Shown piece after piece: positions 1 through 64,000 of a stretch of DNA of 64,000 nt. Origin of the DNA: Allorhodopirellula solitaria (GTDB lineage Bacteria > Planctomycetota > Planctomycetia > Pirellulales > Pirellulaceae); assembly GCF_007859855.1 (NCBI RefSeq), contig NZ_SJPK01000002.1, forward strand, positions 429,003 through 493,002, read 5' to 3'. How positions within the stretch are numbered: position 1 is the stretch's first letter; each line of letters opens with the position of its first letter. Position numbers and translations under genes: made by a program. The notes below the pieces were generated by a model. That model worked only from the letters and a program-made list of their open reading frames with translations, was not told the DNA's origin and ran no database searches.

Positions 1-409
1 CGGGGCCGTTGAGGCGGTTGATCACCTGCAGAGAATCCAGTGCCGAGACCATGTGGTCAGCATTCACATCGACAAAACCCACGCCCAACTCGACAGCACC
101 CGAAGGCTCGCCTTCGGAATTCTCGTTCATGTAGTTGATCACACGCAGTGCGTCGAGCGCTGTGACCTGGCCGTCATTGTTGACGTCAAATTTGTTCCAG
201 TAATTGTGCCCCACCGCGTAGTCGTCGACGTCTTCGACGGGTGGAAACTGAAAGCCGTCGCCGAAGTCACCCGCGAATAGTTGTCGCTTCTCCAGCATTT
301 CCGTCAGCAAGCGACGATTGTTCGATTGGGAACCACGCGACCGATCTTCGCTGGCTCGGCGTGACTTCGTCGGCTGCACGCGGCGAAGGAGGTGACGCAG
401 ATTGTTCAT
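1..409 (-). CDS. Dockerin-repeat surface protein, N-terminal part (cut by window edge)
   Basis: The first 136 codons are visible, from an ATG (MNN...) at 409; the rest lies left of the window. After a basic N-terminal stretch comes the segment MLEKRQLFAGDFGDG (its internal ATG at 298 is an alternative start). It resembles the ExRxLLA-type N-terminus found on large exported planctomycete proteins. Directly after it are two dockerin type I / EF-hand-like calcium loops: DVNNDGQVTALDALRVINY and then DVNADHMVSALDSLQVINR. Dockerin repeats bind calcium and in cellulosomes pair with cohesins; in planctomycetes they occur on giant secreted proteins whose partners are mostly unknown. Extracellular location is inferred. 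The frame is continuous to position 1, so the gene continues beyond the window. Confidence 0.75.
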   Translation of the reverse strand, partial: MNNLRHLLRRVQPTKSRRASEDRSRGSQSNNRRLLTEMLEKRQLFAGDFGDGFQFPPVEDVDDYAVGHNYWNKFDVNNDGQVTALDALRVINYMNENSEGEPSGAVELGVGFVDVNADHMVSALDSLQVINRLNGP

Positions 410-1082
410 CTGTTTTCTCGGCAATACGGTGTGATGGGCTGGGTCGATAGGAACTTTTGACGCTCATGCGCAGGCAGACAGCGTAATTACAAAAACTGTA
501 AGCTGGTAGGGAATTTCGATGAGCATTGCCATATTACCTAGGACGCCTACGTTATCAACGTTATCGGCGATTTCAGCGGCAGCCATTAGGCAGAAAGTTG
601 GCAGTGGTGATGAATAGACGAATTACTCCTGGTGAAAGTTCCAGAAAAACTCATGGAATTCGTCTCAGCTGCCGGGTTCCCCCCTCTCGACAAGCTATTC
701 ATCTTATCGTCACTGGGGGCGGTTGAGCTGTTGAATGTTTGCGAAAACCGCGGGAATCGGCCTGTCAGCGTCCAGCCCAGTGACGCTTGCCCCGGTTATT
801 ACAATCAAGAGCCTAGACACGTATGCGTGGGCTGTTAAAGAGTTGGGATTGACTCGGCGATTGCTTGCGCAGGTTGTCGTCCGCTCTATTCACGCCCGGA
901 GCGAGTTCCCCTCCTTTATCTAGTCCCCCCCCCTTTTTTTCTCTCTCTCTCGACCCCGAAACGGGGGGGGGGCAGGAGAGGCTCCATGGTTTCGCAAGGG
1001 AGGAGGCAAGAGTGCAATTCGAAAACAAGCTGACAGGGGATCCGGTTTTGTGGGTAATGACCAGGCTATTCGGTGCCGCTGC
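410..1082. other. 673-bp gene-poor spacer
   Basis: This spacer lies between the start of the dockerin gene and the 3' end of the kinase gene. I see no convincing gene: the open frames are short and resemble no family I know. It holds a low-complexity C/T/CT/G tract (about 926-972) and, at 1025-1058, a half copy of the CCCCTGTCAGCTTG...TTACCCAC repeat module that recurs at 21.5 and 28.5 kb. Confidence 0.5.
926..972. repeat. Low-complexity C9-T8-(CT)n ... G10 tract
   Basis: A run of nine C and eight T is followed by about four CT dinucleotides, then CCCCGAAACGGGG extending into about ten G. The C-rich and G-rich parts can pair around GAAA. It sits 3' of the minus-strand kinase gene, so it could act as a terminator-like hairpin, but there is no clean U-run and this is only a suggestion. 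Confidence 0.45.
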
Positions 1083-1997
1083 TTACTTGACGAAGGCCGA
1101 ATCGATTTTCTTGCTGAGTTTGAGAAACTCATCGATCGACGCGAGACGCTGATCGACGTTGGGTTCGATCATTTTCATGATCATGCGAGCGAGTCGTGGG
1201 TCCACGTCGGGCCGCCGCTCGAGCAAATCGGTGGGTTCGGACGTATCATGCTGGAGGGCAGCGCGTCCGGAAACGATTTCACCCTGCCAGGGATGCATGA
1301 ATGTCAGCAGGCAGTAAAAGGTCACCCCGAGAGAGAAGATGTCCACCCGGCCATCGGTGTGGCGACGACGCACGATCTCCGGAGACATGTATAGCGGCGT
1401 CCCCGTCCGATTCCCCGGGGCCATGAATGGTGGGGTAGACGGCACGGTGAGGCCAAAATCGATGAGTTTAACCCCCGAGACAACCTGTTGATCTTCATTG
1501 GGCACGGTGCAAATGAAGTTCCGGGGGCAGATATCGCGGTGGATAAATCCGCTCTGGTGGACGTAGGACAGGGCTTCGGCCATCTCGCGCATCAGCATCA
1601 GCTGCACGCCGTCGATGTATTCGAGTCGTTTGCGGACGATGACATCCTGCATGCTCGGCCCGCGGACGTATTCCATCACCAGGATCCGTTGACCCTTGAT
1701 CGTGATCCCGTGCTCGTACGTTTTGGCGATCAGCTCGTGCTGCATCTGCATCGCGATTTCGCCTTCGGTGGGCTTGTTGAGGCCCTTGAAGCGGGCTTCG
1801 AACAGCTCAAATTTCTCGGGATCGAGAATCTTGACGCCGACATCTTCCTTGCGTTCGAGGTCATAGGCGACGAAGAAGTTGCTCATCGTGCCGGTGGCGG
1901 CGGTACGCGAACGTGCAAACCGCGCGTCGACGTCGATTTTTTTGAGTGACGGGCTGCCACCGGAAAAGATACCGCGTAGGGAATCGAGCAGGCTCAC
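1083..1997 (-). CDS. Serine/threonine protein kinase (Hanks type)
   Basis: A 304-residue soluble protein that is essentially one kinase domain. Visible landmarks are VKIL with the ATP-anchoring Lys near residue 56, the catalytic loop HRDICPRN (153-160) with Asp and Asn in place, DFG (180-182), and SPE in place of APE. The glycine-rich loop is atypical (TAATGTMSN around residues 33-41). There is no transmembrane segment or sensor domain, unlike PknB-type receptor kinases, so it is probably cytosolic. The start is GTG at 1997, only 2 bp after the accD stop, which implies co-translation with accD. Its substrate is unknown; control of fatty-acid or branched-chain amino-acid synthesis is a guess from context only. 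Confidence 0.88.
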   Translation of the reverse strand: MSLLDSLRGIFSGGSPSLKKIDVDARFARSRTAATGTMSNFFVAYDLERKEDVGVKILDPEKFELFEARFKGLNKPTEGEIAMQMQHELIAKTYEHGITIKGQRILVMEYVRGPSMQDVIVRKRLEYIDGVQLMLMREMAEALSYVHQSGFIHRDICPRNFICTVPNEDQQVVSGVKLIDFGLTVPSTPPFMAPGNRTGTPLYMSPEIVRRRHTDGRVDIFSLGVTFYCLLTFMHPWQGEIVSGRAALQHDTSEPTDLLERRPDVDPRLARMIMKMIEPNVDQRLASIDEFLKLSKKIDSAFVK

Positions 1998-1999
1998 GG

Positions 2000-2914
2000 C
2001 TATTTCCCGCAGTAATCGATCGCGCAGGCGATCTCGGTTTTCAAATTTCGGCGATGGACGATGCGGTCAACATATCCATGTTCGAGCAGGAACTCGCTGG
2101 ATTGAAATCCTTCGGGCAGCTCAATCCCAATGGTTGCTTTGATCGTCCGCGGTCCGGCAAACCCGATCATCGCCTTGGGCTCGGCAAAAATCAGATCACC
2201 TAAGGATGCGAAACTGGCGGCGACTCCTCCCATGGTGGGGTTAGTCAGCACGCTAATGAACAATCCGCCTGCGTCGTGATAGCGGGCCAGTGCCGCGGAG
2301 ACTTTGGCCATTTGCATCAGGGACAGGATCCCTTCGTGCATGCGAGCACCGCCGCCGCTGGCGCTGACGATGATCAGGGCGATGTTTTGTTCGGTGGCGT
2401 GTTCGATCAACCGGGTCAATCGCTCACCCACGACACTGCCCATGCTGCCCATGATGAAGGCGCTATCGGTGACAGCAAATGCCACGCGGCGGGCGCGAAT
2501 CATGCCCGTTCCGGTCACAGCGGCGTCACTCAGCCCAGTTCGCTTTTGCTCGCCGACGATACGGTCAGCGTAGGGCCGGCGATCGTGGAATTCCAGCGGA
2601 TCGCTCGGCCGCAGATTCTCATTCATGGGCTCAAAGGTGCCCTCGTCGAGTACCTGGGCAATCCGCTCGAACGCGCTGACGTAGAAATGGTGGTTGCATT
2701 TCGGGCAGACGTTGAGCTGCTGTTGGACCTCTTTGCGATACAGCGAGGCGCTACACCCGTCGCATTTCAGCCACAAGCCTTCAGGCACGCCGCGCCGTCG
2801 CGGCGTGGTTTTGCCCGGACTCGCTACATCGGTCGCAGCCGATGCTTCGTGAGGTGCGGGCGCAGTCGACTTGGGCGACGTGCCGGTCGAATCAGTAGGA
2901 GCGGTGGAATCCAC
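2000..2914 (-). CDS. accD: Acetyl-CoA carboxylase carboxyltransferase subunit beta
   Basis: A 304-residue protein of the AccD family, which with AccA transfers the carboxyl group from carboxybiotin to acetyl-CoA to form malonyl-CoA, the first step of fatty-acid synthesis. An N-terminal four-Cys zinc ribbon is clear (CDGC at 51-54, CPKC at 70-73), followed by the crotonase-like carboxyltransferase core. The roughly 45 residues before the zinc finger are Ser/Thr/Pro-rich and longer than in E. coli. The start is GTG at 2914. It lies 48 bp downstream of ilvB and 2 bp upstream of the kinase gene, all on one strand, so an ilvB-accD-kinase operon is likely. No accA is visible in the window. Confidence 0.95.
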
Positions 2915-2962
2915 GGGATATCAGCTCGAATAGTTCGAAAAAAGGTGTGGGGAGGTCTCGTC

Positions 2963-4747
2963 TCAATCCAAGATCATATCATCAACGGTCGCACCGCCGG
3001 GGATCATTGGCAAGACGTGTTCTTGATACGGGACTTCCACATCGAGCAGGAACGGACCTTTGGAGTCGATCATTTCTCGCAGGGCGTCCTTCAGGTCGGC
3101 TTTGCGTTTGACCGTGGCGGCGCCACATCCGTAGCCTTTGGCGATCTGGACGAAATTCGGATACCGGTCGCTGGCGTATTCGTAGCGATCGGCCGAACTC
3201 GGGCCTCTGGCTTCTTCGTGATGGATCGGACCGAGGTAGGTATGAGCGCGATTTCGCTTCTCAAAACGGTCTTCCCACTGCACCACCATGCCGAGGTGTT
3301 GATTGTTGAGCAACAGCACCTTGACCGGCAGTTCTTCGCAGAAGCAGGTCGCGAGTTCCTGAATATTCATCTGGAAACTACCATCGCCATCGATGTCGAC
3401 GACGAGGGCTCCCGGGTGAGCCGCTTGCACACCCATCGCTGCGGGCAGGCCAAAGCCCATCGTACCAAGCCCGCTGCTGCTCATCCAAGTCCGTGGTTGG
3501 CGGAACTTGTAGAACTGGGCACTCCACATTTGGTGCTGGCCCACACCCACGGTGATGTACGTTTCTTGCTCGGCCGTGAGGTCGCTGAGCGTAGCGATCG
3601 CGTGCTGCTGCAGGATACCGTCGAATTCCGTGTCGTATTTCAACGGGTGTTTGGCCTTCAATTCATCACAGTGCTGTTGCCAATCCGAGATATCGGGTTT
3701 CTGCACGATCCGGTTCAACTCCGTCAAAACCTGTTTGACGTCGCCGCGAACGGGAATGTGAGCCGTTTTGTTCTTGTTCAGCTCGGACGCATCGATATCG
3801 ACATGGATGATCTTGGCGTCTTTGGCAAACGCTTCCACCTTGCCGGTCACCCGGTCGTCGAATCGAACACCTAATGCGATCAGGAGATCGCAATCTCTCA
3901 CGGCGTAGTTCGCGTAGGCAGCCCCGTGCATCCCGAGCCAATCGAGGGAGTGCGGATTTTCCGGAGGAACGGATCCGAGGCCCATCAGCGTGGTCACGGT
4001 GGGGATACCGGTTTTGTTGATCAGGGTCCGCAGTTCTTCGGTGGCTTCACCGAGAATGATCCCACCGCCAGAATAGATGACTGGCCGCCGGGCCATGCGG
4101 ATCGCGGCTGCGATCTGGCGGATGGCTTCTGGGGGCACCGACGGGGTCGAGGCGTTGTAACCAGGTAGCTCCATGGGGGGGTCGAGGTCGTTGGGCATCT
4201 CGGTCAACTGCACGTCTTTGGGCATGTCGACGAGCACGGGGCCCGGCCGGCCACTCGCAGCGATGTGGAATGCCTCCTTCATGATCCGTGGCAGATCTTT
4301 GATATCCGTCACGAGATAATGGTGCTTGGTGATCCCGCGACAGATTTCGACCATGGGCGTTTCCTGGAACGCGTCGCTACCGATCGAGGAGGTCGGCACT
4401 TGGCCGGTAATGCAGACCATGGGGATACTGTCGAGCTTCGCGTCGGCGACCGCAGTAACGAGGTTCGTCGCTCCGGGGCCGCTCGTGGCCATCACGACAC
4501 CGACTTTGCCGGTGCTGCGGGCGTAGCCCTGAGCGGCGAAGGCACCGCCCTGTTCGTGGCGTGGCAGGATCGTGCGAATCGATTCCCCAAATCGGGTCAG
4601 TGCTTGGTGCATCGGCATGCTGCAGCCGCCGGGGTACGCAAACAGTATTTCGACGCCATGGTCGACCAATGATTTGACCAGGATATCGGCTCCGTTCATC
4701 ACATGCTGCGCGTGCGCGGGCGACGTGCTCGAAGCGGTACTCATCAT
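2963..4747 (-). CDS. ilvB: Acetolactate synthase large subunit
   Basis: A 594-residue thiamine-diphosphate enzyme that condenses two pyruvates (or pyruvate and 2-oxobutyrate) in the first common step of branched-chain amino-acid synthesis. Landmarks are the N-terminal PYR domain with [18 protein letters not shown] (catalytic Glu), the central FAD/DHS-like domain, and the C-terminal ThDP/Mg motif [14 protein letters not shown]. Length and order are normal for IlvB. The start is one of two tandem ATG codons (4747 or 4744). No ilvN regulatory subunit or ilvC follows; accD follows instead, which is unusual. The adjoining 175 bp is shared with divergent crcB and should hold promoters for both. Confidence 0.93.
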
Positions 4748-4922
4748 TGTTTTCTTTCAAGTCAAAAGGAGAGTAGGGAGGTCGGGGAATCACAATTCTA
4801 GCCACTTTCAGCCCGAATGCCCCAGATGGACCTTGCCCCAGAATGGAAAAACTTCCGATTCTTCACCCCACAAAGTAAATTCCCCACAGCAAACTGACAA
4901 TGGCGAAAACCGGGATGAATCC

Positions 4923-5366
4923 ATGATGCCTTGGTCGATGAACGTGCTCGCCGTCGCGATTGGCGGTGGTTTAGGCGCTTTATGCCGCTACGGCCTGTCC
5001 GTTCTGTTTGCTCAGGGTCCGTTACAGCGTCTTATTGCGGGAATTAGCCACCTCGTTGGCGGTGAGGCGAGTTTTGCCATGACGCTTGCGAATTTGTTGG
5101 GCTGCTTTTTATTGGGAATTCTTTTTCAGTGGAGTGAGAGTCTCGCCAGTCTCGGCGAAACCCCGCTCAACCCCCACGCGCTGCTGGCGCTGCGGGTGGG
5201 CTTCCTCGGCAGCCTGACGACGTTCAGTACTCTGATCGGCGATGTGACGGTGCTCGGTAGCGAGGGCCGGGCAGTGGTCAGCCTGACGCTGCTCGCCGTC
5301 AATTTGGTTGGCGGATGTGTATTATTCCTGCTCGCAGCCGCTTCGGTGCGGGGGACGCTATCATGA
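4923..5366 (+). CDS. crcB: Fluoride channel CrcB/FluC
   Basis: A 147-residue membrane protein with about four transmembrane segments and the family motifs GGGLGALCRYGLS near the N-terminus, LANLLGCFLLG, and GFLGSLTTFSTLIGD, which contains the Phe/Thr residues that line the fluoride pore in known dual-topology dimers. Function: passive export of F-. The frame is open for more than 300 bp upstream, but the family N-terminus begins at the tandem ATG codons 4923/4926, so one of these is taken as the start. I looked for a fluoride riboswitch in the 175-bp leader and could not recognise one. The stop overlaps the next gene's ATG (ATGA), so the two are coupled. Confidence 0.9.
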   Translation: MMPWSMNVLAVAIGGGLGALCRYGLSVLFAQGPLQRLIAGISHLVGGEASFAMTLANLLGCFLLGILFQWSESLASLGETPLNPHALLALRVGFLGSLTTFSTLIGDVTVLGSEGRAVVSLTLLAVNLVGGCVLFLLAAASVRGTLS

Positions 5367-8300
5367 ATCGGCTCGATGAATGGACCTGGATCTTAATACT
5401 GCTCGCTGGATTAGCCGCGACGAATCTGCGGGCGGCCGAGGCGGACCGCTTCGATCTCGATAGCATCTCGCTGCAACCCTCGTACATTTCAGCTTCGATG
5501 CTGCGTCAGAGCAGTTGTTTGCGGGCCGTTACGCTGGCTCCCCAGGGCCGCGTGGCGACCGCGCCGGGCGAGCGGGTTGCCATTGCCGTCGGAGATGCTG
5601 GCACTCTGCTTCGCAGCACCGACGCTGGCCAGACGTGGTTGGCGGTGGAGACCATCCATCTCGATACGCCCGAGGCCAAGAACGCATTCGGCCGCAGCAC
5701 GCGTCGCCGCGAACAGCCGCTGGCGATCCCGTTCTGCGATTTCACGGAAGTGTTATGGGCTTCGCCGCTCGATGTGATCGTTGTCGGTGGCGGCTACGAG
5801 CCGGTCACCGGGATCAGCCGCGGGGTCTGCCTGCTCAGCCGCGACGCGGGACAAACGTGGTATTTGGGTGATGCACACGAATTACCCCGTTTGAGCGGGC
5901 TGCGTATGGGTGGGCCGACGTCATCGACGTCGTCGGGTCGATCCCAGCGGGAATTGGCGCCGGGGGTGCTCGAGGCGGTTGGCGACCAGTCGGAGTCCAG
6001 CGGCGTGGACCATTTCTACAGTTACGATGGCGGCCAGACATGGGTCGAAGATATCCGGGTCGGTGACGCCGCTCCGGCCGCGGCATCTTCGCGTCCTGGC
6101 CAACCGGTATCCGGCGAGCCTCGATCGATTCAGACCGCTGCGGGGAGAATCATCGTTCAGGCCATCTCGCCGGTATCCAGCGCAGGACAACTCGCTGTCG
6201 CGTCGCACGGACGCGTCTGGCGTCGCAGCGACTCGGCCTCCGCCTGGCAGGCTGTGCGGGGGCAGGGCCGGAGCACTGCCGTGTTGTTCGTAGCCGCTTC
6301 CCCCGCCGAGGTGCCCTGGTCGCTGATCGGACGAGAATCGCTGCATGAGAATCGCCGAACCGCCATTCTGCTCGATCGGGGCAATCCTCCGGACGCCAGC
6401 CCATGTGATCTGAACCGTTGCCGCGCCGCTGCCGCGATGCTGGGCATTTCCAACGTGGAATGCGTCCTCGACGATAGCACGCGGGCGCAGTGGATCGCGG
6501 CAAACCAACCGGCGGTGGTCGTGCTCGATGAAAGCCTGTCCGAAGCGACCGAGCGGGCCTGGGCGGCCCTGATCGAACAATCGCGTGATCAACCCTTCTC
6601 CGCAAGCACTCGGAAATCGGCTGCTGGCGATGGCGTGCAACGCATTATTCTGACACGACGGACCGCACGCAGACCCGATCCCACTGCCGAGACAGCCAGT
6701 AAAGCCTGGTATCAATCGCAGGGCGATCCACGCTGGCAACGGGCCTGGAACCACGCCTCGGTGCTGCGAGGCAGCGCTCTGCTGAGCGGACCGGGGGTGC
6801 TCGCCAACGACTTGTTTCATGATGCATTGATGCTCGCAGCTCCCGAGCAGGCCGCGCCTGACGCGATCGAGGTAGCGACGTTGGCAGATATGTCCGGACG
6901 TGTTCGCCGAGACGTTGCTCTCGCCGCCGGGCTCGTGCTGGCAGAGGGCCAGAATCGCGCGGCGAGCGAAACTCTTTCAGCGTCGAACCGGCGATTGCAA
7001 ATCACGACGGCTCGGATGAGTCAAACCCGCCGTCTGCACGACGAACTCTTCCAGAATGCTGCCACGAGCTGGTCACCGCTCGAGCAAACTCGCTTGGATG
7101 AGAAAATTGATCAGTTGTTGGCGATCTCCGCCCCCGAGGACCGCACACGCATGCTCTGGGAGACCATGGGAGTCGCGATGACGTCCGATTCGCCATTGCC
7201 TCAGGTGCGGGAAGTGCTGCTGTCAAAACTTGCCCAGCAGGGACAGCCCGCTGCGGTGCGGCGCTGGGCGGCGCTGAGCAAGGAAGCCTTGGCGGCCAGT
7301 CGCGAGAGAAACGCGATCGCATCACGCGCCCAAGTCGCCAGCCTCTGGCAGCGGCAAGCTACTGTGTTGGGCAACGTGGCCGAATCTGCAACCGATGTCG
7401 CTGAGGAGGGAGTATTGTCAGCGGCCGATGCCGGGTCCGTGGGCGGCCGACAGACACTCTCGCCATTTCAAATCACGCCGGTTTCCTATCAAGAGGAAGT
7501 GGCGGTCCCGAATGTCAGTTCGCAGCCACGGAGCAATACCACCTCAGCCACGTCCCGACTGAACCATGGTATCCCCAATCCTATTCTCGTTCCCCAAGAG
7601 AAGCACACTCAGTGGCAAGCCTCGCGAGGGCTGGTTGCGCTGGCCTCGCCGACGAGCATGCCCGGGGTAACAGGACAACGATCGGACGAGGAGAATCTGG
7701 ACTCGGAACTGACGGCGAGGTTGAACTGGGACTACCACCCCGTTGTCATGTCAGCTCGCGGGATCGGCTCCCATGAGCGTCAACAGAAACAAGGGAACGA
7801 GAGCCAGTCCAACGGTGACGATACATTCGGTGGCGACACACAGCGTGGCGATACATTGGGTAGCGATACATTGGGTAGCGATTCAGCCGAGAGCGACCTG
7901 GTCTACACCCCACCTATTGCTCATGACCGGCCGCTGCTCGATGGGCGCAGCGACGATGACTGTTGGGCGGTGTCGGACCGCTGGCGGGGTGAGGGCTACC
8001 AGGCATGCTGTGTTGCCGATCAAGAGTATCTTTATTTTGCTGTAACCTCGGCCCCAGAAGCAAACCTACGTCTTTCGCTGGACTGCGACGGTGACTACTT
8101 CACCGCACTGCGATTCGAAATCCGGCCGGACGGAACCCGGCAAGCGTATGTCGACGGTGATGGAGAGATCTCGCCTGTCTGGTACTCCGCCTCAGGGGCA
8201 GACGCTGGTGATTCATTCACCACTGAGATCGCGATTGCCCGGTCGAGCCTGCCCGCTCCCGTCTGTCGTATCCATGTCCGTGCCGCCCTCCCACGCGATC

Positions 8301-8368
8301 GATCGCAATGGGAAGTCATGCCGCACGCCACGCAGTGGCACCCGCAGCGCCGCCAAGCAGCGGAGTGA
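5363..8368 (+). CDS. Secreted BNR/Asp-box repeat protein with CBM9-like C-terminus
   Basis: A 1001-residue protein starting MNRLDEWTWILILLAGLAA, a plausible Sec signal peptide ending near residue 25. It has at least three Asp-box (SxDxGxTW) blades, RSTDAGQTW, SRDAGQTW and SYDGGQTW, typical of beta-propellers of the sialidase / photosystem-assembly-factor type. The middle is Ser/Ala/Arg-rich with predicted helices. The last 150 residues (DGRSDDDCW ... LYFAVTSA ... LRFEIRPDGT) resemble family-9 carbohydrate-binding or DOMON-like modules. A short direct repeat encodes GDTLGSDTLGSDS. No sialidase catalytic Arg triad is evident, so an enzyme is not claimed. It begins inside the crcB stop codon. 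Confidence 0.7.
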   Translation: MNRLDEWTWILILLAGLAATNLRAAEADRFDLDSISLQPSYISASMLRQSSCLRAVTLAPQGRVATAPGERVAIAVGDAGTLLRSTDAGQTWLAVETIHLDTPEAKNAFGRSTRRREQPLAIPFCDFTEVLWASPLDVIVVGGGYEPVTGISRGVCLLSRDAGQTWYLGDAHELPRLSGLRMGGPTSSTSSGRSQRELAPGVLEAVGDQSESSGVDHFYSYDGGQTWVEDIRVGDAAPAAASSRPGQPVSGEPRSIQTAAGRIIVQAISPVSSAGQLAVASHGRVWRRSDSASAWQAVRGQGRSTAVLFVAASPAEVPWSLIGRESLHENRRTAILLDRGNPPDASPCDLNRCRAAAAMLGISNVECVLDDSTRAQWIAANQPAVVVLDESLSEATERAWAALIEQSRDQPFSASTRKSAAGDGVQRIILTRRTARRPDPTAETASKAWYQSQGDPRWQRAWNHASVLRGSALLSGPGVLANDLFHDALMLAAPEQAAPDAIEVATLADMSGRVRRDVALAAGLVLAEGQNRAASETLSASNRRLQITTARMSQTRRLHDELFQNAATSWSPLEQTRLDEKIDQLLAISAPEDRTRMLWETMGVAMTSDSPLPQVREVLLSKLAQQGQPAAVRRWAALSKEALAASRERNAIASRAQVASLWQRQATVLGNVAESATDVAEEGVLSAADAGSVGGRQTLSPFQITPVSYQEEVAVPNVSSQPRSNTTSATSRLNHGIPNPILVPQEKHTQWQASRGLVALASPTSMPGVTGQRSDEENLDSELTARLNWDYHPVVMSARGIGSHERQQKQGNESQSNGDDTFGGDTQRGDTLGSDTLGSDSAESDLVYTPPIAHDRPLLDGRSDDDCWAVSDRWRGEGYQACCVADQEYLYFAVTSAPEANLRLSLDCDGDYFTALRFEIRPDGTRQAYVDGDGEISPVWYSASGADAGDSFTTEIAIARSSLPAPVCRIHVRAALPRDRSQWEVMPHATQWHPQRRQAAE

Positions 8369-8392
8369 ACCGATGCCACCGCTGTGGCATCG

Positions 8393-8458
8393 TAGCCAGA
8401 CGGCTCCGTCCGTCTGAACTGGAGCGGGAAAGCTCTCTACTCGCGACGTCGCCGGTCG
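8393..8458 (-). repeat. Single unit of the REP-like double-palindrome family
   Basis: TAGCCAGACGGCTCCGTCCG is followed by an ACTCGCGACG...GCCGGTCG arm. The unit matches those of the tandem arrays near 31 and 62.6 kb and has the same orientation as the 62.6-kb array. It lies in the 311-bp spacer before the DUF1559 gene. This supports starting that gene at 8680 and not at an earlier codon in the same open frame. Confidence 0.7.
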
Positions 8459-8679
8459 AATATCAGCCCGAACGAAATGGCATGAAAACCATTTTCTCGA
8501 TCCGGCAAGGGGTGTTGCTCTGCCCTAGTTCGCTTCTGCTGTCGAGTGCTCACGCGTTCGGGCTTGCACGCTCTGCCTTCAACAGTTCTTCATCTATTCC
8601 AAACACGATCTCCACGGACAGCTGGTTTAATTCCGCCCGCACAAGTAAATCATTTCATACTCGACCCAGGAATTATCCG

Positions 8680-9807
8680 ATGCGCTGTTGCTCAACTTCC
8701 CCCCGTGCCAGGATAGTCTGTCCGAGACCGGGGTTTACCCTGGTCGAGCTGCTGGTAGTGATCGCCATCATCGGTGTGTTGGTAGGATTGTTACTGCCTG
8801 CCGTCCAAGCCGCCCGTGAAGCAGCTCGGCGCATGCAGTGCCAAAACAACATGAAGCAACTGGGGTTGGGCATGCACAACCACATGTCCGCTCACAATGC
8901 TTTCCCACCCGGCAATGTCAACTACGACGAATCGGGGAATCGCTTTAAGACAGGCGGATGGCAGCACGGACAGAATGAACTGGGCTGGCATTGGCTCGTG
9001 ATGCTGTTCCCCTACATGGAACAGCCCGGGTTGTGGGAGCAAGTGAATATCTGTGAAGATTCGCGTTCGGAATCTCACGTATCCAATCCGTGTGACGACT
9101 GTGAATACCATGAATTCACAGGGCATCTTGGCCGCGAGCAATTGCCAAGTTTCAACCAATGCCCGTCCGCTCCCGCCGTGCAGGGCCAGTTTTCCGACGG
9201 CAGCTACGGACTCGAGGCGCTAGCGAAAGGCAATAACTACGCGGCATGTTGGGGCTCGGGCGACATGCTGTCTTGGGAACAGTCCGAAACGCGAGGTGCC
9301 TTTGGAACCTACTACGCCCATCAAGACGAAATCCTGAACATCGGCCCCGATGTCACCACAGCGGGTGATCGCTTTCAAAATAGCAAGGGGATGCAGAGCC
9401 GTGATTTCACCGACGGATTGAGTAACACGATGGCCATGAGTGAACTCCTCGCGGCGGAATCGAGGACGGACATTCGCGGCGTCTGGATGTCACCTGCGAT
9501 GGGAGGGACCATCTTCTCAGCTTTCCGAAATCCTAACTCGAACGAGAAGGATGTCCTTGCCGCTTGCGGTGACGAGATCAACGACCCTTCGACCACCACG
9601 GTCCTCGATAGCAAGGACCGCCTGCAATGTCTTGAAGAACGCGAGACCTCCGCGGTGTACGCCGCGGCCCGCAGTTATCACACCGGCGGCGTGAACGTCT
9701 TGATGGCCGACGGGAGCGTTCGGTTTGTCACCGACTCTGTCGACAATCTGAAGATCTGGCAACCGATGAGCACGGCTCAGAACAATGAGGTGATTGAGGA
9801 ACTATAG
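8680..9807 (+). CDS. DUF1559 (H-x9-DG) prepilin-like protein
   Basis: A 375-residue member of the planctomycete DUF1559 family. It has a type IV prepilin N-terminus (PGFTLVELLVVIAIIGVLVGLLLPAVQAAREAARRMQC), with cleavage expected after Gly and methylation of Phe. The C-terminal signature SYHTGGVNVLMADGSVRF gives H-x9-DG. The family is expanded to dozens of paralogues per planctomycete genome; its function is not settled, but it is presumed to form surface or periplasmic pseudopilin-like structures processed by a prepilin peptidase. The ATG at 8680 is preceded by AGGA at a good distance; the longer upstream frame runs through a REP-like repeat and is rejected. Confidence 0.92.
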   Translation: MRCCSTSPRARIVCPRPGFTLVELLVVIAIIGVLVGLLLPAVQAAREAARRMQCQNNMKQLGLGMHNHMSAHNAFPPGNVNYDESGNRFKTGGWQHGQNELGWHWLVMLFPYMEQPGLWEQVNICEDSRSESHVSNPCDDCEYHEFTGHLGREQLPSFNQCPSAPAVQGQFSDGSYGLEALAKGNNYAACWGSGDMLSWEQSETRGAFGTYYAHQDEILNIGPDVTTAGDRFQNSKGMQSRDFTDGLSNTMAMSELLAAESRTDIRGVWMSPAMGGTIFSAFRNPNSNEKDVLAACGDEINDPSTTTVLDSKDRLQCLEERETSAVYAAARSYHTGGVNVLMADGSVRFVTDSVDNLKIWQPMSTAQNNEVIEEL

Positions 9808-9913
9808 GTTTGCACTGAACCTCGCAGTGAGAGCCACGGCCTCGCAGTGAGAGCAACGGTTTTTCCAACGCAATGCCAGCACTTTGGTGTTGCGTAAATC
9901 TCACCTATCGACA

Positions 9914-11242
9914 ATGGCCTGGAACGTGGAAGCGAATGTCATTGAGCGCCCTGTCTCCGAACCGGCTCGTTCGGTCTCGCATTGGCTGACAATGGCGAAT
10001 CCCGCCGTGTTTTCAGTCTATTGCATCGTGGCTGCATTTGGGACGTACTTTTGCATGTACGCGTTCCGGAAACCATTCACTGCGGCAACCTATGAGGGCA
10101 TGGTGGCGTTTGGGATCGGCTTTAAAACGATTCTCATCACATCTCAGGTCGCCGGTTATACTCTATCGAAGTTCATCGGCATCAAGCTGGTGTCGGAACT
10201 GCCTGCCCGACACCGCGCCGCGGCTATCCTCCTGCTGATTGCCATAGCTGAACTCGCCTTGATGCTCTTCGCAATCACTCCACCCCCGTGGAGTTTCGTA
10301 TGGTTGTTTTTCAATGGGCTTCCACTGGGTATGGTGTTTGGCTTGGTGCTTGGTTTCCTCGAAGGTCGAGCGGTTTCCGAAGCCCTTGCTGCGGGACTGT
10401 GCGCGAGCTTCATCGTCTCGTCGGGGTTCGTTAAATCAGTCGGTCGCTCGATGATCGAGAACTACGATGTTGACGTGTTCTGGATGCCATTTCTGACCGG
10501 CCTTCTATTTGCGCCACCTTTGCTGCTGTTTGTCGGGATGCTCGCTCAAATTCCTCCCCCATCTCCATCGGATGAGTCGCTGCGAAGCAAGCGGGTCCCT
10601 ATGAACGCTCAGCAGCGCAGTGGGTTTTGGCGTCGGCACGCATGGGGACTCACCGGATTGATTGCGGTCTATGTCATGCTGACTCTTGCACGGAGTTTAC
10701 GGGATGATTTCGCGGTGGAAATCTGGTCCGAGCTAGGCGTAAACGACGAACCGATGGTATTCGCTCAATCGGAGTTTTGGGTGATGCTTGCGATCGTTGC
10801 CATCGCGGGGTTGTCGAGTTTCATACGCAGCAATCGAACCGCGTTTTTATCGTCCCTGGGTCTGCTTGCCGTCGGGTTCCTGATTGTTATCGGGTCGGTC
10901 CTCGGGCAAGCATACGGGTACTTGTCTCCGATGGCATTTATGGTGTTCTTGGGTTTAGGGTTGTACCTTCCCTATGTCGCGTTCCATACGACTGTGTTTG
11001 AACGAATGATGGCTGCTTTTCAGGAAACCGGTACCATTGGCTACCTAATGTACCTGGCCGACGCGATGGGCTACTTGGTGTACGTTGGCGTGATGGTCTT
11101 TCGGCAGTCCATTACTGGCGGGGATGGATTCCTGCCGCTTCTTTTGTGGGGCGCACTGGTTGTCGCTGCGGTTTCCACTGTCGTGACGGGTGTGTTGTGT
11201 TACCATTTTTCGTCGACGGTGCCGGCCGCGCGAGTTTCCTGA
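9914..11242 (+). CDS. DUF5690-family polytopic membrane protein
   Basis: A 442-residue protein with about twelve hydrophobic segments and MFS-like layout. The first helix region (NPAVFSVYCIVAAFGTYFCMYAFRKPF) and the motif TGTIGYLMYLADAMGYLVY match what I recall of DUF5690. It lies 47 bp upstream of a TIGR03364-like oxidoreductase, so a role in taking up an aminophosphonate or related organophosphorus compound is suggested by context, not by direct evidence. The ATG at 9914 (MAWNVE) is preferred over an in-frame TTG 30 bp upstream. Confidence 0.72.
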   Translation: MAWNVEANVIERPVSEPARSVSHWLTMANPAVFSVYCIVAAFGTYFCMYAFRKPFTAATYEGMVAFGIGFKTILITSQVAGYTLSKFIGIKLVSELPARHRAAAILLLIAIAELALMLFAITPPPWSFVWLFFNGLPLGMVFGLVLGFLEGRAVSEALAAGLCASFIVSSGFVKSVGRSMIENYDVDVFWMPFLTGLLFAPPLLLFVGMLAQIPPPSPSDESLRSKRVPMNAQQRSGFWRRHAWGLTGLIAVYVMLTLARSLRDDFAVEIWSELGVNDEPMVFAQSEFWVMLAIVAIAGLSSFIRSNRTAFLSSLGLLAVGFLIVIGSVLGQAYGYLSPMAFMVFLGLGLYLPYVAFHTTVFERMMAAFQETGTIGYLMYLADAMGYLVYVGVMVFRQSITGGDGFLPLLLWGALVVAAVSTVVTGVLCYHFSSTVPAARVS

Positions 11243-11289
11243 CTTGCATCTGCTTGCACCGTCACGGTTTTGATGGCCGGAGATCTCCA

Positions 11290-12471
11290 ATGAATAATAA
11301 GGCGAGTGATTGCCGTCACTGCGACCTGTTAGTGATCGGTGCGGGCGTGCTGGGTAGCTTCTATGCCTATCATGCTTTGCAGCGAGGTCTGAACGTGAGC
11401 CTGGTTGAACGCCACGGCAAACCGGTTGGCGCCACTGTTCGTAATTTTGGTCAGATTGTTCCATCGGGGCTCGATCGAACTTGGCAGCAGTTCGGTCGCC
11501 AAAGCTTGGAAATCTATCGAGAGATTCAGGCGAAGTGGGACATCTCGGTTCGTCAGGAAGGCAGTCTCTACATCGCCTCGGACGAAGAAGAATGCACTTT
11601 GATAGAGGAATTGCATGAGATCAACGCCGCATCGGGATATGCGTCGCAACGTTGGACAGCGGAGGCTTGTCTCGGGCATTGTTCGCCGCTCCAGCGTGGA
11701 TACTGTCGAGGAGGATTGTTTTTCCCGGAGGAGATTTCGGTTAACCCGCAGCAGATGATCCATCAACTTCATCGTTACATGGCCACGTTCGACAATTTCA
11801 CTGCACACTTTCAGACGCAGGTTCGACGAGTCGAGTCCCTTGACGGTGGCGGCGTTGCCGTGGAGACCTCTGCCGGAGAGATCCTGACCGCCTCACGCGT
11901 GATCGTTTGCTGCGGAAGCGAGTTGCAGACGCTGTTTCCCGAGCGGTTCCGCTGCAGCGATATTGAAATCTGCAAACTTCAAATGATTCGACTCAGCCCG
12001 CAACGGAAAGCTTCGCTACCAGGCAATCTGTTGACAGGACGCTCGATTCGGCGATATGAGAGCTTTTCTCAGTGCCCCTCTTGGGATGAAATCAAAGGCA
12101 AGGAAAGCTCGGAAGACGCCGCGCGTCGGTGGGGCATTCATGTCTTGTTCAAACAAGAAATCGACGGGTCGATCATCCTGGGAGACTCGCACGAGTACGC
12201 CCCCGCGAACGATCCCCAGGCACTGAACTTTGACATTCGTGCTGATATCAATGAATGCATTCTCGACGAGGCGCGGCGGATCATCGATCTCCCTCAATGG
12301 AACGTCGATGCAGCTTGGTATGGCACCTACAGTCAGGCGTCTCATCCCGCCGGAATCCATGTTCAATCGCCATTGCCAAAGGCTCACATCGTCACCGGAA
12401 TTGGTGGCAAAGGGATGACGAGCAGCCCAGGATTCACAAAACACCATCTCGAGGAAATCTACCATGACTAG
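11290..12471 (+). CDS. TIGR03364-like FAD-dependent oxidoreductase (aminophosphonate type)
   Basis: A 393-residue DAO/glycine-oxidase-fold flavoprotein. The N-terminal Rossmann motif is CDLLVIGAGVLGSFYAYHAL, with an acidic residue after strand 2 (LVERH). Next comes ATVRNFGQIVPSG, characteristic of the TIGR03364 subgroup, and the C-terminal FAD-contact region is VTGIGGKGMTSSPGF. This subgroup is known for synteny with phosphonatase-like HAD hydrolases and is thought to deaminate aminophosphonates related to 2-aminoethylphosphonate. Here the next gene is a remnant of exactly such a hydrolase, overlapping by 8 bp, which supports the assignment. The substrate cannot be read from the sequence. Confidence 0.8.
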   Translation: MNNKASDCRHCDLLVIGAGVLGSFYAYHALQRGLNVSLVERHGKPVGATVRNFGQIVPSGLDRTWQQFGRQSLEIYREIQAKWDISVRQEGSLYIASDEEECTLIEELHEINAASGYASQRWTAEACLGHCSPLQRGYCRGGLFFPEEISVNPQQMIHQLHRYMATFDNFTAHFQTQVRRVESLDGGGVAVETSAGEILTASRVIVCCGSELQTLFPERFRCSDIEICKLQMIRLSPQRKASLPGNLLTGRSIRRYESFSQCPSWDEIKGKESSEDAARRWGIHVLFKQEIDGSIILGDSHEYAPANDPQALNFDIRADINECILDEARRIIDLPQWNVDAAWYGTYSQASHPAGIHVQSPLPKAHIVTGIGGKGMTSSPGFTKHHLEEIYHD

Positions 12472-12672
12472 GCTCGTCGTATTCGACATGGCGGGAACAA
12501 CCGTTGACGAAAACGGGGTGAAAGTCGGTGACTGGCGAATTGATATCGAGGAGGGGCAGAAGGGCCATTGCGGCATGACATTCGGCATCGCCAGCGTCGC
12601 TCAAGCAGGGCCGAACTGCTCTGGGCACGCCCCACTGCGGTGATCGATCGTGTTTCCGAGTTGATCGGCTGA
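12464..12672 (+). pseudogene. Internally deleted, frameshifted phosphonatase-like HAD hydrolase
   Basis: The gene opens perfectly with MTRLVVFDMAGTTVDENG, HAD motif I of PhnX-like hydrolases. About 18 codons in it jumps to VGDWRIDIEEGQKGHCG, the motif IV region (VGDxxxD) that normally sits some 150 residues later. The cap domain and motifs II and III are missing. The frame then reaches a TGA after 59 residues. A one-base shift near 12606 restores ELLWARPTAVIDRVSELIG, the usual C-terminal end of the family, stopping at 12672. So there is one large in-frame deletion plus one indel. Any 59-residue product would lack catalytic elements. It overlaps the FAD oxidoreductase gene by 8 bp, as expected of an ancestral operon. 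Confidence 0.85.
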
Positions 12673-12940
12673 ATCGCCCTATCCTGGTTCGTGCCTGACT
12701 ACGCAAACGACGCTTGGGGCGGCCGTGAGGACAGAGTTTTGCCGTCACGCCAGCCCTCGCGTCCAGCTTGGTTGGCCCAGGGATCCAGCCTCTCTCGTCG
12801 CTACGCAGTCCCCTGCGCGTGGTTGCAGGCCCCCTTGCAGGGAAATAGAATGCCACCATCCAGGCTGTTAAAGGAGGACAGTTCCGTCCATCATCTCTCC
12901 CATTTTCCATTTCAGGCGTCGCGACCGGAGGCTACGACTG

Positions 12941-15154
12941 ATGATCGAATCCTTCGATCCCTATCACAAACTTCTCGGAATACCGAAACGGGATCAGCCG
13001 CCAACGTTTTATCGGTTGCTCGGTCTGGAGAGCTTTGAGGCGGACCGCGATGTCATCGATGCGGCAGCGAACAAGCAGATGGGTTACCTGCAGAACTGCT
13101 GCAATGGTGAGCACGCCGAGAGTGCTGAGCGACTCTTGAACGAAGTCTCCGAGGCGAGATTACGACTGCTGAACCCACAGAAAAAGAGCGAGTACGACGA
13201 ACAGTTGCGGTTCGCCCAATCGCAGCGGCAGGTCGTTTCCGACAGCGTCGTCCCGCAGCAAACGTCCGTCGCGACCACACCCGCACCGAAGCGGCAAAAC
13301 CCCGTCGTACTTGTCGACCGACCTGAAAAGCAACAGCGTCGGCGAGCGAGAAAAACGCAAGCGGGCGGACTCTCTTGGCTGCTCGGCACGATTGTGTCGA
13401 CCACAGTTATCGGGGTGGTCTGGATGATGGTGGTACGACGGGCCGATCCCCCGAACAGATCGGGCACCGAGTTGGCTGCAACCCAAAGCGCCGAGGCACC
13501 ACCGTTGCCTGACGATAGCGCCCTTGCCATGGACACTTCTCGCGAAGAGTCCGCTGCCTGGTCGACGATCGCACAGGCTGAGTCAGGACGCTCACAACCC
13601 TTACCGAGCAGATCGTTGTCCCGTTCGGCTGATCTTCCTCAGAGTGTCGAACCGGTCTCGACGCCGATGGCCGGCGGCAGTGTACCGCAGAGTGATAGCC
13701 AGCAGCCCAAGCGAGAGTTTTCTCCAGAAGAACGCGAGCGACTCGAGGGGTTTCGCACGATGGCGACTCCCTCGGAAGCTCCGGAAGCAGTTCCCGAGCA
13801 GAGTCCGCTGATCGAAGAGGGGGAAACCGATCGTGTGCAGACTGACTCGCGTTTGCCTGTTCCTGAAGGCGAACCTCTCAACGAAGCCGTCGCGGAGATC
13901 GAGCGGTTGTTCTCCGATAGGTTCCAAGCGGCTCAAACACCCTACGAGAAACAGTTGCTAGGGAAGACGATTCTCGACCTCGCTCAAGAAACGGATTCGC
14001 CCACCAAACGCTATGCCATGCAGCGCACTGCCCTTGAAACCTCCGTCGAGGCGGGAGACTTCCGAGGGGCAATGTCGGCAATTGATCAAATGCAAAACGA
14101 CTTTGCAATCTCTGCGATCGAGCAGCGTTTGGAAGTAATGCAGCGTCTCGAACCGGTCCTCTTTCGCCCACTTGACCGGGTGGCGATGGCCGATAAAGCG
14201 GAAGAGTTGATCGACGCCGCCATCATGCGGGACGACTACCAATCCGCCGGTGATTTGTGCGTGATTTGTAAAAAGATCTCACGCGATCTGCGCAACAGTG
14301 AATCGTCCAAAAAGTTCGCTCAGTGGATGGATGAGATTGAAACTTTAGAAAGCCAGCATCCCACCGCTGTTTTAGCTCGCCAGCGAATTGCTAGCGAACC
14401 CGACAACGCCAAAGCTAATGAGTTTCTCGGCCGGTTTCTGTTCTTTGGAAAAACCCAGTGGCACGAGGGATTGCAGTATCTCAGCCGAGGCGACGATCCG
14501 GTCTTGAGGGAACTTGCGACCGCGGAGCTGCAGCCGCCACCCAACGCCACCGAAATGGCAGGTGTCGCCGACAGATGGTGGGAGATAGCCGAGACACGCG
14601 GCGCCCAGCAGATGGTGAAGCGAACGAGTCGACAACGGGCCGTTGATCTGTACCGCCGCGCGATCGCTCATGGTCTCTCAGGGCTGGCCAAGGTCGCGGC
14701 GGAGTCTCGGATTGAATCAGCAGCCGAAGTCACATTGCGAAGAACGCCCAATGCGGAACAGGGTGAGCCCAAGCGGCCGCGCGGCGTGCCGCCCGCTGCG
14801 AAGTATTTCAATGGAAACTGGTACCTGTTTTCAGAAGAGCGGGTGCAGCAATCCAAGGCTGTCAAAATCGCACTGCAGGCTGGCGGCCGACCCGTTGTCG
14901 TACGCAGTCAAGCGGAACACGACTTCTTGGTGGCCCATGGCGAATTGCCGCTGATGCTCGGGCTCATAAAACGCGATGGCGTCTGGTACGATGCACTCAA
15001 TCAACGCCAAGACTTCTTTTTATGGGATACTAGAAACCGCCAGCCGTCTACCTATCAGAGAGAAGTGTTCGCGGCCATTGCGCCGGATACATCATTGTGG
15101 CATGATTACCCACCGACCCGTTTTTACTTCGTTATCGAATGGGGACGGGAATAG
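12941..15154 (+). CDS. J-like membrane-anchored protein paired with Hsp70
   Basis: A 737-residue protein. Residues 1-90 (DPYHKLLGI ... FYRLLGLESFE ... EARLRLLNPQKKSEYDEQL) resemble the helices of a J domain, but the HPD tripeptide that stimulates Hsp70 ATPase is absent. A single hydrophobic span (SWLLGTIVSTTVIGVVWMMVV, about residues 145-165) should anchor it. A long acidic, Ser/Pro-rich linker and a helical region follow, and the last 115 residues (AKYFNGNWYLFSEERV ... RFYFVIEWGRE) form a compact Trp/Phe-rich module I cannot name. Its stop overlaps the Hsp70 start by one base. A role as membrane adaptor for that chaperone is inferred. Confidence 0.7.
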   Translation: MIESFDPYHKLLGIPKRDQPPTFYRLLGLESFEADRDVIDAAANKQMGYLQNCCNGEHAESAERLLNEVSEARLRLLNPQKKSEYDEQLRFAQSQRQVVSDSVVPQQTSVATTPAPKRQNPVVLVDRPEKQQRRRARKTQAGGLSWLLGTIVSTTVIGVVWMMVVRRADPPNRSGTELAATQSAEAPPLPDDSALAMDTSREESAAWSTIAQAESGRSQPLPSRSLSRSADLPQSVEPVSTPMAGGSVPQSDSQQPKREFSPEERERLEGFRTMATPSEAPEAVPEQSPLIEEGETDRVQTDSRLPVPEGEPLNEAVAEIERLFSDRFQAAQTPYEKQLLGKTILDLAQETDSPTKRYAMQRTALETSVEAGDFRGAMSAIDQMQNDFAISAIEQRLEVMQRLEPVLFRPLDRVAMADKAEELIDAAIMRDDYQSAGDLCVICKKISRDLRNSESSKKFAQWMDEIETLESQHPTAVLARQRIASEPDNAKANEFLGRFLFFGKTQWHEGLQYLSRGDDPVLRELATAELQPPPNATEMAGVADRWWEIAETRGAQQMVKRTSRQRAVDLYRRAIAHGLSGLAKVAAESRIESAAEVTLRRTPNAEQGEPKRPRGVPPAAKYFNGNWYLFSEERVQQSKAVKIALQAGGRPVVVRSQAEHDFLVAHGELPLMLGLIKRDGVWYDALNQRQDFFLWDTRNRQPSTYQREVFAAIAPDTSLWHDYPPTRFYFVIEWGRE

Positions 15155-16869
15155 TGCCCAGCGAAAAGCAGAATCGTTCCAGGGGAAAAGCGGAACCGAT
15201 CGCGCCAGCCGCACCGCTTGGCATTGATCTCGGCACCACTTTTAGCTGTGTCGCTCAGGTCAATTCTCGTGGCGTTCCTCGGACCCTACCGAATGCCGAC
15301 GGTGATCTGGTGACACCGAGCGTTGTGTTCTTCGACACGGACGCCTGCGTGGTGGGAAAGGAAGCCGTCAAGGCGGCGTTTGTTCAACCCGAGATGATCG
15401 CTCGCTGTGTAAAACGTGAAATTGGCAAGCCCGCATTTTGGAAGGCGTTTGACGGCGAACAGTACCCACCGGAAGTGATTCAGTCTCTCATTTTGGAGAA
15501 ACTCAAAGAGGACGCTCAGCTCAAAGTCGGGCCGGTCGTCGATGCAGTGATTACCGTGCCGGCCTACTTCAGCGAACCGAAACGCCGAGCGACGCAGGAC
15601 GCCGGTCGGCTCGCTGGACTCAACGTGCTCGATATCATCAACGAGCCGACCGCCGCAGCGATTGCATTCGGCGTCGAGGAGGGGTTTCTCGATGCTGGTG
15701 GCGAGGCGAAATCGGAGGAGACTATTCTCGTTTATGACCTTGGTGGAGGCACCTTTGACGTCTCCGTTGTCCGCGTCGAAACCAACCGCTTCCGAGTCCT
15801 CGCAACCGACGGTGATTTTCAACTCGGCGGTGTCGATTGGGATCAGAAAATCGCAGATCAGATTTCGGCAGACTTCTTTGTCGAGCACTTGGTCGACCCC
15901 AGCGACACAGCCTTGGGAGAACAACGATTGCTGAGTGAGGCCGAGGATGCCAAACGCTCTTTATCGTCACGGGAGAAAGTGCCGATTCACTTCGAGCACG
16001 GAGGCGAATCGCTCAGCGTACCGCTGACGCGGAAAGCCTTTGAGCAGATGACAGCGAGCCTGCTGGAACGGACACGTTTCACGACGTCGAAGGTGGTTCG
16101 AGACGCGGGTTTGAAATGGGCAGATGTGACACGCATCTTGTTGGTCGGCGGGTCCACGCGAATGCCAGCTGTTACCGAAATGCTAGAGAACGAGAGCGGG
16201 ATGCGCGTCGACCACAGTCTGGCGGCTGACGAGGCGGTCGCTCACGGCGCTGCGATCTATGCGAATTTAATCCGCCGAACCGAAGGTAGCCAACCGCGGC
16301 TCCAGCTGGACAACGTCGAAATTACCAATGTCAATTCGCACGACCTCGGCGTCCTGGGACTGGAAAAAGCGACAGGGATGCAGCGCAATAAGGTATTGCT
16401 GAGGCGTAACACAGCGCTGCCCGCCAAACACGGTGCCGCGTTCACAACGGCCACGGACGGGCAGACCAGCGTGGCTGTCCGAGTCGTCGAAGGTGGCGAT
16501 GCGGGGGGGAATCATTCGACAGCGATCGGCAAGTGCGTGATTCGTGGGCTGCCGCCAGGGTTGCCTGAGGGCACCCAAGTCAACGTGGTGTTCCAGTACG
16601 AAAACAACGGCAGACTCACCGTCCGAGCGACGATCCCCAGTCTTGGGAAAGCTGCCAAGATGGATATTCAACGTGAGTCGAGCCTTTCGGACAGTCGGCT
16701 GGCCGAGTGGAGTACGAGGATTCGCAACCGCTCGAATGGTTCTGCGGCCGAAATGCCTGCACCAGAAGGGGCTGCACCAGAAGGAGCCGGTCAATCCAAC
16801 TCAGGCAAAGCGGAGAGCGACGAGGACGGCTTGAGCGATATTTTCGACATCGACGATTTTCTTCAATAG
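15154..16869 (+). CDS. Hsp70/DnaK-family chaperone (divergent paralogue)
   Basis: A 571-residue Hsp70 with the phosphate-1 motif GIDLGTTFSCVAQV, phosphate-2 motif VYDLGGGTFDVSVV and adenosine motif ILLVGGSTRMPAV, then a beta-sandwich substrate domain. The helical lid is shortened compared with DnaK (about 640 residues), and the protein ends in a very acidic tail (DEDGLSDIFDIDDFLQ). The start is GTG at 15154, overlapping the previous stop (TAGTG) and preceded by GGGGACGGGA; an in-frame ATG at 15139 is the alternative. There is no grpE nearby, so it is probably not the housekeeping DnaK but a partner of the J-like protein upstream. Confidence 0.9.
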   Translation: MPSEKQNRSRGKAEPIAPAAPLGIDLGTTFSCVAQVNSRGVPRTLPNADGDLVTPSVVFFDTDACVVGKEAVKAAFVQPEMIARCVKREIGKPAFWKAFDGEQYPPEVIQSLILEKLKEDAQLKVGPVVDAVITVPAYFSEPKRRATQDAGRLAGLNVLDIINEPTAAAIAFGVEEGFLDAGGEAKSEETILVYDLGGGTFDVSVVRVETNRFRVLATDGDFQLGGVDWDQKIADQISADFFVEHLVDPSDTALGEQRLLSEAEDAKRSLSSREKVPIHFEHGGESLSVPLTRKAFEQMTASLLERTRFTTSKVVRDAGLKWADVTRILLVGGSTRMPAVTEMLENESGMRVDHSLAADEAVAHGAAIYANLIRRTEGSQPRLQLDNVEITNVNSHDLGVLGLEKATGMQRNKVLLRRNTALPAKHGAAFTTATDGQTSVAVRVVEGGDAGGNHSTAIGKCVIRGLPPGLPEGTQVNVVFQYENNGRLTVRATIPSLGKAAKMDIQRESSLSDSRLAEWSTRIRNRSNGSAAEMPAPEGAAPEGAGQSNSGKAESDEDGLSDIFDIDDFLQ

Positions 16870-17038
16870 GACTTTTTCGTCGTCACGTGCTGCTGCCCAA
16901 AAACTCTATCGGCCCAGACCGCGTTGAGTCGTGTCGCGGTTGGTTTCTCGCTAGCGTTCCGGGTTAATATTTGCTTATCGACGCGTTAAAAAATGCTCCA
17001 GCTGAAATCTCTCTCCCGCTCGTTCCCCAGCAAGATCC

Positions 17039-18148
17039 ATGAGTACCGATTCTTCCCCCGAGCCTCGATCGCCTGAGGCAGCCGCGGCAGCGACATCGTC
17101 GGCGCGTCGCAGCGACGTCGTGCACGGTCCTGAAAAGCGACTATTTGATGGCATTCGCACCTGGGTCGACGTGTTCCCATGGCTGCGATTGGTCCGCGTT
17201 TGTCGTGTGGCGGGTGGCCCGGTTTGGGTCACTCATGTCCTCGTCGTATCACTGGTTTGGATGTGGGGCATCGATTGGCTCGGTGGCAGTGGGGCTGGCC
17301 CGGGACCGGCGTGGGTTGTTGTTCCCAGCGAGCTATTGCCGGCAGCGAGTGCGACGATGCCCAGTGACGCTTGGGCGACGTTCCCGTTGGGGACTTTTGG
17401 CATCGCGCTGGATTGGAAGATGATGCTATGGACCGTATTGGTCTGGATCCCCACGATGATGGCGCTCCTCCGCGTCGGAGCACTGCTCACAGCGGGGCGG
17501 GACATTCCATCTTATCTATCTACCTTTCGCGCAGTCGGGCAGCGATTGCGCGGTGCCCCTGTCATCGTATTGTTGCCCACGGTAGTAGCTGCGTCGTTTT
17601 GGCTGATCGCTTGGGGAGCGACCTGGAGCGCTGTTGCGATCGGTGGCTCATCGGAGCATTCCACTTGGGCGACCTGGCTTAGTCTCCCGATTGTGTTGCC
17701 GGCGACAGTCGTCGCTGCGCTATTGATCTTTGCGGGCAAGTTAGCTGTTCCCCTCGGGCTGGCTGCAGCGATGATCGAACCCGACGCAGATCCCATCGAT
17801 TCGCTCAGCCGTGGATACGAGTACACCCTCCGTCGATTGCCACAGCTGGCACTGCTCGTTCTCGTCGCCGCAGTCATTTCCCTGGTGATCGTGTGGGCCT
17901 ACGCTGGATTGGCTCAGGTGGGGCGCGGCGTGGCCCTATCGGTCGATCCGGTCAACACATCGCTATTGGCTTGCCTCTCGATCCTGCCCAGCGTGATCGC
18001 GGTCATGCTGCTGTGGTCGATGTTCGGCGGTATCTATTTGTTGCTGAGGCAATCCGCAGGCGGCAAGGAAGTCGAGGATCTGGCGATTGATTCAGGTCAC
18101 TGGAAGTCACCTAAAATGCCTTCGGTACAGCAGCCTCCACCGGGGTGA
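17039..18148 (+). CDS. Polytopic membrane protein of unknown function
   Basis: A 369-residue protein with about 60 polar N-terminal residues, then roughly six to seven hydrophobic segments (for example VWVTHVLVVSLVWMWGIDWL, MLWTVLVWIPTMMALL, LALLVLVAAVISLVIVWAY and ILPSVIAVMLLWSMFGGIYLL). I do not recognise the family. It follows the J-like/Hsp70 pair after 169 bp on the same strand, so it may belong to that unit. The C-terminus is short, polar and Pro-rich. Confidence 0.7.
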   Translation: MSTDSSPEPRSPEAAAAATSSARRSDVVHGPEKRLFDGIRTWVDVFPWLRLVRVCRVAGGPVWVTHVLVVSLVWMWGIDWLGGSGAGPGPAWVVVPSELLPAASATMPSDAWATFPLGTFGIALDWKMMLWTVLVWIPTMMALLRVGALLTAGRDIPSYLSTFRAVGQRLRGAPVIVLLPTVVAASFWLIAWGATWSAVAIGGSSEHSTWATWLSLPIVLPATVVAALLIFAGKLAVPLGLAAAMIEPDADPIDSLSRGYEYTLRRLPQLALLVLVAAVISLVIVWAYAGLAQVGRGVALSVDPVNTSLLACLSILPSVIAVMLLWSMFGGIYLLLRQSAGGKEVEDLAIDSGHWKSPKMPSVQQPPPG

Positions 18149-18215
18149 ACGACGCTGGTATGGGGCGATCTCAAAGGCTGGTGTCGGGCGATCCCAGAGG
18201 AAGCCGCCGCCGGGC

Positions 18216-19997
18216 TCAAATTTGAGTATCGTGAACACTCAATTCGTTGATCTCAGTAGCCACGGTGGGCAGGATCATGCGGAAGCGAGCGCCACCTTGG
18301 TTGGTGCTCGAGACCTCGACGCTGCCCCCGTGCTCCTGCATGATCTTAGCCGTTACCGGCAATCCGAGACCGGTACCGCGAGCCCCTTTTTTGGATTCAA
18401 AGAGCGAAAAGATTCGCGCTTGCTCGTCCTCAGGAACCCCATCGCCATCGTCTTCGACATCGATGACCCAACCCACGGAGGCGTCGAAACCACTGGTGAC
18501 TCGGACCGTGGACTGAGCGGCATCGAGAGCGTTGGTAATCAAATTGAGCAGAGCGCGGTGGAAGGCATCGGGATCGAAACTCGCCAACGGCAGATGTTCG
18601 TCCAATTGGAACCTCAGTTCGATTCCCGCCTCGTCGGCGCGGCCTTGCATCAAGTCGATCACGTCCCCGATCGTATCGTTGAGGTCAGCCTCAACTCGCT
18701 GCGGTTCCCGTTCCTTCGAGAACGTCAGCATGTCGAGCACGAGGTTGCTGATGCGTTCCTGGTTGCGATCGACGATGGCCCATCCCCGGCGAATCGTTTC
18801 GGTCTCGTTCTTGGCGAGGCCTGATTCGATCAGGTAGCTACCGCCACGCACGCCTTGCAGAATGTTCTTGATATGGTGCGACAGGGTGGCGATCGTTTGC
18901 CCCATCGCTGCGAGTCGTTCGCCCTGCAGTAGAGCGGAGTAGTAGAACGTATCCTCGATCGCCAGGGCGGCTTGATGTCCGATCGCAGTGATCAATTTGA
19001 GGTGTTCATCGTGGAATCGGGTAGCCCCTTTTTTCTCGATCCACTCGCCCGGCGATGTATAGGTGTCGACATACAAAGCGCCAACGACGTCGTAGCGGCC
19101 TTGCAGTGGCACGCAGAGGGCTTCGCGGACTCCGCCCTGGACGATGGATGCCGCCCGCTCGAATCGCTCATCATCGATCGCATCGCTGGTCCGCACCCCT
19201 TCTTGGTGCTGCAGGACGTAATCCAAAATGGTGTGACTGATCGTGATCCGGCCTGGTGGTTTCGACCGCTTGTTGAGGTTCACCGAGGACGTTCCATGGG
19301 AATCGCGGTCGCATCGTGCCGCCGGTGTCAACCGTTTGGTTTCGGGGTCTCGCAGCATCACGCAGCCGCGGTCGGCTTCCACCCAATCAAAGATCAGCTT
19401 CAAGACACGATCGAGGACTTCGTTGAGGTCATCGGTGCGCCCTACCGCCAATGCCGTCAGGTACATCACTTCGAGTGACTGGTCGGTATCGAGAAAGTGG
19501 GCTGGCGCCTGATCGTCTTGCTTCGCCGGTGGGACCGGGTGTTCCGAACCCGGGTCGCTCCCGTCGCTCGAGGGTTGACCGGGCCCCCCCTGCCTGATGG
19601 AGAACCGATCACGCGAAAAAGACGAAACGATGCGACTGGCGTCGCCGCCCTGGACCTGTCTGACAATATCCACCCCGTGAGCGGCATCCATCGCCGAGGC
19701 TTTCCCCGTGCCGGTGAAGATCAGCAGGGTACCGCCAATTTCAATCCGGTCCCCGCTGATGAGTTCCTGCCGCGAGATCCGGTCGCCGTTGACGTGCGTG
19801 CCGTTACTGCTACCGAGATCAATCAGTTCATAGCGACCTGCAGCGACATCGCAGCGGACTTCGGCGTGACCACGGGAAGCCTCATTGTCGAGCAACTGGA
19901 TGTCGTTGGTTGAGTCCCGGCCCAACCGCTGCACGGGCGTTGAGAGCGGGAAATGCTTGCCCTGATCGCGTCCTCGAATCACGAACAACGAGGCCAT
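18216..19997 (-). CDS. FHA-GAF sensor histidine kinase
   Basis: A 593-residue cytosolic kinase. It starts at ATG 19997 (MASLFVIRGRDQGKHFPL), which is the true FHA N-terminus; the frame is open further upstream but unlike the family. Order: FHA phosphothreonine-binding domain (about 1-110, with GRDSTNDIQLLD, SRGHAEV and DLGSSNGTHVNG), a linker, a GAF domain (about 190-350), dimerisation helices with the phospho-acceptor His in TLSHHIKNILQG, then HATPase_c with N box NLITNALDAA, G1 DDGDGVPED and G2 GARGTGLGLP. There is no receiver domain or response-regulator gene next to it. FHA input suggests cross-talk with Ser/Thr kinases such as the one at the left end; this is inference. Confidence 0.9.
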   Translation of the reverse strand: MASLFVIRGRDQGKHFPLSTPVQRLGRDSTNDIQLLDNEASRGHAEVRCDVAAGRYELIDLGSSNGTHVNGDRISRQELISGDRIEIGGTLLIFTGTGKASAMDAAHGVDIVRQVQGGDASRIVSSFSRDRFSIRQGGPGQPSSDGSDPGSEHPVPPAKQDDQAPAHFLDTDQSLEVMYLTALAVGRTDDLNEVLDRVLKLIFDWVEADRGCVMLRDPETKRLTPAARCDRDSHGTSSVNLNKRSKPPGRITISHTILDYVLQHQEGVRTSDAIDDERFERAASIVQGGVREALCVPLQGRYDVVGALYVDTYTSPGEWIEKKGATRFHDEHLKLITAIGHQAALAIEDTFYYSALLQGERLAAMGQTIATLSHHIKNILQGVRGGSYLIESGLAKNETETIRRGWAIVDRNQERISNLVLDMLTFSKEREPQRVEADLNDTIGDVIDLMQGRADEAGIELRFQLDEHLPLASFDPDAFHRALLNLITNALDAAQSTVRVTSGFDASVGWVIDVEDDGDGVPEDEQARIFSLFESKKGARGTGLGLPVTAKIMQEHGGSVEVSSTNQGGARFRMILPTVATEINELSVHDTQI

Positions 19998-20248
19998 GGT
20001 AGGTGAATTCCTTTGGATTGAGGCGGGTTTCGACAGAATCGACAGCGTGGATTTTGTCTCGGGAAGCGAGACGGGAACCCATCGGCACCGTCGACTTAGC
20101 GAAAACGAAGCCGGCGAGACGCTCGGCCTCCCAATTTCAGGGAGGCTCAACAAGATAGCTTGTCAGCAACCCCAATGTTTGACTACCGTCGGACTTTTCA
20201 CGATTTGTCCGATTTCCGCTCTCGCCGACCTTCGTAAGTGTAGCCTCC

Positions 20249-21301
20249 ATGTATTGCGTTTCCCTCATTCGACGCGGCTGCCGTGCTGGGTGGGTACGAC
20301 GATGCCTGCCAATGGCTTGCTGCGCGGTCGTGTGGGGCGCGGTCAGCTCGAATCTGGGGTGCCGTAGTCACGCGCCCATCCATTTGTGGCAGCCGCCGCA
20401 ATTGCGATCGATGGACGGCGAAAAACTCGTCTTGATGGACATCGCTGGCCCGGCGGATACCGCCGCTGCTATCCGCGAGGAATTGCTAGCAGGAGCCAAG
20501 CCTTCCGCTGGCGGTGACCGATCCTCGGGGGCGGCCGCGAGCGACGCATTCACTGTGCTACTTCCCGACGAGTTGGAGTCGCGAGCGACGATTCAGCTCG
20601 TCTCCAATCGGGATCAGGCCCCGAGTGACCTCGCGATTGCGGCCGCCGCCCGCCGCTCGGGAGTCCGGTACCTGTTGCGGGGCGAAATCATGCATGCGAC
20701 GGGGCGTTCGCATTCGGATCAACAGCTCAGCGTCGTCTGGCAGCTCGTCGGCCTCGATGCCGCAGCCGGGACTCATGGCCTGCCGATCACCGTCGACCAA
20801 ACGTCTCTGCAAAGGCGGTATCCTGAACTGATGGCGGTACCTGACCCGACCCTGCGACTGCATCGAGCGATGGCTCGCGAGACGCTCGGTTTGATTCACG
20901 AATCCGTCGTCCGTCAAAATGTGGAGCTAGCGAATTCCTACGTGACACTCGGCAGCGCCGCCGTCCGCCGCGGCAACGATCTGGCGGCACTGGGGAACTG
21001 GCCTGCCGCCGAAGATGTTTGGTTGCAGACTCTCGAGCGGTATCCTCTCCAGACCGCAGCCTGGATCAATGCGTCGATCGCTGCAGCGGCTCGTCAAGAC
21101 TTCGATCTTGCCAAGCAGCGGATCACACGGGCGATTCGGCTCTCGCTGCTCTCACCCGTCCAACGCCATCTCGCTGAAGAAACTCTTGTGTGGCTAGAAC
21201 TGCGTCAGCGCGACTACCTCGAGTCATTCGACCTCCCCGACCCGGCTGATGGCTGGCGAGTCACTCACGCGAGTGATTCGGGACCGCGTTCTCTGCGGTG
21301 A
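20249..21301 (+). CDS. Putative lipoprotein with TPR-like C-terminal half
   Basis: A 350-residue protein whose N-terminus is hydrophobic and ends in a lipobox-like SSNLGC (Cys near residue 38), so lipid anchoring is likely. The middle (about 70-200) resembles periplasmic proteins that gather parameters for an OMP or assembly process, but I cannot name it. Residues 220-330 show helical pairs like tetratricopeptide repeats (ALGNWPAAEDVWLQTLERYP, ARQDFDLAKQRITRAIRL). The stop codon lies at the junction with a truncated MITE copy, so the last residues may have been changed by the insertion or deletion. Confidence 0.65.
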   Translation: MYCVSLIRRGCRAGWVRRCLPMACCAVVWGAVSSNLGCRSHAPIHLWQPPQLRSMDGEKLVLMDIAGPADTAAAIREELLAGAKPSAGGDRSSGAAASDAFTVLLPDELESRATIQLVSNRDQAPSDLAIAAAARRSGVRYLLRGEIMHATGRSHSDQQLSVVWQLVGLDAAAGTHGLPITVDQTSLQRRYPELMAVPDPTLRLHRAMARETLGLIHESVVRQNVELANSYVTLGSAAVRRGNDLAALGNWPAAEDVWLQTLERYPLQTAAWINASIAAAARQDFDLAKQRITRAIRLSLLSPVQRHLAEETLVWLELRQRDYLESFDLPDPADGWRVTHASDSGPRSLR

Positions 21302-21480
21302 GCTCTGCTGAGGTGCTGGCTTGGCACGGGACATCCCGGTCGATGGTACGCCAATGGTGTTGCCGGTCCCTGGCGGATACTCGTTCGTCAGGGACGCATT
21401 TTTGCAAGGTCATTGGATGCGAGAGCCATTCCTGGAAAAACCTTCCCCTGTGCTCCGCGTACGCTTCCGTTGGATGAGCC
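21300..21480 (+). mobile_element. Truncated copy of the 318-bp MITE-like element
   Basis: It matches the right-hand 200 bp of the full copy at 51 kb, with one internal deletion of about 19 bp, and retains the right terminal repeat ACGCTTCCGTTGGATGAGCC. The left half and left terminal repeat are missing. The matching begins at GAGCTCTGC, one base into the TGA stop of the lipoprotein gene. Confidence 0.75.
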
Positions 21481-21481
21481 C

Positions 21482-21640
21482 AGTTTTGCTCCCCCATGTG
21501 CCTGTCACACGGAATGCGACGTTTCGAAATTAGAACACCGCGGCATCGATGTGCGTTCCCCTGTCAGCTTGTCTGACAGAAACCAAGCACATTGGTTTGG
21601 TGGTTAATCAACTACTCGTAGCTTTCTCCACTACGACATG
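21482..21640 (+). repeat. Dispersed hairpin repeat, copy 1
   Basis: Positions 21485-21588 align, by eye at roughly 85%, with 28496-28601. The copy contains the perfect palindrome CTGTCAGCTTGTCTGACAG (7-bp stem). The following TAATCAAC...CACTACGACA segment (about 21604-21640) recurs at about 36072-36108. No coding capacity is apparent. Confidence 0.7.
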
Positions 21641-21642
21641 GA

Positions 21643-22578
21643 TTATCCCGGCGTGTCTTCGCTGCCAAGACGTTCGGCGACGCGAAGCTTCGCACTGCGG
21701 CTGCGGGGATTTTCTCGGATCTCTTGATCGGTAGGACGCAGTGGTTTCTTTGTCAGCACTTTCCATCTTTCGTCCTCGCGAAACGCATTCTTGACGATGC
21801 GGTCTTCGAGGGAGTGAAAGCTGATGGCAGCAATCCGTCCGCCCGGCGAGATCCAGTCCGCTGCCGAGGCAAGCGTCCGTTGCAAGATGTTGAGCTCATC
21901 ATTGACGGCGATCCGCAATGCCTGAAACGTTCGCGTCGCGGGGTGAATATCGTGGTTCTTACTACGCGGCACACACCGTCGACAGATCTCAACGAGATCG
22001 CCCACCGTCCGCACCGGATTTCGATCCTGCGCCCGCAGGCAAATCGACCTGGCAATGCGGCGACTGTACCGCTCTTCACCGAACTGATAGATGGTGTCGG
22101 CGATCTCCCGCTCACCGCGGTACGCCAGCCATTCGTAGGCGGGGATATCCGATTCGGGATCGAATCGCAGGTCGAGCTCTGCATCCTCCATCGTGAAGCT
22201 GAACCCGCGCTCCCGGTCGACGAGCTGGTCGCTGGACAGGCCCAAGTCGAGCACCAGGGCGTCGGCATGGGAACGCTCGCAATGGGCGAGTGCGGCGGGC
22301 GATTTTTCGTAGCTGCCGAGGAACAGCTCAATCCGCGGATCACTTCCCGGCCCGCCCGGAACATCGTCTCGGGCCAAGACTGCCGGGTCACGGTCCATGC
22401 CGATAATCAGGGGCGCGGGATCGTCGCCCGTCGTCGCTTTCGGCAGCACGTCGAGCAATAATCGCGTGTGGCCACCGCCACCGTAGGTACCGTCAACAAT
22501 CGTGCGCGGATGAGCCTCACCCACCCATGCAACAATCTCGTCCGGCATTACCGAAACATGTTCAATCGACTCGTTCAC
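21643..22578 (-). CDS. rsmH: 16S rRNA (cytosine1402-N4)-methyltransferase RsmH
   Basis: A 311-residue AdoMet-dependent methyltransferase (MraW). It starts at GTG 22578 with HVSVMPDEIVAWV, then the SAM motif VDGTYGGGGHTRLLL, the acidic GMDRDP, the family motif LDLGLSSDQLVDRERGFSF, and C-terminal ISFHSLEDRIVK. It methylates N4 of C1402 in the ribosomal P site. It normally heads the mra/division cluster before ftsL and ftsI; here no cell-wall genes follow, in line with the dispersed or missing division genes of planctomycetes. The start overlaps the upstream gene's stop by 4 bp (GTGA). Confidence 0.95.
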   Translation of the reverse strand: MNESIEHVSVMPDEIVAWVGEAHPRTIVDGTYGGGGHTRLLLDVLPKATTGDDPAPLIIGMDRDPAVLARDDVPGGPGSDPRIELFLGSYEKSPAALAHCERSHADALVLDLGLSSDQLVDRERGFSFTMEDAELDLRFDPESDIPAYEWLAYRGEREIADTIYQFGEERYSRRIARSICLRAQDRNPVRTVGDLVEICRRCVPRSKNHDIHPATRTFQALRIAVNDELNILQRTLASAADWISPGGRIAAISFHSLEDRIVKNAFREDERWKVLTKKPLRPTDQEIRENPRSRSAKLRVAERLGSEDTPG

Positions 22579-23543
22579 GCAGGCTGCTTAAGCTCCGCGG
22601 AGACGCTGGCAAACGTTTGACTGCAGTGCAACGCCGTTTCCATCTGGCCTGCGACCTTCTTCAATCGTTGTTCGTCACCGCCACCCACCTCAGCGGCGAG
22701 CCAACCCTGAAAGTCAATTTTCACGAGCGCTCGACGGACCGAACCCCAGTCGATGTCGCCTTGCGTGATATCGGTGAAACCACCGGAGGCTCGCGAGAAA
22801 CCTTTGATATCGAGTTTCTGAATGTGGTCACCGAGCGTTTCCACCCATCCAGCCACATCGCCGTACTTCCAATGGTTGCCCAGGTCGAACTGCACGCCCA
22901 CCGTGTCGGTGCCAAAGGACGCAATGAAGTCCGCCAAAGGCTCTGCAGATTGATTTTCGTCGCCACCGTGGTCGTAAAGAAAGTGATTCCACACGTTCTC
23001 AATCACGATGTGAACACCGAGTTTATCCGCCAGGGGAAGTGCTTTAGAAATCGCATCGAAAGCCCGCGAGCGAACCTCTTCTGGGCTCCCATCTTTGCCG
23101 TGGCCGGGCACGAGCAGCATCGTCTTCGCGCCCAGTGCAGCGGTTTGCCGGAGCGAGTTTTCGAGATGCTCCTGAGCTTGCTCACGGATCTTGGGATCGG
23201 GGTTGGTGTGTGTAACCGACCAGTGATAGCCGCCCACCGTACCGTCGATAATGATCCCCGTCTTCTCAGCGGCCGAACGGAGTGCGCTCACGTCTAAGTC
23301 ACCCGTGTTCGGCTCGACGCCTTCGAACCCCGCATCCAAAGCGGCTTGGAATTTGTCGTCCCAAGAGCCCTTCACGCGGATCATTCCCATTTTGAGCGTC
23401 TTGCGCAGCCACGGCGAGGCTTGCTCCGATGAAGCGTTCTCCTCCGCAGTCACAAACCTGCTGCCGAGACAGCCGCCAGCGACGAGGGAGGCGGTCGCTA
23501 GAAAGTTGCGGCGGGAATTAAGCGATGTCGATGGATCGGACAT
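22575..23543 (-). CDS. Tat-exported sugar phosphate isomerase/epimerase-like TIM-barrel protein
   Basis: A 322-residue protein. The N-terminus SRRNFLATASLVAGGCLG is a twin-arginine signal; the Cys could also be a lipobox. The mature part is an AP-endonuclease-2/xylose-isomerase TIM barrel with the usual metal-ligand pattern (GFEGVEPNT, HIVIENVWNHF, VGVQFDLGNHW, KLDIKGFSR, WLAAEVGGGD). Such proteins are greatly expanded in planctomycetes and act on sugars or inositol derivatives; the substrate is not readable. It is translationally coupled to rsmH, with no evident functional link. Confidence 0.85.
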   Translation of the reverse strand: MSDPSTSLNSRRNFLATASLVAGGCLGSRFVTAEENASSEQASPWLRKTLKMGMIRVKGSWDDKFQAALDAGFEGVEPNTGDLDVSALRSAAEKTGIIIDGTVGGYHWSVTHTNPDPKIREQAQEHLENSLRQTAALGAKTMLLVPGHGKDGSPEEVRSRAFDAISKALPLADKLGVHIVIENVWNHFLYDHGGDENQSAEPLADFIASFGTDTVGVQFDLGNHWKYGDVAGWVETLGDHIQKLDIKGFSRASGGFTDITQGDIDWGSVRRALVKIDFQGWLAAEVGGGDEQRLKKVAGQMETALHCSQTFASVSAELKQPA

Positions 23544-23601
23544 GGGGTACTCCTAGGTGTCAGGCACGAATGGCGAGCAAAGTGAGTGGCATTGTAGCAG
23601 C

Positions 23602-23982
23602 CTATTGAATCAGCGCCTCAGGCACGCGCTGCAAACGACCCTCTCGGTCGATGACGGCGAGCGTCACGGTGGCCGCGACGAGTAACGAGCCGTCACGATG
23701 AATCTCGTATTCGTGAACGATTTTCGCGGCCGTAACGTTCACGATTCGAGTGGTCAATTGAATCTCATCGTCGTATCTCGCCGGCATTTTGTAACGGCAA
23801 TCCACCCGCGCTACGACGACGAACCATCCGGAAGCTTCAATATCCCGGTAGCGACCACCGGATGACCGAAAGAACTCCGTACGACCGATCTCGAAGTAGG
23901 TCAGATAGTTGGAGTGGTGAACAAAGCCGCCAGGGTCGCATTCTTCGTAACGAACGCGCAGAGTAATCGTTTGGTGTTTCAC
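23602..23982 (-). CDS. 4-hydroxybenzoyl-CoA thioesterase family (YbgC/FadM-like) protein
   Basis: A 126-residue single hot-dog domain. The signature VRYEECDPGGFVHHSNYLTYFEIGR matches the YbgC/FadM group (usually YxDTDxxGxVxHxxY), with the catalytic Asp retained and Glu-Cys in place of Asp-Thr before it. It should hydrolyse acyl-CoA thioesters as a tetramer in the cytosol. The GTG start at 23982 fits the family N-terminus. Confidence 0.88.
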   Translation of the reverse strand: MKHQTITLRVRYEECDPGGFVHHSNYLTYFEIGRTEFFRSSGGRYRDIEASGWFVVVARVDCRYKMPARYDDEIQLTTRIVNVTAAKIVHEYEIHRDGSLLVAATVTLAVIDREGRLQRVPEALIQ

Positions 23983-24162
23983 GCAAACCGAGAGAATTGA
24001 GGGGACTGGGACGAACCGAGGCCCCTGTTATACATCACTTTCTCCGCGCCGACGGCTGTGGCGGCAACGATCGGTTGTCGAGCGAGGCGATTACCGCCGG
24101 TACCCCACGTCGATGGGAAGAACCTCGCTGTTTCGCCGGCGAAGTCTCTGAACTCAATAAAT

Positions 24163-24666
24163 TCAGCTGCCGTACCACTGGCCCCGTTGCTGATTGACCA
24201 AACTCTTCAGTGCGGCGAGTTCCGAGTCAGGATGGTGGATCAGCAACCAGCTGACTTTCCCGTCCAACCCATTTTCAAAGGCACGCTGTTTGAGCGTTTG
24301 GACCCATTCGAACCGAGATGCATCTGTACAGGACAGGTCGGCGGGCACTGCGAGCACCAAATTGTTCTTTTCTCGACATGAGGAATCATTCAGAAAAAGG
24401 TCGGTCGTCTCATGAATCTGATCAATATTCAACGATCCGCAGTCGATGGCAATGATACAGCGATCAGGGCGATCCAAAGTGCGAAATAAACGCCGACGCA
24501 TATAAGCGATCTGCTCATCGAGCGTCGGCATCGCCACATTTTGGGCGGATTTGACCAGTTCGGATGCCTCCTCGATGGCGTCGTCCAACGCCTTACCCGT
24601 ATCTGACGATGTCAGGGAACCCGAAACGATTTCCGAATTCGACACGGAAACAACCGGTATACTCAT
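24163..24666 (-). CDS. Hypothetical protein
   Basis: I do not recognise this 167-residue protein. The ATG at 24666 (MSIPVVSVSNSEI) is taken as start because the longer in-frame part reads unlike protein and overlaps the putA leader. The N-terminal 60 residues are Ser/Glu-rich and predicted helical. The rest has an alternating strand/helix pattern (CIIAIDCGSLNI, NLVLAVPADLSC, VSWLLIHHP) like a small Rossmann or STAS-like alpha/beta domain. It is divergent from putA with about 155 bp between starts. Confidence 0.5.
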   Translation of the reverse strand: MSIPVVSVSNSEIVSGSLTSSDTGKALDDAIEEASELVKSAQNVAMPTLDEQIAYMRRRLFRTLDRPDRCIIAIDCGSLNIDQIHETTDLFLNDSSCREKNNLVLAVPADLSCTDASRFEWVQTLKQRAFENGLDGKVSWLLIHHPDSELAALKSLVNQQRGQWYGS

Positions 24667-24821
24667 CTTCAAAACTCCGTCGAGGATAGATTGGGACGCG
24701 ATTTGCACATCCTTTGAGCAGTCTAGATATTGTAGCAATATTCGTACCGTGAAACAAATATTTGCCTGCGGACCCCTCCCGACCACCGCTACTCACACCT
24801 AATGGTGACAGAATCTCTCCT

Positions 24822-27800
24822 ATGAACGCACAATCTAAAGACGCCGCTGAGTCGGCAATCCAACTTGCCGAACAGTTGCTCGCCGACGCCCAGGCATTGC
24901 AGACGCCTCAAGAGCGTCGCCAGCAGGCGGAGCTGAACCGCATGATTGGTCACGACGCGGACAAGGCAACGCTCGTCGAGATGACCGATCAAGCCTTTCG
25001 GACCAACGCCCCCGCTCGCGTTGCCGACCAACTGACGTTCCTGCTCGATATTCAAGGTATCCCGCGGTTTTTCAATCCGGTCGAGCAAGCGATGTTGCGC
25101 GGGTTCCAGTCCTTCGGTGAATACTTGCCTGGCGTCGCGGTCCCCTTGGTCAAGGAGAAGATGCGGCACGAAACCGCCAACGTGATCCTGCCCGCCGAGC
25201 CCGAGTTGCTCGTCAAGCACCTTCAGCAGCGCCAGGAGACTGGCGTCTCGATGAATGTAAACCTGTTGGGTGAAGCATTGCTGGGCGAAGACGATGCCCG
25301 CGCAAGGCTGCAGCATTATGTGCAGCTGCTGCGACTGCCCGACGTGCATTGCCTGAGCGTTAAGCTGACGACTCTCTACAGCCAGGTGTCGGCGCTCGCC
25401 TATGAGCACACGATCGATGTTGTTGCCGATCGGCTCGACACGCTCTATCGCAATGCCAATCACCACAGCCCACCCAAGTTCGTTTACTTGGACATGGAGG
25501 AGTACAAGGACCTCTACCTCACCGCCGATGTTCTCAAGCGAACTCTCGACCGCCGCGGGTTGGAGAAAACGGCAGCGGGTATCGCCTTGCAGGCCTACGT
25601 TCCGGATTCGTACGGCGTGATGCGAGATCTCATTGAGTGGTCGAAACAACGCGTCGAAAACGGGGGCAGTGCGCTGACCATTCGGTTGGTCAAAGGTGCA
25701 AACTGGGAGATGGAACGCGTCCATGCCAGCACTTCCGGTTGGCCGATGGCTCCCTACGAGACCAAGATCGACACCGATGCGAACTTTAAGAAGATGCTGC
25801 GCGAACTGATCGATGCCGCCGCGGCCGGTCACCTCCGCGTCGGTGTAGCCTCGCACAATCTGTTCGACGTCGCTCTGGCGATGAATTGGACCGACGCCGC
25901 GGGATGCGGATCGCACGTTCAGTTCGAGATGCTCGAGGGCATGGCGAACCACCAACGCCGCGCCATCACCAACCGTGATGTGCCGATGTTGCTCTACGCG
26001 CCGGCTTGCCGCCGCACTGAGTTCCTCAATGCGATCTGTTACCTGATCCGCCGTCTCGACGAGAACACAGGCCCCGAGAACTTCCTCCGCCACTCCTACG
26101 CTCTGCAGCCCGGTTCGGAAACCTTCGAACACTTGGCGACGGCCTTCACGCAATCGCTCGAAGAAATGGACAGCGTCCCGACCGCTGCGAGGAACCCGCA
26201 GGACCGCAACGTCGTTCCGGTGCAACCGCCGGTTGCCGATCACTGGACGAAGTTTGTCAATGAGCCGGATACGGATTGGTCGAGCCCCGTCAACGCGCAG
26301 TGGGTTTCGGATCTATTGAAACAATGGAAGAAGCAGTGCAACAAACGTGCTGTCGATATCGATCCAGTCCTCGCAGGTGATCCCCCCGTCGAGGACGCGG
26401 ACAAGCCACCGATCGTTAAGTCTTATGACGTTTCCCGCCCGGAGAAGGTGGTGTGCCGGGTCCAGCCAACCGCCCTGGAGCCTTTGCTGAAGTCGATCAA
26501 GCACGTCGTCGACTGGCGTGGGTGGGCGGAAACGCCCCTGGACACCCGTCATGAAATCCTCCGCAATGTCGCGCAGAAATTGCGTGAACGACGTGGGGAC
26601 CTGATCGGCTCGATGGTCGCTGACGCAGGCAAAACGGTGGCTCAAGCGGATCCGGAAGTCAGCGAAGCGATTGATTTCTGTGAGTTCTACCCGCTCACGA
26701 TGCAGGACTGGGCCAATCGTCCTGAGATCGAGGTGCACGAACGCGGCGTCGTCGCGGTGATCACGCCTTGGAACTTCCCCATGGCAATCGCTGTGGGGGG
26801 CGTTGCCGCTGCTCTCGCCGCAGGTAACTGCGTCGTCCTCAAGCCTTGCAACGAAACGATGCTACCCGCCTGGATCGCCTGCCAAGCATTTTATGATGCG
26901 GGCGTGCCTGTCGAAGCGTTGCAGTTTGCACCCTGCAGCGATGAGGTGGCCGAGGAAGCCCTGGTTACCAACCCAGACATCGATACCGTGATCCTGACCG
27001 GTGGCACCGCGACGGCGAAACGCATGCTCACGGTCCGGCCCGACCTGCACCTGCTGGCCGAAACCGGTGGCAAAAACGCTACCATCGTGACGTCGCTGGC
27101 TGACCGCGACCTCGCGATCAAACATGCACTGCAGTCCGCCTTTGGGCACAGCGGTCAGAAATGCAGTGCCACCTCACTGCTGCTGCTTGAGAATGAGTTG
27201 TTTGACGACGAAACGTTCCAAAAGATCCTTGCCGACGCCGTCCGCAGCCTGCATGCGGGCTCCGCCTGGGATCTGCATACCGCCGTCACGCCGCTGGTCT
27301 CACCCCCCAACGACGAACTCACGCGGGGGATGCGAGAGGTCGATGATGATGAGTATTGGCTGGTCATGCCCGAGCACGTTGACGGCAATCCAAATCTGTA
27401 CCGTCCCGGCGTGAAATGGAATGTCAAACCAGGCAGTTTCTCACACACAACCGAACTGTTTGGTCCCGTGCTCAGCGTGATGCGATTCACCCGGCTGGAG
27501 GAAGCGATCGAGATCGTGCGGTCGACCGGCTATGGCTTGACCAGTGGCCTGGAATCGCTTGATGACCGCGAAATTGAAGTCTGGCGAGAAGCCTTGCCGG
27601 CCGGCAATCTCTACGTCAACCGTCCGACCACTGGTGCCATCGTGCTGCGGCAACCCTTCGGCGGCGTGGGGCTGAGCGCTTATGGGCCCGGACTCAAGGC
27701 CGGCGGACCGCACTATGTCCTCGCCCTGGCGCGGATCACCAACGGCCAGCCACTCCCCGAGCCGAGCTCAGATGATTCCAAAGCCCAGACAAAAGAGGAG

Positions 27801-28448
27801 GAGCATCCCCACCTCGAACCCTTCTTGGATTGGCTTAAAAACAGTCCTCACACAAAGAACCTGAGCGAGACGCAGAAATCCGAGGTCCGTGCCACCGTGG
27901 CGAGCGGTCGGCGGGCAATGCAAAGCGATTTCGGCAAGGAACACGATACCTTCCATCTCGTCGGCCAGGACAACCTCCGCCGCTATCGGCCCGCGCCGGA
28001 ATTGACGATTCGCGTCGGCCGCAACGACCCCAATAGCAACCACCCGATCTGTGACGACGCCTTGATCGCCGTCGCCGCCGCAACGGCGGTGTCAGCGCAG
28101 TTCACGCTGTCGATTGACCCGCAAGCTCCGGCACCAGAACGGGAGATGCTCGAGTCATTGGCCGATTGGCTGCCGGGATTGATCTCGCCGCTCGAAGAGA
28201 ACGACGAGCAGCTCGTCAGTCGTATCGATCACGGCCTCGTCAGTCGGCTTCGCTGTGTCTGCCCGCTACCCGTGGGGCCGATTCGAAAAGCATGTGCGAG
28301 GCGGTTCGTTACGATCGTCGATGAGCCCGTCTTACGCGATGCGCGGATCGAATCGCTACGGTATCTCAACGAGCAGTCCATCAGCCATGACTATCATCGC
28401 TACGGCAACCTCGGTCGCCGCGCCGATGAACACGAACGGGGCAGCTAA
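24822..28448 (+). CDS. putA: Bifunctional proline dehydrogenase / P5C dehydrogenase (PutA)
   Basis: A 1208-residue enzyme oxidising proline to glutamate in two steps. An N-terminal arm is followed by the FAD-binding PRODH barrel (about 100-470; LSVKLTTLYSQ, YLDMEEYKDL, RLVKGANWEMERVHA, VASHNLFD). Then comes the NAD-dependent aldehyde dehydrogenase (about 560-1000) with VITPWNFPMAIAVGG, catalytic Glu in AETGGKNATIV (near 746), catalytic Cys in GHSGQKCSATS (near 780), and QPFGGVGLSAYGPGLKAGG. About 200 further C-terminal residues carry an acidic linker and a degenerate domain. There is no N-terminal ribbon-helix-helix DNA-binding domain, so it is not a trifunctional PutA. The ATG at 24822 gives the family N-terminus; no putP is adjacent. 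Confidence 0.95.
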   Translation: MNAQSKDAAESAIQLAEQLLADAQALQTPQERRQQAELNRMIGHDADKATLVEMTDQAFRTNAPARVADQLTFLLDIQGIPRFFNPVEQAMLRGFQSFGEYLPGVAVPLVKEKMRHETANVILPAEPELLVKHLQQRQETGVSMNVNLLGEALLGEDDARARLQHYVQLLRLPDVHCLSVKLTTLYSQVSALAYEHTIDVVADRLDTLYRNANHHSPPKFVYLDMEEYKDLYLTADVLKRTLDRRGLEKTAAGIALQAYVPDSYGVMRDLIEWSKQRVENGGSALTIRLVKGANWEMERVHASTSGWPMAPYETKIDTDANFKKMLRELIDAAAAGHLRVGVASHNLFDVALAMNWTDAAGCGSHVQFEMLEGMANHQRRAITNRDVPMLLYAPACRRTEFLNAICYLIRRLDENTGPENFLRHSYALQPGSETFEHLATAFTQSLEEMDSVPTAARNPQDRNVVPVQPPVADHWTKFVNEPDTDWSSPVNAQWVSDLLKQWKKQCNKRAVDIDPVLAGDPPVEDADKPPIVKSYDVSRPEKVVCRVQPTALEPLLKSIKHVVDWRGWAETPLDTRHEILRNVAQKLRERRGDLIGSMVADAGKTVAQADPEVSEAIDFCEFYPLTMQDWANRPEIEVHERGVVAVITPWNFPMAIAVGGVAAALAAGNCVVLKPCNETMLPAWIACQAFYDAGVPVEALQFAPCSDEVAEEALVTNPDIDTVILTGGTATAKRMLTVRPDLHLLAETGGKNATIVTSLADRDLAIKHALQSAFGHSGQKCSATSLLLLENELFDDETFQKILADAVRSLHAGSAWDLHTAVTPLVSPPNDELTRGMREVDDDEYWLVMPEHVDGNPNLYRPGVKWNVKPGSFSHTTELFGPVLSVMRFTRLEEAIEIVRSTGYGLTSGLESLDDREIEVWREALPAGNLYVNRPTTGAIVLRQPFGGVGLSAYGPGLKAGGPHYVLALARITNGQPLPEPSSDDSKAQTKEEEHPHLEPFLDWLKNSPHTKNLSETQKSEVRATVASGRRAMQSDFGKEHDTFHLVGQDNLRRYRPAPELTIRVGRNDPNSNHPICDDALIAVAAATAVSAQFTLSIDPQAPAPEREMLESLADWLPGLISPLEENDEQLVSRIDHGLVSRLRCVCPLPVGPIRKACARRFVTIVDEPVLRDARIESLRYLNEQSISHDYHRYGNLGRRADEHERGS

Positions 28449-28483
28449 CTCCGCCGCGTTCACGTGAGTGAGACGTGCTACTG

Positions 28484-28723
28484 ATTACCCACAAGTTTGC
28501 TCCCCCGTGTGCTTGTCACACGCCGAAGCGACGTTTTGAAATTAGAATACCGTGGTATCGACACACGTTCCCCTGTCAGCTTGTCGGACAGGAAACCAAG
28601 CCGACAAACTTTGCTCTGATGCGGGGCAAGCCCGCATGGGAGCGGGGTGAACGCTCCATTGTTCTAATCAGAAAACGGTGATTCCTGTCAGACAAGCTGA
28701 CAGGGGTTCTGGTTATGTGGGCA
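28484..28723 (+). repeat. Dispersed hairpin repeats, copy 2, filling the putA-lepA spacer
   Basis: A compound repeat between two convergent genes. It opens with GATTACCCACAA; 28496-28601 matches 21485-21588; then come hairpins around GCGGGGCAAGCCCGC and GAGCGGGGTGAACGCTC, and finally an inverted half copy with CCTGTCAGACAAGCTGACAGG (28684-28705) and TATGTGGGCA. The outer ends are therefore inverted relative to each other. No gene is seen here. Because both flanking genes end here, the hairpins could also serve as bidirectional terminators. Confidence 0.65.
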
Positions 28724-28747
28724 GTCGACTGGCCAGGAAACCACAGG

Positions 28748-30544
28748 CTACTTCTTCTCGGCTCGCAAGACCGAGATGAAGGCTTTCTGGGGGATCGTGA
28801 CGCTGCCGAATTGCTTCATCTTGGCTTTGCCCTTCTTCTGTTTCTCCAAGAGTTTCTTCTTCCGCGAAATATCGCCGCCATAGCATTTCGCTGTCACGTC
28901 TTTCCGGACAGCCTGGATCGTCGAGCGAGCGATCACGGTGCCGCCAATGGCACCTTGGATCGGAATCTTGAACTGGTGGCGGGGGATCTCCTCGGCAAGT
29001 TGTTCGCAGTAGTGCAAAGCTCGGGCACGGGATTTTTCGCGATGGACCAGGTATGCCAAGGCGTCGACGGGTTCCTTGTTCACCAAAATATCGACTTTGA
29101 CAATGTCGGTTTTGCGGTACTCGATCGGCACGTAGTCGAAGGACCCGTAACCGCGTGTGATCATTTTCAGTTTACCGTAGAAATCAAACAGCACTTCGCC
29201 GAGCGGCATCTCGCTGACCACCTCGACCCGACCTGCCGATAGATAATTCATCGTTTGGCTCTCGCTGCGATGATCGCGGCACAATTCCATCACCGGGCCG
29301 ACGTACTCTTCCGGGGTCAGGATCTGCGCCCGGATGTAGGGTTCGCTGGCTGAATCGATAGTGGACGGATCCGGCCAATTGCTGGGGTTGTCGATATCGA
29401 GTGATGAACCGTCTTTGAGGGTGAGTTGGTAACTCACCGACGGAGCAGAAATCACCAGTCCGATGTCAAATTCACGCTGCAGACGCTCTTGGATCACGTC
29501 GAGGTGCAAGAGGCCGAGAAAGCCACAGCGGAAACCGAAACCGAGTGCTGCCGAACTGTCCTTTTCATAGGTCAGGGCGGCGTCATTGATGGACAGTTTT
29601 TCCAGTGCCTTGGTGAGGTCTTGGTACTCGTCGGTGCTCATCGGATATACCGACGAGAAGACCACCTGCCTCGCGGGTTGGTATCCGGGAATGGGTTCGG
29701 CGGTGGGGCGGTCAGCGAGCGTGATCGTGTCGCCGATCTCGATGTCCTGAACGCTTTTGACGCCTGCGACGATGTAGCCGACTTCGCCCGCAGTGAGCTG
29801 TTTCTTGGGGACCAATTTGAACTGGTTGTACCCCAGTTCATCGACTTGGAAATCGCGGTCCGCGTGCATGAAGTGGATCGTGTCTTTCGGCTTGAGCGTG
29901 CCGTCGAGGACCCGGCACTGCAAAATCACACCACGGTATTTGTCGAAAAACGCGTCGAAAATGAGAGCCTTTAGCGGCGCCGAGGGATCGCCCTCGGGAG
30001 GCGGCAGGTGAGCCACGATACCCTCGAGCACATCCTCAATTCCTTCGCCGGTTTTGGCGGAAACGGGGATCGCGACGAAGGGATCGAGCCCCAGATCGGC
30101 ATCGATCTCCTCCCGCACCCGTTCGACATTGGCCGCTGGCAAGTCGATCTTGTTGATCACGGGCAGCAGTTCGAGGTCGTATTCCAAGGCGAGGTAGAGG
30201 TTCGCAACCGTCTGCGCCTCGACGCCCTGGGACGCGTCGACGACCATCAGGGCACCCTCAGCCGCCATCAACGAACGCCGGACCTCGTGCGAGAAGTCCA
30301 CGTGGCCGGGGGTGTCGATCAAGTTCAATTGATACGTTTGGCCATCCTTCGAGGTGTAGTTGAGCGTGACCGTATTACTCTTGATCGTGATCCCCCGCTC
30401 ACGCTCGATATCCATCGAATCGAGCATCTGGTCGTGGAACTCACGCTGTGTGATGCCGCCACAGGCTTGGATCAAGCGATCGGCCAAGGTCGATTTGCCG
30501 TGGTCGATATGGGCGATAATGCAAAAGTTCCGAGTGAATTTCAT
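28748..30544 (-). CDS. lepA: Elongation factor 4 (LepA)
   Basis: A 598-residue translational GTPase starting MKFTRNFCIIAHIDHGKST at ATG 30544; an in-frame upstream extension is non-family and rejected. G motifs: AHIDHGKST (G1), DTPGHVDF (G3), NKIDLP (G4). Domains II-V and the LepA-specific C-terminal domain follow, ending in a basic tail (GDISRKKKLLEKQKKGKAKMKQFG). EF4 back-translocates stalled ribosomes and affects 30S biogenesis. Length and architecture are typical. The gene is preceded by the large REP-like array. Confidence 0.97.
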   Translation of the reverse strand: MKFTRNFCIIAHIDHGKSTLADRLIQACGGITQREFHDQMLDSMDIERERGITIKSNTVTLNYTSKDGQTYQLNLIDTPGHVDFSHEVRRSLMAAEGALMVVDASQGVEAQTVANLYLALEYDLELLPVINKIDLPAANVERVREEIDADLGLDPFVAIPVSAKTGEGIEDVLEGIVAHLPPPEGDPSAPLKALIFDAFFDKYRGVILQCRVLDGTLKPKDTIHFMHADRDFQVDELGYNQFKLVPKKQLTAGEVGYIVAGVKSVQDIEIGDTITLADRPTAEPIPGYQPARQVVFSSVYPMSTDEYQDLTKALEKLSINDAALTYEKDSSAALGFGFRCGFLGLLHLDVIQERLQREFDIGLVISAPSVSYQLTLKDGSSLDIDNPSNWPDPSTIDSASEPYIRAQILTPEEYVGPVMELCRDHRSESQTMNYLSAGRVEVVSEMPLGEVLFDFYGKLKMITRGYGSFDYVPIEYRKTDIVKVDILVNKEPVDALAYLVHREKSRARALHYCEQLAEEIPRHQFKIPIQGAIGGTVIARSTIQAVRKDVTAKCYGGDISRKKKLLEKQKKGKAKMKQFGSVTIPQKAFISVLRAEKK

Positions 30545-30640
30545 ACGTCGCAAAAGGGAGGATGGAGCGAGGTCGGAGCAGTGGTTCCAGACTCCGAATC
30601 CTAATGAATTCGGCCCGCGGTGGCTATCCGCTGCCCATAG

Positions 30641-31271
30641 TCGACCGACGGCTCCGCCCGTCGCGAGTAAAAGCACACTTTTCCCATAGCTCAGACGAAC
30701 GGAGTCGTCTGGCTACATAGTCGCCCGACGGCTCCGCCCGTCGCGAGTAAAAGCACTCACTTCCCCAGCTCAGACGAGCGGAGTCGTCTGGCTACATAGT
30801 CGACCGACGGCTCCGCCCGCCGCGAGCAAAAGCACACTCTTCCCCAGCTCAGAGGAACGGAGTCGTCTGGCTGCACAGTCGACCGACGGCTCCGCCCGTC
30901 GCGAGCAAAAGCACACTCTTCCCCGGCTCAGACGAACGGAGTCGTCTGGCTACATAGTCGCCCGACGGCTCCGCCCGTCGCGAGCAAAAGCACTCTCTCC
31001 CCCTAGCTCAGACGAACGGAGTCGTCTGGCTGCAAAGTCGACCGACGGCTCCGCCCGTCGCGAGCAAAAGCACTCTCTTCCCCAGCTCAGAGGAACGGAG
31101 TCGTCTGGCTACATAGTCGCCCGACGGCTCCGCCCGTCGCGAGCAAAAGCACTCTCCTCCCCAGCTCAGACGAACGGAGTCGTCTGGCTACACAGTCGCC
31201 CGACGGCTCCGCCCGTCGCGAGCAAAAGCACTCTCTCCCCCCAGCTCAGACGAGCGGAGTCGTCTGGCTAC
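30641..31271 (+). repeat. Eight tandem 79-80-bp REP-like double-palindrome units
   Basis: Units start at 30641, 30721, 30800, 30879, 30958, 31038, 31117 and 31196. Each has a first palindrome CCGACGGCTCCGCCCGTCG, a spacer CGAGYAAAAGCACWCTCTYCCC, and a second palindrome CAGACGAACGGAGTCGTCTG. The second half is roughly the reverse complement of the first, so a whole unit can fold as one long hairpin or cruciform. The same family in the opposite orientation occurs at 62453-62773, with a singleton at 8393. It fills most of the 737-bp lepA upstream spacer; no gene is present. Confidence 0.9.
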
Positions 31272-31281
31272 TTTCACCCAC

Positions 31282-32721
31282 TCAGTTCGCTGCGAGCCGT
31301 TCGACGCCTAAGCAGTAACGCAAGAGTTCGCGTAGTGACGAAAAGCGAAATTCGTAGCCGCTCGACGCGAGCTGATCGGGGATGACGCGGTTGCTCGCTA
31401 ACAACAGGGCATCGGCCATCTCTCCCAACGCCAACCGCAACGCCGGTGCGGGGGCGGGAAACAGGGCCGGACGACCGATCACCTGGCCCAGAGTTCTGGC
31501 GAATTCGCGGTTGCTCATCGGCGTGGGCGAAACGAAGTTCACAGGACCGACGAGCCTCGGTGTCGCGATCGCATGGACGATCCCTCCGAGCACGTCATCG
31601 AGCGCGATCCAGCTCCAATATTGCCGTCCACTGCCCAGTGCCCCGCCACCGAACTTCGCTGGCGTGAGCATTTTTTCCAAGGCACCTCCCCGAGGTGAAA
31701 TCACCATGCCCAATCGTGCATTGACCACCCGAATGCCCGCCTCGGATGCCGGTCGGCATGAGGCTTCCCACTGCTGGCACGTATCGGCCAGAAAACCCTC
31801 GCCTGGTGCGGACGATTCGTGCAGCATCTCATCGCCGCGATCGCCATAGAAACCCGTCGCGGAGGCACAAATGAGCGTCTGGGGCGGACGTGACAATTTT
31901 GCCAACCGCTCACAGAGACTACGGGTCTTCTCGATCCGACTGTCGCGGATCTGTTGCTTGATCTCATCGGTCCATCGCGGCCCCGCAATCGGCTTGCCCG
32001 CCAAATGCACAACCACATCGACCTCATTGAATCGCTCGAACTCCGCGTCGCTCGACCAAGCCGCGATTTCATCGTCGCCGGCCTGTTCGTCACGGGTGAT
32101 CGTCAGCACCCGGTGGCCGAGCAGGACCAATAGTCGGCAGAGCGACCGGCCCACCAGCCCGCTCGCTCCCGAAACCGCGATCGTTAACGGATCGCTCGGG
32201 TAACGTGCCTGCAGTGCCAGGTCATCTCGAGTGACCCGATGCCGGTAGGCGAAGACAGATTCGAGTTTCTCTCGAACGCGGGAGCCTCCGACGAGGTTGC
32301 CCATCCTGCCCAGCGGCACTTGGTATTCAATCTCGTCGGTCAGTCGTGACGCATCGGGGCCGGTGGTAGAGAACCGATGGCGATGCCTCCACGACGTGAA
32401 CGGGCCCGACTCCTGTTCGTCGGTGAATAATTCGGGCGGTTCGTACTCGGTATGTCGCACCTGCCAGCGTAGTGGGATGCCGGCGACAGGCGTTTTCACG
32501 ACCACCCGGCTGCCTACCGTGAGGCTACCATCGCTGTGTTCCACCTCGACCGATTCCCAGGGCGGGTTCAACCGCTGCAGACATCCCGGCCGCTCGTGGT
32601 AGCCAAAGGCCACGTCAATCGGTACCGGTAAATCGACCGATGCGACCAGCCGTTCGGGGCTGGAGGTTGCCGAGCTGTCGCTCGATGGTTTGGATGCAGT
32701 AGTCATGAACGGATGGCTCAT
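31282..32721 (-). CDS. SRPBCC-TIGR01777 epimerase fusion protein
   Basis: A 479-residue two-domain protein. Residues about 20-175 form an SRPBCC/START-like ligand-binding fold (polyketide-cyclase type; VASVDLPVPIDVAFGYH ... WRHRHRFS). Residues about 180-475 form an extended-SDR of the YfcH/TIGR01777 family with the nucleotide motif IAVSGASGLVGRSL, VVHLAGKPIAGPRWT, CASATGFYGDRG, and a C-terminal DUF1731-type end. Planctomycetes and several other phyla carry this fusion. The substrate is unknown; the name epimerase is inherited from the family. The start is ATG 32721, with ATG 32706 possible. Confidence 0.88.
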   Translation of the reverse strand: MSHPFMTTASKPSSDSSATSSPERLVASVDLPVPIDVAFGYHERPGCLQRLNPPWESVEVEHSDGSLTVGSRVVVKTPVAGIPLRWQVRHTEYEPPELFTDEQESGPFTSWRHRHRFSTTGPDASRLTDEIEYQVPLGRMGNLVGGSRVREKLESVFAYRHRVTRDDLALQARYPSDPLTIAVSGASGLVGRSLCRLLVLLGHRVLTITRDEQAGDDEIAAWSSDAEFERFNEVDVVVHLAGKPIAGPRWTDEIKQQIRDSRIEKTRSLCERLAKLSRPPQTLICASATGFYGDRGDEMLHESSAPGEGFLADTCQQWEASCRPASEAGIRVVNARLGMVISPRGGALEKMLTPAKFGGGALGSGRQYWSWIALDDVLGGIVHAIATPRLVGPVNFVSPTPMSNREFARTLGQVIGRPALFPAPAPALRLALGEMADALLLASNRVIPDQLASSGYEFRFSSLRELLRYCLGVERLAAN

Positions 32722-32794
32722 GCACTTTGCGTGCCAGCGTCGATTGATTGAGCCCAGACGCGTCAGGAACGTGGGAGAAGTATCCCGTCAGGGA

Positions 32795-33000
32795 TGATAG
32801 AAAATAGCCGGTGGTTTGAGCGCAAGCGAACACCACCGGATACGTCGCAAATCGCAAGAGCCAACCCCGCATGGGGTGGAAGATCATTCATGACGGGATC
32901 TGCGACCCACTTTCGGGGTCGACGTTCGGTGACCAACGAGACACCGCAGGTGGCGCTGCGCTGACCTACAGCTATTCTCGTTTACGCCTTCGGCGTAGGA
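32795..33000 (+). repeat. Dispersed intergenic hairpin modules
   Basis: A chain of small palindromes: AGAAAATAGCCGGTGGTTTGAGCGCAAG...CACCACCGG (inverse match to 36000-36040), ACCCCGCATGGGGT, a GACCCACTTTCGGGGTCGA hairpin, and TACGCCTTCGGCGTA. It fills the space between the SRPBCC-epimerase gene start and the full MITE copy at 33006. No gene is seen in the 658-bp spacer. Confidence 0.6.
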
Positions 33001-33005
33001 AAACC

Positions 33006-33323
33006 GGCTCATCCGACGGAAGCGTGCGCAGAGCACAGCGGAAGTTTTTTTGAGGCATGGCTCTCGTATCCAATGATCGTTCAAAAATGCGTCCCTGACG
33101 AACAAACGCTCGCCAGGGACCGACAACACCATTGGCGTACCGCTTTTGCAGGGAAACGCTGGCGACCGAGATATCCCTTGCCAAGCCAGCACCTCTGCAG
33201 AGCTCGGCTCGGTTTCTCCCGGCAGTGCCAGTCTAACATTGATAATCACATCCCACAAATAAATCCTTCGATACTGGAGCCATGCCTTGAAAACCTCGGG
33301 CGCACGCTTCCGTCGGATCAGCC
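33006..33323 (-). mobile_element. 318-bp MITE-like element, full copy A
   Basis: The left end GGCTCATCCGACGGAAGCG and the right end CGCTTCCGTCGGATCAGCC are inverted repeats with one mismatch; the inverted similarity continues, with gaps, through the TTTTxxAGGCATGGCTC segment about 60 bp in. Flanks are GGAAAACC (32998-33005) and GGAAAACT (33324-33331), a near-perfect 8-bp target duplication. It is exactly as long as the copy at 50711-51028 but inverted, and about 95% identical by eye. The short open frames inside show no start signals or family resemblance, so it is non-autonomous. Confidence 0.88.
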
Positions 33324-33379
33324 GGAAAACTTGCGGGGCTCAACATGACGGCGCCAATATCGAATAGATCAACACGCCA

Positions 33380-34498
33380 TTACCGGGCTGATTCTTGGGC
33401 GAGCCGGATCAGCATGTCCGCACCGCGGCGGAGCGTCTCGTCGCTGGCGGCGAAACTGATCCGGAAGTGGCTGTCCGCTCTGCTGAAGATGTTTCCGGGA
33501 ATGATCAGCAGGCCCTGTGAAATGGCGTGCTCGACAAAGGCGGCTCCACCAGCTGTACCAGGGGCTTTGGGGAATAGATAGAAGGCACCGCCGGGTGAGG
33601 TCAGCTCGTAATGCGGCGACAATTCGCCGACGAGGAAATCACGTTTTCGGCGGTACTCGTCCACGTTGGCCTGCATCGAAACCTCGGTCGCCCGCAGGGC
33701 TCCCCATTGTGCTGGCTGCGGGGCGCAGACAAACGAGAACTGTTGGATCTTCAACATTGTCGCGATCACTTCGGGCGGGCCGTGGACATATCCCACTCGC
33801 CACCCTGTCATCGCGTGCGATTTGCTGAACCCGTCGATCACAATCGTATCGGGATTGTCCGCTGCCGGTGAGTAGAACTCGCCCTCGTAAAAGAAGCGGC
33901 TGTAGATCTCATCCGAGAGCAGGGCGACGTTGTGCTGGGCAGCAATTTCGGCGACCGCTTTGAGGTCCGCTTGGTCGGCTGTCACGCCAGTCGGATTGGC
34001 GGGGCTGTTGACCAGAATCATTTTCGTCTGGGGCGTGATCGCGGCCGCGATCTTATCCGGGTCGAGCCGGAAATCGGGATAGGAATCCACCATCACCGGC
34101 ACGCCACCGGCCAACCGAACGAGCGCCGGGTACATCACAAAGTAGGGATCGAGAAAGATCACCTCATCGCCCGGGTTGACCATCGAGAGCATCGATAAAA
34201 CCAAACCGCCGCTGGTGCCACTGCTGATGAACACATCGCGTTCTTGGTCGGGGTATTTCTCCCGGACTTCTGCTAGGATAGCGTCTCGCAGCGGCGCGAT
34301 GCCCTGGGTCGGCGAGTAGGCGTTTCGCCCGCTACGAATCGCCTCGATGGAAGCTTCCTTAATCGCCTCGGGCACATCAAAATCGGGTTGCCCGATCGAT
34401 AGATTGATCGGGTCTTTGAGTTTCGCGGCCAGATCAAACACGCGGCGAATACCGCTGCTATCGAATGTTTTGGTGCGGTCGGCAATCCAAGGATGCAT
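33380..34498 (-). CDS. Class I/II PLP-dependent aminotransferase
   Basis: A 372-residue fold-type I aminotransferase. Landmarks are NLSIGQPDFDVPEAI, the central NSPANPTGV, SDEIYSRFFYEG (Asp contacting the PLP ring nitrogen), the PLP lysine in DGFSKSHAMTGWRVGY, and the C-terminal Arg in HFRISFAAS. It resembles aspartate/aromatic aminotransferases of the 1-gamma subgroup; exact substrate not readable. Cytosolic. The ATG start at 34498 fits the family. Confidence 0.9.
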   Translation of the reverse strand: MHPWIADRTKTFDSSGIRRVFDLAAKLKDPINLSIGQPDFDVPEAIKEASIEAIRSGRNAYSPTQGIAPLRDAILAEVREKYPDQERDVFISSGTSGGLVLSMLSMVNPGDEVIFLDPYFVMYPALVRLAGGVPVMVDSYPDFRLDPDKIAAAITPQTKMILVNSPANPTGVTADQADLKAVAEIAAQHNVALLSDEIYSRFFYEGEFYSPAADNPDTIVIDGFSKSHAMTGWRVGYVHGPPEVIATMLKIQQFSFVCAPQPAQWGALRATEVSMQANVDEYRRKRDFLVGELSPHYELTSPGGAFYLFPKAPGTAGGAAFVEHAISQGLLIIPGNIFSRADSHFRISFAASDETLRRGADMLIRLAQESAR

Positions 34499-34623
34499 GA
34501 TGGCGGCGTGGGGAAAGTCGTTGAAAGGGACGGGCGAAACACGGTGCAGGCTGGAATTCTACCCTACGTAGTATCGACGTCAAAACATCTTTGTACAGTG
34601 ATCTGATTTGAAAAGGATCTGAA

Positions 34624-35961
34624 GTGAAAATCCTCTTCCTCACCGCCGGAGCCGCTGGGATGTATTGCGGCAGTTGCATGCACGACAACTCGCTCGCCAA
34701 GGCGATGCGGGAGCTCGGCGATGACGTGCTGCTGCAACCGGTCTACACGCCGATTCGAACCGATGAACCCGGCATCGCATCCGATGAAGTATTCTTGGGC
34801 GGCATCCAGGTCTACCTGCTCCAACAATTCCCCCTGCTCCGCTGGGTGCCTCGTGGTCTGCGGTCGTGGTTGGACCGGCCAGGGGTCATTCGGGCTGCCA
34901 CTCGCAAAGCCGTTGGTACCGATCCCGCTCGGCTCGGCGAATTGACCCTCTCGATGCTGAGGGGGGAACACGGTCGACAGGCCAGTGAAGTGGAGCGACT
35001 CGTCCGCTGGCTCGAGACCGAACATCGCCCCGATGCGATCATCCTCAGCAACCTGTTGATCGGCGGCGTGATCCCCTCGATCGCCGAGCGTTTGCCGCAA
35101 ACGAAAATCATCGTTGTGCTGCAGGGCGATGATATCTTCCTGGATCAACTCCCTGAACAGACACGCAGCCAAGCAATCGAACTGTGCCGTCAGCTCGCTG
35201 AAAAAGTCGACACGTTCGTGACCTACAGCCGCTTCTACCGGGACAAGATGAGCGAGCTGCTCGCAATCCCGACGAGCAAGTTCGAGATTCACCCGCTCTC
35301 GATCGACCTGGCTCCCTTTGCTGAACGCGACGAAGCGACATCAGCTGGCCTCCACGGACGAAGCGTGGTTCATGAGAAGCAGGACGGCGAATTTCGCATC
35401 GGCTACTTCGCTCGCATTGCTCCCGAGAAAGGATTGCACCTACTCGCCGAGGCTTTCGAACGAGTTGCCCGTGATCCCGACAATGTGCACATCACGCTGC
35501 ACGCAGCCGGATGGCTTGGCGATCACCATCGGCCGTACCTCGACGAGTTGACCGGAAAAATAGCAGCAGCCGGCCTGACCCACCGATTCCGCTACCACGG
35601 CAGCCCCTCGTTGGAGGACAAGGTCTCGTTGATGCGAAGCTTCGATCTCCTCAGCGTCCCGGCCCCCTACGAGGATCCCAAGGGCCTGTTCCTGCTCGAG
35701 GCCATGGCCGCGGGCGTGCCCGTCCTCCAACCCGCTCATGGGGCCTTTGTAGAACTGATCGAAGCGACCGGTGGCGGAGAATGTTTTGCTCCCCACGACG
35801 TAGGCGAGCTGGCCGAGCGAATTGTTGCCCTCAGCCGCACTGCGGATCGACTGGCCCAGTTCCAAAACTCCGCCAGAGAACAGCTGATTCATTACCACAG
35901 CATCGAGTCAGCCGCCGCTCGCATGCACGCAACCTGCAGCCCATCACCAAGCCCCCAATGA
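34624..35961 (+). CDS. Family 4 glycosyltransferase
   Basis: A 445-residue GT-B glycosyltransferase. It starts at GTG 34624 with KILFLTAGAAGMYCGSCMHDNSLAKAM. The C-terminal donor-binding half has GYFARIAPEKGLHLLAEAF, HGSPSLEDKVSLMRSFDLLSVPAPYEDPKGLFLLEAMAAGVP (the EPxGxxxxEA-like motif as DPKGLFLLEA), and EFCAPHD-like GGECFAPHDVGELAE. It is probably cytosolic and transfers a sugar from a nucleotide donor. It stands alone, divergent from the aminotransferase, so neither pathway nor acceptor can be inferred. Confidence 0.88.
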   Translation: MKILFLTAGAAGMYCGSCMHDNSLAKAMRELGDDVLLQPVYTPIRTDEPGIASDEVFLGGIQVYLLQQFPLLRWVPRGLRSWLDRPGVIRAATRKAVGTDPARLGELTLSMLRGEHGRQASEVERLVRWLETEHRPDAIILSNLLIGGVIPSIAERLPQTKIIVVLQGDDIFLDQLPEQTRSQAIELCRQLAEKVDTFVTYSRFYRDKMSELLAIPTSKFEIHPLSIDLAPFAERDEATSAGLHGRSVVHEKQDGEFRIGYFARIAPEKGLHLLAEAFERVARDPDNVHITLHAAGWLGDHHRPYLDELTGKIAAAGLTHRFRYHGSPSLEDKVSLMRSFDLLSVPAPYEDPKGLFLLEAMAAGVPVLQPAHGAFVELIEATGGGECFAPHDVGELAERIVALSRTADRLAQFQNSAREQLIHYHSIESAAARMHATCSPSPSPQ

Positions 35962-36241
35962 GCCGAGTGCCGTAAGGCACCGAGTGCCACGTTTGTTGAT
36001 CCCGGTGGTGTTCGCTCCGCTCAAACCACCGGCTATTTTCTAAAACGCCTTCGGCGTACGAAGACTTGTGGGTAATCAACAGCTCGTCGGCTCGTTCACT
36101 ACGACAGAAATTGATCGTGCGTTGCTAAGTAGGCATCACGAAACATCGCGGAGGGATCGACGGACAATAGTCGGGGATAAGCGGCGCGACATCCCCGGAC
36201 ACCGAGCCAGCGTATCGTACCGACCCCGAAGCCGTTCTCCG
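35962..36241. repeat. Spacer built of dispersed hairpin modules
   Basis: A 280-bp spacer between convergent genes. It contains GCCGAGTGCCGTAAGGCAC (inverse similarity to 58112-58135), CCGGTGGTGTTCGCTCCGCTCAAACCACCGG (inverse of 32800-32840), ACGCCTTCGGCGT, and TTGTGGGTAATCAAC...CACTACGACA (like 21600-21640). No gene is seen. Confidence 0.55.
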
Positions 36242-38119
36242 TCAGAGTGAATCGCGATGGACAACGGACATCTGTTGGAGTTGCCGGGTGCCGACATTCT
36301 CTAGCCGCACCGTTACCCGGATCGCCTGGGGTGTTTGTACAAACGGCGCCGAGGTTTCTCGTTCACTCGGGTCGTCGGTGCCGTACTCGCCCGGGAACAG
36401 TGTAGGCGCGTTGGTATCGATCCCATCCGCGGCCAAGTCCGTGATACTGGCATCGCCTGCATTGTATTGCTTCCAGTAGGTGCCTCGGAACCGACCCCCG
36501 ATGTACCGCCGTTCTTGATAGAACCCATCACGTTCATACGCCGACGTGTACGTATCGAAGGCGGGTTGGAACAATCGAATCTGATCGCTGCCTGCTATCA
36601 CCAATCGCCCCGATTTGAAAAGTGCATCGGTGTAGGTTTGGTCGGTGGTATTTGCTGGGAACGTCGACGCGGCGGCCAAATCCAAGCCGGAGAAAACCGA
36701 GGACATGCGAGTGATGTTGAGCGTGTCGCTAGCCCCGGGTTCCAGGTTCGGCGTGACTTGGCCTGACGGTGCACCTGGGGAATTGGATACTAGTAGGTCT
36801 TGCCAGCCTCGCAAGGCTCCTCCGGCGAGCACGGGATAGGCCAAATCAACGAAGCCGCCGCCCGGGACGCCGTCGGGGATCAAGGCACCCGTCGGCCCGG
36901 ACAGGACCTGGCGGTAACCCGCGTCACCCGGTCCGACCACCAAGTCGCGCGACGAGAGGTAGAACGCGGCGGTGGGATCAAAAATCTGTAGATCGAGGGC
37001 GCGGCAGTTGTTGGCGATCACGTCTTCGCCACGACGATCTCCGCTCAGCACAAACTCGCGTCGCAGATACCCGCTCCACTTTTGGGGCGTGACCACGGGG
37101 GCGTTGTTCGTGGCGCTTAGAGTTGGACTGAGATTATTCGTGCTGCCTTGGCGAATCAAGCTCGTCGGCTCGAGATCCTCAAGGGCTAGAATCGGCATCG
37201 AGGTGTCCGGTGAAGTTCCGCCCACAATTTGCCCCCAAGGAACGCGCACGTGCGCAAACCGATTGTGCGGCTGAGATAAATCGTCGAGCGAGTTGGCCAC
37301 GACCGCTGCATTCACATTCCGATTCGGTGTGCCGTCTGCATTGAGCTGGCGGCGAATGGAGAGATCGACGATCTGATGAGCGTCACCCATCCCCGTCAAC
37401 CAATCGTTGCCCGCAGTCAATCGGAGACCGACTCCCGATGTGACTGAGTTCAAATCCGGGCGGATCAGCAGCACGCGTCGATACAGCATCACGCGGTCTG
37501 GGATCGAATCATCGTCCGCATCAACAATTGCACCGGTGGTATCACGTTCCGGGTTCGCAAAGTAAACGATCTCGGCATAGCGAGAGCGAATCACGACAGG
37601 TGTGTTGGCAGCAATCTCTGTTGCCGAGCCCGACGCCGGATCGAGCGCCGTGTTGAGAATGTACGCGGGGACTTGGCCCGTGAACCAGGCTCCTGGAGGG
37701 GCGATGGCAGTGAAGGCCAGGTAATCGTCGAGGTCACCGAAACGGCTGTCTTGGGCCACTGTCTGATCATCGATCGTGCTGTATCGACCCAGGATCGTGG
37801 TGGTGGCATCGGTCATCGGACCTTCGTAGTATTCGAAATATCCGTTGGGTTCGGGATCGTCACCGTCGACCGGGTCGAGCGGTACGGTGCAGCGGCGCAG
37901 TTCATCGTTGAGCCGCGTGGTGACATCACGCAGTTCGCTCGATAGCGAAACATTGCCGCGGCTATCGCGCACCCGTTCACCGACAAAAGCGAACGCGCGC
38001 GCTACCGCCGCCATCATCAACAGCGTGATCGCCATTGCAATGAGCATTTCCACGAGGGTGAAGGCAGAACGCGATCGGGTGCGGGTGAGGTGGCGACAGG
38101 GGTTTAAATGGTGCGACAT
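36242..38119 (-). CDS. GspJ-like pseudopilin, enlarged
   Basis: A 625-residue protein with a class III prepilin leader: a basic stretch then RSRSAFTLVEMLIAMAITLLMMAAVARAF, so cleavage is before Phe (with Ala, not Gly, at -1) and Glu5 is present. GspJ proteins are usually about 200 residues and sit in the pseudopilus tip with GspI and GspK; this one is three times longer with a largely beta periplasmic part. The start MSHHLN at 38119 is preferred over an earlier codon. It is the last gene of the pilus block, 185 bp after the GspK-like gene. The GspJ assignment rests on leader type, gene order and size ranking, not on a profile match. Confidence 0.75.
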   Translation of the reverse strand: MSHHLNPCRHLTRTRSRSAFTLVEMLIAMAITLLMMAAVARAFAFVGERVRDSRGNVSLSSELRDVTTRLNDELRRCTVPLDPVDGDDPEPNGYFEYYEGPMTDATTTILGRYSTIDDQTVAQDSRFGDLDDYLAFTAIAPPGAWFTGQVPAYILNTALDPASGSATEIAANTPVVIRSRYAEIVYFANPERDTTGAIVDADDDSIPDRVMLYRRVLLIRPDLNSVTSGVGLRLTAGNDWLTGMGDAHQIVDLSIRRQLNADGTPNRNVNAAVVANSLDDLSQPHNRFAHVRVPWGQIVGGTSPDTSMPILALEDLEPTSLIRQGSTNNLSPTLSATNNAPVVTPQKWSGYLRREFVLSGDRRGEDVIANNCRALDLQIFDPTAAFYLSSRDLVVGPGDAGYRQVLSGPTGALIPDGVPGGGFVDLAYPVLAGGALRGWQDLLVSNSPGAPSGQVTPNLEPGASDTLNITRMSSVFSGLDLAAASTFPANTTDQTYTDALFKSGRLVIAGSDQIRLFQPAFDTYTSAYERDGFYQERRYIGGRFRGTYWKQYNAGDASITDLAADGIDTNAPTLFPGEYGTDDPSERETSAPFVQTPQAIRVTVRLENVGTRQLQQMSVVHRDSL

Positions 38120-38149
38120 GACAAACGGTCGGAGGAAAAGATAAACTTC

Positions 38150-38300
38150 TTCAGCCCCCAAGGGGGCGGCGTGATGACAGCCCAGGGCAACGCCCTGGGG
38201 ATCGGGTTGGCTTGGCGCTAGCGAGGTTTCCGTTTCCGGTGCCCCAGGGCGATGCCCTGGGCTATCCTAGCAACGGCCCGTTGGGCCTCCTCTCTTTAAA
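38150..38300. repeat. Palindrome cluster between gspK-like and gspJ-like genes
   Basis: Four palindromes in about 150 bp: GCCCCCAAGGGGGC, CCCAGGGCAACGCCCTGGG, GCCCCAGGGCGATGCCCTGGGC and ACGGCCCGTTGGGCC. They lie inside the operon, where strong hairpins could attenuate transcription or protect mRNA ends and so set GspK:GspJ ratios. Confidence 0.65.
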
Positions 38301-38304
38301 TTTC

Positions 38305-41300
38305 TCATGGGTAATACCTTTCGAAAACAACGGTGTCGCGGGCGTTTAAGTCTTGGCCGGGGATGAAGCCGACTGGGATCGAGCGGTCGACGATGAACAT
38401 TGCCCGATACCGCTGTGTTTGGCCAGTCGATTCTCCGTACTCTGCCCCCAGATTCGCTGTGTCGTCAGCGTCGACTTCGAAGAAGCCGACGGTCATGCGG
38501 ATCAAGAATGTCTGCGAGTTGTCGGAGGCCAAATTCGGCATCCGCATCAGCGTTTGGTATTTCAAGAACGGGTTCTTGTTGCGATTTTGATACTCGATGG
38601 TCGTCTGTGGAAGCTCGCCTCCAGAACGAACAAACAGCGGCGTGTGCGTCGGCGTCGTGCCACCGGTTCCGGTTTCTTGGTTATCCACCGTGCCTTCCCC
38701 ACGCAGCAATCCGGCGTTGACGTTACGGCGTCGTAACAACAGCGAGTCGTCGTTACCTGAGGTGCTGAGGTCGCGAACTTCCATCCCGAATTTGCCTTCC
38801 GCACTCCGCCGGAAGACGCCCGCAAACTGTGTCGGGAAACGAGGGTCGAGCTGATTGGGTGCGTAGTTTACCGGCGTCGATGAATCCGACAGCAGAACGG
38901 TCGGAACGGGTGTTGTGTTGGGCGGTACATACCCGCGGCGCGTCTGTAGGAACGACTGATATGACAATTGATCGGCATTCGCTGCTCCCGACGCATTGCT
39001 GTATTCTCCCGGGTTCATGTGCCCCTGCATCAATCCTTTCCAAGCCGCGAAGGTTTCGATGGAATTGAGGTTCAGTTTGCCATGACGTTGGTTGTCTTCG
39101 GTGAAGTTAAATGGGGCCGCATAGAGAGGCACCAGAGGTGTCCCTGCAATCCGTGTCGGCAGCATCGCTTTGGACTCGCCCCGATAACGCGGTCCGGTGC
39201 CCACGAGATCAAACAGTGTGCTGAACTCGGCAGCGTTCGCTGGTGAGGTCGCTTTGATGTTTTCACTATTGAAAAAGTTCAGCAGATGGCGGAACGGCGA
39301 CAGGAAGATCGTCGCGTAGGCGGGATCCGTCGATGCCGAGCTGTTTTCCGGGAAAACGGGTGGGTTGGGATTGCCAGGATCGATCACGCTGAACTCTTCG
39401 AGCAGTCGCCCTTGCGAGCACGCAGGCACCATCATCAATTCGTGCGGCGTCGCAAAGGGACGATTCAACCACGGATGCATCGCGAATGGGTTGCGAGGAC
39501 GACCGCGAATGGGTGTGGTCACGGCGTCTGCCATTGGGTCCCAAAACTCACTATTGATGTAATTGAACGTGGTGGCCACGTTCGTGCCGAGGTTGAAGTA
39601 GTCACCGGCGGGCGACATCGGTGCAGAAACCGTGTCCGCGGGTTGTGGCGTCAAACCATAGTTGGTTCGGTAGGAATACAGCAAGTCGACCCCAACGCCG
39701 TCAATACCCTCGCCGGTTCGTTGGCGACTGCCGTTAAGATAGTCCAGTTCCGAAGGGGGGGTGGCCGGGACGTTACCCGTTGCGGTGACATTCGCTGCAG
39801 TATCCTCACCGCTAAACACAGTCAGATCGATGGCGATCTGATCGATCGTGCGGTAGGGGTTGAGCGTTGGATGGAACCCTCGGGTCGGATCGGCCAAACG
39901 TTGCAGAAACGCAGTGCGATAGTTTGGCACCGTTCCCAACATGGGGTCCGCGACGGTCGCCGGGTCGGCTGCGAACGCTTGAGTGAGTTGCTTGATTGGC
40001 CCGTCGACATGCATGTCCTGAGGCCTGTCGAGATAGATTGGAGTTGGAGGAAGAGGCGCGGGTGGTACGACTAATGCTCCCGTATCGTCAAGCTGCACAT
40101 AGGCATCTGTCAAAGGGTAATTCGCGCCCGCGACTTCAGTATATCGCAAATACGGCTCGTCGTAATAGTCACCAGCAATGATCGGCAGCGGTTCGCTTAC
40201 GTTCAAACCGATTCCGTTGGGAAGTGTCGTAGCTGTATTCGTCCAGTCACCTGGCGGAAAACTCGAAATCGCGAGGCTGAGTCCCGGTAAGACTCTCGTG
40301 CTCGTATTGGGCGTTAACAGGGTGTCGGCCGCGTCATACTGGATCAAGCCGACCGATGGTGCCGCGCTGGAGATCTCGAATCTTTGATCACTCGGTGCGC
40401 TGGGGTTGATCGTGTCGGCGTACACCTTCGACCCAAAGTGGGTCGTGAACCGTGGAGCCAACGTGAGATACTGCTCGGGCAGCAGCTCGGCGAGCGTGCC
40501 ACTGCGATTAAAAAATATACCGGCGGGCTGCGTCATATCAGGGATTGGTGCAATCGCAGCATCGAGTTCGCTGTCAATAGCGTAGCTCGTGAACAGCACG
40601 AAGCGGTTCAGGTCCAGATTCGCCGCAGTATCGTTGAGTTCATCCAGTGCGTTGGGATTACCGAGCTCCGGTTGAAACGACTGGGTATCGGGCAAAGTCG
40701 CGCGCAGTTCAAGCGGAGAGCTGCCCGTGCCGACTGGATTGTTGGCAGGATCGGCGGCTTCGAAATGAGGTTCACTGATGCCAACTCGCCAGACAGGCAC
40801 GTCCGCAGAAGCCGTTCCGGTTCCCCAGTTCGTTCCGTTAAAGAGGGTCGGGATCGTTCTCGCCAGGTCGAGCGAATAACTGACACTGGCGCCGCTCGTA
40901 TCGACGTCATAAAGTTCACGAGGAAGGCCAGCAGTATTAGGATCCGCCGCACCGGCCAACACTCGGCGGCGAGGATTGTACAATTCCAGAAACAACGACC
41001 CCTGGGGGATGCGGACCTGATCCATGTCGTCATCCTCATCCGGCGCCGAAGTCCCCTTTTTTCCATCGGTGTCGAGGTTCGTATCTCGAACCCGAAGGTC
41101 GTGAGTCGCATAGGATTCACTGAACAGGAGATCGGGTTGCTCACAACCCCACACGACGGGTGAGAAATTGGTTGGCACCGTCGCACTGGTGCCGAACACT
41201 TCCGTAGCGGGCTGGAGTGTGCCATCGCCATTGATGTCTTCAGCGACCGCCCAACCATCGAACGGGTTGGGGTCGTAGGCGAACCGCGTCATGATGGCAT

Positions 41301-43821
41301 CGGGATCGCGGTAGTCGACCACGTTGACCGCCCACTGGGCAATGCGCCGGGCCCGGTAGGCTTCTCGGTCTGAGACCGGGACAGGAGTGCCGAGGGTGTC
41401 GCCGTAGCTGGGGTACTCGTTCTGCAAGTCCTCGCTGATCATCATCATCAATACATAAAGATGACGCGCCAGGAGTTGACGTGGCGATGCATGCGCACTG
41501 TCGTCACGAACATAGTTAGGAGCGATTCCAGTAAAGCTGCCATTGACGGTCTCGCTGGCATAAGATTCGAAGGCACGCGTTTCGACGCCTACTGTTTCGC
41601 TTGCATCATCAACCGTTCCGTTGCCGTCGTCATCTCGACCGGGCACGTTGTACTCACGTGGCTCATCGACAATATTATTGCCATTGTCATCGATGCCGTT
41701 GCCGAATCGCCGGTTGATATTAAGGCGTTTTGCCAAACGCAGTTCGGGGGCAACGAGGTCATTGAGCTGAGCATTGGTCAGTGTGCCACCGATCAGACCA
41801 CGTAGCGCGTCGTAGGCCGACGCGCTGCCGGGAGTCGCCACGATTGGACTGTCATCTGACACGCTAGTCATGGTGATTGCTTGCGCCAAATCCGGCTCGG
41901 TCGCAGCCATCGGGCTGATCAAATTCGTTAGCCGAGTAGGCAATAGGTCGTTATCAAACTCATTGATTCGAATGATCGCTTCGAGTTCTTCACCGGTGAA
42001 AACACTGTCACTACTGAGCTGGCCCGTCGGATCGAGCTCGTAGGGGTTGTCGGCCAACTCATTTGAGGTCGGCTCGGTGAATGCCGTCGTGGCGGGATCG
42101 TCGCCGAGTGCTTCACCCACATCGGTCGGTGAGAAGACGGTCACGTCCCCGTCGTTGGCTGGGACGACCGCTCCACTGAGCGAGAGACCGTGGGCACCGC
42201 GTCCGTACGGATCGATCGAATTGCCGTAAACACCGTTGCCCGTCAAGGCAGCCGGTTGCCATCCCGACATCAGGACCCCTAAAGCATCTGCTCCGGATCG
42301 ACCTGGAACCAACTCACCCCCGGTTGCGATTTGGTATCGAGACTGCAGGAGGTTGCCGAGCTGGGCTGCGGTGCCCGGGATGTTGATATCAGCGGGGCCG
42401 TAACCGAGGCCGCGAAAGGCAAACTGATCGGCACTGCCGCCGTTGGTCCAATCCGCGACCGTTTCGTTCACGCCAGTTGCTTGGTTGATCAACGCGAAAT
42501 TACCGTGTGCATTGACGTTCAAACGACCGGACAGGTCTTCGATCATCGGTGCCACCAACGGACGCAGTAACTTGCCATCAGGGGCCGTGATTAGCGGCAG
42601 TCCGAAGTCCACCCAGATGCTATCGGCGACACCGTCGAAATCATTGTCGACGTCCCAGGGACCATTGATGAGTGCTTCCATCAATTGGTTCAAACGGACT
42701 CGTGCTGTGGTGTAGTTCAGTGTCGGTGGGGTACCGGTCCCTTGCATTAACAGCGGCAGTCGCAGTGCGAAGCTACTGCTGCCACCGGTGAACTGCTCGT
42801 GGATGAGCGGCGAACTCGTCACCATCGGTGCAGTCGCTGTCGTCACTAATTGATTTTCGGCAATCGGGAATGGGCGAAACGTGCTACGCGCAACGCTGGC
42901 GATAACGTGGGCATATGCATCGGTCGGCGGATTGGCCCAATCGAGGTTCTCATTGAGGATGTAGTTGAGGACCGATGGACGATGGAAAGATGGGATCACC
43001 TTGCTGGTCGTGGGGTCCTGGTGGCTGAGGAACCAATTGTTGAAATCGGCGGCGTCGTAGCCTTCGTCGAAATCGCTGCCGGGCGTCGCGGTGGCAGAAC
43101 CCTTGTTGACATTGGTGCCAAGTGAATGCGGTTGCAGGGCTACCGGGAGCCGGAACCCAACACTGCCGACGTTCGAGGGCGTGAACTGGTAGCCGGTCGC
43201 GGCGTCATCGTTCACATTCGTCCCATCGAACCCCAACCCCGGTGAATTCCGCGGTACACCATTCATCCAAATGGAGTCACCCACAGCAGGAGTGAGGACA
43301 CCCAGTTCGGGCTTGGTTTCGATGATCACATCGTGATTTCCGGCTGACGTGGAGATCGAATGCAGGATGCGAAATGTGTGCCCCGAGAAGTCGCCCTCGG
43401 TGAACGTGATGATCCGTCCCGTATAGAGATCGTTCACCTCGTCGGTGGAGAGCGAGAGGCCTCCGGTGATCGATGTGTCGTTGGCCAGTGAAAATCGGAC
43501 GTAACCATTTAACTCGACAGGTGTTGTTACCGTTCCGACCTGCAACCCCATGTAGTCCGTTCGCCCGTAGTAGTCACTCAGCATATCCTCCCCGAAGAAC
43601 GGGTTTGTGGGGACACTCGTACCGCGAATCAATGTCATCAGCGCATCATCGATGATGCCGTTGACGTCGGGGCGATGGATGTTCCGCGCTGAAATCGCGA
43701 ACGAGGAGTGACGCGACTGATTGCTGAAGACCAAATAGGCGGCTAACAGCACGCTGAAAAAGGTCAGTGAACTGAGCACGACTAACAAGATGATGCCAGC
43801 GGGTGGTTGCTTGCGGTTCAT
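38305..43821 (-). CDS. Giant GspK/PilX-like pseudopilin
   Basis: A 1838-residue protein. The N-terminus MNRKQPPAGIILLVVLSSLTFFSVLLAAYLVF is a prepilin-like leader without Glu5, as in GspK, the pseudopilus tip protein. GspK is normally about 300 residues. Two GspK-like GxLNxN motifs are present, DLSGRLNVNAHGN (near residue 430) and QRHGKLNLNSIETF (near 1577). Calcium-loop-like acidic stretches (DNDFDGVADS, GIDDNGNNIVDE, GRDDDGNGTVDD, DINGDGTLQ) recur between them. It is probably inner-membrane anchored with a huge periplasmic part. The start ATG 43821 is chosen because the leader begins there; an upstream in-frame codon is unlikely. Confidence 0.8.
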   Translation of the reverse strand: MNRKQPPAGIILLVVLSSLTFFSVLLAAYLVFSNQSRHSSFAISARNIHRPDVNGIIDDALMTLIRGTSVPTNPFFGEDMLSDYYGRTDYMGLQVGTVTTPVELNGYVRFSLANDTSITGGLSLSTDEVNDLYTGRIITFTEGDFSGHTFRILHSISTSAGNHDVIIETKPELGVLTPAVGDSIWMNGVPRNSPGLGFDGTNVNDDAATGYQFTPSNVGSVGFRLPVALQPHSLGTNVNKGSATATPGSDFDEGYDAADFNNWFLSHQDPTTSKVIPSFHRPSVLNYILNENLDWANPPTDAYAHVIASVARSTFRPFPIAENQLVTTATAPMVTSSPLIHEQFTGGSSSFALRLPLLMQGTGTPPTLNYTTARVRLNQLMEALINGPWDVDNDFDGVADSIWVDFGLPLITAPDGKLLRPLVAPMIEDLSGRLNVNAHGNFALINQATGVNETVADWTNGGSADQFAFRGLGYGPADINIPGTAAQLGNLLQSRYQIATGGELVPGRSGADALGVLMSGWQPAALTGNGVYGNSIDPYGRGAHGLSLSGAVVPANDGDVTVFSPTDVGEALGDDPATTAFTEPTSNELADNPYELDPTGQLSSDSVFTGEELEAIIRINEFDNDLLPTRLTNLISPMAATEPDLAQAITMTSVSDDSPIVATPGSASAYDALRGLIGGTLTNAQLNDLVAPELRLAKRLNINRRFGNGIDDNGNNIVDEPREYNVPGRDDDGNGTVDDASETVGVETRAFESYASETVNGSFTGIAPNYVRDDSAHASPRQLLARHLYVLMMMISEDLQNEYPSYGDTLGTPVPVSDREAYRARRIAQWAVNVVDYRDPDAIMTRFAYDPNPFDGWAVAEDINGDGTLQPATEVFGTSATVPTNFSPVVWGCEQPDLLFSESYATHDLRVRDTNLDTDGKKGTSAPDEDDDMDQVRIPQGSLFLELYNPRRRVLAGAADPNTAGLPRELYDVDTSGASVSYSLDLARTIPTLFNGTNWGTGTASADVPVWRVGISEPHFEAADPANNPVGTGSSPLELRATLPDTQSFQPELGNPNALDELNDTAANLDLNRFVLFTSYAIDSELDAAIAPIPDMTQPAGIFFNRSGTLAELLPEQYLTLAPRFTTHFGSKVYADTINPSAPSDQRFEISSAAPSVGLIQYDAADTLLTPNTSTRVLPGLSLAISSFPPGDWTNTATTLPNGIGLNVSEPLPIIAGDYYDEPYLRYTEVAGANYPLTDAYVQLDDTGALVVPPAPLPPTPIYLDRPQDMHVDGPIKQLTQAFAADPATVADPMLGTVPNYRTAFLQRLADPTRGFHPTLNPYRTIDQIAIDLTVFSGEDTAANVTATGNVPATPPSELDYLNGSRQRTGEGIDGVGVDLLYSYRTNYGLTPQPADTVSAPMSPAGDYFNLGTNVATTFNYINSEFWDPMADAVTTPIRGRPRNPFAMHPWLNRPFATPHELMMVPACSQGRLLEEFSVIDPGNPNPPVFPENSSASTDPAYATIFLSPFRHLLNFFNSENIKATSPANAAEFSTLFDLVGTGPRYRGESKAMLPTRIAGTPLVPLYAAPFNFTEDNQRHGKLNLNSIETFAAWKGLMQGHMNPGEYSNASGAANADQLSYQSFLQTRRGYVPPNTTPVPTVLLSDSSTPVNYAPNQLDPRFPTQFAGVFRRSAEGKFGMEVRDLSTSGNDDSLLLRRRNVNAGLLRGEGTVDNQETGTGGTTPTHTPLFVRSGGELPQTTIEYQNRNKNPFLKYQTLMRMPNLASDNSQTFLIRMTVGFFEVDADDTANLGAEYGESTGQTQRYRAMFIVDRSIPVGFIPGQDLNARDTVVFERYYP

Positions 43822-43996
43822 CGGATTTGCACTTAAAGACTGAAGAGAAGAGAGAGGGGGGAGAGAGATGGGGGGTATTCCACTCACAAAGCTGCCCCCC
43901 CGGCACTCCGCTGCGAAGAGCAGAGGGTAGGGATGAGGTAGCGTGAACGCGTCAAAGGCCGTGAGGTTTTGCTAAGTAAAAATTCATGTCATGGCC

Positions 43997-45292
43997 TCAG
44001 TTGAAAAAGTCATCGAGTAGGATCGTCTTTTCGTTCACCGCCACGACATCCTCGACCAACGTCGCGTAGGTCAATGAGTTTTGGTTTGCTGCCGTTGGAG
44101 CGTTGTTCGGCGAAAAGTTCCAATCTGGGCCGTCCAACATCACCTTGAGTGACCACACCGTGGTCGATGCGCGCGGGTTGCTGGAATCGGGCGCTGGTAT
44201 GACCGTTCCATCGACCGACGTATTGGCGAGCAGGGGCTGTTCGAAGACCGTGGGGTCCCCGTCGACACCGACGACGCGGTACCAACGGAACACCTGGGAG
44301 GCGATTCGCTTGGCATTCGCATTGGGCGGCGTGGGCCCCGGTAATGTCGTGCGTGAGAGCATCAACCAATCACCGCTGGTGAGTTGTGGCAAGGTGTTGC
44401 CGGAGGACAGAAGCTCGACCGAGCCGCCTGCTCCACCCCGAAAACCCAACCAATTGGTCGCCAACGCGACCCGTTCAGCAACCGCGTTTTGATTCGCGTC
44501 TTCAACCGCTGCTGCAGGGAACTCGGTGGTACGCTCGCGTGATTGATAAATCACGACAGACATTGATGCGTATCGCGATTCCGCGTCCGGATCCACTGTG
44601 ATCATCCAGGAATACGTGCCGACGGGAATGCGTTTGCCAGCGACGATCGCATCGGTTCCCGAGGTTGCCTGCAAACCCGTGAGCACGGCGGGGATGGAGC
44701 GGTCTTTTGGACGCAAGGCGGAGAGATCGTTGGGGCTCTCGACCCACGTTCTCGCGATCTCAAACCGATTGCCAACCGAATAGCCCGTGAAGGCGTTCAA
44801 ACCCACACGTTGCATTCGGGGTTGTCCCTGGAAACCCGGGGACGCCGTGTATGTCGTCGACGGATCCACCAGCGGATCGTGATCGGCTGAGTAAAACGGA
44901 AACAGCGACATGTCGTACTGGCCGTTCATCGCAGGCACTGTGTTGTCTGCGAGCAGAGGATCCAAACAGAACGGCTGGATCACCCGCACGGTGGTCGTTC
45001 CGACGGTGTAGCTGAGATCCTGATTGCCCGTCAGTGCGGCATCACGAATCAAGTTCCGCGCGGCCACTTCGCTGATGACGGCATCGGACATCGCGGCGGC
45101 GGTGTCAAAGTCCATTGCGTCTTGAGCCCGGTGCCCGGCCAGTGGCAGGATCGAAGTCAGGCCAACCAAACCGATGAGGATGACACCGATCGCGAAAGTG
45201 ACTTCGATGAGCGTGATACCGGTGCGCTGGCGACTGCTGGACTGGCGAGTTGCTACGTGAAGCTTGGTATTCATAGTTTCATTCATTTTCAT
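43997..45292 (-). CDS. GspI-like pseudopilin
   Basis: A 431-residue protein with the leader RQRTGITLIEVTFAIGVILIGLVGLTSILPLA; cleavage is after Gly, Glu5 is present, and Ile stands at +1 as in many GspI proteins. GspI is usually about 120 residues, so this is also enlarged. Its start ATG overlaps the preceding gene's TGA by 4 bp (ATGA), supporting 45292; MNTKLH at 45274 is an alternative. It would pair with GspJ and GspK in a tip complex. Confidence 0.75.
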   Translation of the reverse strand: MKMNETMNTKLHVATRQSSSRQRTGITLIEVTFAIGVILIGLVGLTSILPLAGHRAQDAMDFDTAAAMSDAVISEVAARNLIRDAALTGNQDLSYTVGTTTVRVIQPFCLDPLLADNTVPAMNGQYDMSLFPFYSADHDPLVDPSTTYTASPGFQGQPRMQRVGLNAFTGYSVGNRFEIARTWVESPNDLSALRPKDRSIPAVLTGLQATSGTDAIVAGKRIPVGTYSWMITVDPDAESRYASMSVVIYQSRERTTEFPAAAVEDANQNAVAERVALATNWLGFRGGAGGSVELLSSGNTLPQLTSGDWLMLSRTTLPGPTPPNANAKRIASQVFRWYRVVGVDGDPTVFEQPLLANTSVDGTVIPAPDSSNPRASTTVWSLKVMLDGPDWNFSPNNAPTAANQNSLTYATLVEDVVAVNEKTILLDDFFN

Positions 45293-46473
45293 TCCGCCAC
45301 CGTATCGGAGAAGGTTGCGAAGACTCTGGCGGGCTTCAATGCCTCACCGTAGGCCAGAGTCGTCGGGTCAGTGGGATCTGCGGGGATCGTTCCCGGCGTC
45401 GCCATGCTGACCGTGGTGACGCGGCCCGAGGCTGGGTTGACAACAACCCACAGCGAATCCGGGTCCATGATGTTCGTCGTCAGTGTCGAATCTTGCGAGA
45501 ATAGGTTGTCACGATCCGCCGCGGCTGCCCCTTCGACGGAGGCCACACCATCAATCTCACCTACGCAAAAATAGATCAACCCAGTCGGAAACACGCGTGT
45601 GTTGACGGAATTGTAGATCACTTGCGAAACCGCTCCGCTGGCGTTGAAGAGAATGTCAACGGCCCGCGGCAACGTGGCTGGGTCCATGCTCGGTGCAAAC
45701 TGGCTGCCGCCGACGCCGATGCCGGAGTAGTTGAAGTCGATGGCCATTCCCCGCGGCAATGACATGACCCTGCTCGTCGACGCAGCGGGACTGCGTTGGA
45801 TGCGATACTTCACGTTACCACCCGTTGCACTGGTGCCACCCGCCTGTGGAAACCGATTCACGGTCGATCCGGTCGCGCCGACAGCTGTGTTTTCGGCAAG
45901 ATCAAACGTAACGGGGACGGTCGAACCAGCAACTGCACCAATTCCAGTGATCGGTACCGATCGGCCGCCCGGCAGTTCCAGCATGTCTCCCACCTGAATC
46001 GGGGCGAGGTAATCGTTGCTGGGCGTCACCGTATCGTTCAGGATCTGCGAGCTGAGGTAAATCAACGGGCTGTCGGCGGTGTCAAAATTAGCGGTGTTGG
46101 CTGGCGAGCCTGAAAGCGTGGCGACCGCGTTGGCAGCATCCCCAGTGTAGGCGGGCACACCAACGAGCTGTCGTAGCCGTAGCGAGGTCGATCGTGCATA
46201 GTTGCCATTGGCTACCGAACTGAGTCGTTCGAAACGCACGCCAACGGTACGCCCTTCGGCGATCGCTCGGCTGCGGGCGGCATCCATGAACGCCTCGATG
46301 TTCTGCGCCGTCCGCGTCGCCTTTTGATCACTGATCAATCCCTTGACGACCGGCAGAGCGACCGCCACGAGCATCAAGAAGATCACCATCACGATGAGCA
46401 TCTCGACCAGCGTGAAACCGTGCGGGACGCGACTCGGTTTTCGGTTCGGTTGGGTCATGCAAAGGTTATTCAT
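45289..46473 (-). CDS. GspH-like pseudopilin
   Basis: A 394-residue protein with the leader PHGFTLVEMLIVMVIFLMLVAVALPVVKGLI (Gly/Phe cleavage, Glu5), followed by AFMDAARSRAIAEGRTVGVRFERL. That matches GspH/FimT, in which a helix with ARSxAI leads into a beta region. GspH usually has about 170 residues; here a long C-terminal part is added. Four-base overlaps (ATGA) with both neighbours indicate tight translational coupling. Confidence 0.8.
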   Translation of the reverse strand: MNNLCMTQPNRKPSRVPHGFTLVEMLIVMVIFLMLVAVALPVVKGLISDQKATRTAQNIEAFMDAARSRAIAEGRTVGVRFERLSSVANGNYARSTSLRLRQLVGVPAYTGDAANAVATLSGSPANTANFDTADSPLIYLSSQILNDTVTPSNDYLAPIQVGDMLELPGGRSVPITGIGAVAGSTVPVTFDLAENTAVGATGSTVNRFPQAGGTSATGGNVKYRIQRSPAASTSRVMSLPRGMAIDFNYSGIGVGGSQFAPSMDPATLPRAVDILFNASGAVSQVIYNSVNTRVFPTGLIYFCVGEIDGVASVEGAAAADRDNLFSQDSTLTTNIMDPDSLWVVVNPASGRVTTVSMATPGTIPADPTDPTTLAYGEALKPARVFATFSDTVAE

Positions 46474-47642
46474 TGGGAACCCGCCAGTGCATAGTTGGTG
46501 ATATTGTCGGAGACCAGTTCCGTATTGAGCTCTGCACCCGGCAAGGAACTCGGTGCATTGTGTCGCAGGTAGGGGTCGGGAAATACATAGGTTCCTGTGC
46601 GGCCCTCAGCTTCGTCGCCAACGACGACCTTCGTACCCGAATCCATTTCACTGAGTGGCCACGATTGGGTGTTGTAGGAAACTGTGTTGGAACTGAGTGA
46701 CATGCCGAATTCATCGTCGCCGCCAGCCGAGACAATTAGCGGTCGCATGGCCCACGGGAAACCCGCTCCTGAGACGAAATGCCCAAAGTCCACGTGAAAG
46801 GGATCGAAGTCGTCGGGGATCGTTTGGTCGACCAACGCGTCATCATCATTGATGTAGCCCACCGGCCAGCGGATGAAACCGAGAGGCCTGCCCCAACCAT
46901 CGAGGATCTCACGCATCCCATCGCCGTCGGTATCGCCAATACTGGCACTGGGAATTGAATCGATGGCGGGAGATCCGTTGGCGAAGGAAGTGGCCATGAT
47001 CAAATATAGGCATTCAGCACCTTCGTTTTCGGTGGTCCACGTTTGACCGGCACTGAGAAAGCGATCGTAATACGTATACGCCTTCTGAGTTCGCTCCCAA
47101 GCGATCGGCATTTGACGGCGATTAGAGTACTGCCGAATGGCTCGCCCGCTCGTCGTGTCAGACACGACTCGGTTGGCTACCGCCGTGATCGTAACCGCGT
47201 CGGTTTGGACGGGACCGGTCATGTTGAAGACGACGTCGAGCCGTTTGTCGGGCATCTCCATCCGCTGCAGGTCACGGGTCATGATCAACCGCACCCGCGC
47301 CGCTTCGGTTGCCAGCACTTCGAAACTAACCAGCACGTCGGGCGTGGAGGTGTTGTTGTCGTGGTCGACGACTTGACTGAGCGTGGGGATGTCGACTGGT
47401 AATGGCCGGTATTTGTACGATTCATATTGTTCCTGGATCACACTGTCGCAGGCAGCGATAATCGTGCGGGTGCGCGAAGCGCGGGCCGAATTCGTCACAC
47501 CTTGAACCGCAGCGAGGACCATCCCGCCCATCAAGCCAATGATGACCAGGACGACAAGGATCTCGACGAGGGTGAACCCAACGCGTCGATCGCGGTTTCG
47601 ATTGATGACTGTGCTGCGGTCTGACATATCACTCAAGTCCAT
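46470..47642 (-). CDS. Second GspG/pilin-like pseudopilin
   Basis: A 390-residue protein with the leader RRVGFTLVEILVVLVIIGLMGGMVLAAVQGV. The mature part has one long N-terminal helix and a large mixed domain including FGMSLSSNTVSY. It could be a GspG paralogue or a minor pilin. The start is ambiguous: ATG 47642 overlaps the previous gene by 14 bp, while ATG 47627 (MSDRST) leaves a 1-bp gap and may be the real one. Confidence 0.75.
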   Translation of the reverse strand: MDLSDMSDRSTVINRNRDRRVGFTLVEILVVLVIIGLMGGMVLAAVQGVTNSARASRTRTIIAACDSVIQEQYESYKYRPLPVDIPTLSQVVDHDNNTSTPDVLVSFEVLATEAARVRLIMTRDLQRMEMPDKRLDVVFNMTGPVQTDAVTITAVANRVVSDTTSGRAIRQYSNRRQMPIAWERTQKAYTYYDRFLSAGQTWTTENEGAECLYLIMATSFANGSPAIDSIPSASIGDTDGDGMREILDGWGRPLGFIRWPVGYINDDDALVDQTIPDDFDPFHVDFGHFVSGAGFPWAMRPLIVSAGGDDEFGMSLSSNTVSYNTQSWPLSEMDSGTKVVVGDEAEGRTGTYVFPDPYLRHNAPSSLPGAELNTELVSDNITNYALAGSQ

Positions 47643-48789
47643 TGCCTAGCGAGGATTCTGTGAAATTCGTGACGTTGTCCAGGTGCGCGTTGATATTCTC
47701 GCCGCCACCCCACTGACTATCTTGAAAGCCTTGCGAGCCCACATCCGCATTGGTAAATACGAGGCCAGCTGGGGAGGTTGCATCCTCATCGGGCCACATC
47801 GGTACGCCTTGCTCAGTGAAATGCACCGGCAATGCAGCTGTATTGGTAGAATCGATGGAGACGAGTTTGCCAAAAAGCAGATCCGAGCCGGGCGAAATGA
47901 TCTGGAAGGTGTTCGGGTTTTGAAACTTGACAGCATCAAAAGCAGCCTTCTCTGATCCATACGTTGTACCGGAGGGTGGATCGATGGCTTGCCCCGATTT
48001 ATAGGGACGCACGCCGCCGACGGGAGATGCGAGATAGCCGTTGTAGGTGTTCACACCCGAAATCGTGGCGATCACGCCATAGGTCCGCGAATCGAAGTAG
48101 ACGAGCGGTGCGTCGTCGCCTGCGACGGCCCGGTAAGCGGGTAAGATGTCGTTGCCGCCATGGGCGTTGTTGACAACATCCATCAGCGTTTCGTCATTGC
48201 TCAACAGTGGGGAGGTCTGCGACACGCGATTGATGGTCAGCCGTTCGGTATCGAAATCGAAGAATGCATTGTCCCGTGTGGCGTTGTACTGATAGTCCGT
48301 GATGTCTGTCGGCGTTCCGCCGGACACCAGCTCAATCGGGCCGCCCGGTCCGGTCAGTGGGTGCTGAATGTCCTTGCTGAATCCACCTAAGAAAAATACG
48401 AGGGCTTCGGCACGGTCCATTGCCACGCCACTGAAGTCTCCCAGGGTATTGCCGGTTTCGTCGTCCGTGAGCAGCTTGAGCAACGTCGCGTCGGGTTCGG
48501 CCATTCGTGGGAATAGCTTCCGCATGTGCCGCTGCAGTACCGCTTCGCTGCTACCGTCGGGTGGGAAATCACCGTACTTGGCCTCGTACGCCTTGACGGC
48601 TTGATCGAGAGCGTTGATCTCGAGCCGCTGCGCGCCGGTTGTGGCGTTGGACAACGCGTTGCTGATCGCGGGGATCGCGATGCCCATCAGGATGCCAATG
48701 ATCATGATCACGACGAGAATTTCCACAAGCGTGAAGCCACTGCTGGCGGCATGCCGTGGACGACGGTGGGAAGGAGTTGGAGTCATCAT
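47629..48789 (-). CDS. GspG-like major pseudopilin candidate
   Basis: A 386-residue protein with the leader ASSGFTLVEILVVIMIIGILMGIAIPAISNAL followed by EINALDQAVKAYEAKYGDFPPDG. This is the GspG pattern in which the helix is followed by Ala-Leu..Tyr...Gly-x-(Y/F)-Pro. GspG usually has about 140 residues and forms the shaft; here about 240 residues are added, which would be unusual for a shaft subunit. It is first of the pseudopilin genes after the platform protein. Confidence 0.8.
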   Translation of the reverse strand: MMTPTPSHRRPRHAASSGFTLVEILVVIMIIGILMGIAIPAISNALSNATTGAQRLEINALDQAVKAYEAKYGDFPPDGSSEAVLQRHMRKLFPRMAEPDATLLKLLTDDETGNTLGDFSGVAMDRAEALVFFLGGFSKDIQHPLTGPGGPIELVSGGTPTDITDYQYNATRDNAFFDFDTERLTINRVSQTSPLLSNDETLMDVVNNAHGGNDILPAYRAVAGDDAPLVYFDSRTYGVIATISGVNTYNGYLASPVGGVRPYKSGQAIDPPSGTTYGSEKAAFDAVKFQNPNTFQIISPGSDLLFGKLVSIDSTNTAALPVHFTEQGVPMWPDEDATSPAGLVFTNADVGSQGFQDSQWGGGENINAHLDNVTNFTESSLGNGLE

Positions 48790-48840
48790 CGGTCTAGGTT
48801 GTTGTTGAAGGGCGGAATGGTCGCTTCGCGGCGGGTTGTT

Positions 48841-48985
48841 TTTTAGCTATTAGCTTGTTAGCTGCTAGCTATTAGCTTTTTGAGAGGGGTGGAACGCTTC
48901 GCGTTTGGAGTGTGTGGAAACCGGGGCTAACGCCCATCGGCTGATTCAGTTCGCTAGTGGCTAGAAGCTAGAAGCTAATAGCTCG
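48841..48985. repeat. AGCT heptad repeats in spacer
   Basis: Two tracts, 48841-48880 and 48952-48985, consist of AGCT cores spaced mostly 7 bp apart (TTAGCTA/TTAGCTT/GTTAGCT/GCTAGCT; then GCTAGAA GCTAGAA GCTAATA). They lie between the platform gene and the first pseudopilin gene. The same pattern recurs in the spacers at 50.5, 51.1, 53 and 54.2 kb. Confidence 0.8.
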
Positions 48986-48989
48986 CTTC

Positions 48990-50432
48990 CTAGGTCAATC
49001 CTGTAATGAGTTGTACGAGGGGCATGAAGAGTGAGATCACGATAAAACCGACGGCGAGACCGAGGAAGACAATCATGATTGGCTCCATCAGTGCCGTGAG
49101 GCTGTCGGTCATGATGCGGACTTCTTCGTCGTAGGTGTCCGCGACTTTGTAGAGCATCGTGTCGAGTTCGCCGGTTTCCTCACCGACATCGACCATGTTG
49201 ACGACGAGGTCGTCGACCACCCGGCCTTTGATCTTGGTCAGGTAAAACAGGATGCACATCACCATCCCGCCGCCGATCATGTACAACGCCATGAAGGTGA
49301 GCGATTCCACCATCCCGTCTTTGTCGAGTTTGCTGCCCTTGGCAGTCAACGCCACGCTCAGCACCATGATGCCCGGGAACGATCCGAACAGGGCCCAGAA
49401 GACGGCCGCCATGGGGTGGAACCCGAGCACGGAGTGTTCGGCCAGCGGCTTGCTGATGACTTCCCCTTCACGGATCTGCTCGGCGACCTTGGTATAGAGC
49501 TTTTCGAACATCGCATTGCCTGAGGTTTCACGCGTGATGTTCAGACCCTCCATAATCGGTACGCCCGAACTGATCAGCGTGCCGAGGGTTCGGGTGGTCC
49601 GGGCGAGAATGTTCTTTTCGATCAAGGGCCCGAAAATGGGTACCCGCAAGATGAACATGTCGAAACCAATCCGGCCATGTTTGAACTTCCGCATCAACTT
49701 GATCAGAATGAACGCACAGATCGGCATCGCGATCAGCAGGAACCAATAGCTACCGACGTAGTTACTCATCGCGATCAACAGCTGGGTCGGCGCGGGCAGC
49801 GTCAATCCAAACTCGTCAAACATTTTTTCGAACGTGGGGACGATCATGATCATGATGAACGTCAGAATCGCGATCGCCACGGTGACCACGATGACGGGAT
49901 AGATCAACGCACCCTTGACCTTCCGCTTGAGCGACTCGGCGCTTTCGAGGAAGTCAGCAAGACGATTGAGAATCGTTTCGAGAGCACCACCAGCCTCCCC
50001 CGCCTTGATCATGTTGACGTAGAGACGGTTGAAGACCTTAGGGCATTTTCCCATCGCTTCGGAGAGCGTTGCCCCGCCTTCAATTTCGTCGCAAACGTCC
50101 ATCAGGGCATTCTTGAGTTTACCCGGTTTCTGGTTGTTCTCGAGAATCCGCAGGCTGCGGAGAATCGGCAGACCGGCGTCCTGCAAAATCGATAGCTGGC
50201 GAGTGAACGCACAGATATGCTTGGTCTTGGCACCGCCCATCGCAAAGGGGCGTTTCTTCCTTTCACCCGGAGCAGCCGCGTCGCCCGCCGCCTGTTTCTT
50301 GACGGCGATCTTCGTGACGAAGTATCCCATCTGGCGGATGGTGGTTTGCGCCTCATCCTCGTTGGCTGCATCGATCTCGTCCCGGATCTCTTGTCCGGTC
50401 GCGTCCATCGCTTCGAAGGTGTAAATAGGCAT
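48990..50432 (-). CDS. PilC/GspF inner-membrane platform protein
   Basis: A 480-residue protein with two GspF cytoplasmic domains (about 75-200 and 280-410) and three transmembrane segments, near GALIYPVIVVTVAIAILTFIMIMIVP, YWFLLIAMPICAFILI and the C-terminal PIMIVFLGLAVGFIVISLFMPL. The N-terminus MPIYTFEAMDATGQEI is typical. The platform protein couples the ATPases to pilin polymerisation. Insertion of about 50 residues (GDAAAPGERKKRPFAMGGAK) before domain 1 is within family variation. Confidence 0.93.
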   Translation of the reverse strand: MPIYTFEAMDATGQEIRDEIDAANEDEAQTTIRQMGYFVTKIAVKKQAAGDAAAPGERKKRPFAMGGAKTKHICAFTRQLSILQDAGLPILRSLRILENNQKPGKLKNALMDVCDEIEGGATLSEAMGKCPKVFNRLYVNMIKAGEAGGALETILNRLADFLESAESLKRKVKGALIYPVIVVTVAIAILTFIMIMIVPTFEKMFDEFGLTLPAPTQLLIAMSNYVGSYWFLLIAMPICAFILIKLMRKFKHGRIGFDMFILRVPIFGPLIEKNILARTTRTLGTLISSGVPIMEGLNITRETSGNAMFEKLYTKVAEQIREGEVISKPLAEHSVLGFHPMAAVFWALFGSFPGIMVLSVALTAKGSKLDKDGMVESLTFMALYMIGGGMVMCILFYLTKIKGRVVDDLVVNMVDVGEETGELDTMLYKVADTYDEEVRIMTDSLTALMEPIMIVFLGLAVGFIVISLFMPLVQLITGLT

Positions 50433-50433
50433 C

Positions 50434-50557
50434 GCTTCGCTCTGGCTGTTTGATTTTAAGCTATTAGCTACTAGCTTTTTTCAGGAATCGGGTGGTTTGG
50501 ATGGGCTTCGCTTCGCTCTGGCTGTTTGATCTTAAGCTATTAGCTACTAGCTTTCTT
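50434..50557. repeat. Direct duplication of about 48 bp carrying AGCT heptads upstream of pilC/gspF
   Basis: GCTTCGCTCTGGCTGTTTGA, then TYTTAAGCTATTAGCTACTAGCTTTYTT, occurs at about 50436-50480 and again at about 50511-50557. The first copy abuts the start codon of the platform gene. Confidence 0.75.
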
Positions 50558-50710
50558 TCGGACGGCGGAGTCTTTGGGTGAAACTGCGGAGCATTCGCTG
50601 GACTTCGGTGAGTTGGTTATAAGCTGTCTGGTAGGTGGCTGCTTGGCAAACGACGAGTCAGTGGATAAGCCGCCAGCACGAACTGATGTGCCTTCTCCCA
50701 GACTTTTAAG

Positions 50711-51028
50711 GGCTCATCCGACGGCAGCGAGCGGCCGAGGTTTTCAAGGCATGGCTCCGGTATGCAAGGATTTATTTTTGGGATGTGATTATCAATGTTA
50801 GCCTGGCACTGCCGGGAGAAACGGAGCCGAGCTCTGCAGAGGTGCTGGCTTGGCAAGGGATATCTCGGTCGCCAGCGTTTCCCTGCAAAAGCGGTACGCC
50901 AATGGTGTTGCCGGTCCCTGGCGAGCGTTTGTTCGTCAGGGACGCATTTTTGAACAATCATTGGATACGAGAGCCATGCCTCAAAAAACCTTCCGCTGTG
51001 CTCTGCGCACGCTTCCGTCGAATGAACC
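50711..51028 (+). mobile_element. 318-bp MITE-like element, full copy B
   Basis: The left end GGCTCATCCGACGGCAGCG and the right end CGCTTCCGTCGAATGAACC are imperfect inverted repeats. It is flanked by a perfect 8-bp direct repeat CTTTTAAG (50703-50710 and 51029-51036), the signature of transposition. It has the same length as copy A, in inverse orientation. It sits in the 777-bp spacer between the GspE-type ATPase and the platform protein, where no gene is otherwise seen, and so probably separates two formerly adjoining pilus genes. Confidence 0.9.
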
Positions 51029-51071
51029 CTTTTAAGTCGCGAATATCTTTCATTTTCCAATCTCCTTTTTG

Positions 51072-51172
51072 TAGCTACTAGCTGATAGCTTCTAGCTTTA
51101 CTGACGTGTTCGGTGTTCGGTACGATTCTTGAAAAAGCTAGCAGCTAATCGTTAGTAGCTAATTGCTAAAAA
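51072..51172. repeat. AGCT heptad repeats in spacer
   Basis: Tracts at 51072-51099 (GTAGCTACTAGCTGATAGCTTC) and 51135-51172 (AAGCTAGCAGCTAATCGTTA, GTAGCTAATTGCTAA) lie just after the 3' end of the GspE-type gene. Confidence 0.75.
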
Positions 51173-51209
51173 CAAACCAGCAGCGGCCTTGCCGCTTTCG
51201 CTCCCGCCG

Positions 51210-52931
51210 CTATCCATCAACAACAGTCTCCCGGACGATCTCGTCGAGTGTGGTGACACCTTCCCTGGCGACTTGCATTCCGTAATCTCTCAGTGTGATC
51301 ATGCCATCGGCTTGGGCTTTGTCCCGCAAGTCATCGGTGCTGTCATTGGCCATGATCATCTCGCGAATGGCATCGTTGACGACCATCAATTCGAACAGTG
51401 CGATCCGCCCTTTGTATCCTGTGTTATTGCAGTTCTCGCAGCCGGTGCCTTTGAAGTAATCGGTCTCTTCAATCTCTTCGCGGGTCATCCCGAGTTCGGT
51501 TAGCAGGTCGGTGCTGACGCGAGTCTTCTCACGGCACTTCGTGCAGATGCGGCGCACCAATCGCTGGGCCAAAATGGCTTCCACGGTGGCGCAGATCATG
51601 AAGGGTTGGATCCCCATGTCGGTCAACCGCGTAACCGTGCTGGGGGCGTCGTTAGTGTGCAGGGTGCTGAAGACAAGGTGGCCCGTGAGGGCGGCTTGAA
51701 TCGCGATCTCAGCGGTCTCGAGGTCACGGATCTCCCCAACGAGAATGATGTCGGGGTCTTGCCGGAGGATCGCCCGAAGGCAGGATGCGAACGTGACGCC
51801 AGCATCGGAATCGATCGGGATCTGGATAATGCCATCGATGTCGTACTCAACCGGATCCTCGGTCGTGATAATCTTTTCTTTGGGGTCGTTGAGCTCGCTA
51901 AGGGAGGAGTACAGCGTGGTCGTTTTCCCGCTGCCCGTCGGACCGGTCACCAGCACGATTCCATTCGGGCGATCAATCGCTTTGCGGAAGTTCGCGATCG
52001 TGACCTCATCCATCCCGACGTTATCGAGTGACAGGTCGACCACACTCCGGTCGAGAACCCGCATGACGGTCGACTCGCCGAAGATGGTCGGTAGCACACT
52101 GACGCGGAGGTCGACGGGGTGTCCGCCGACCATCAATTCAATCCGACCGTCCTGCGGCATCCGACGTTCGGCGATGTCGAGGTCTGCCATGACTTTCACT
52201 CGCGTGGTGATCGCGAATGCCAAGTGCCGTGGAGGGGGAACCATTTCATAGAGCACCCCTTCGGACTTGATCCGAATTCGGAATTCGTCTTCAAATGGTT
52301 CGAAGTGAATGTCGCTGGCGTGATCCTTGATCGCCAGCAACAGCACCATGTTGAGTAGTTTGCGAACGGGCGCCGAATCGGCCAATGCGGCCGCATCGGT
52401 GATATTGAATTTCTCTTGATCGAGGATACTCGCGGCCGCTTTGAGGTCTTCGTCCTCGGCGAGTTCAGCGACCAGTTTCTCGACACTCTCCGCTTCGCTG
52501 TCGTAGTGTTTCGTGATCGCCTGTTTGATGTCGTGCTCGGTCGCCACGACCACCCGGATCTCGTAGCCCAGGAACGTTCTCAGCTCGTCTTGGATGTTCA
52601 GGTTCTGCGGGTCGCAGGTCGCGATCGTCAACTGGTTGGCAGCCTCGTCGAACTTGACCGGCACGCAGCGGTAGAGCTGGGCCATCGTCTCGCTGATCTT
52701 CTCGAGCACCTCGGGAGCGATCTTGGCATCTTCGAGTGATACCGTCTGCATCCCCATCTGCTCGGCGAGGGCCTGGATCAGCTGCTCATCGGTGACCAAC
52801 TGCATGGCCTCGGCAACTTTTCCGAACAGAGCACCGGGCTGCTGCTCCTGCTCATCGAGCACAGCTTGCAACTGATCATCGGTTAGAAAACCGAGGTCAA
52901 CGAGAATCTGTCCGATGCGACGTGGGGCCAT
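51210..52931 (-). CDS. GspE/PilB-type assembly ATPase
   Basis: A 573-residue hexameric secretion ATPase. The N-terminal MshEN-like domains (RRIGQILVDLGFLTDDQLQ ...) are followed by the ATPase core with Walker A GPTGSGKTTTLYSS, Asp box EDPVEYDIDG, Walker B ILVGEIRDLETAE and His box STLHTNDAPS, then a four-Cys zinc element CTKC...CENC and the YKGRIALFELM end. It powers pilus or pseudopilus extension. A second, equally intact paralogue lies at the start of the block, so two extension motors or two alternative machines are possible. Confidence 0.93.
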   Translation of the reverse strand: MAPRRIGQILVDLGFLTDDQLQAVLDEQEQQPGALFGKVAEAMQLVTDEQLIQALAEQMGMQTVSLEDAKIAPEVLEKISETMAQLYRCVPVKFDEAANQLTIATCDPQNLNIQDELRTFLGYEIRVVVATEHDIKQAITKHYDSEAESVEKLVAELAEDEDLKAAASILDQEKFNITDAAALADSAPVRKLLNMVLLLAIKDHASDIHFEPFEDEFRIRIKSEGVLYEMVPPPRHLAFAITTRVKVMADLDIAERRMPQDGRIELMVGGHPVDLRVSVLPTIFGESTVMRVLDRSVVDLSLDNVGMDEVTIANFRKAIDRPNGIVLVTGPTGSGKTTTLYSSLSELNDPKEKIITTEDPVEYDIDGIIQIPIDSDAGVTFASCLRAILRQDPDIILVGEIRDLETAEIAIQAALTGHLVFSTLHTNDAPSTVTRLTDMGIQPFMICATVEAILAQRLVRRICTKCREKTRVSTDLLTELGMTREEIEETDYFKGTGCENCNNTGYKGRIALFELMVVNDAIREMIMANDSTDDLRDKAQADGMITLRDYGMQVAREGVTTLDEIVRETVVDG

Positions 52932-52945
52932 GTTTCTTTTCTCGG

Positions 52946-53040
52946 GAGCTATCTAGCCAATAGCGACTAGCTATCAGCTCGTTGGGGTGAATTGGGAGGG
53001 AAAGCAGCTGGCAGTTTTCACGAGCAGCTAATCGCTAATT
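52946..53040. repeat. AGCT heptad repeats in spacer
   Basis: GAGCTATCTAGCCAATAGCG, then ACTAGCTATCAGCTCG, at 52946-52981, and AGCAGCTAATCGCTAATT at 53023-53040. The last repeat runs into the stop codon and last codons of pilT. Confidence 0.7.
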
Positions 53041-54144
53041 CTCGTCCTCGATTTCGGCAGCGGAATCGTCGAGGCCTTTGCGGGCCTGGACGATGCGTCG
53101 AGCTAAATCGTCTGGGTTCTGGGCTTTCGCCAGGGCATCTTCGACGGTGATCAGGTCGTTCTTCCAGTGTTTGAACAATGCATCGTCCATGAGCTGCATG
53201 CCGAATTTGGCACCCGTTTGCATGGAGGAGTTGATGCGGAATGTTTTGTTTTCGCGAATCAGGTTGGAAATCCCCGAGGTCACCACGAGGACTTCGTAGG
53301 CCGCCACGCGGCCGCCACCGATCTTCGGGATCAGCGTTTGGGCGACGACGCCGATCAGAGTCGAGGCCAGCTGGGTTCGAATCTGGTCTTGAAGGTTGCC
53401 GGGGAACGCATCGATGATCCGGTTGACGGTTCCTTGAGCGCTGTTGGTGTGCAGGGTGCCGAACACCACGTGACCGGTTTCCGCAGCACTGATCGCCGCT
53501 TCAATGGTTTCGAGATCCCGCAGCTCGCCAACGAGGATCACATCGGGATCCTGACGCAGGGCCCGGCGGATCGCCTCAGAGAAGCTGGGGACGTCGACAC
53601 CCACCTCCCGCTGGTTGATCGTCGACTCTTTGTGTTCATGGTAAAACTCGATCGGATCCTCGATCGTGATGATGTGGTGATCGACCGTCTCATTGAGCAG
53701 ATTGATCAGGCTGGCGAGCGTCGTCGATTTCCCCGATCCAGTAGGTCCCGTGACCAAGAACAGCCCGCGGGGGCGGTGGACCAGCTTGACGACCACCTCG
53801 GGCAGGCCGAGCTGCTCGGGGGTGAGTTTGTCATTGGGAATCTGACGCAGCACCATCGAGATGAAACCACGCTGTTTAAACACTGACACTCGGAATCGGG
53901 CCAATTCGCCGAACGCGAACCCAAAGTCAGTTGATCCTGTCTCCTGTAGTTCCCGCTGGCAACGCTCGGGCGTGATGCTCTTCATCAGCCCCACGGCGTC
54001 TTCGGCATCGAGTGTTTTGGTATCGAGCTTCCGCATCCGGCCGCTCAAACGGAACACGGGCGGCTGTCCGACGACAATATGGATATCGCTCACGCCCTGC
54101 TTCACAGCAGCTTGCAGCAGTTTGTCGATCAGAACTTGAGCCAT
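53035..54144 (-). CDS. pilT: PilT-type retraction ATPase
   Basis: A 369-residue PilT: DKLLQAAVKQGVSDIHIVVGQPPVFRLSGRM, Walker A GPTGSGKSTTLASL, Asp box EDPIEF, Walker B ILVGELRDLETIEAA, His box GTLHTNSAQGTVNR, and a C-terminal GISNLIRENKT segment in place of the usual AIRNLIRE motif. There is no zinc element, as expected. PilT depolymerises pili in the cytosol and is a mark of twitching type IV pili as opposed to a pure type II secretion system. The acidic C-terminal tail (DDSAAEIEDEN) is variable. Confidence 0.93.
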   Translation of the reverse strand: MAQVLIDKLLQAAVKQGVSDIHIVVGQPPVFRLSGRMRKLDTKTLDAEDAVGLMKSITPERCQRELQETGSTDFGFAFGELARFRVSVFKQRGFISMVLRQIPNDKLTPEQLGLPEVVVKLVHRPRGLFLVTGPTGSGKSTTLASLINLLNETVDHHIITIEDPIEFYHEHKESTINQREVGVDVPSFSEAIRRALRQDPDVILVGELRDLETIEAAISAAETGHVVFGTLHTNSAQGTVNRIIDAFPGNLQDQIRTQLASTLIGVVAQTLIPKIGGGRVAAYEVLVVTSGISNLIRENKTFRINSSMQTGAKFGMQLMDDALFKHWKNDLITVEDALAKAQNPDDLARRIVQARKGLDDSAAEIEDEN

Positions 54145-54703
54145 GGTGCGGAGCTTTTAGCGTCTAGCGATTAGCGGATAGCTACTCGAGGGGGGATGGG
54201 ACAGTACACATACAACGGGCACGCAACAGCGCAGCCAGTGGGCATGCTCGCGAAACATGAAAGCTGGCGGTCACAGAAGTTGTCAGTGATCATCAGCATC
54301 AGGCCGATCGGAAGATAAGGATGAAAGGTTCGATCGAGCACTGAAGATAAATGTCGGCTCGCGTGCCAACTGCAAGCATTATCGTGAAACACAAGTGAAA
54401 AGGCAACGATTTTCCCGCTAAAGCGATCGCTACCTGCCGCGATTCCCCTCAGCGGGTTCCGATTTCGCAGGCTCTGACGTGTGAATTCCGCCATTGGAGG
54501 GGGGTTGAGGCGGCAGTGCTGGCGAGACGAAAGGGATCGAGGCGTGGAATGACGGCCCATGGGTCGCGCCGCTGGCCGGCCTATCGGTTGGCGGGCCAGT
54601 CGGTTGCGACCGCGATCCTGCTCGCCCGCCGGCCTCTACGATGACCTGGGCGTGCAAGTGGCCTGGCCCGGCAGCGAGAGGTGCGTGAGCCCTGCGAGGC
54701 GCT
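54145..54703. other. 559-bp spacer upstream of pilT
   Basis: AGCT-like heptads occur at 54151-54188 (GAGCTTTTAGCGTCTAGCGA, TTAGCGGATAGCTACTCG). The rest holds no gene I can support. On the minus strand, 54430-54660 is open in one frame and reads as a Pro/Ser-rich, start-less stretch (QPTGPPTDRPASGATHGPS), in a different frame from the ATPase gene that ends at 54704. Confidence 0.5.
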
Positions 54704-56464
54704 CTATAGCGACGCCAGTTCCTTGGTGATATGAGCGAGTGCGACGTGCTCTTGCTCGGTCTGCTTGGCGACGCGGTAAACCTCGTCAAACGTGGTGATT
54801 CCGCGGATAACCTTGAGCATCCCATCGGCGTAAAGCGTTGACATGCCGTTTTTGATCGCCTCTTCGCGGATCGTGTTCGTGGTCGTTCCTTTGAACATGA
54901 GTTCACGTAATCGGTTGTTGATCAGCATCAGTTCATAGATCCCGATCCGGCCGCGATACCCCGAACGACCGCAATAGGTGCAGCCCTTGCCCTTGCTGAA
55001 CTCGGCCTGGGCGAGCATCTCGGGCGGGATCATGGAGTCCTTGATCACGCTCTCGGGTGGCTGGTAACGGACCTTGCAGCGAGGGCAAATCGTCCGCACC
55101 AGACGCTGGGCCAAGACCGCGATGACGGAACTCGCCACCATATAGGATGGTACACCAATGTCCACCATTCGTGATATGGCGCTGGGCGCATCGTTCGTGT
55201 GTAGGGTGCTGAATACCAAGTGTCCAGTTAATGAGGCCTGGATTCCCATCGATGCTGTCTCGTGATCTCGCATTTCACCGACGAGAATGATGTTCGGGGC
55301 CTGGCGGAGCATGGCTCGAATGATGCGTGAGAAGTCGAGGCCGATATTGTGTCGCACCTCGACTTGGTTGATCCCCGGCAGGTAGTACTCGACCGGGTCT
55401 TCGGCGGTAATGATCTTGCGGTCGGGTCGGTTCAGCGCGTTCAGGGAGGCGTAGAGGGTGGTGGTCTTGCCGGAACCTGTGGGGCCGGTGACGAGGATGA
55501 TGCCGTTGGGCCGTTTGATTAGCGAGTTGAAGTTTCGGAAATCGCGTTCGGAGAGACCGAGCTGGCGGGTGCCGACCTTGATATTGTCCTTGTCGAGCAA
55601 CCGCATCACGCAGGATTGACCGTGATTGGTGGGGATGATGCTGACCCGCAGGTCGAGCTGTTTGTCCCCCACGGTGATCTTGATCCGCCCATCGGTGGGG
55701 CGTCGCTTTTCGGAGATATCGATCTTTGAGAGGATTTTGATACGGGCGATGAGCGCGGCGAGCATCCGTCGGGGGGCTGCCTCCCGCTCGACGCAGACAC
55801 CATCGATGCGATAGCGGATCCGCACGCGGTCCTCAAACGGCTCGACATGGATATCGCTGGCCCGCAACTGGACCGCTTCGGCGATCATCAGATTGACCAG
55901 GCGGATGACGGGAGCGGAATCGTCATCGTCGCCGCCGTCGTCGATACCGTCGCTGCCGCCATCGGTCTCGGTGAAGTCGATGGCCGTGTCGGTGAACTCT
56001 TGCAGCATCGAGTCAGCCGATTCCCCTTCGACCTGCCCATAGTATTGGTTGATGGCCCCATTGATGGCTTCTTTAGGGGCTAGGGCGGTTTCGATCTTGC
56101 GGTTGAGGATAAACCGCAGCTTTTCGATGGTTTCGAGGTCAAAGGGGTTAGCGATGAGGATCGTCAGGGCCCCATCTTCGTCTTTGTAGGGCAGGACCAT
56201 GTTTTCGCGGGCGACCGATTCAGGCACCAGTTCGATGACGGATTCGTTGATCCGGATGCTCCGCAGGTCCACGTAGGGGATTTTGTGGAACTTGGCCGTC
56301 GCCTGGGCCACTTCCTCGGGGGTCGCGTATTCGAGCTTGATCAGCACATCGCCGATTTCGGCTTTTGTATTGCGGGCGATCTCTTCGGCTTCGGAGAGTT
56401 GATCGAGACCGATGACGCCGTCTTGGAGCAGGAGGTCGGTGAAGTCTTGGATGGTTTTGCTCAT
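54704..56464 (-). CDS. GspE/PilB-type assembly ATPase (second copy)
   Basis: A 586-residue paralogue of the ATPase at 51-53 kb. It starts MSKTIQDFTDLLLQDGVIGL at ATG 56464, preceded by GAGCTCGC; an earlier in-frame codon is rejected. It has MshEN N-domains, Walker A GPTGSGKTTTLYAS, EDPVEYYLPG, ILVGEMRDHETASMG, STLHTNDAPSAISR, a zinc element CPRC...CTYC and the YRGRIGIYELM end. It is the first gene of the block in transcription order and divergent from glycerate kinase. Confidence 0.93.
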   Translation of the reverse strand: MSKTIQDFTDLLLQDGVIGLDQLSEAEEIARNTKAEIGDVLIKLEYATPEEVAQATAKFHKIPYVDLRSIRINESVIELVPESVARENMVLPYKDEDGALTILIANPFDLETIEKLRFILNRKIETALAPKEAINGAINQYYGQVEGESADSMLQEFTDTAIDFTETDGGSDGIDDGGDDDDSAPVIRLVNLMIAEAVQLRASDIHVEPFEDRVRIRYRIDGVCVEREAAPRRMLAALIARIKILSKIDISEKRRPTDGRIKITVGDKQLDLRVSIIPTNHGQSCVMRLLDKDNIKVGTRQLGLSERDFRNFNSLIKRPNGIILVTGPTGSGKTTTLYASLNALNRPDRKIITAEDPVEYYLPGINQVEVRHNIGLDFSRIIRAMLRQAPNIILVGEMRDHETASMGIQASLTGHLVFSTLHTNDAPSAISRMVDIGVPSYMVASSVIAVLAQRLVRTICPRCKVRYQPPESVIKDSMIPPEMLAQAEFSKGKGCTYCGRSGYRGRIGIYELMLINNRLRELMFKGTTTNTIREEAIKNGMSTLYADGMLKVIRGITTFDEVYRVAKQTEQEHVALAHITKELASL

Positions 56465-56575
56465 GGCGAGCTCCTTCGTCAGAAAAGATGCGGATACGCT
56501 TGCATGCAGTAGGATATCACGCCGAAACACAGAAAGGGCGAGAATCAGATATTTCCACCTATTGGTTTAGAAAAA

Positions 56576-57955
56576 ATGCGGGACTTGCGTCGAGATGGCA
56601 CAGAAATATTTCAAGCCAGCATTGAGGCGGTGCGAGGCGACGCGCTGATTGCCAGTGCGGTGAGTATTGACCGTCACTGCCTACGGCTCGGCCCGATCAG
56701 TGTGGACCGGTCCACGTTCGACCGCGTGGTGGTCGTTGGCGCGGGCAAGGCGTCCGGTGCGATGGCCGTGGGGCTGGTGCGAGCCCTTGGTCGCGGCAGA
56801 GACGGTAGCAACCCCTGCTGCGAGATAGCCGGCCAGGTCAACGTGCCCGAGGGCAGTGCGGCGGTGCCGAGTGACATCGCCTGGCCCGCCGATCTAGCGC
56901 TGGTTGCTGCTCGGCCTGCTGCGGTCAATGAGCCCACGCCGCAAGCGATCGCAGCGACCGAGCAGATCCTGCAGCACGTGCGGGCCTCGGGGGAGCGTGA
57001 CCTGATCGTGGTACTGATCTCCGGCGGGGGCAGCGCGCTGTTATGCCAACCCGTTTCGGGCGTGTCTCTCGATGAGAAGCTCGCCGTGACCCGGCACCTC
57101 AGCGGCAGTGGCGCTGACATCACGCAGCTCAATACGGTCCGCAAGCACCTCAGTGAGGTCAAAGGCAATGGACTGGCACGCGCCGTCAAGGATGCGGCGA
57201 TGGTGACGCTGGTGCTCTCAGACGTGCTGGGCGATCCACTCGATTTGATCGCATCGGGGCCGACGGTCCCCGACCGCTCCACACCCGACGAGGCGCTGCA
57301 GGTGCTCGCGGAATTCGATCCCGAGCGGCAGTTGCCCGCTTCGATCTATCGCGCGATTGCCGCATCGGCATCGAAATCGAAAGAACCGACGTTTCCGATT
57401 GCCGTTCTCGGTAACAATGCGGTGGCCGTCGAAGCTGCGGGCGCCGCAGCGGTGTCACTTGGCTACCACGCGGAGCTGCATTCGGCGGCCCGCAGCGAGG
57501 GGTTGGCCGACGCGGTAGGTCGGGAACTGGCTGAGCGGACGCTGTCGATGCTGCGTGTTCCACATGTCGACGCTCAGCAGAACGCATGGGTCAGCGGGGG
57601 GGAGCCGGTCGTGCGATTGGCAGACGCAGCGGTGCGCGGACGCGGCGGTCGCAACCAACAGCTTGTACTGGCTGCCTACCAGCGATTGCTCGATGCAGAC
57701 TTGTCGGACGCCGAGTGGCAGCAGCTGCTGGTTCTCTCCGGTGGCACTGACGGCGAGGATGGCCCGACCGATGCTGCCGGCGCGTTTGTCGACGGGGGCG
57801 TCCACGACCGCGCTACCCGGGCCGGGCTGGCGCCCGACGACTTTCTGCGGCGAAACGATGCCTACACTTTCTTTGAGCAGACCGGAGGCTTGCTGGTGAC
57901 AGGCCCGACAGGCACGAACGTATGCGATGTTCGCGTGGCGCTGGTCAAGGACTAG
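56576..57955 (+). CDS. Glycerate 2-kinase (GckA/MOFRL family)
   Basis: A 459-residue enzyme phosphorylating D-glycerate to 2-phosphoglycerate. The N-terminal DUF4147 domain (about 1-250) has RVVVVGAGKASGAMAVGL, VLISGGGSALLCQPVSG and LNTVRKHLSEVKGNGLA. The C-terminal MOFRL domain has ARGRGGRNQQLVL-like VRGRGGRNQQLVLAAY and LSGGTDGEDGPTDAAGAFVDG. It probably serves glyoxylate/serine or sugar-acid catabolism. It stands alone, divergent from the pilus block with a 111-bp gap. Confidence 0.92.
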   Translation: MRDLRRDGTEIFQASIEAVRGDALIASAVSIDRHCLRLGPISVDRSTFDRVVVVGAGKASGAMAVGLVRALGRGRDGSNPCCEIAGQVNVPEGSAAVPSDIAWPADLALVAARPAAVNEPTPQAIAATEQILQHVRASGERDLIVVLISGGGSALLCQPVSGVSLDEKLAVTRHLSGSGADITQLNTVRKHLSEVKGNGLARAVKDAAMVTLVLSDVLGDPLDLIASGPTVPDRSTPDEALQVLAEFDPERQLPASIYRAIAASASKSKEPTFPIAVLGNNAVAVEAAGAAAVSLGYHAELHSAARSEGLADAVGRELAERTLSMLRVPHVDAQQNAWVSGGEPVVRLADAAVRGRGGRNQQLVLAAYQRLLDADLSDAEWQQLLVLSGGTDGEDGPTDAAGAFVDGGVHDRATRAGLAPDDFLRRNDAYTFFEQTGGLLVTGPTGTNVCDVRVALVKD

Positions 57956-58290
57956 TGCTGGGCTGCTAGGCAGTTCGTGTTGACGCCCATTTGGTGGCAG
58001 CTGCGATTGCTCTGCACCTTCAGCCTGGAGGCTGACACATCCTCTGCCGTTGGCGTCACGGGCTGTCGATTGATTGAGCTGAGACGCGTAAGCGGCCAGG
58101 TGGGCGGCGCTACCTGGTGTCTTACCGGCACTCGGCTCACTATTGCAGCGCCAACATCGAACAGATCGACAGCCCGGTCAGCCAACGGCAAGCCGCACGA
58201 CCCAGCTTTTAGCAGCCCAAGATCAGGCTTAGCGAGTGCGTCTCCGAGAGAGCACCACGGGGGGAGGCACTGGGCGGAGCAATGCGCATG
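57956..58290. other. Gene-poor spacer with a dispersed repeat module
   Basis: A spacer between convergent glycerate kinase and the H1-like gene. The segment 58105-58165 (GTCTTACCGGCACTCGGCTC, then GCGCCAACATCGAACAGATC) resembles parts of the spacers at 33349-33376 and, inverted, 35960-35985. No gene is seen. Confidence 0.5.
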
Positions 58291-58329
58291 AAAAAAGCCA
58301 CGATTATCCGTTTCCGGAATCACGTGGCT
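58291..58329 (-). terminator. Rho-independent terminator of the H1-like gene
   Basis: Read on the minus strand: AGCCACG, inner stem TCCG-GAAA-CGGA, CGTGGCT, then six T. The 7-bp outer stem is perfect and the U-run follows directly. It is about 55 bp beyond the stop codon of the lysine-rich gene. Confidence 0.8.
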
Positions 58330-58384
58330 CTGCAGTGGCATTCTGAGACGTCCCTCTGCGATCAGAGGAGACCAAGAATGGTGT

Positions 58385-58657
58385 TTAGCGACGCTTTTTC
58401 TTAGCTGCCTTCTTTTTGGCTGCCTTCTTCTTGGTCGCTTTCTTGCGAGTGGACTTCTTAGCGGCCTTCTTCTTCGTCGCCTTCTTCTTGGTCGCTTTTT
58501 TCTTCGTCGCCTTCTTCTTGGTTGCCTTCTTCTTCGTCGCCTTCTTCTTAGCCGCCTTCTTCGTTGCAGCGCGTTTCTTCACTGACTTCTTGGCTGACTT
58601 TTTGGCTGTCCGTTTCTTGGCGCTCTTCTTGACGCCAGTCGCTTTTTTCTTGGCCAT
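58385..58657 (-). CDS. Lysine-rich histone H1-like DNA-binding protein
   Basis: A 90-residue protein made almost entirely of Lys, Ala, Thr and Arg: MAKKKATGVKKSAKKRTAKK, then about six KKKAT pentads, and a terminal AAKKKAAKKKRR. It resembles the C-terminal arm of H1 and the Hc1/AlgP-type bacterial proteins. It should bind DNA non-specifically and help to compact the nucleoid, a notable planctomycete trait. The start ATG 58657 has a strong GGAGG 8-9 bp upstream, so the longer in-frame extension is rejected. It has its own terminator. Repeat-unit number may vary between strains, because the coding repeats are near identical. Confidence 0.88.
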   Translation of the reverse strand: MAKKKATGVKKSAKKRTAKKSAKKSVKKRAATKKAAKKKATKKKATKKKATKKKATKKKATKKKAAKKSTRKKATKKKAAKKKAAKKKRR

Positions 58658-58980
58658 GTTTTCCTCCGCGAGAAAGAAAATGGTTGCTGAGTCATTGTGG
58701 CTTTCCAAAACACATGACGTGATTTGAAAGCCACCGGCCACGGCTCATCAACACAAATTTGAATGATCACTTCCACGTGCTTCGATGATCCACATCGACC
58801 ATGCATGCAAAAGCAACCGTTAACACACTTGCGCGTAACTGTACGCGCTTCCTCAGATTCCGCAACATCTTTTTTTGAAAAAAGCGGTTGCGTTAACAAA
58901 GATTTTTGCTAAGTCGAGAACGAATTGCAACCATGTGTGTGCGTTTTGAACTCGTCAAAGAGCAACTTTCAACCGTCGAT

Positions 58981-59194
58981 GATGTGAGCATCGACGCAGC
59001 GTTGATCAGCACGTCGTTGATCCACAACATCGTTGATCAGCGCGTAGTTGATCAGCACGTTGTTGATCTCCGCATCTTTGCTCAGCACATCGTTGAACTG
59101 TGTACCGGCAAATCGTGCGTCGACCAATTATGCACCGATGAAATGCACACCGATCAACTGCACATCGTTCAACCGCGCATCGATCAACCGCATT
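58981..59194. repeat. Degenerate 15-bp tandem repeat
   Basis: About 14 units of roughly GTTGATCAGCACATC, best conserved from 59000 to 59090 and decaying rightwards, with one 16-bp unit. It lies in the 555-bp spacer between the 3' end of the M50 protease gene and the start of the H1-like gene. One forward frame is open and reads as pentapeptides (VDQRV VDQHV VDLRI), but there is no ribosome-binding site or family resemblance. TGATCA palindromes recur each unit. Confidence 0.8.
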
Positions 59195-59212
59195 GGGTGT
59201 ATGCGGTGTTCC

Positions 59213-60025
59213 TTACCGATACGGTGTCTGCATCATCTGGTAGTTGCCGAAGGCGAGTGACAAGAACAGCAGTCCCATGATCGGTTGGCCTCCCTGTGTG
59301 AGTGCATAGAAGGCCATGCCTCCAGCGCTGATCATGCTGATCCATAGCCAGGTGTCACTGCGATCACCGCTAAGCAACACAAGTGAGCGCATCACGCGAC
59401 CGCCATCGAGCGGGAACACGGGAACTAAATTCAGTAGCGCCCAGAGGACACTTGGGAAGACATAGAAGAAAACCATGGTCATCAGGGCGATACTCTCGAT
59501 CGGTTCGCCATCGAAAAAGCGACCGAGTCCGTTCAGCGGCCATGGCATGCTGGCGAAGGCACTGATTCGATACCCGAACGCGTGCACTACGCCCGCCAAC
59601 ACCATGGCCGATCCGAGCTGCGCGACTGGGCCGGCCAGGGCGATCAGAAGGTCGGCGAGATCACTCAATCGCGGTGGCGAGAAAGCGTTCTCAAAGCCAT
59701 TGCTTCCGCGACTGCGCATACTCGATGGGATAGCCAAGCCTCCGAAGTGATACAGGACGATCGAGCTCTCGGTACCGTAGTAGCGAAACGCAAACGCATG
59801 CCCGAGTTCGTGAATCAAGATCGATACGAACAGACAGGCTGTCCATAGAATCAGCAGTGGGAAGATGCCGGGGCTAAGGTCTCGCAATCCTGCATCGAAC
59901 ATCGACGCAAATTGGTGGCCGATCACCACTGCACCGATCCAAAACGTCCAGGCGATGCGGACCGGAAAGCCAAAGATCATGAAATTCAGGTCGTACGGCG
60001 ATTCGTCGGGTGCTTGCAGGAACAT
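59213..60025 (-). CDS. Site-2 protease-family (M50) membrane metalloprotease
   Basis: A 270-residue polytopic membrane protein with the zinc motif ILIHELGHAFAFRYYG (HExxH) and the second signature NLVPVFPLDGGRVMRSL (the LDG Asp ligand). About six transmembrane segments are present. There is no PDZ or CBS domain, so it belongs to the compact SpoIVFB/Rip-like group that cleaves membrane-bound regulators. Substrate unknown. It is the next gene after the oligopeptidase (about 100 bp), on the same strand. Confidence 0.92.
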   Translation of the reverse strand: MFLQAPDESPYDLNFMIFGFPVRIAWTFWIGAVVIGHQFASMFDAGLRDLSPGIFPLLILWTACLFVSILIHELGHAFAFRYYGTESSIVLYHFGGLAIPSSMRSRGSNGFENAFSPPRLSDLADLLIALAGPVAQLGSAMVLAGVVHAFGYRISAFASMPWPLNGLGRFFDGEPIESIALMTMVFFYVFPSVLWALLNLVPVFPLDGGRVMRSLVLLSGDRSDTWLWISMISAGGMAFYALTQGGQPIMGLLFLSLAFGNYQMMQTPYR

Positions 60026-60126
60026 GGAAGAGCAAGATGTCAGTGGGGTGAGGGGCTGATAAGTGCCTGCCCAAGAAGAGGCTGACGCTCTTCAGGCAGG
60101 CGTGGAGGAAAATCGAGAAGCGCGGC

Positions 60127-62355
60127 TCATAGGTTTTCAATGAGGAAGGACCACAGGTCCGCGTACTCATCGATTTTCTTGCTCGTCGGCGTGCCGGCGC
60201 CGTGGCCGGCCCGCGTCTCAATCCGGATCAGCACGGGCTGGTCACAGCTTTGAGATGCCTGCAGCGCCGCAGCAAATTTGAAACTGTGTCCAGGGACCAC
60301 ACGGTCATCGCGATCGGCCGTCGTGATCAGGGTGGCGGGATAGCAGGTGCCCGACGCCAAATTGTGCAGTGGGCTGTAGGACAACAGATTATCGATCTGG
60401 TCTTCTTCATCGCTGCTGCCAAACTCGTTCGCCCACGCCCAACCGATTGTGAACTTGTGATAGCGGAGCATGTCCATCACGCCCACGGCGGGCAAGCAGG
60501 CGGCGAATAGTTCAGGACGCTGGGTCATGACGGCGCCCACCAGCAGACCACCGTTGCTGCCACCGCGGATAGCGAGCTTCTCACGGCGCGTGATCCCGAT
60601 CTCGATCAAGTGTTCGGCGGCTGCGATAAAGTCATCGAACACATTCTGCTTGTTCAGTCGCATGCCTGCTTCATGCCATGCGCTGCCGTACTCACCACCT
60701 CCGCGCAGATTAGCAACGGCGTACACACCGCCATTGTCTAGCCACGCCGCAATGGCTGGCGAGTACGACGGTGTCAACGAGATATTGAAACCACCGTAGG
60801 CATAGAGCAGAGTGCGATTGTTCCCGTCGCGAGGTTGGTCGCGATGACGTGTGATCAGGATCGGTACGCGAGTGCCATCCTTGCTCGTGCAGAATACTTG
60901 TTCGGTGACGTACTCACTGACATCGAAGGGCACAGCGGGCTGCAGCCATCGTTCGCTCTTTCCGCTCGCGAGATCAACTCGATGCAGACTCGGTGGCGTC
61001 ACGTAGTTGCTAAAGGAGAAGAACGTTTCGGTCGCGTCTTGCCGCCCGCCGAAGCCGCCGACCGATCCTTGCCCAGGCAACTCGAGATCGCCAATGCGTT
61101 GTCCTTCGCGGGTGTACCGTACGACTTTGCTGAGTGCGTCACTGAGGTAGCTGGCGTAAACCGTCTCACCGAGCAGTGAGACACTCTCGAGCGTGTCGTC
61201 GGTTTGCCCGATGGTCGCTTGCCACTGCGATCGGTCGCCCTGTTCTTCTTGCTCCGCGACACGGCCGAGGTCTTGCACATCGATGGCGATCACTCGTCGC
61301 CGGGGCGCATCGAGATCCGTGAGGAAGTACAACGTTGAGTCGAGCGACGCGAAGAATCGATAATCGGCATCGAACCCGGAGATGATCTTGTGAACCTCCG
61401 CATCCTCTTGCTGCAGATCGCGAACGAAGACCTGCGTTTTCGGCTGGGTGCCCTTCCAGTTCTCGATGATCAGATAGCGGCCATCTTCAGTGACCGTCGG
61501 TGCAAAGCCCCATTGGGGTTCATCAGGACGCGCATAGACGAGCACATCATCGCTCTGCGGAGTACCCAGTCGGTGCAGATAGAGCATTTGGTTTTCGTTG
61601 GTGCCCGTTAGTTCTTCACCTTCGCTCGGTTGAGCGTAGCGGGCGTAGTAAAAACCGTTCCCCTCGGGAGTCCAAGCGATGCCACTGAATTTGGACCAGC
61701 GGACCACATCATCGGTGTCTTCGCCGGTGGCGACATCTCGTACTCGCCAGGTTCGCCAATCGCTTCCGCCGTCGGCGATCGAGTACGCGAGCAGGTGACC
61801 ATCTTCGCTGGGGTGCCACGAACCGAGCGCAATCGTTCCGTCTTCACTCAAGGTGTTTGGGTCGATCAGCACAGAGCGGTTCGACATCACCTCTTCCGCT
61901 GAACCGGCAACTGGCGAGGCATACAGAACGCTTTGGTTTTGCAAACCATCGTTGTGGGTGAAGAAGTAGTGCTCGCCGCGTCGCACTGGCAAACCGGTTC
62001 GCGTGTAGTCCCAGAGTTCTTCGAGCCGCTCGCGAATCGGTCCGCGGGAGGGCAGTTGGCTGAGGTAGTCCTGCGTCACTTTGTTCTGGGCAGCAACCCA
62101 GGCTTCCGTTTCCTCGCTTTCGACGTCCTCAAGCCATCGATAGGGATCGGCAACGATGCGGCCGTGATAGTCGTCGACTGTCTCGCCAGCGTGGCTGGGC
62201 GGGTAGGTGATCTTCGAAGTGATAGGCATGGTGTCTGACGAAGGAGTTTGTGCAGTGACAGGATGAGAGAGTCGCCCCACTCCGCACGTCGTGATGAGCA
62301 AAGGGAGGATCCGAATCAAGGCAAGTCTGAGCAAGAACGGTTCGCGATGTGTCAT
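60127..62355 (-). CDS. Prolyl oligopeptidase (S9A)
   Basis: A 742-residue serine peptidase. The start MTHREPFLLRLALIRILPLL at 62355 gives a signal-peptide-like N-terminus (cleavage after VTAQ near residue 36), so export is likely, as for many bacterial S9A enzymes. Next come the N-terminal hinge (YPPSHAGETVDDYHGRIVADPYRWLED), a seven-bladed propeller, and the C-terminal alpha/beta hydrolase with RGGSNGGLL (nucleophile Ser near 598), Asp in DRDDRVVPGHS and His in RAGHGAGTP. It cleaves short peptides after Pro. An open upstream frame to 62430 is not favoured. Confidence 0.94.
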   Translation of the reverse strand: MTHREPFLLRLALIRILPLLITTCGVGRLSHPVTAQTPSSDTMPITSKITYPPSHAGETVDDYHGRIVADPYRWLEDVESEETEAWVAAQNKVTQDYLSQLPSRGPIRERLEELWDYTRTGLPVRRGEHYFFTHNDGLQNQSVLYASPVAGSAEEVMSNRSVLIDPNTLSEDGTIALGSWHPSEDGHLLAYSIADGGSDWRTWRVRDVATGEDTDDVVRWSKFSGIAWTPEGNGFYYARYAQPSEGEELTGTNENQMLYLHRLGTPQSDDVLVYARPDEPQWGFAPTVTEDGRYLIIENWKGTQPKTQVFVRDLQQEDAEVHKIISGFDADYRFFASLDSTLYFLTDLDAPRRRVIAIDVQDLGRVAEQEEQGDRSQWQATIGQTDDTLESVSLLGETVYASYLSDALSKVVRYTREGQRIGDLELPGQGSVGGFGGRQDATETFFSFSNYVTPPSLHRVDLASGKSERWLQPAVPFDVSEYVTEQVFCTSKDGTRVPILITRHRDQPRDGNNRTLLYAYGGFNISLTPSYSPAIAAWLDNGGVYAVANLRGGGEYGSAWHEAGMRLNKQNVFDDFIAAAEHLIEIGITRREKLAIRGGSNGGLLVGAVMTQRPELFAACLPAVGVMDMLRYHKFTIGWAWANEFGSSDEEDQIDNLLSYSPLHNLASGTCYPATLITTADRDDRVVPGHSFKFAAALQASQSCDQPVLIRIETRAGHGAGTPTSKKIDEYADLWSFLIENL

Positions 62356-62452
62356 GTGGAAGTTGCTCGCAGTGGGAGTGAAACAGTACGCGGACGTTGG
62401 GAGCATAAGCGCCAACCCGCCCAGTCGCAACGCGAGTAGCGGCGGAGCAAAG

Positions 62453-62773
62453 TAGCCAGACGGCTCCGCCCGTCTGAGCTGGGGGAGAGAGTGCGCTCGT
62501 ACTCGCGACGGTCGGAGCCGTCGGTCGACAAAGTAGCCAGACGGCTCCGCCCGTCTGAGCTGGGGGAGAGAGTGCGCTCGTACTCGCGACGGTCGGAGCC
62601 GTCGGTCGACAAAGTAGCCAGACGGCTCCGCCCGTCTGAGCTGGGGGAGAGAGTGCGCTCGTACTCGCGACGGTCGGAGCCGTCGGTCGACAAAGTAGCC
62701 AGACGGCTCCGTCCGTCTGAGCTGGAGGAGAGAGTGCGCTCGTACTCGCGACGGTCGGAGCCGTCGGTCGACT
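62453..62773 (-). repeat. Four tandem 81-bp REP-like double-palindrome units
   Basis: Units start at 62453, 62534, 62615 and 62696, and are nearly identical. Read on the minus strand they match the 31-kb array: CGACCGACGGCTCCGACCGTCG, then CTCTCTCCCCCAGCTCAGAC, then GGGCGGAGCCGTCTGGCTAC. Because 81 is a multiple of three, the array is open in several frames, but this is not coding. It fills most of the 424-bp spacer between the ABC ATPase gene and the oligopeptidase gene. Confidence 0.9.
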
Positions 62774-62779
62774 ATGAAA

Positions 62780-63418
62780 CTACTGCTCCACCAAGCAGCC
62801 GTTTTCGATTCGCAGGCAGCGATCGGCCAGCCTCGCGGCTTCGCCTGAGTGGTGGGTCACGTGTAGCGTGGTGACATGTGTGGCATCTTTGACTGACAAC
62901 AGCAGTGCTAGCATCTCGTCACGGGTCTGCTCATCGAGTGCGCTGAGTGGTTCGTCGAGCAGCAGTACCGCGGGTTCCAAGGCGAGTGCTCGTCCCAATG
63001 CTACCCGTTGGGCTTCGCCACCACTGAGCCCGTGCACGGGGCGATCGAGCAGGTGAGTGATCGCGAGCATCTCGGCAGTACGCTCGCGTTGTGCGGTGAT
63101 GTGTTTCCGCGAAGCGCCACGTACCTTCCACGCAAACTCAAGATGCTCCGCTACGCTCATCGTGGGAAACAGGGCCAAGTCTTGGGGGACGTAACCGATC
63201 TGTCGATCGCCGGGGGAGTAATGCGTGACATCGGTACCGCCGATCCATACCGAACCCGACGTCGGCTTACGCAGACCACAGAGTATCTCCAAAAGAGAAG
63301 TCTTGCCGCATCCCGTCTTGCCCATCAAAACCACATACTCGCGCGGCTGGATCTCGAGAGACAAGTTAGCCAGCGAAAAGTCGCCAGCCTCGATCGTGAT
63401 CTCCGATAGCCGAATCAT
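62780..63418 (-). CDS. ABC transporter ATP-binding protein (ModC-like)
   Basis: A 212-residue ATPase with Walker A LMGKTGCGKTSLLE, Q loop YVPQDLALFP, signature LSGGEAQRVALGRAL, Walker B VLLLDEPLSALDEQT and switch His in LHVTHHSGEA. It belongs with the CysA/ModC/PotA importers but lacks the C-terminal TOBE (MOP) regulatory domain of ModC, being about 140 residues shorter, as in WtpC/TupC-type systems. Its start overlaps the permease stop by 4 bp (ATGA). Probable role: energising molybdate or tungstate uptake. Confidence 0.9.
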   Translation of the reverse strand: MIRLSEITIEAGDFSLANLSLEIQPREYVVLMGKTGCGKTSLLEILCGLRKPTSGSVWIGGTDVTHYSPGDRQIGYVPQDLALFPTMSVAEHLEFAWKVRGASRKHITAQRERTAEMLAITHLLDRPVHGLSGGEAQRVALGRALALEPAVLLLDEPLSALDEQTRDEMLALLLSVKDATHVTTLHVTHHSGEAARLADRCLRIENGCLVEQ

Positions 63419-64000
63419 CTGGAACGGGCTCCCGGTGACGCGGCGACTCCGAGTCGCAACGTTCCCAATCCTCGTAGCGCCAACAGAACAGCGATGGCGA
63501 TCAATACCATCAACAGGGAAATGGCCACAGCGGAATCCAAGTCACCGACGCTGAACTCCAACCACACGGAGGTGGACAGGACCTCCGTCCGCATCCGAGT
63601 GGCCCCGGCGAAGACGAGGATCGGGCCAAACTCACCGAGCGCTCGCGCCCACGCGATGGTGAAGGCCGCGACCACGCCACGACCGGCTTGCGGCAACGCG
63701 ACCTGTGTGAACGCTTGCATGCGTGTGCACCCGAGCGTCCGGGCGACGTCCTCACTGCGTGGGTTGATCTGGTCAAAGGTGACCCCCATCGTCCGGATCG
63801 CGAAGGCGCAGGCGACCGTGAATTGTGCCAGGACGATGGCGGGCCAGCGATAGGTGACGGGGAACCCGACGTCCTCACGGAGCCAGGACTCCAGCTCCCA
63901 TTGGGAGTGACCCAGGGGAAGATGGAACAAAATCAGCAAGCTCAACCCCAGCACCAAGGGTGGCAAGACCAACGGGATGTCCACGAGCGTATCGATAATC
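63415..64000 (-). CDS. Molybdate/tungstate-type ABC permease (ModB-like), 5' end beyond window
   Basis: 195 codons are visible; the frame is open to the window edge (IIDTLVDIPLVLPPLVLGLSLLI), so the start lies outside. The DTLVDIPLVLPPLVLG segment and the EAA-type loop DVARTLGCTRMQAFTQVALPQAGRG, which contacts the ATPase, are typical of ModB/CysT permeases, as is AWARALGEFGPILVFAG. About four transmembrane segments are visible. A substrate-binding protein gene would be expected just upstream, outside the window. Confidence 0.88.
   Translation of the reverse strand, partial: IIDTLVDIPLVLPPLVLGLSLLILFHLPLGHSQWELESWLREDVGFPVTYRWPAIVLAQFTVACAFAIRTMGVTFDQINPRSEDVARTLGCTRMQAFTQVALPQAGRGVVAAFTIAWARALGEFGPILVFAGATRMRTEVLSTSVWLEFSVGDLDSAVAISLLMVLIAIAVLLALRGLGTLRLGVAASPGARSR

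What the first reader, a model, noticed from the sequence alone, without database searches (positions are those of the whole stretch)
33006..51028. A 318-bp MITE-like element with terminal inverted repeats and 8-bp target duplications
Two full copies (33006-33323 and 50711-51028) are exactly 318 bp, inverted relative to each other and about 95% identical by eye. Ends are GGCTCATCCGACGG... and its reverse complement. Flanks are direct repeats: CTTTTAAG perfect at copy B, GGAAAACC/GGAAAACT at copy A. There is no transposase inside. Equal length, inverted ends and target duplications together point to recent cut-and-paste mobilisation by an unknown transposase acting in trans.
Basis: seen in the sequence. 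Interest (0 to 1): 0.75.

Follow-up and report, generated by a model that had tools for sequence, protein, structure and literature searches.

The report
Mobile element carrying structured RNA gene
A 318-base jumping element with many copies in one planctomycete genome carries inside it what looks like a small-RNA gene, and the same RNA is found beside unrelated transposases in related bacteria, although nobody yet knows what it does.

Summary
The two 318-bp copies are real: 95% identical, with inverted terminal repeats (TIRs) and 8-bp target duplications (8/8 at copy B, 7/8 at copy A). The window's genome has 325 TIR-like sites and at least 150 matches to the element's core, the scoring cap of that search. 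It is a MITE of ISL3 type: sister genomes carry intact 1336-bp ISL3 insertion sequences with the same ends, one matching the MITE end over 24 of 24 bases. No intact copy of that helper was found in the window's own genome.

The interior is not junk. It holds a ~136-bp module: a fixed -10-like box, a four-helix RNA with heavy covariation and a terminator-like hairpin. In 24 loci from genomes outside the genus, 96.7% of 480 pair cells are standard pairs, and 80 cells change on both sides against 23.5 +/- 4.7 in shuffles. The RNA model matches 73 of 241 genomes of the family, 29 of 68 genera. The module lies in ISL3-type MITEs and beside IS3, IS110 and ISL3 transposases. Nothing in Rfam 15 overlaps it; two published motifs without Rfam entries could not be compared.

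The element class is known. The RNA module appears new; function and expression are untested.

The parts
33006..33323 (+). MITE copy A, full 318 bp
33006..33029 (+). TIR arm 1 of copy A (GGCTCATCCGACGGAAGCGTGCGC); identical over 24/24 bases to the transposase-upstream end of the ISL3 IS in G007 (L249)
33300..33323 (-). TIR arm 2 of copy A
32998..33005 (.). Target duplication of copy A, left (GGAAAACC)
33324..33331 (.). Target duplication of copy A, right (GGAAAACT)
33253..33258 (-). -35-like TTGTGG of the RNA module in copy A, 17-bp spacer to the -10-like box
   Evidence: consensus match only, and TTG is found in only 14 of 41 module copies
33230..33235 (-). -10-like TAGACT of the RNA module in copy A
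   Evidence: TAnnnT at this place in 33 of 41 module copies
33082..33237 (-). Structured-RNA module in copy A (R2 E 1.2e-25); this subfamily carries an extra ~19 nt near helix P4
33091..33120 (-). Terminator-like hairpin of the module in copy A, T-run on its 3' side (33083-33087)
   Evidence: locus L001 is this copy
50711..51028 (-). MITE copy B, full 318 bp, inverted relative to copy A
50703..50710 (.). Target duplication of copy B, left (CTTTTAAG)
51029..51036 (.). Target duplication of copy B, right (CTTTTAAG)
50797..50952 (+). Structured-RNA module in copy B (R2 E 8.7e-27)
21276..21404 (+). RNA module of a third, degenerate copy whose surviving TIR end lies at 21480

Best explanation
A non-autonomous ISL3-type transposon (MITE) whose cargo is a small structured-RNA gene. 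Anatomy: TIR, inner inverted repeat, promoter-like boxes, ~120-nt RNA (P1 enclosing P2 and a P3 hairpin with a purine-rich, often GNRA-type, tetraloop, then P4), terminator-like hairpin, inner repeat, TIR. Shown by sequence: ends, 8-bp duplications, copy number, an ISL3 IS with the same ends in sister genomes, covariation, and the same module beside unrelated transposases. Inferred: an ISL3 transposase moved the MITEs in trans and its intact gene was later lost here; the module is transcribed from its own promoter and stopped at its own hairpin; the RNA acts in trans, most likely in the interest of the elements (persistence or control of transposition), because it is found in ISL3-type MITEs and IS3 elements and beside IS110 and ISL3 transposases. 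Its target is not known.
For: ISL3 helper: L079 in G005 is a 1336-bp IS with duplication TTATTTAC 8/8 and ends GGCTCATCCGAC; G007 has 5 copies matching all 421 residues without stops, of which L264 has an 8/8 and L249 a 7/8 duplication; a stop-bearing copy in G008, L250, is 8/8; L249's 5' end equals the MITE end 24/24; Pfam and NCBIfam name them ISL3. MITEs elsewhere: L356 314 bp 8/8, L355 297 bp 7/8, and a second TIR type in G007, L344 325 bp 7/8. RNA: (16 sequences) 14 of 20 pairs with both-side changes, 36 cells against 15.1 +/- 3.0; (24 other sequences) 80 cells against 23.5 +/- 4.7, covariation 0.515 against 0.208 shuffled and at most 0.087 slid; G-U against A-C cells 54 to 4 of 480 in A4 and 47 to 18 of 320 in A3. 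TAnnnT at one place in 33 of 41 copies, against 116 of 12,300 random places; terminator-like 33 of 41. Distribution: 73 of 241 genomes. Other carriers: IS3, IS110, ISL3 transposases; IS3 module 124-128 bp from the left end in 10 of 11 loci. Rfam: nothing overlapping the module, apart from a chance-level naRNA4 match, E 3.8. Negative control: of 74 loci none below E 0.1, best 0.15.
Against: No intact helper in the own genome: its two intact ISL3 transposases have different TIRs and are 30% identical to the helper. Another ISL3 transposase could have moved the MITE, or the helper may lie in an assembly gap. The seven strict 304- and 313-bp MITEs of G002 and G009 show no target duplication: 0 of 7 with fewer than four mismatches. 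In one search, 19 of 28 module loci gave no TIR pair with a duplication and 3 gave false ones. G007's L239 and L258 and G008's L240 have none either. Both MITE ends match one IS end better than the other, so it is not a plain internal deletion. The -35 box is weak: TTG in 14 of 41. No expression data. A3's structure was drawn by eye on its own sequences; A4 rows were found with, and aligned to, that model; P4 is the weakest helix (62.5% of cells in A3); in A4 the number of pair types is not above shuffles (30 against 27.7, reached by 89 of 500). The terminator count had no control.
Confidence: 0.8

Rival explanations
1. Ordinary ISL3-type MITE with a non-functional interior; similarity between copies is only common ancestry.
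For: MITE interiors usually have no known function (recalled); 27 selected copies in the own genome are 95.6-99.4% identical.
Against: Both-side pair changes far above shuffles and slid partners in two sequence sets; G-U excess on one strand; fixed -10-like box; module in IS3 elements and beside IS110 transposases.
Confidence: 0.06
2. The hairpins are kept as DNA (protein or transposase binding, cruciforms), not as RNA.
For: Hairpins near transposon ends can act as DNA (recalled); the inner inverted repeat resembles the box upstream of the module in IS3 and IS110 loci (read by eye).
Against: G-U cells outnumber A-C cells 54 to 4 in A4 and 47 to 18 in A3; well conserved unpaired stretches (GAAACGGA, AAGGGAUA); promoter-like box and terminator-like hairpin on the same strand.
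Confidence: 0.1
3. The RNA gene is an insertion hot-spot: IS elements land beside it rather than carry it.
For: Several unrelated transposases lie beside the module; for the IS110 loci (L318, L372, L376, L377) and the ISL3 locus L373 the element ends were not defined.
Against: In MITEs it lies between TIRs with target duplications; in IS3 loci it lies 124-128 bp from the left end in 10 of 11.
Confidence: 0.12
4. The module is an already described but uncatalogued motif, such as Rhodopirellula-1 or Transposase-resistance (Weinberg et al. 2010, no Rfam accession shown).
For: Both names stand in the 2010 table without an Rfam number; Rhodopirellula-1 is listed for Proteobacteria and Planctomycetes (PMC2864571, two table passages).
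Against: The motifs themselves are not in the held text, so no comparison was possible. G004, whose size equals that recalled for R. baltica SH 1, has only one match.
Confidence: 0.15

Closest known systems
ISL3 insertion-sequence family (IS204/IS1001/IS1165/IS1096)
   Same: 8-bp target duplications, TIRs starting GG (family rule recalled), helper transposase over the Pfam and NCBIfam ISL3 cut-offs.
   Different: The MITE has no transposase, both of its ends resemble one end of the IS best, and it carries an RNA module; of 9 ISL3 IS loci searched with R2 none matches below E 0.01, best 0.035.
QMITE1 and QMITE2 of Coxiella burnetii (PMC5896051, abstract and outline seen)
   Same: MITEs reported to give rise to small RNAs; QMITE1 has sigma-70 promoters.
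   Different: About 50 copies per family; the abstract reports no module shared across IS families. Here the RNA model matches 29 genera, and covariation was tested in 24 genomes of 14 genera besides the window's genus.
High-copy bacterial MITEs: Correia, ERIC, Chunjie (PMC10969869, passages seen)
   Same: Short and multi-copy; ERIC reaches 711 copies in Photorhabdus, so copy number alone is not new.
   Different: The words ISL3 and Planctomycet do not occur in the main text of that review.
IS110-family bridge RNA (recalled, not looked up)
   Same: A structured non-coding RNA inside an IS; some loci here have IS110 transposases.
   Different: The same RNA also sits in IS3 elements and ISL3-type MITEs, and runs antiparallel to the transposase gene in the IS110 loci read, so it is unlikely to be an IS110 guide.
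Rhodopirellula-1 and Transposase-resistance RNA motifs (PMC2864571, table rows only)
   Same: Planctomycete or transposase association by name.
   Different: Could not be compared.

Membership tests
MITE | Short, no transposase inside | tested here: met
   318 bp; related sizes 93, 300, 313 bp
MITE | Terminal inverted repeats | tested here: met
   24-nt arms, 96% complementary
MITE | Target duplications | tested here: met
   own genome: 11 of 30 perfect, 10 of 30 with one mismatch; 2 of 10 perfect in the unselected set; but 0 of 7 in the G002/G009 relatives
MITE | Many dispersed copies | tested here: met
   325 TIR sites, at least 150 core matches
ISL3 family (mobilised by) | 8-bp duplication and GG-starting TIR | tested here: met
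   family rule recalled
ISL3 family (mobilised by) | Autonomous ISL3 IS with the same TIR in the genus | tested here: met
   L079 and L249; 24/24 end match for L249
ISL3 family (mobilised by) | Autonomous helper with the same TIR in the same genome | tested here: not met
   only a 53-residue remnant at 53% identity in C4, plus ISL3 copies without these TIRs or broken; the assembly has 62 contigs, so a gap is possible
ISL3 family (mobilised by) | Transposition shown | not testable with these tools
   needs a bench assay
Structured non-coding RNA | Covariation above controls | tested here: met
   rows of A4 found with and aligned to the model
Structured non-coding RNA | Promoter and terminator | tested here: inconclusive
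   TAnnnT 33 of 41, TTG 14 of 41, terminator-like 33 of 41 without control
Structured non-coding RNA | Transcript | not testable with these tools
   no expression data held
Rfam family | Match at gathering score over the module | tested here: not met
   (only tRNAs in a flank); relaxed searches
Rhodopirellula-1 / Transposase-resistance motif | Fits the published consensus | not testable with these tools
   consensus not in the held text

The most novel reading that the evidence does not exclude
A new class of transposon-borne regulatory RNA: one structured RNA gene that has spread as an exchangeable module among ISL3-type MITEs, IS3, IS110 and ISL3 elements of one bacterial family, acting in trans for the elements that carry it.
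Probability: 0.5. Interest if true: 0.88.

Novelty: new variant of a known kind. Interest (0 to 1): 0.72.

Why it matters
MITE interiors are usually taken as filler. Here the interior holds an RNA whose base pairs co-vary and which lies in or beside unrelated transposon families. If it is transcribed, it raises a testable question: why would ISL3, IS3 and IS110 elements, which move by different chemistries (recalled), keep the same RNA? It also gives a natural case of many copies of one putative small-RNA gene scattered, mostly outside long reading frames, through one genome, and a covariance model with which to look for it elsewhere.

Tried and rejected
IS1595 helper: no match in the own genome. 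The own genome's intact ISL3 copies L061 and L062 as helper: their TIRs differ. The first RNAalifold structure and its model R1 were replaced by a structure drawn by eye after more copies were seen. A universal host RNA was considered: R1 finds nothing in 6 of 13 genomes of the genus. Rows dropped: one search cut 37 matches to 24 (under 85 nt, or over 93% similar to a kept row); A3 used 16 of those 24, leaving out 8 with insertions, deletions, truncations or a weak match. A reading frame through the interior was noticed but not tested. Plasmid records searched with the L360 module and phage records searched with the MITE: no match. A 20-base exact core pattern hit 3 viral contigs, but with R2 one has only a partial match (positions 18-69, 32.5 bits) and the other two match 22 bases; not counted as carriers. 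A base-exact empty site was not obtained. Structure prediction of proteins was not used.
Full report
WHAT WAS CHECKED. Both 318-bp copies are at the given coordinates, 95.3% identical and inverted to each other. Copy B has CTTTTAAG on both sides; copy A has GGAAAACC/GGAAAACT. The arms pair over 24 bases, with an inner inverted repeat of 31 nt. A third, degenerate copy lies at about 21276-21480.

COPY NUMBER. In the window's genome (6.80 Mb, 62 contigs) a full-length search scored 40 of 238 first-look candidates, all at 97-100%. A 23-base TIR pattern with up to 3 mismatches gives 164 forward and 161 reverse sites, with none for the reversed control. The strict form (perfect 14-base ends 298-328 bp apart) occurs 47 times here, 6 times in G002, once in G009 and in none of the other 10 genomes of the genus. 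The first RNA model gave 150 matches here, the number it was allowed to score. TIR-pair sizes on contig C1: 93, 300, 317, 318 (five), 615 and 2306 bp. The 604-, 615-, 711- and 2306-bp forms contain foreign inserts.

TARGET DUPLICATIONS AND SITES. Of the 30 copies most like copy A, 11 are perfect, 10 have one mismatch, 1 has two and 8 have four or more. Among 10 unselected pairs on C1, 2 are perfect, 3 have 2-3 mismatches and 5 have five or more. The left 8-bp flank is 74.6% A+T against 42.2% in the loci, and 5 of 29 insertion points lie in open frames of 900 nt or more against 60% of 1200 random points. Against the simple picture: the seven strict 304- or 313-bp relatives in G002 and G009 show no duplication (0 of 7 with fewer than four mismatches). 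For copy B, both flanks are found near each other in all 12 other genomes of the genus with no MITE match listed between them. For copy A the right flank is found in all 12, but both flanks lie close together only in G007, 1.8 kb apart (list cut). Spacers are diverged, so there is no exact empty site.

THE HELPER. IS1595 is absent. ISL3 transposase matches exist in the own genome (14); the intact ones have other TIRs. A search of 98 genomes, 8 with a match, led to L079 in sister G005: 1336 bp, ends GGCTCATCCGAC, duplication TTATTTAC on both sides, open transposase. Within the genus (13 genomes, 11 with some match) G007 has five copies and G005 one that match all 421 residues without stops; G008 has none unbroken over its full length; the own genome has a 53-residue remnant at 53% identity besides distant ISL3 copies. 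Of four G007 copies whose ends were examined, L264 has a perfect and L249 a 7/8 duplication, L239 and L258 none; of two stop-bearing G008 copies, L250 is perfect and L240 has none. L249's transposase-upstream end equals the MITE end over 24 of 24 bases; the other IS end matches over 20 bases at 85-90%. Pfam and NCBIfam call the proteins ISL3. More distant ISs also start GGTTCATCC: L160 (Singulisphaera MAG) and L176 (Verrucomicrobia MAG), each with 8/8 duplications; of 20 distant loci scanned for such ends, 7 gave ends with at most one duplication mismatch and 13 gave none. So the 'unknown transposase' is most likely of this ISL3 type, and its intact gene seems to be gone from the genome where the MITE is most numerous.

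THE INTERIOR. Copies from G002, G004, G007 and G009 are diverged in the flanks but share a core. Aligned cores and a structure drawn by eye give P1 enclosing P2 and P3, then P4, with well conserved unpaired stretches GAAACGGA and AAGGGAUA. On 16 distinct sequences, 14 of 20 pairs have both-side changes and 36 cells change on both sides, against 15.1 +/- 3.0 in shuffles; covariation is 0.369 against 0.209 shuffled and at most 0.127 slid. Because that structure came from those sequences, I tested 24 loci not in that alignment, from 24 genomes outside the genus: 96.7% of 480 cells paired, 80 both-side cells against 23.5 +/- 4.7, score 0.515 against 0.208 shuffled and at most 0.087 slid; 11 pairs with both-side change (4 of 500 shuffles reach this) and 30 further pair types (89 of 500 reach this). 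Caveat: these rows were found with the model and aligned to it. G-U against A-C cells are 54 to 4 there and 47 to 18 in the first set, as expected for RNA read from this strand.

SIGNALS. Of 41 module copies (24 from outside the genus, 17 from within), 33 have TAnnnT at the same place just upstream of P1 (random places in the same loci: 116 of 12,300); 14 have TTG at a 16-18-bp spacing; 33 have a terminator-like hairpin by my thresholds, without a control. The summed promoter score averages 7.05 against 5.11 in random places.

DISTRIBUTION AND CARRIERS. The second model matches 73 of 241 genomes of the family at E <= 0.001, 29 of 68 genera; at most 13 candidates per genome were scored, so copy numbers there are lower bounds. 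Control: 74 loci around distant ISL3 relatives, by their titles mostly outside this family, have no match below E 0.1, best 0.15. Of 28 module loci scanned for TIRs with duplications, three outside the own genome were convincing (L356 8/8; L355 and L344 7/8; L344 with another TIR, GGTCCATCCGGG) and three in the own genome; 3 hits were false and 19 loci gave nothing, L297 and L357 of G009 and G002 among them. IS3: an integrase-type transposase beside L313, L359, L360 and L362 by Pfam; the module lies 124-128 bp from the left end in 10 of 11 loci (one with a weak end, L364), and the whole element is 1.69-1.72 kb in the 7 with both ends found. IS110 transposases lie beside L318, L372, L376 and L377, and an ISL3 transposase beside L373. 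L362, L372 and L373 pass the NCBIfam cut-offs for IS3, IS110 and ISL3. The RNA runs antiparallel to the transposase gene in these loci; the gene lies downstream of the RNA in the IS3 and IS110 cases and upstream in L373. Element ends were not defined for the IS110 and L373 cases. Several loci (e.g. L358, L363, L365, L368) were not assigned to a carrier. The 1336-bp ISs themselves lack the module: 9 ISL3 loci, best E 0.035.

KNOWN OR NEW. Rfam 15: nothing overlaps the module at gathering score in the window or in 7 loci (two tRNAs in a flank). At relaxed E-values the window copy has one chance-level match (naRNA4, E 3.8), and 16 loci have a flanking tRNA and two weak matches outside the module. 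Literature: the listings of searches for ISL3 with MITEs, Rhodopirellula with MITE, planctomycete MITEs, structured RNAs with transposases, Rhodopirellula small RNAs, MITE sRNAs, RNA motifs with Pirellula and the two motif names showed no paper on this element. MITE-borne small RNAs are known in Coxiella (PMC5896051, abstract and outline; PMC10969869, passages). Two 2010 motifs shown without Rfam numbers, Rhodopirellula-1 and Transposase-resistance, are named in PMC2864571 (table rows only) and could not be compared; this is the main risk to novelty.

MECHANISM. Most likely: an ISL3 transposase binds the shared ends, moves the 318-bp element into A+T-rich, mostly intergenic sites and makes 8-bp duplications (anatomy shown, action inferred). 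Inside, RNA polymerase starts at the conserved box and stops at the hairpin, making a folded RNA of about 120 nt (inferred). Because the RNA goes with different transposases, and does not precede the transposase gene on the same strand as a riboswitch would in the loci read, a trans-acting role for the carriers is the best guess (about one in three); a benefit to the host is not excluded.

Noticed in passing
window 32780-32980, beside copy A: Short dispersed hairpin repeats that match places in the own genome and in most genomes of the genus (partly cut list); a CGCCTTCGGCG hairpin with a UUCG loop lies nearby at 32985-32995. Possibly the Rhodopirellula-1 motif; that link is a guess.
   Followed up: no
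L152 10628-11231 (C14) and C1:358855-359469: A second repeat of about 313 bp with its own inverted ends (GAATGGCGTGGACTTAAGC) nested inside the 318-bp MITE.
   Followed up: partly
G000:C4:413053-413763 (L148): A third repeat with ends TAGTGGTCTGTCAC nested in a MITE copy; a similar end seems to abut the copy in L005.
   Followed up: no
C1:365005-367310: A MITE split by a longer insert that I read by eye as IS110-like (not scanned against Pfam); the insert contains unresolved bases.
   Followed up: no
L063 (C8:121771-125484): The first 177 bp of the MITE joined directly to the middle of an L061-type ISL3 transposase; ambiguous bases, so perhaps an assembly chimera.
   Followed up: no
starts of contigs C2, C9, C13, C14, C31, C38, C52: The RNA core match begins at base 285 or 286 of each of these contigs, so the assembly seems to break near MITE copies.
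   Followed up: no
G002 L091: Left 106 bp of a relative of the helper IS (90% identical) directly followed by a MITE end.
   Followed up: no
G002 L300 and L306: Two MITE copies share the same left flank ATTTAGTG although neither has a target duplication.
   Followed up: no
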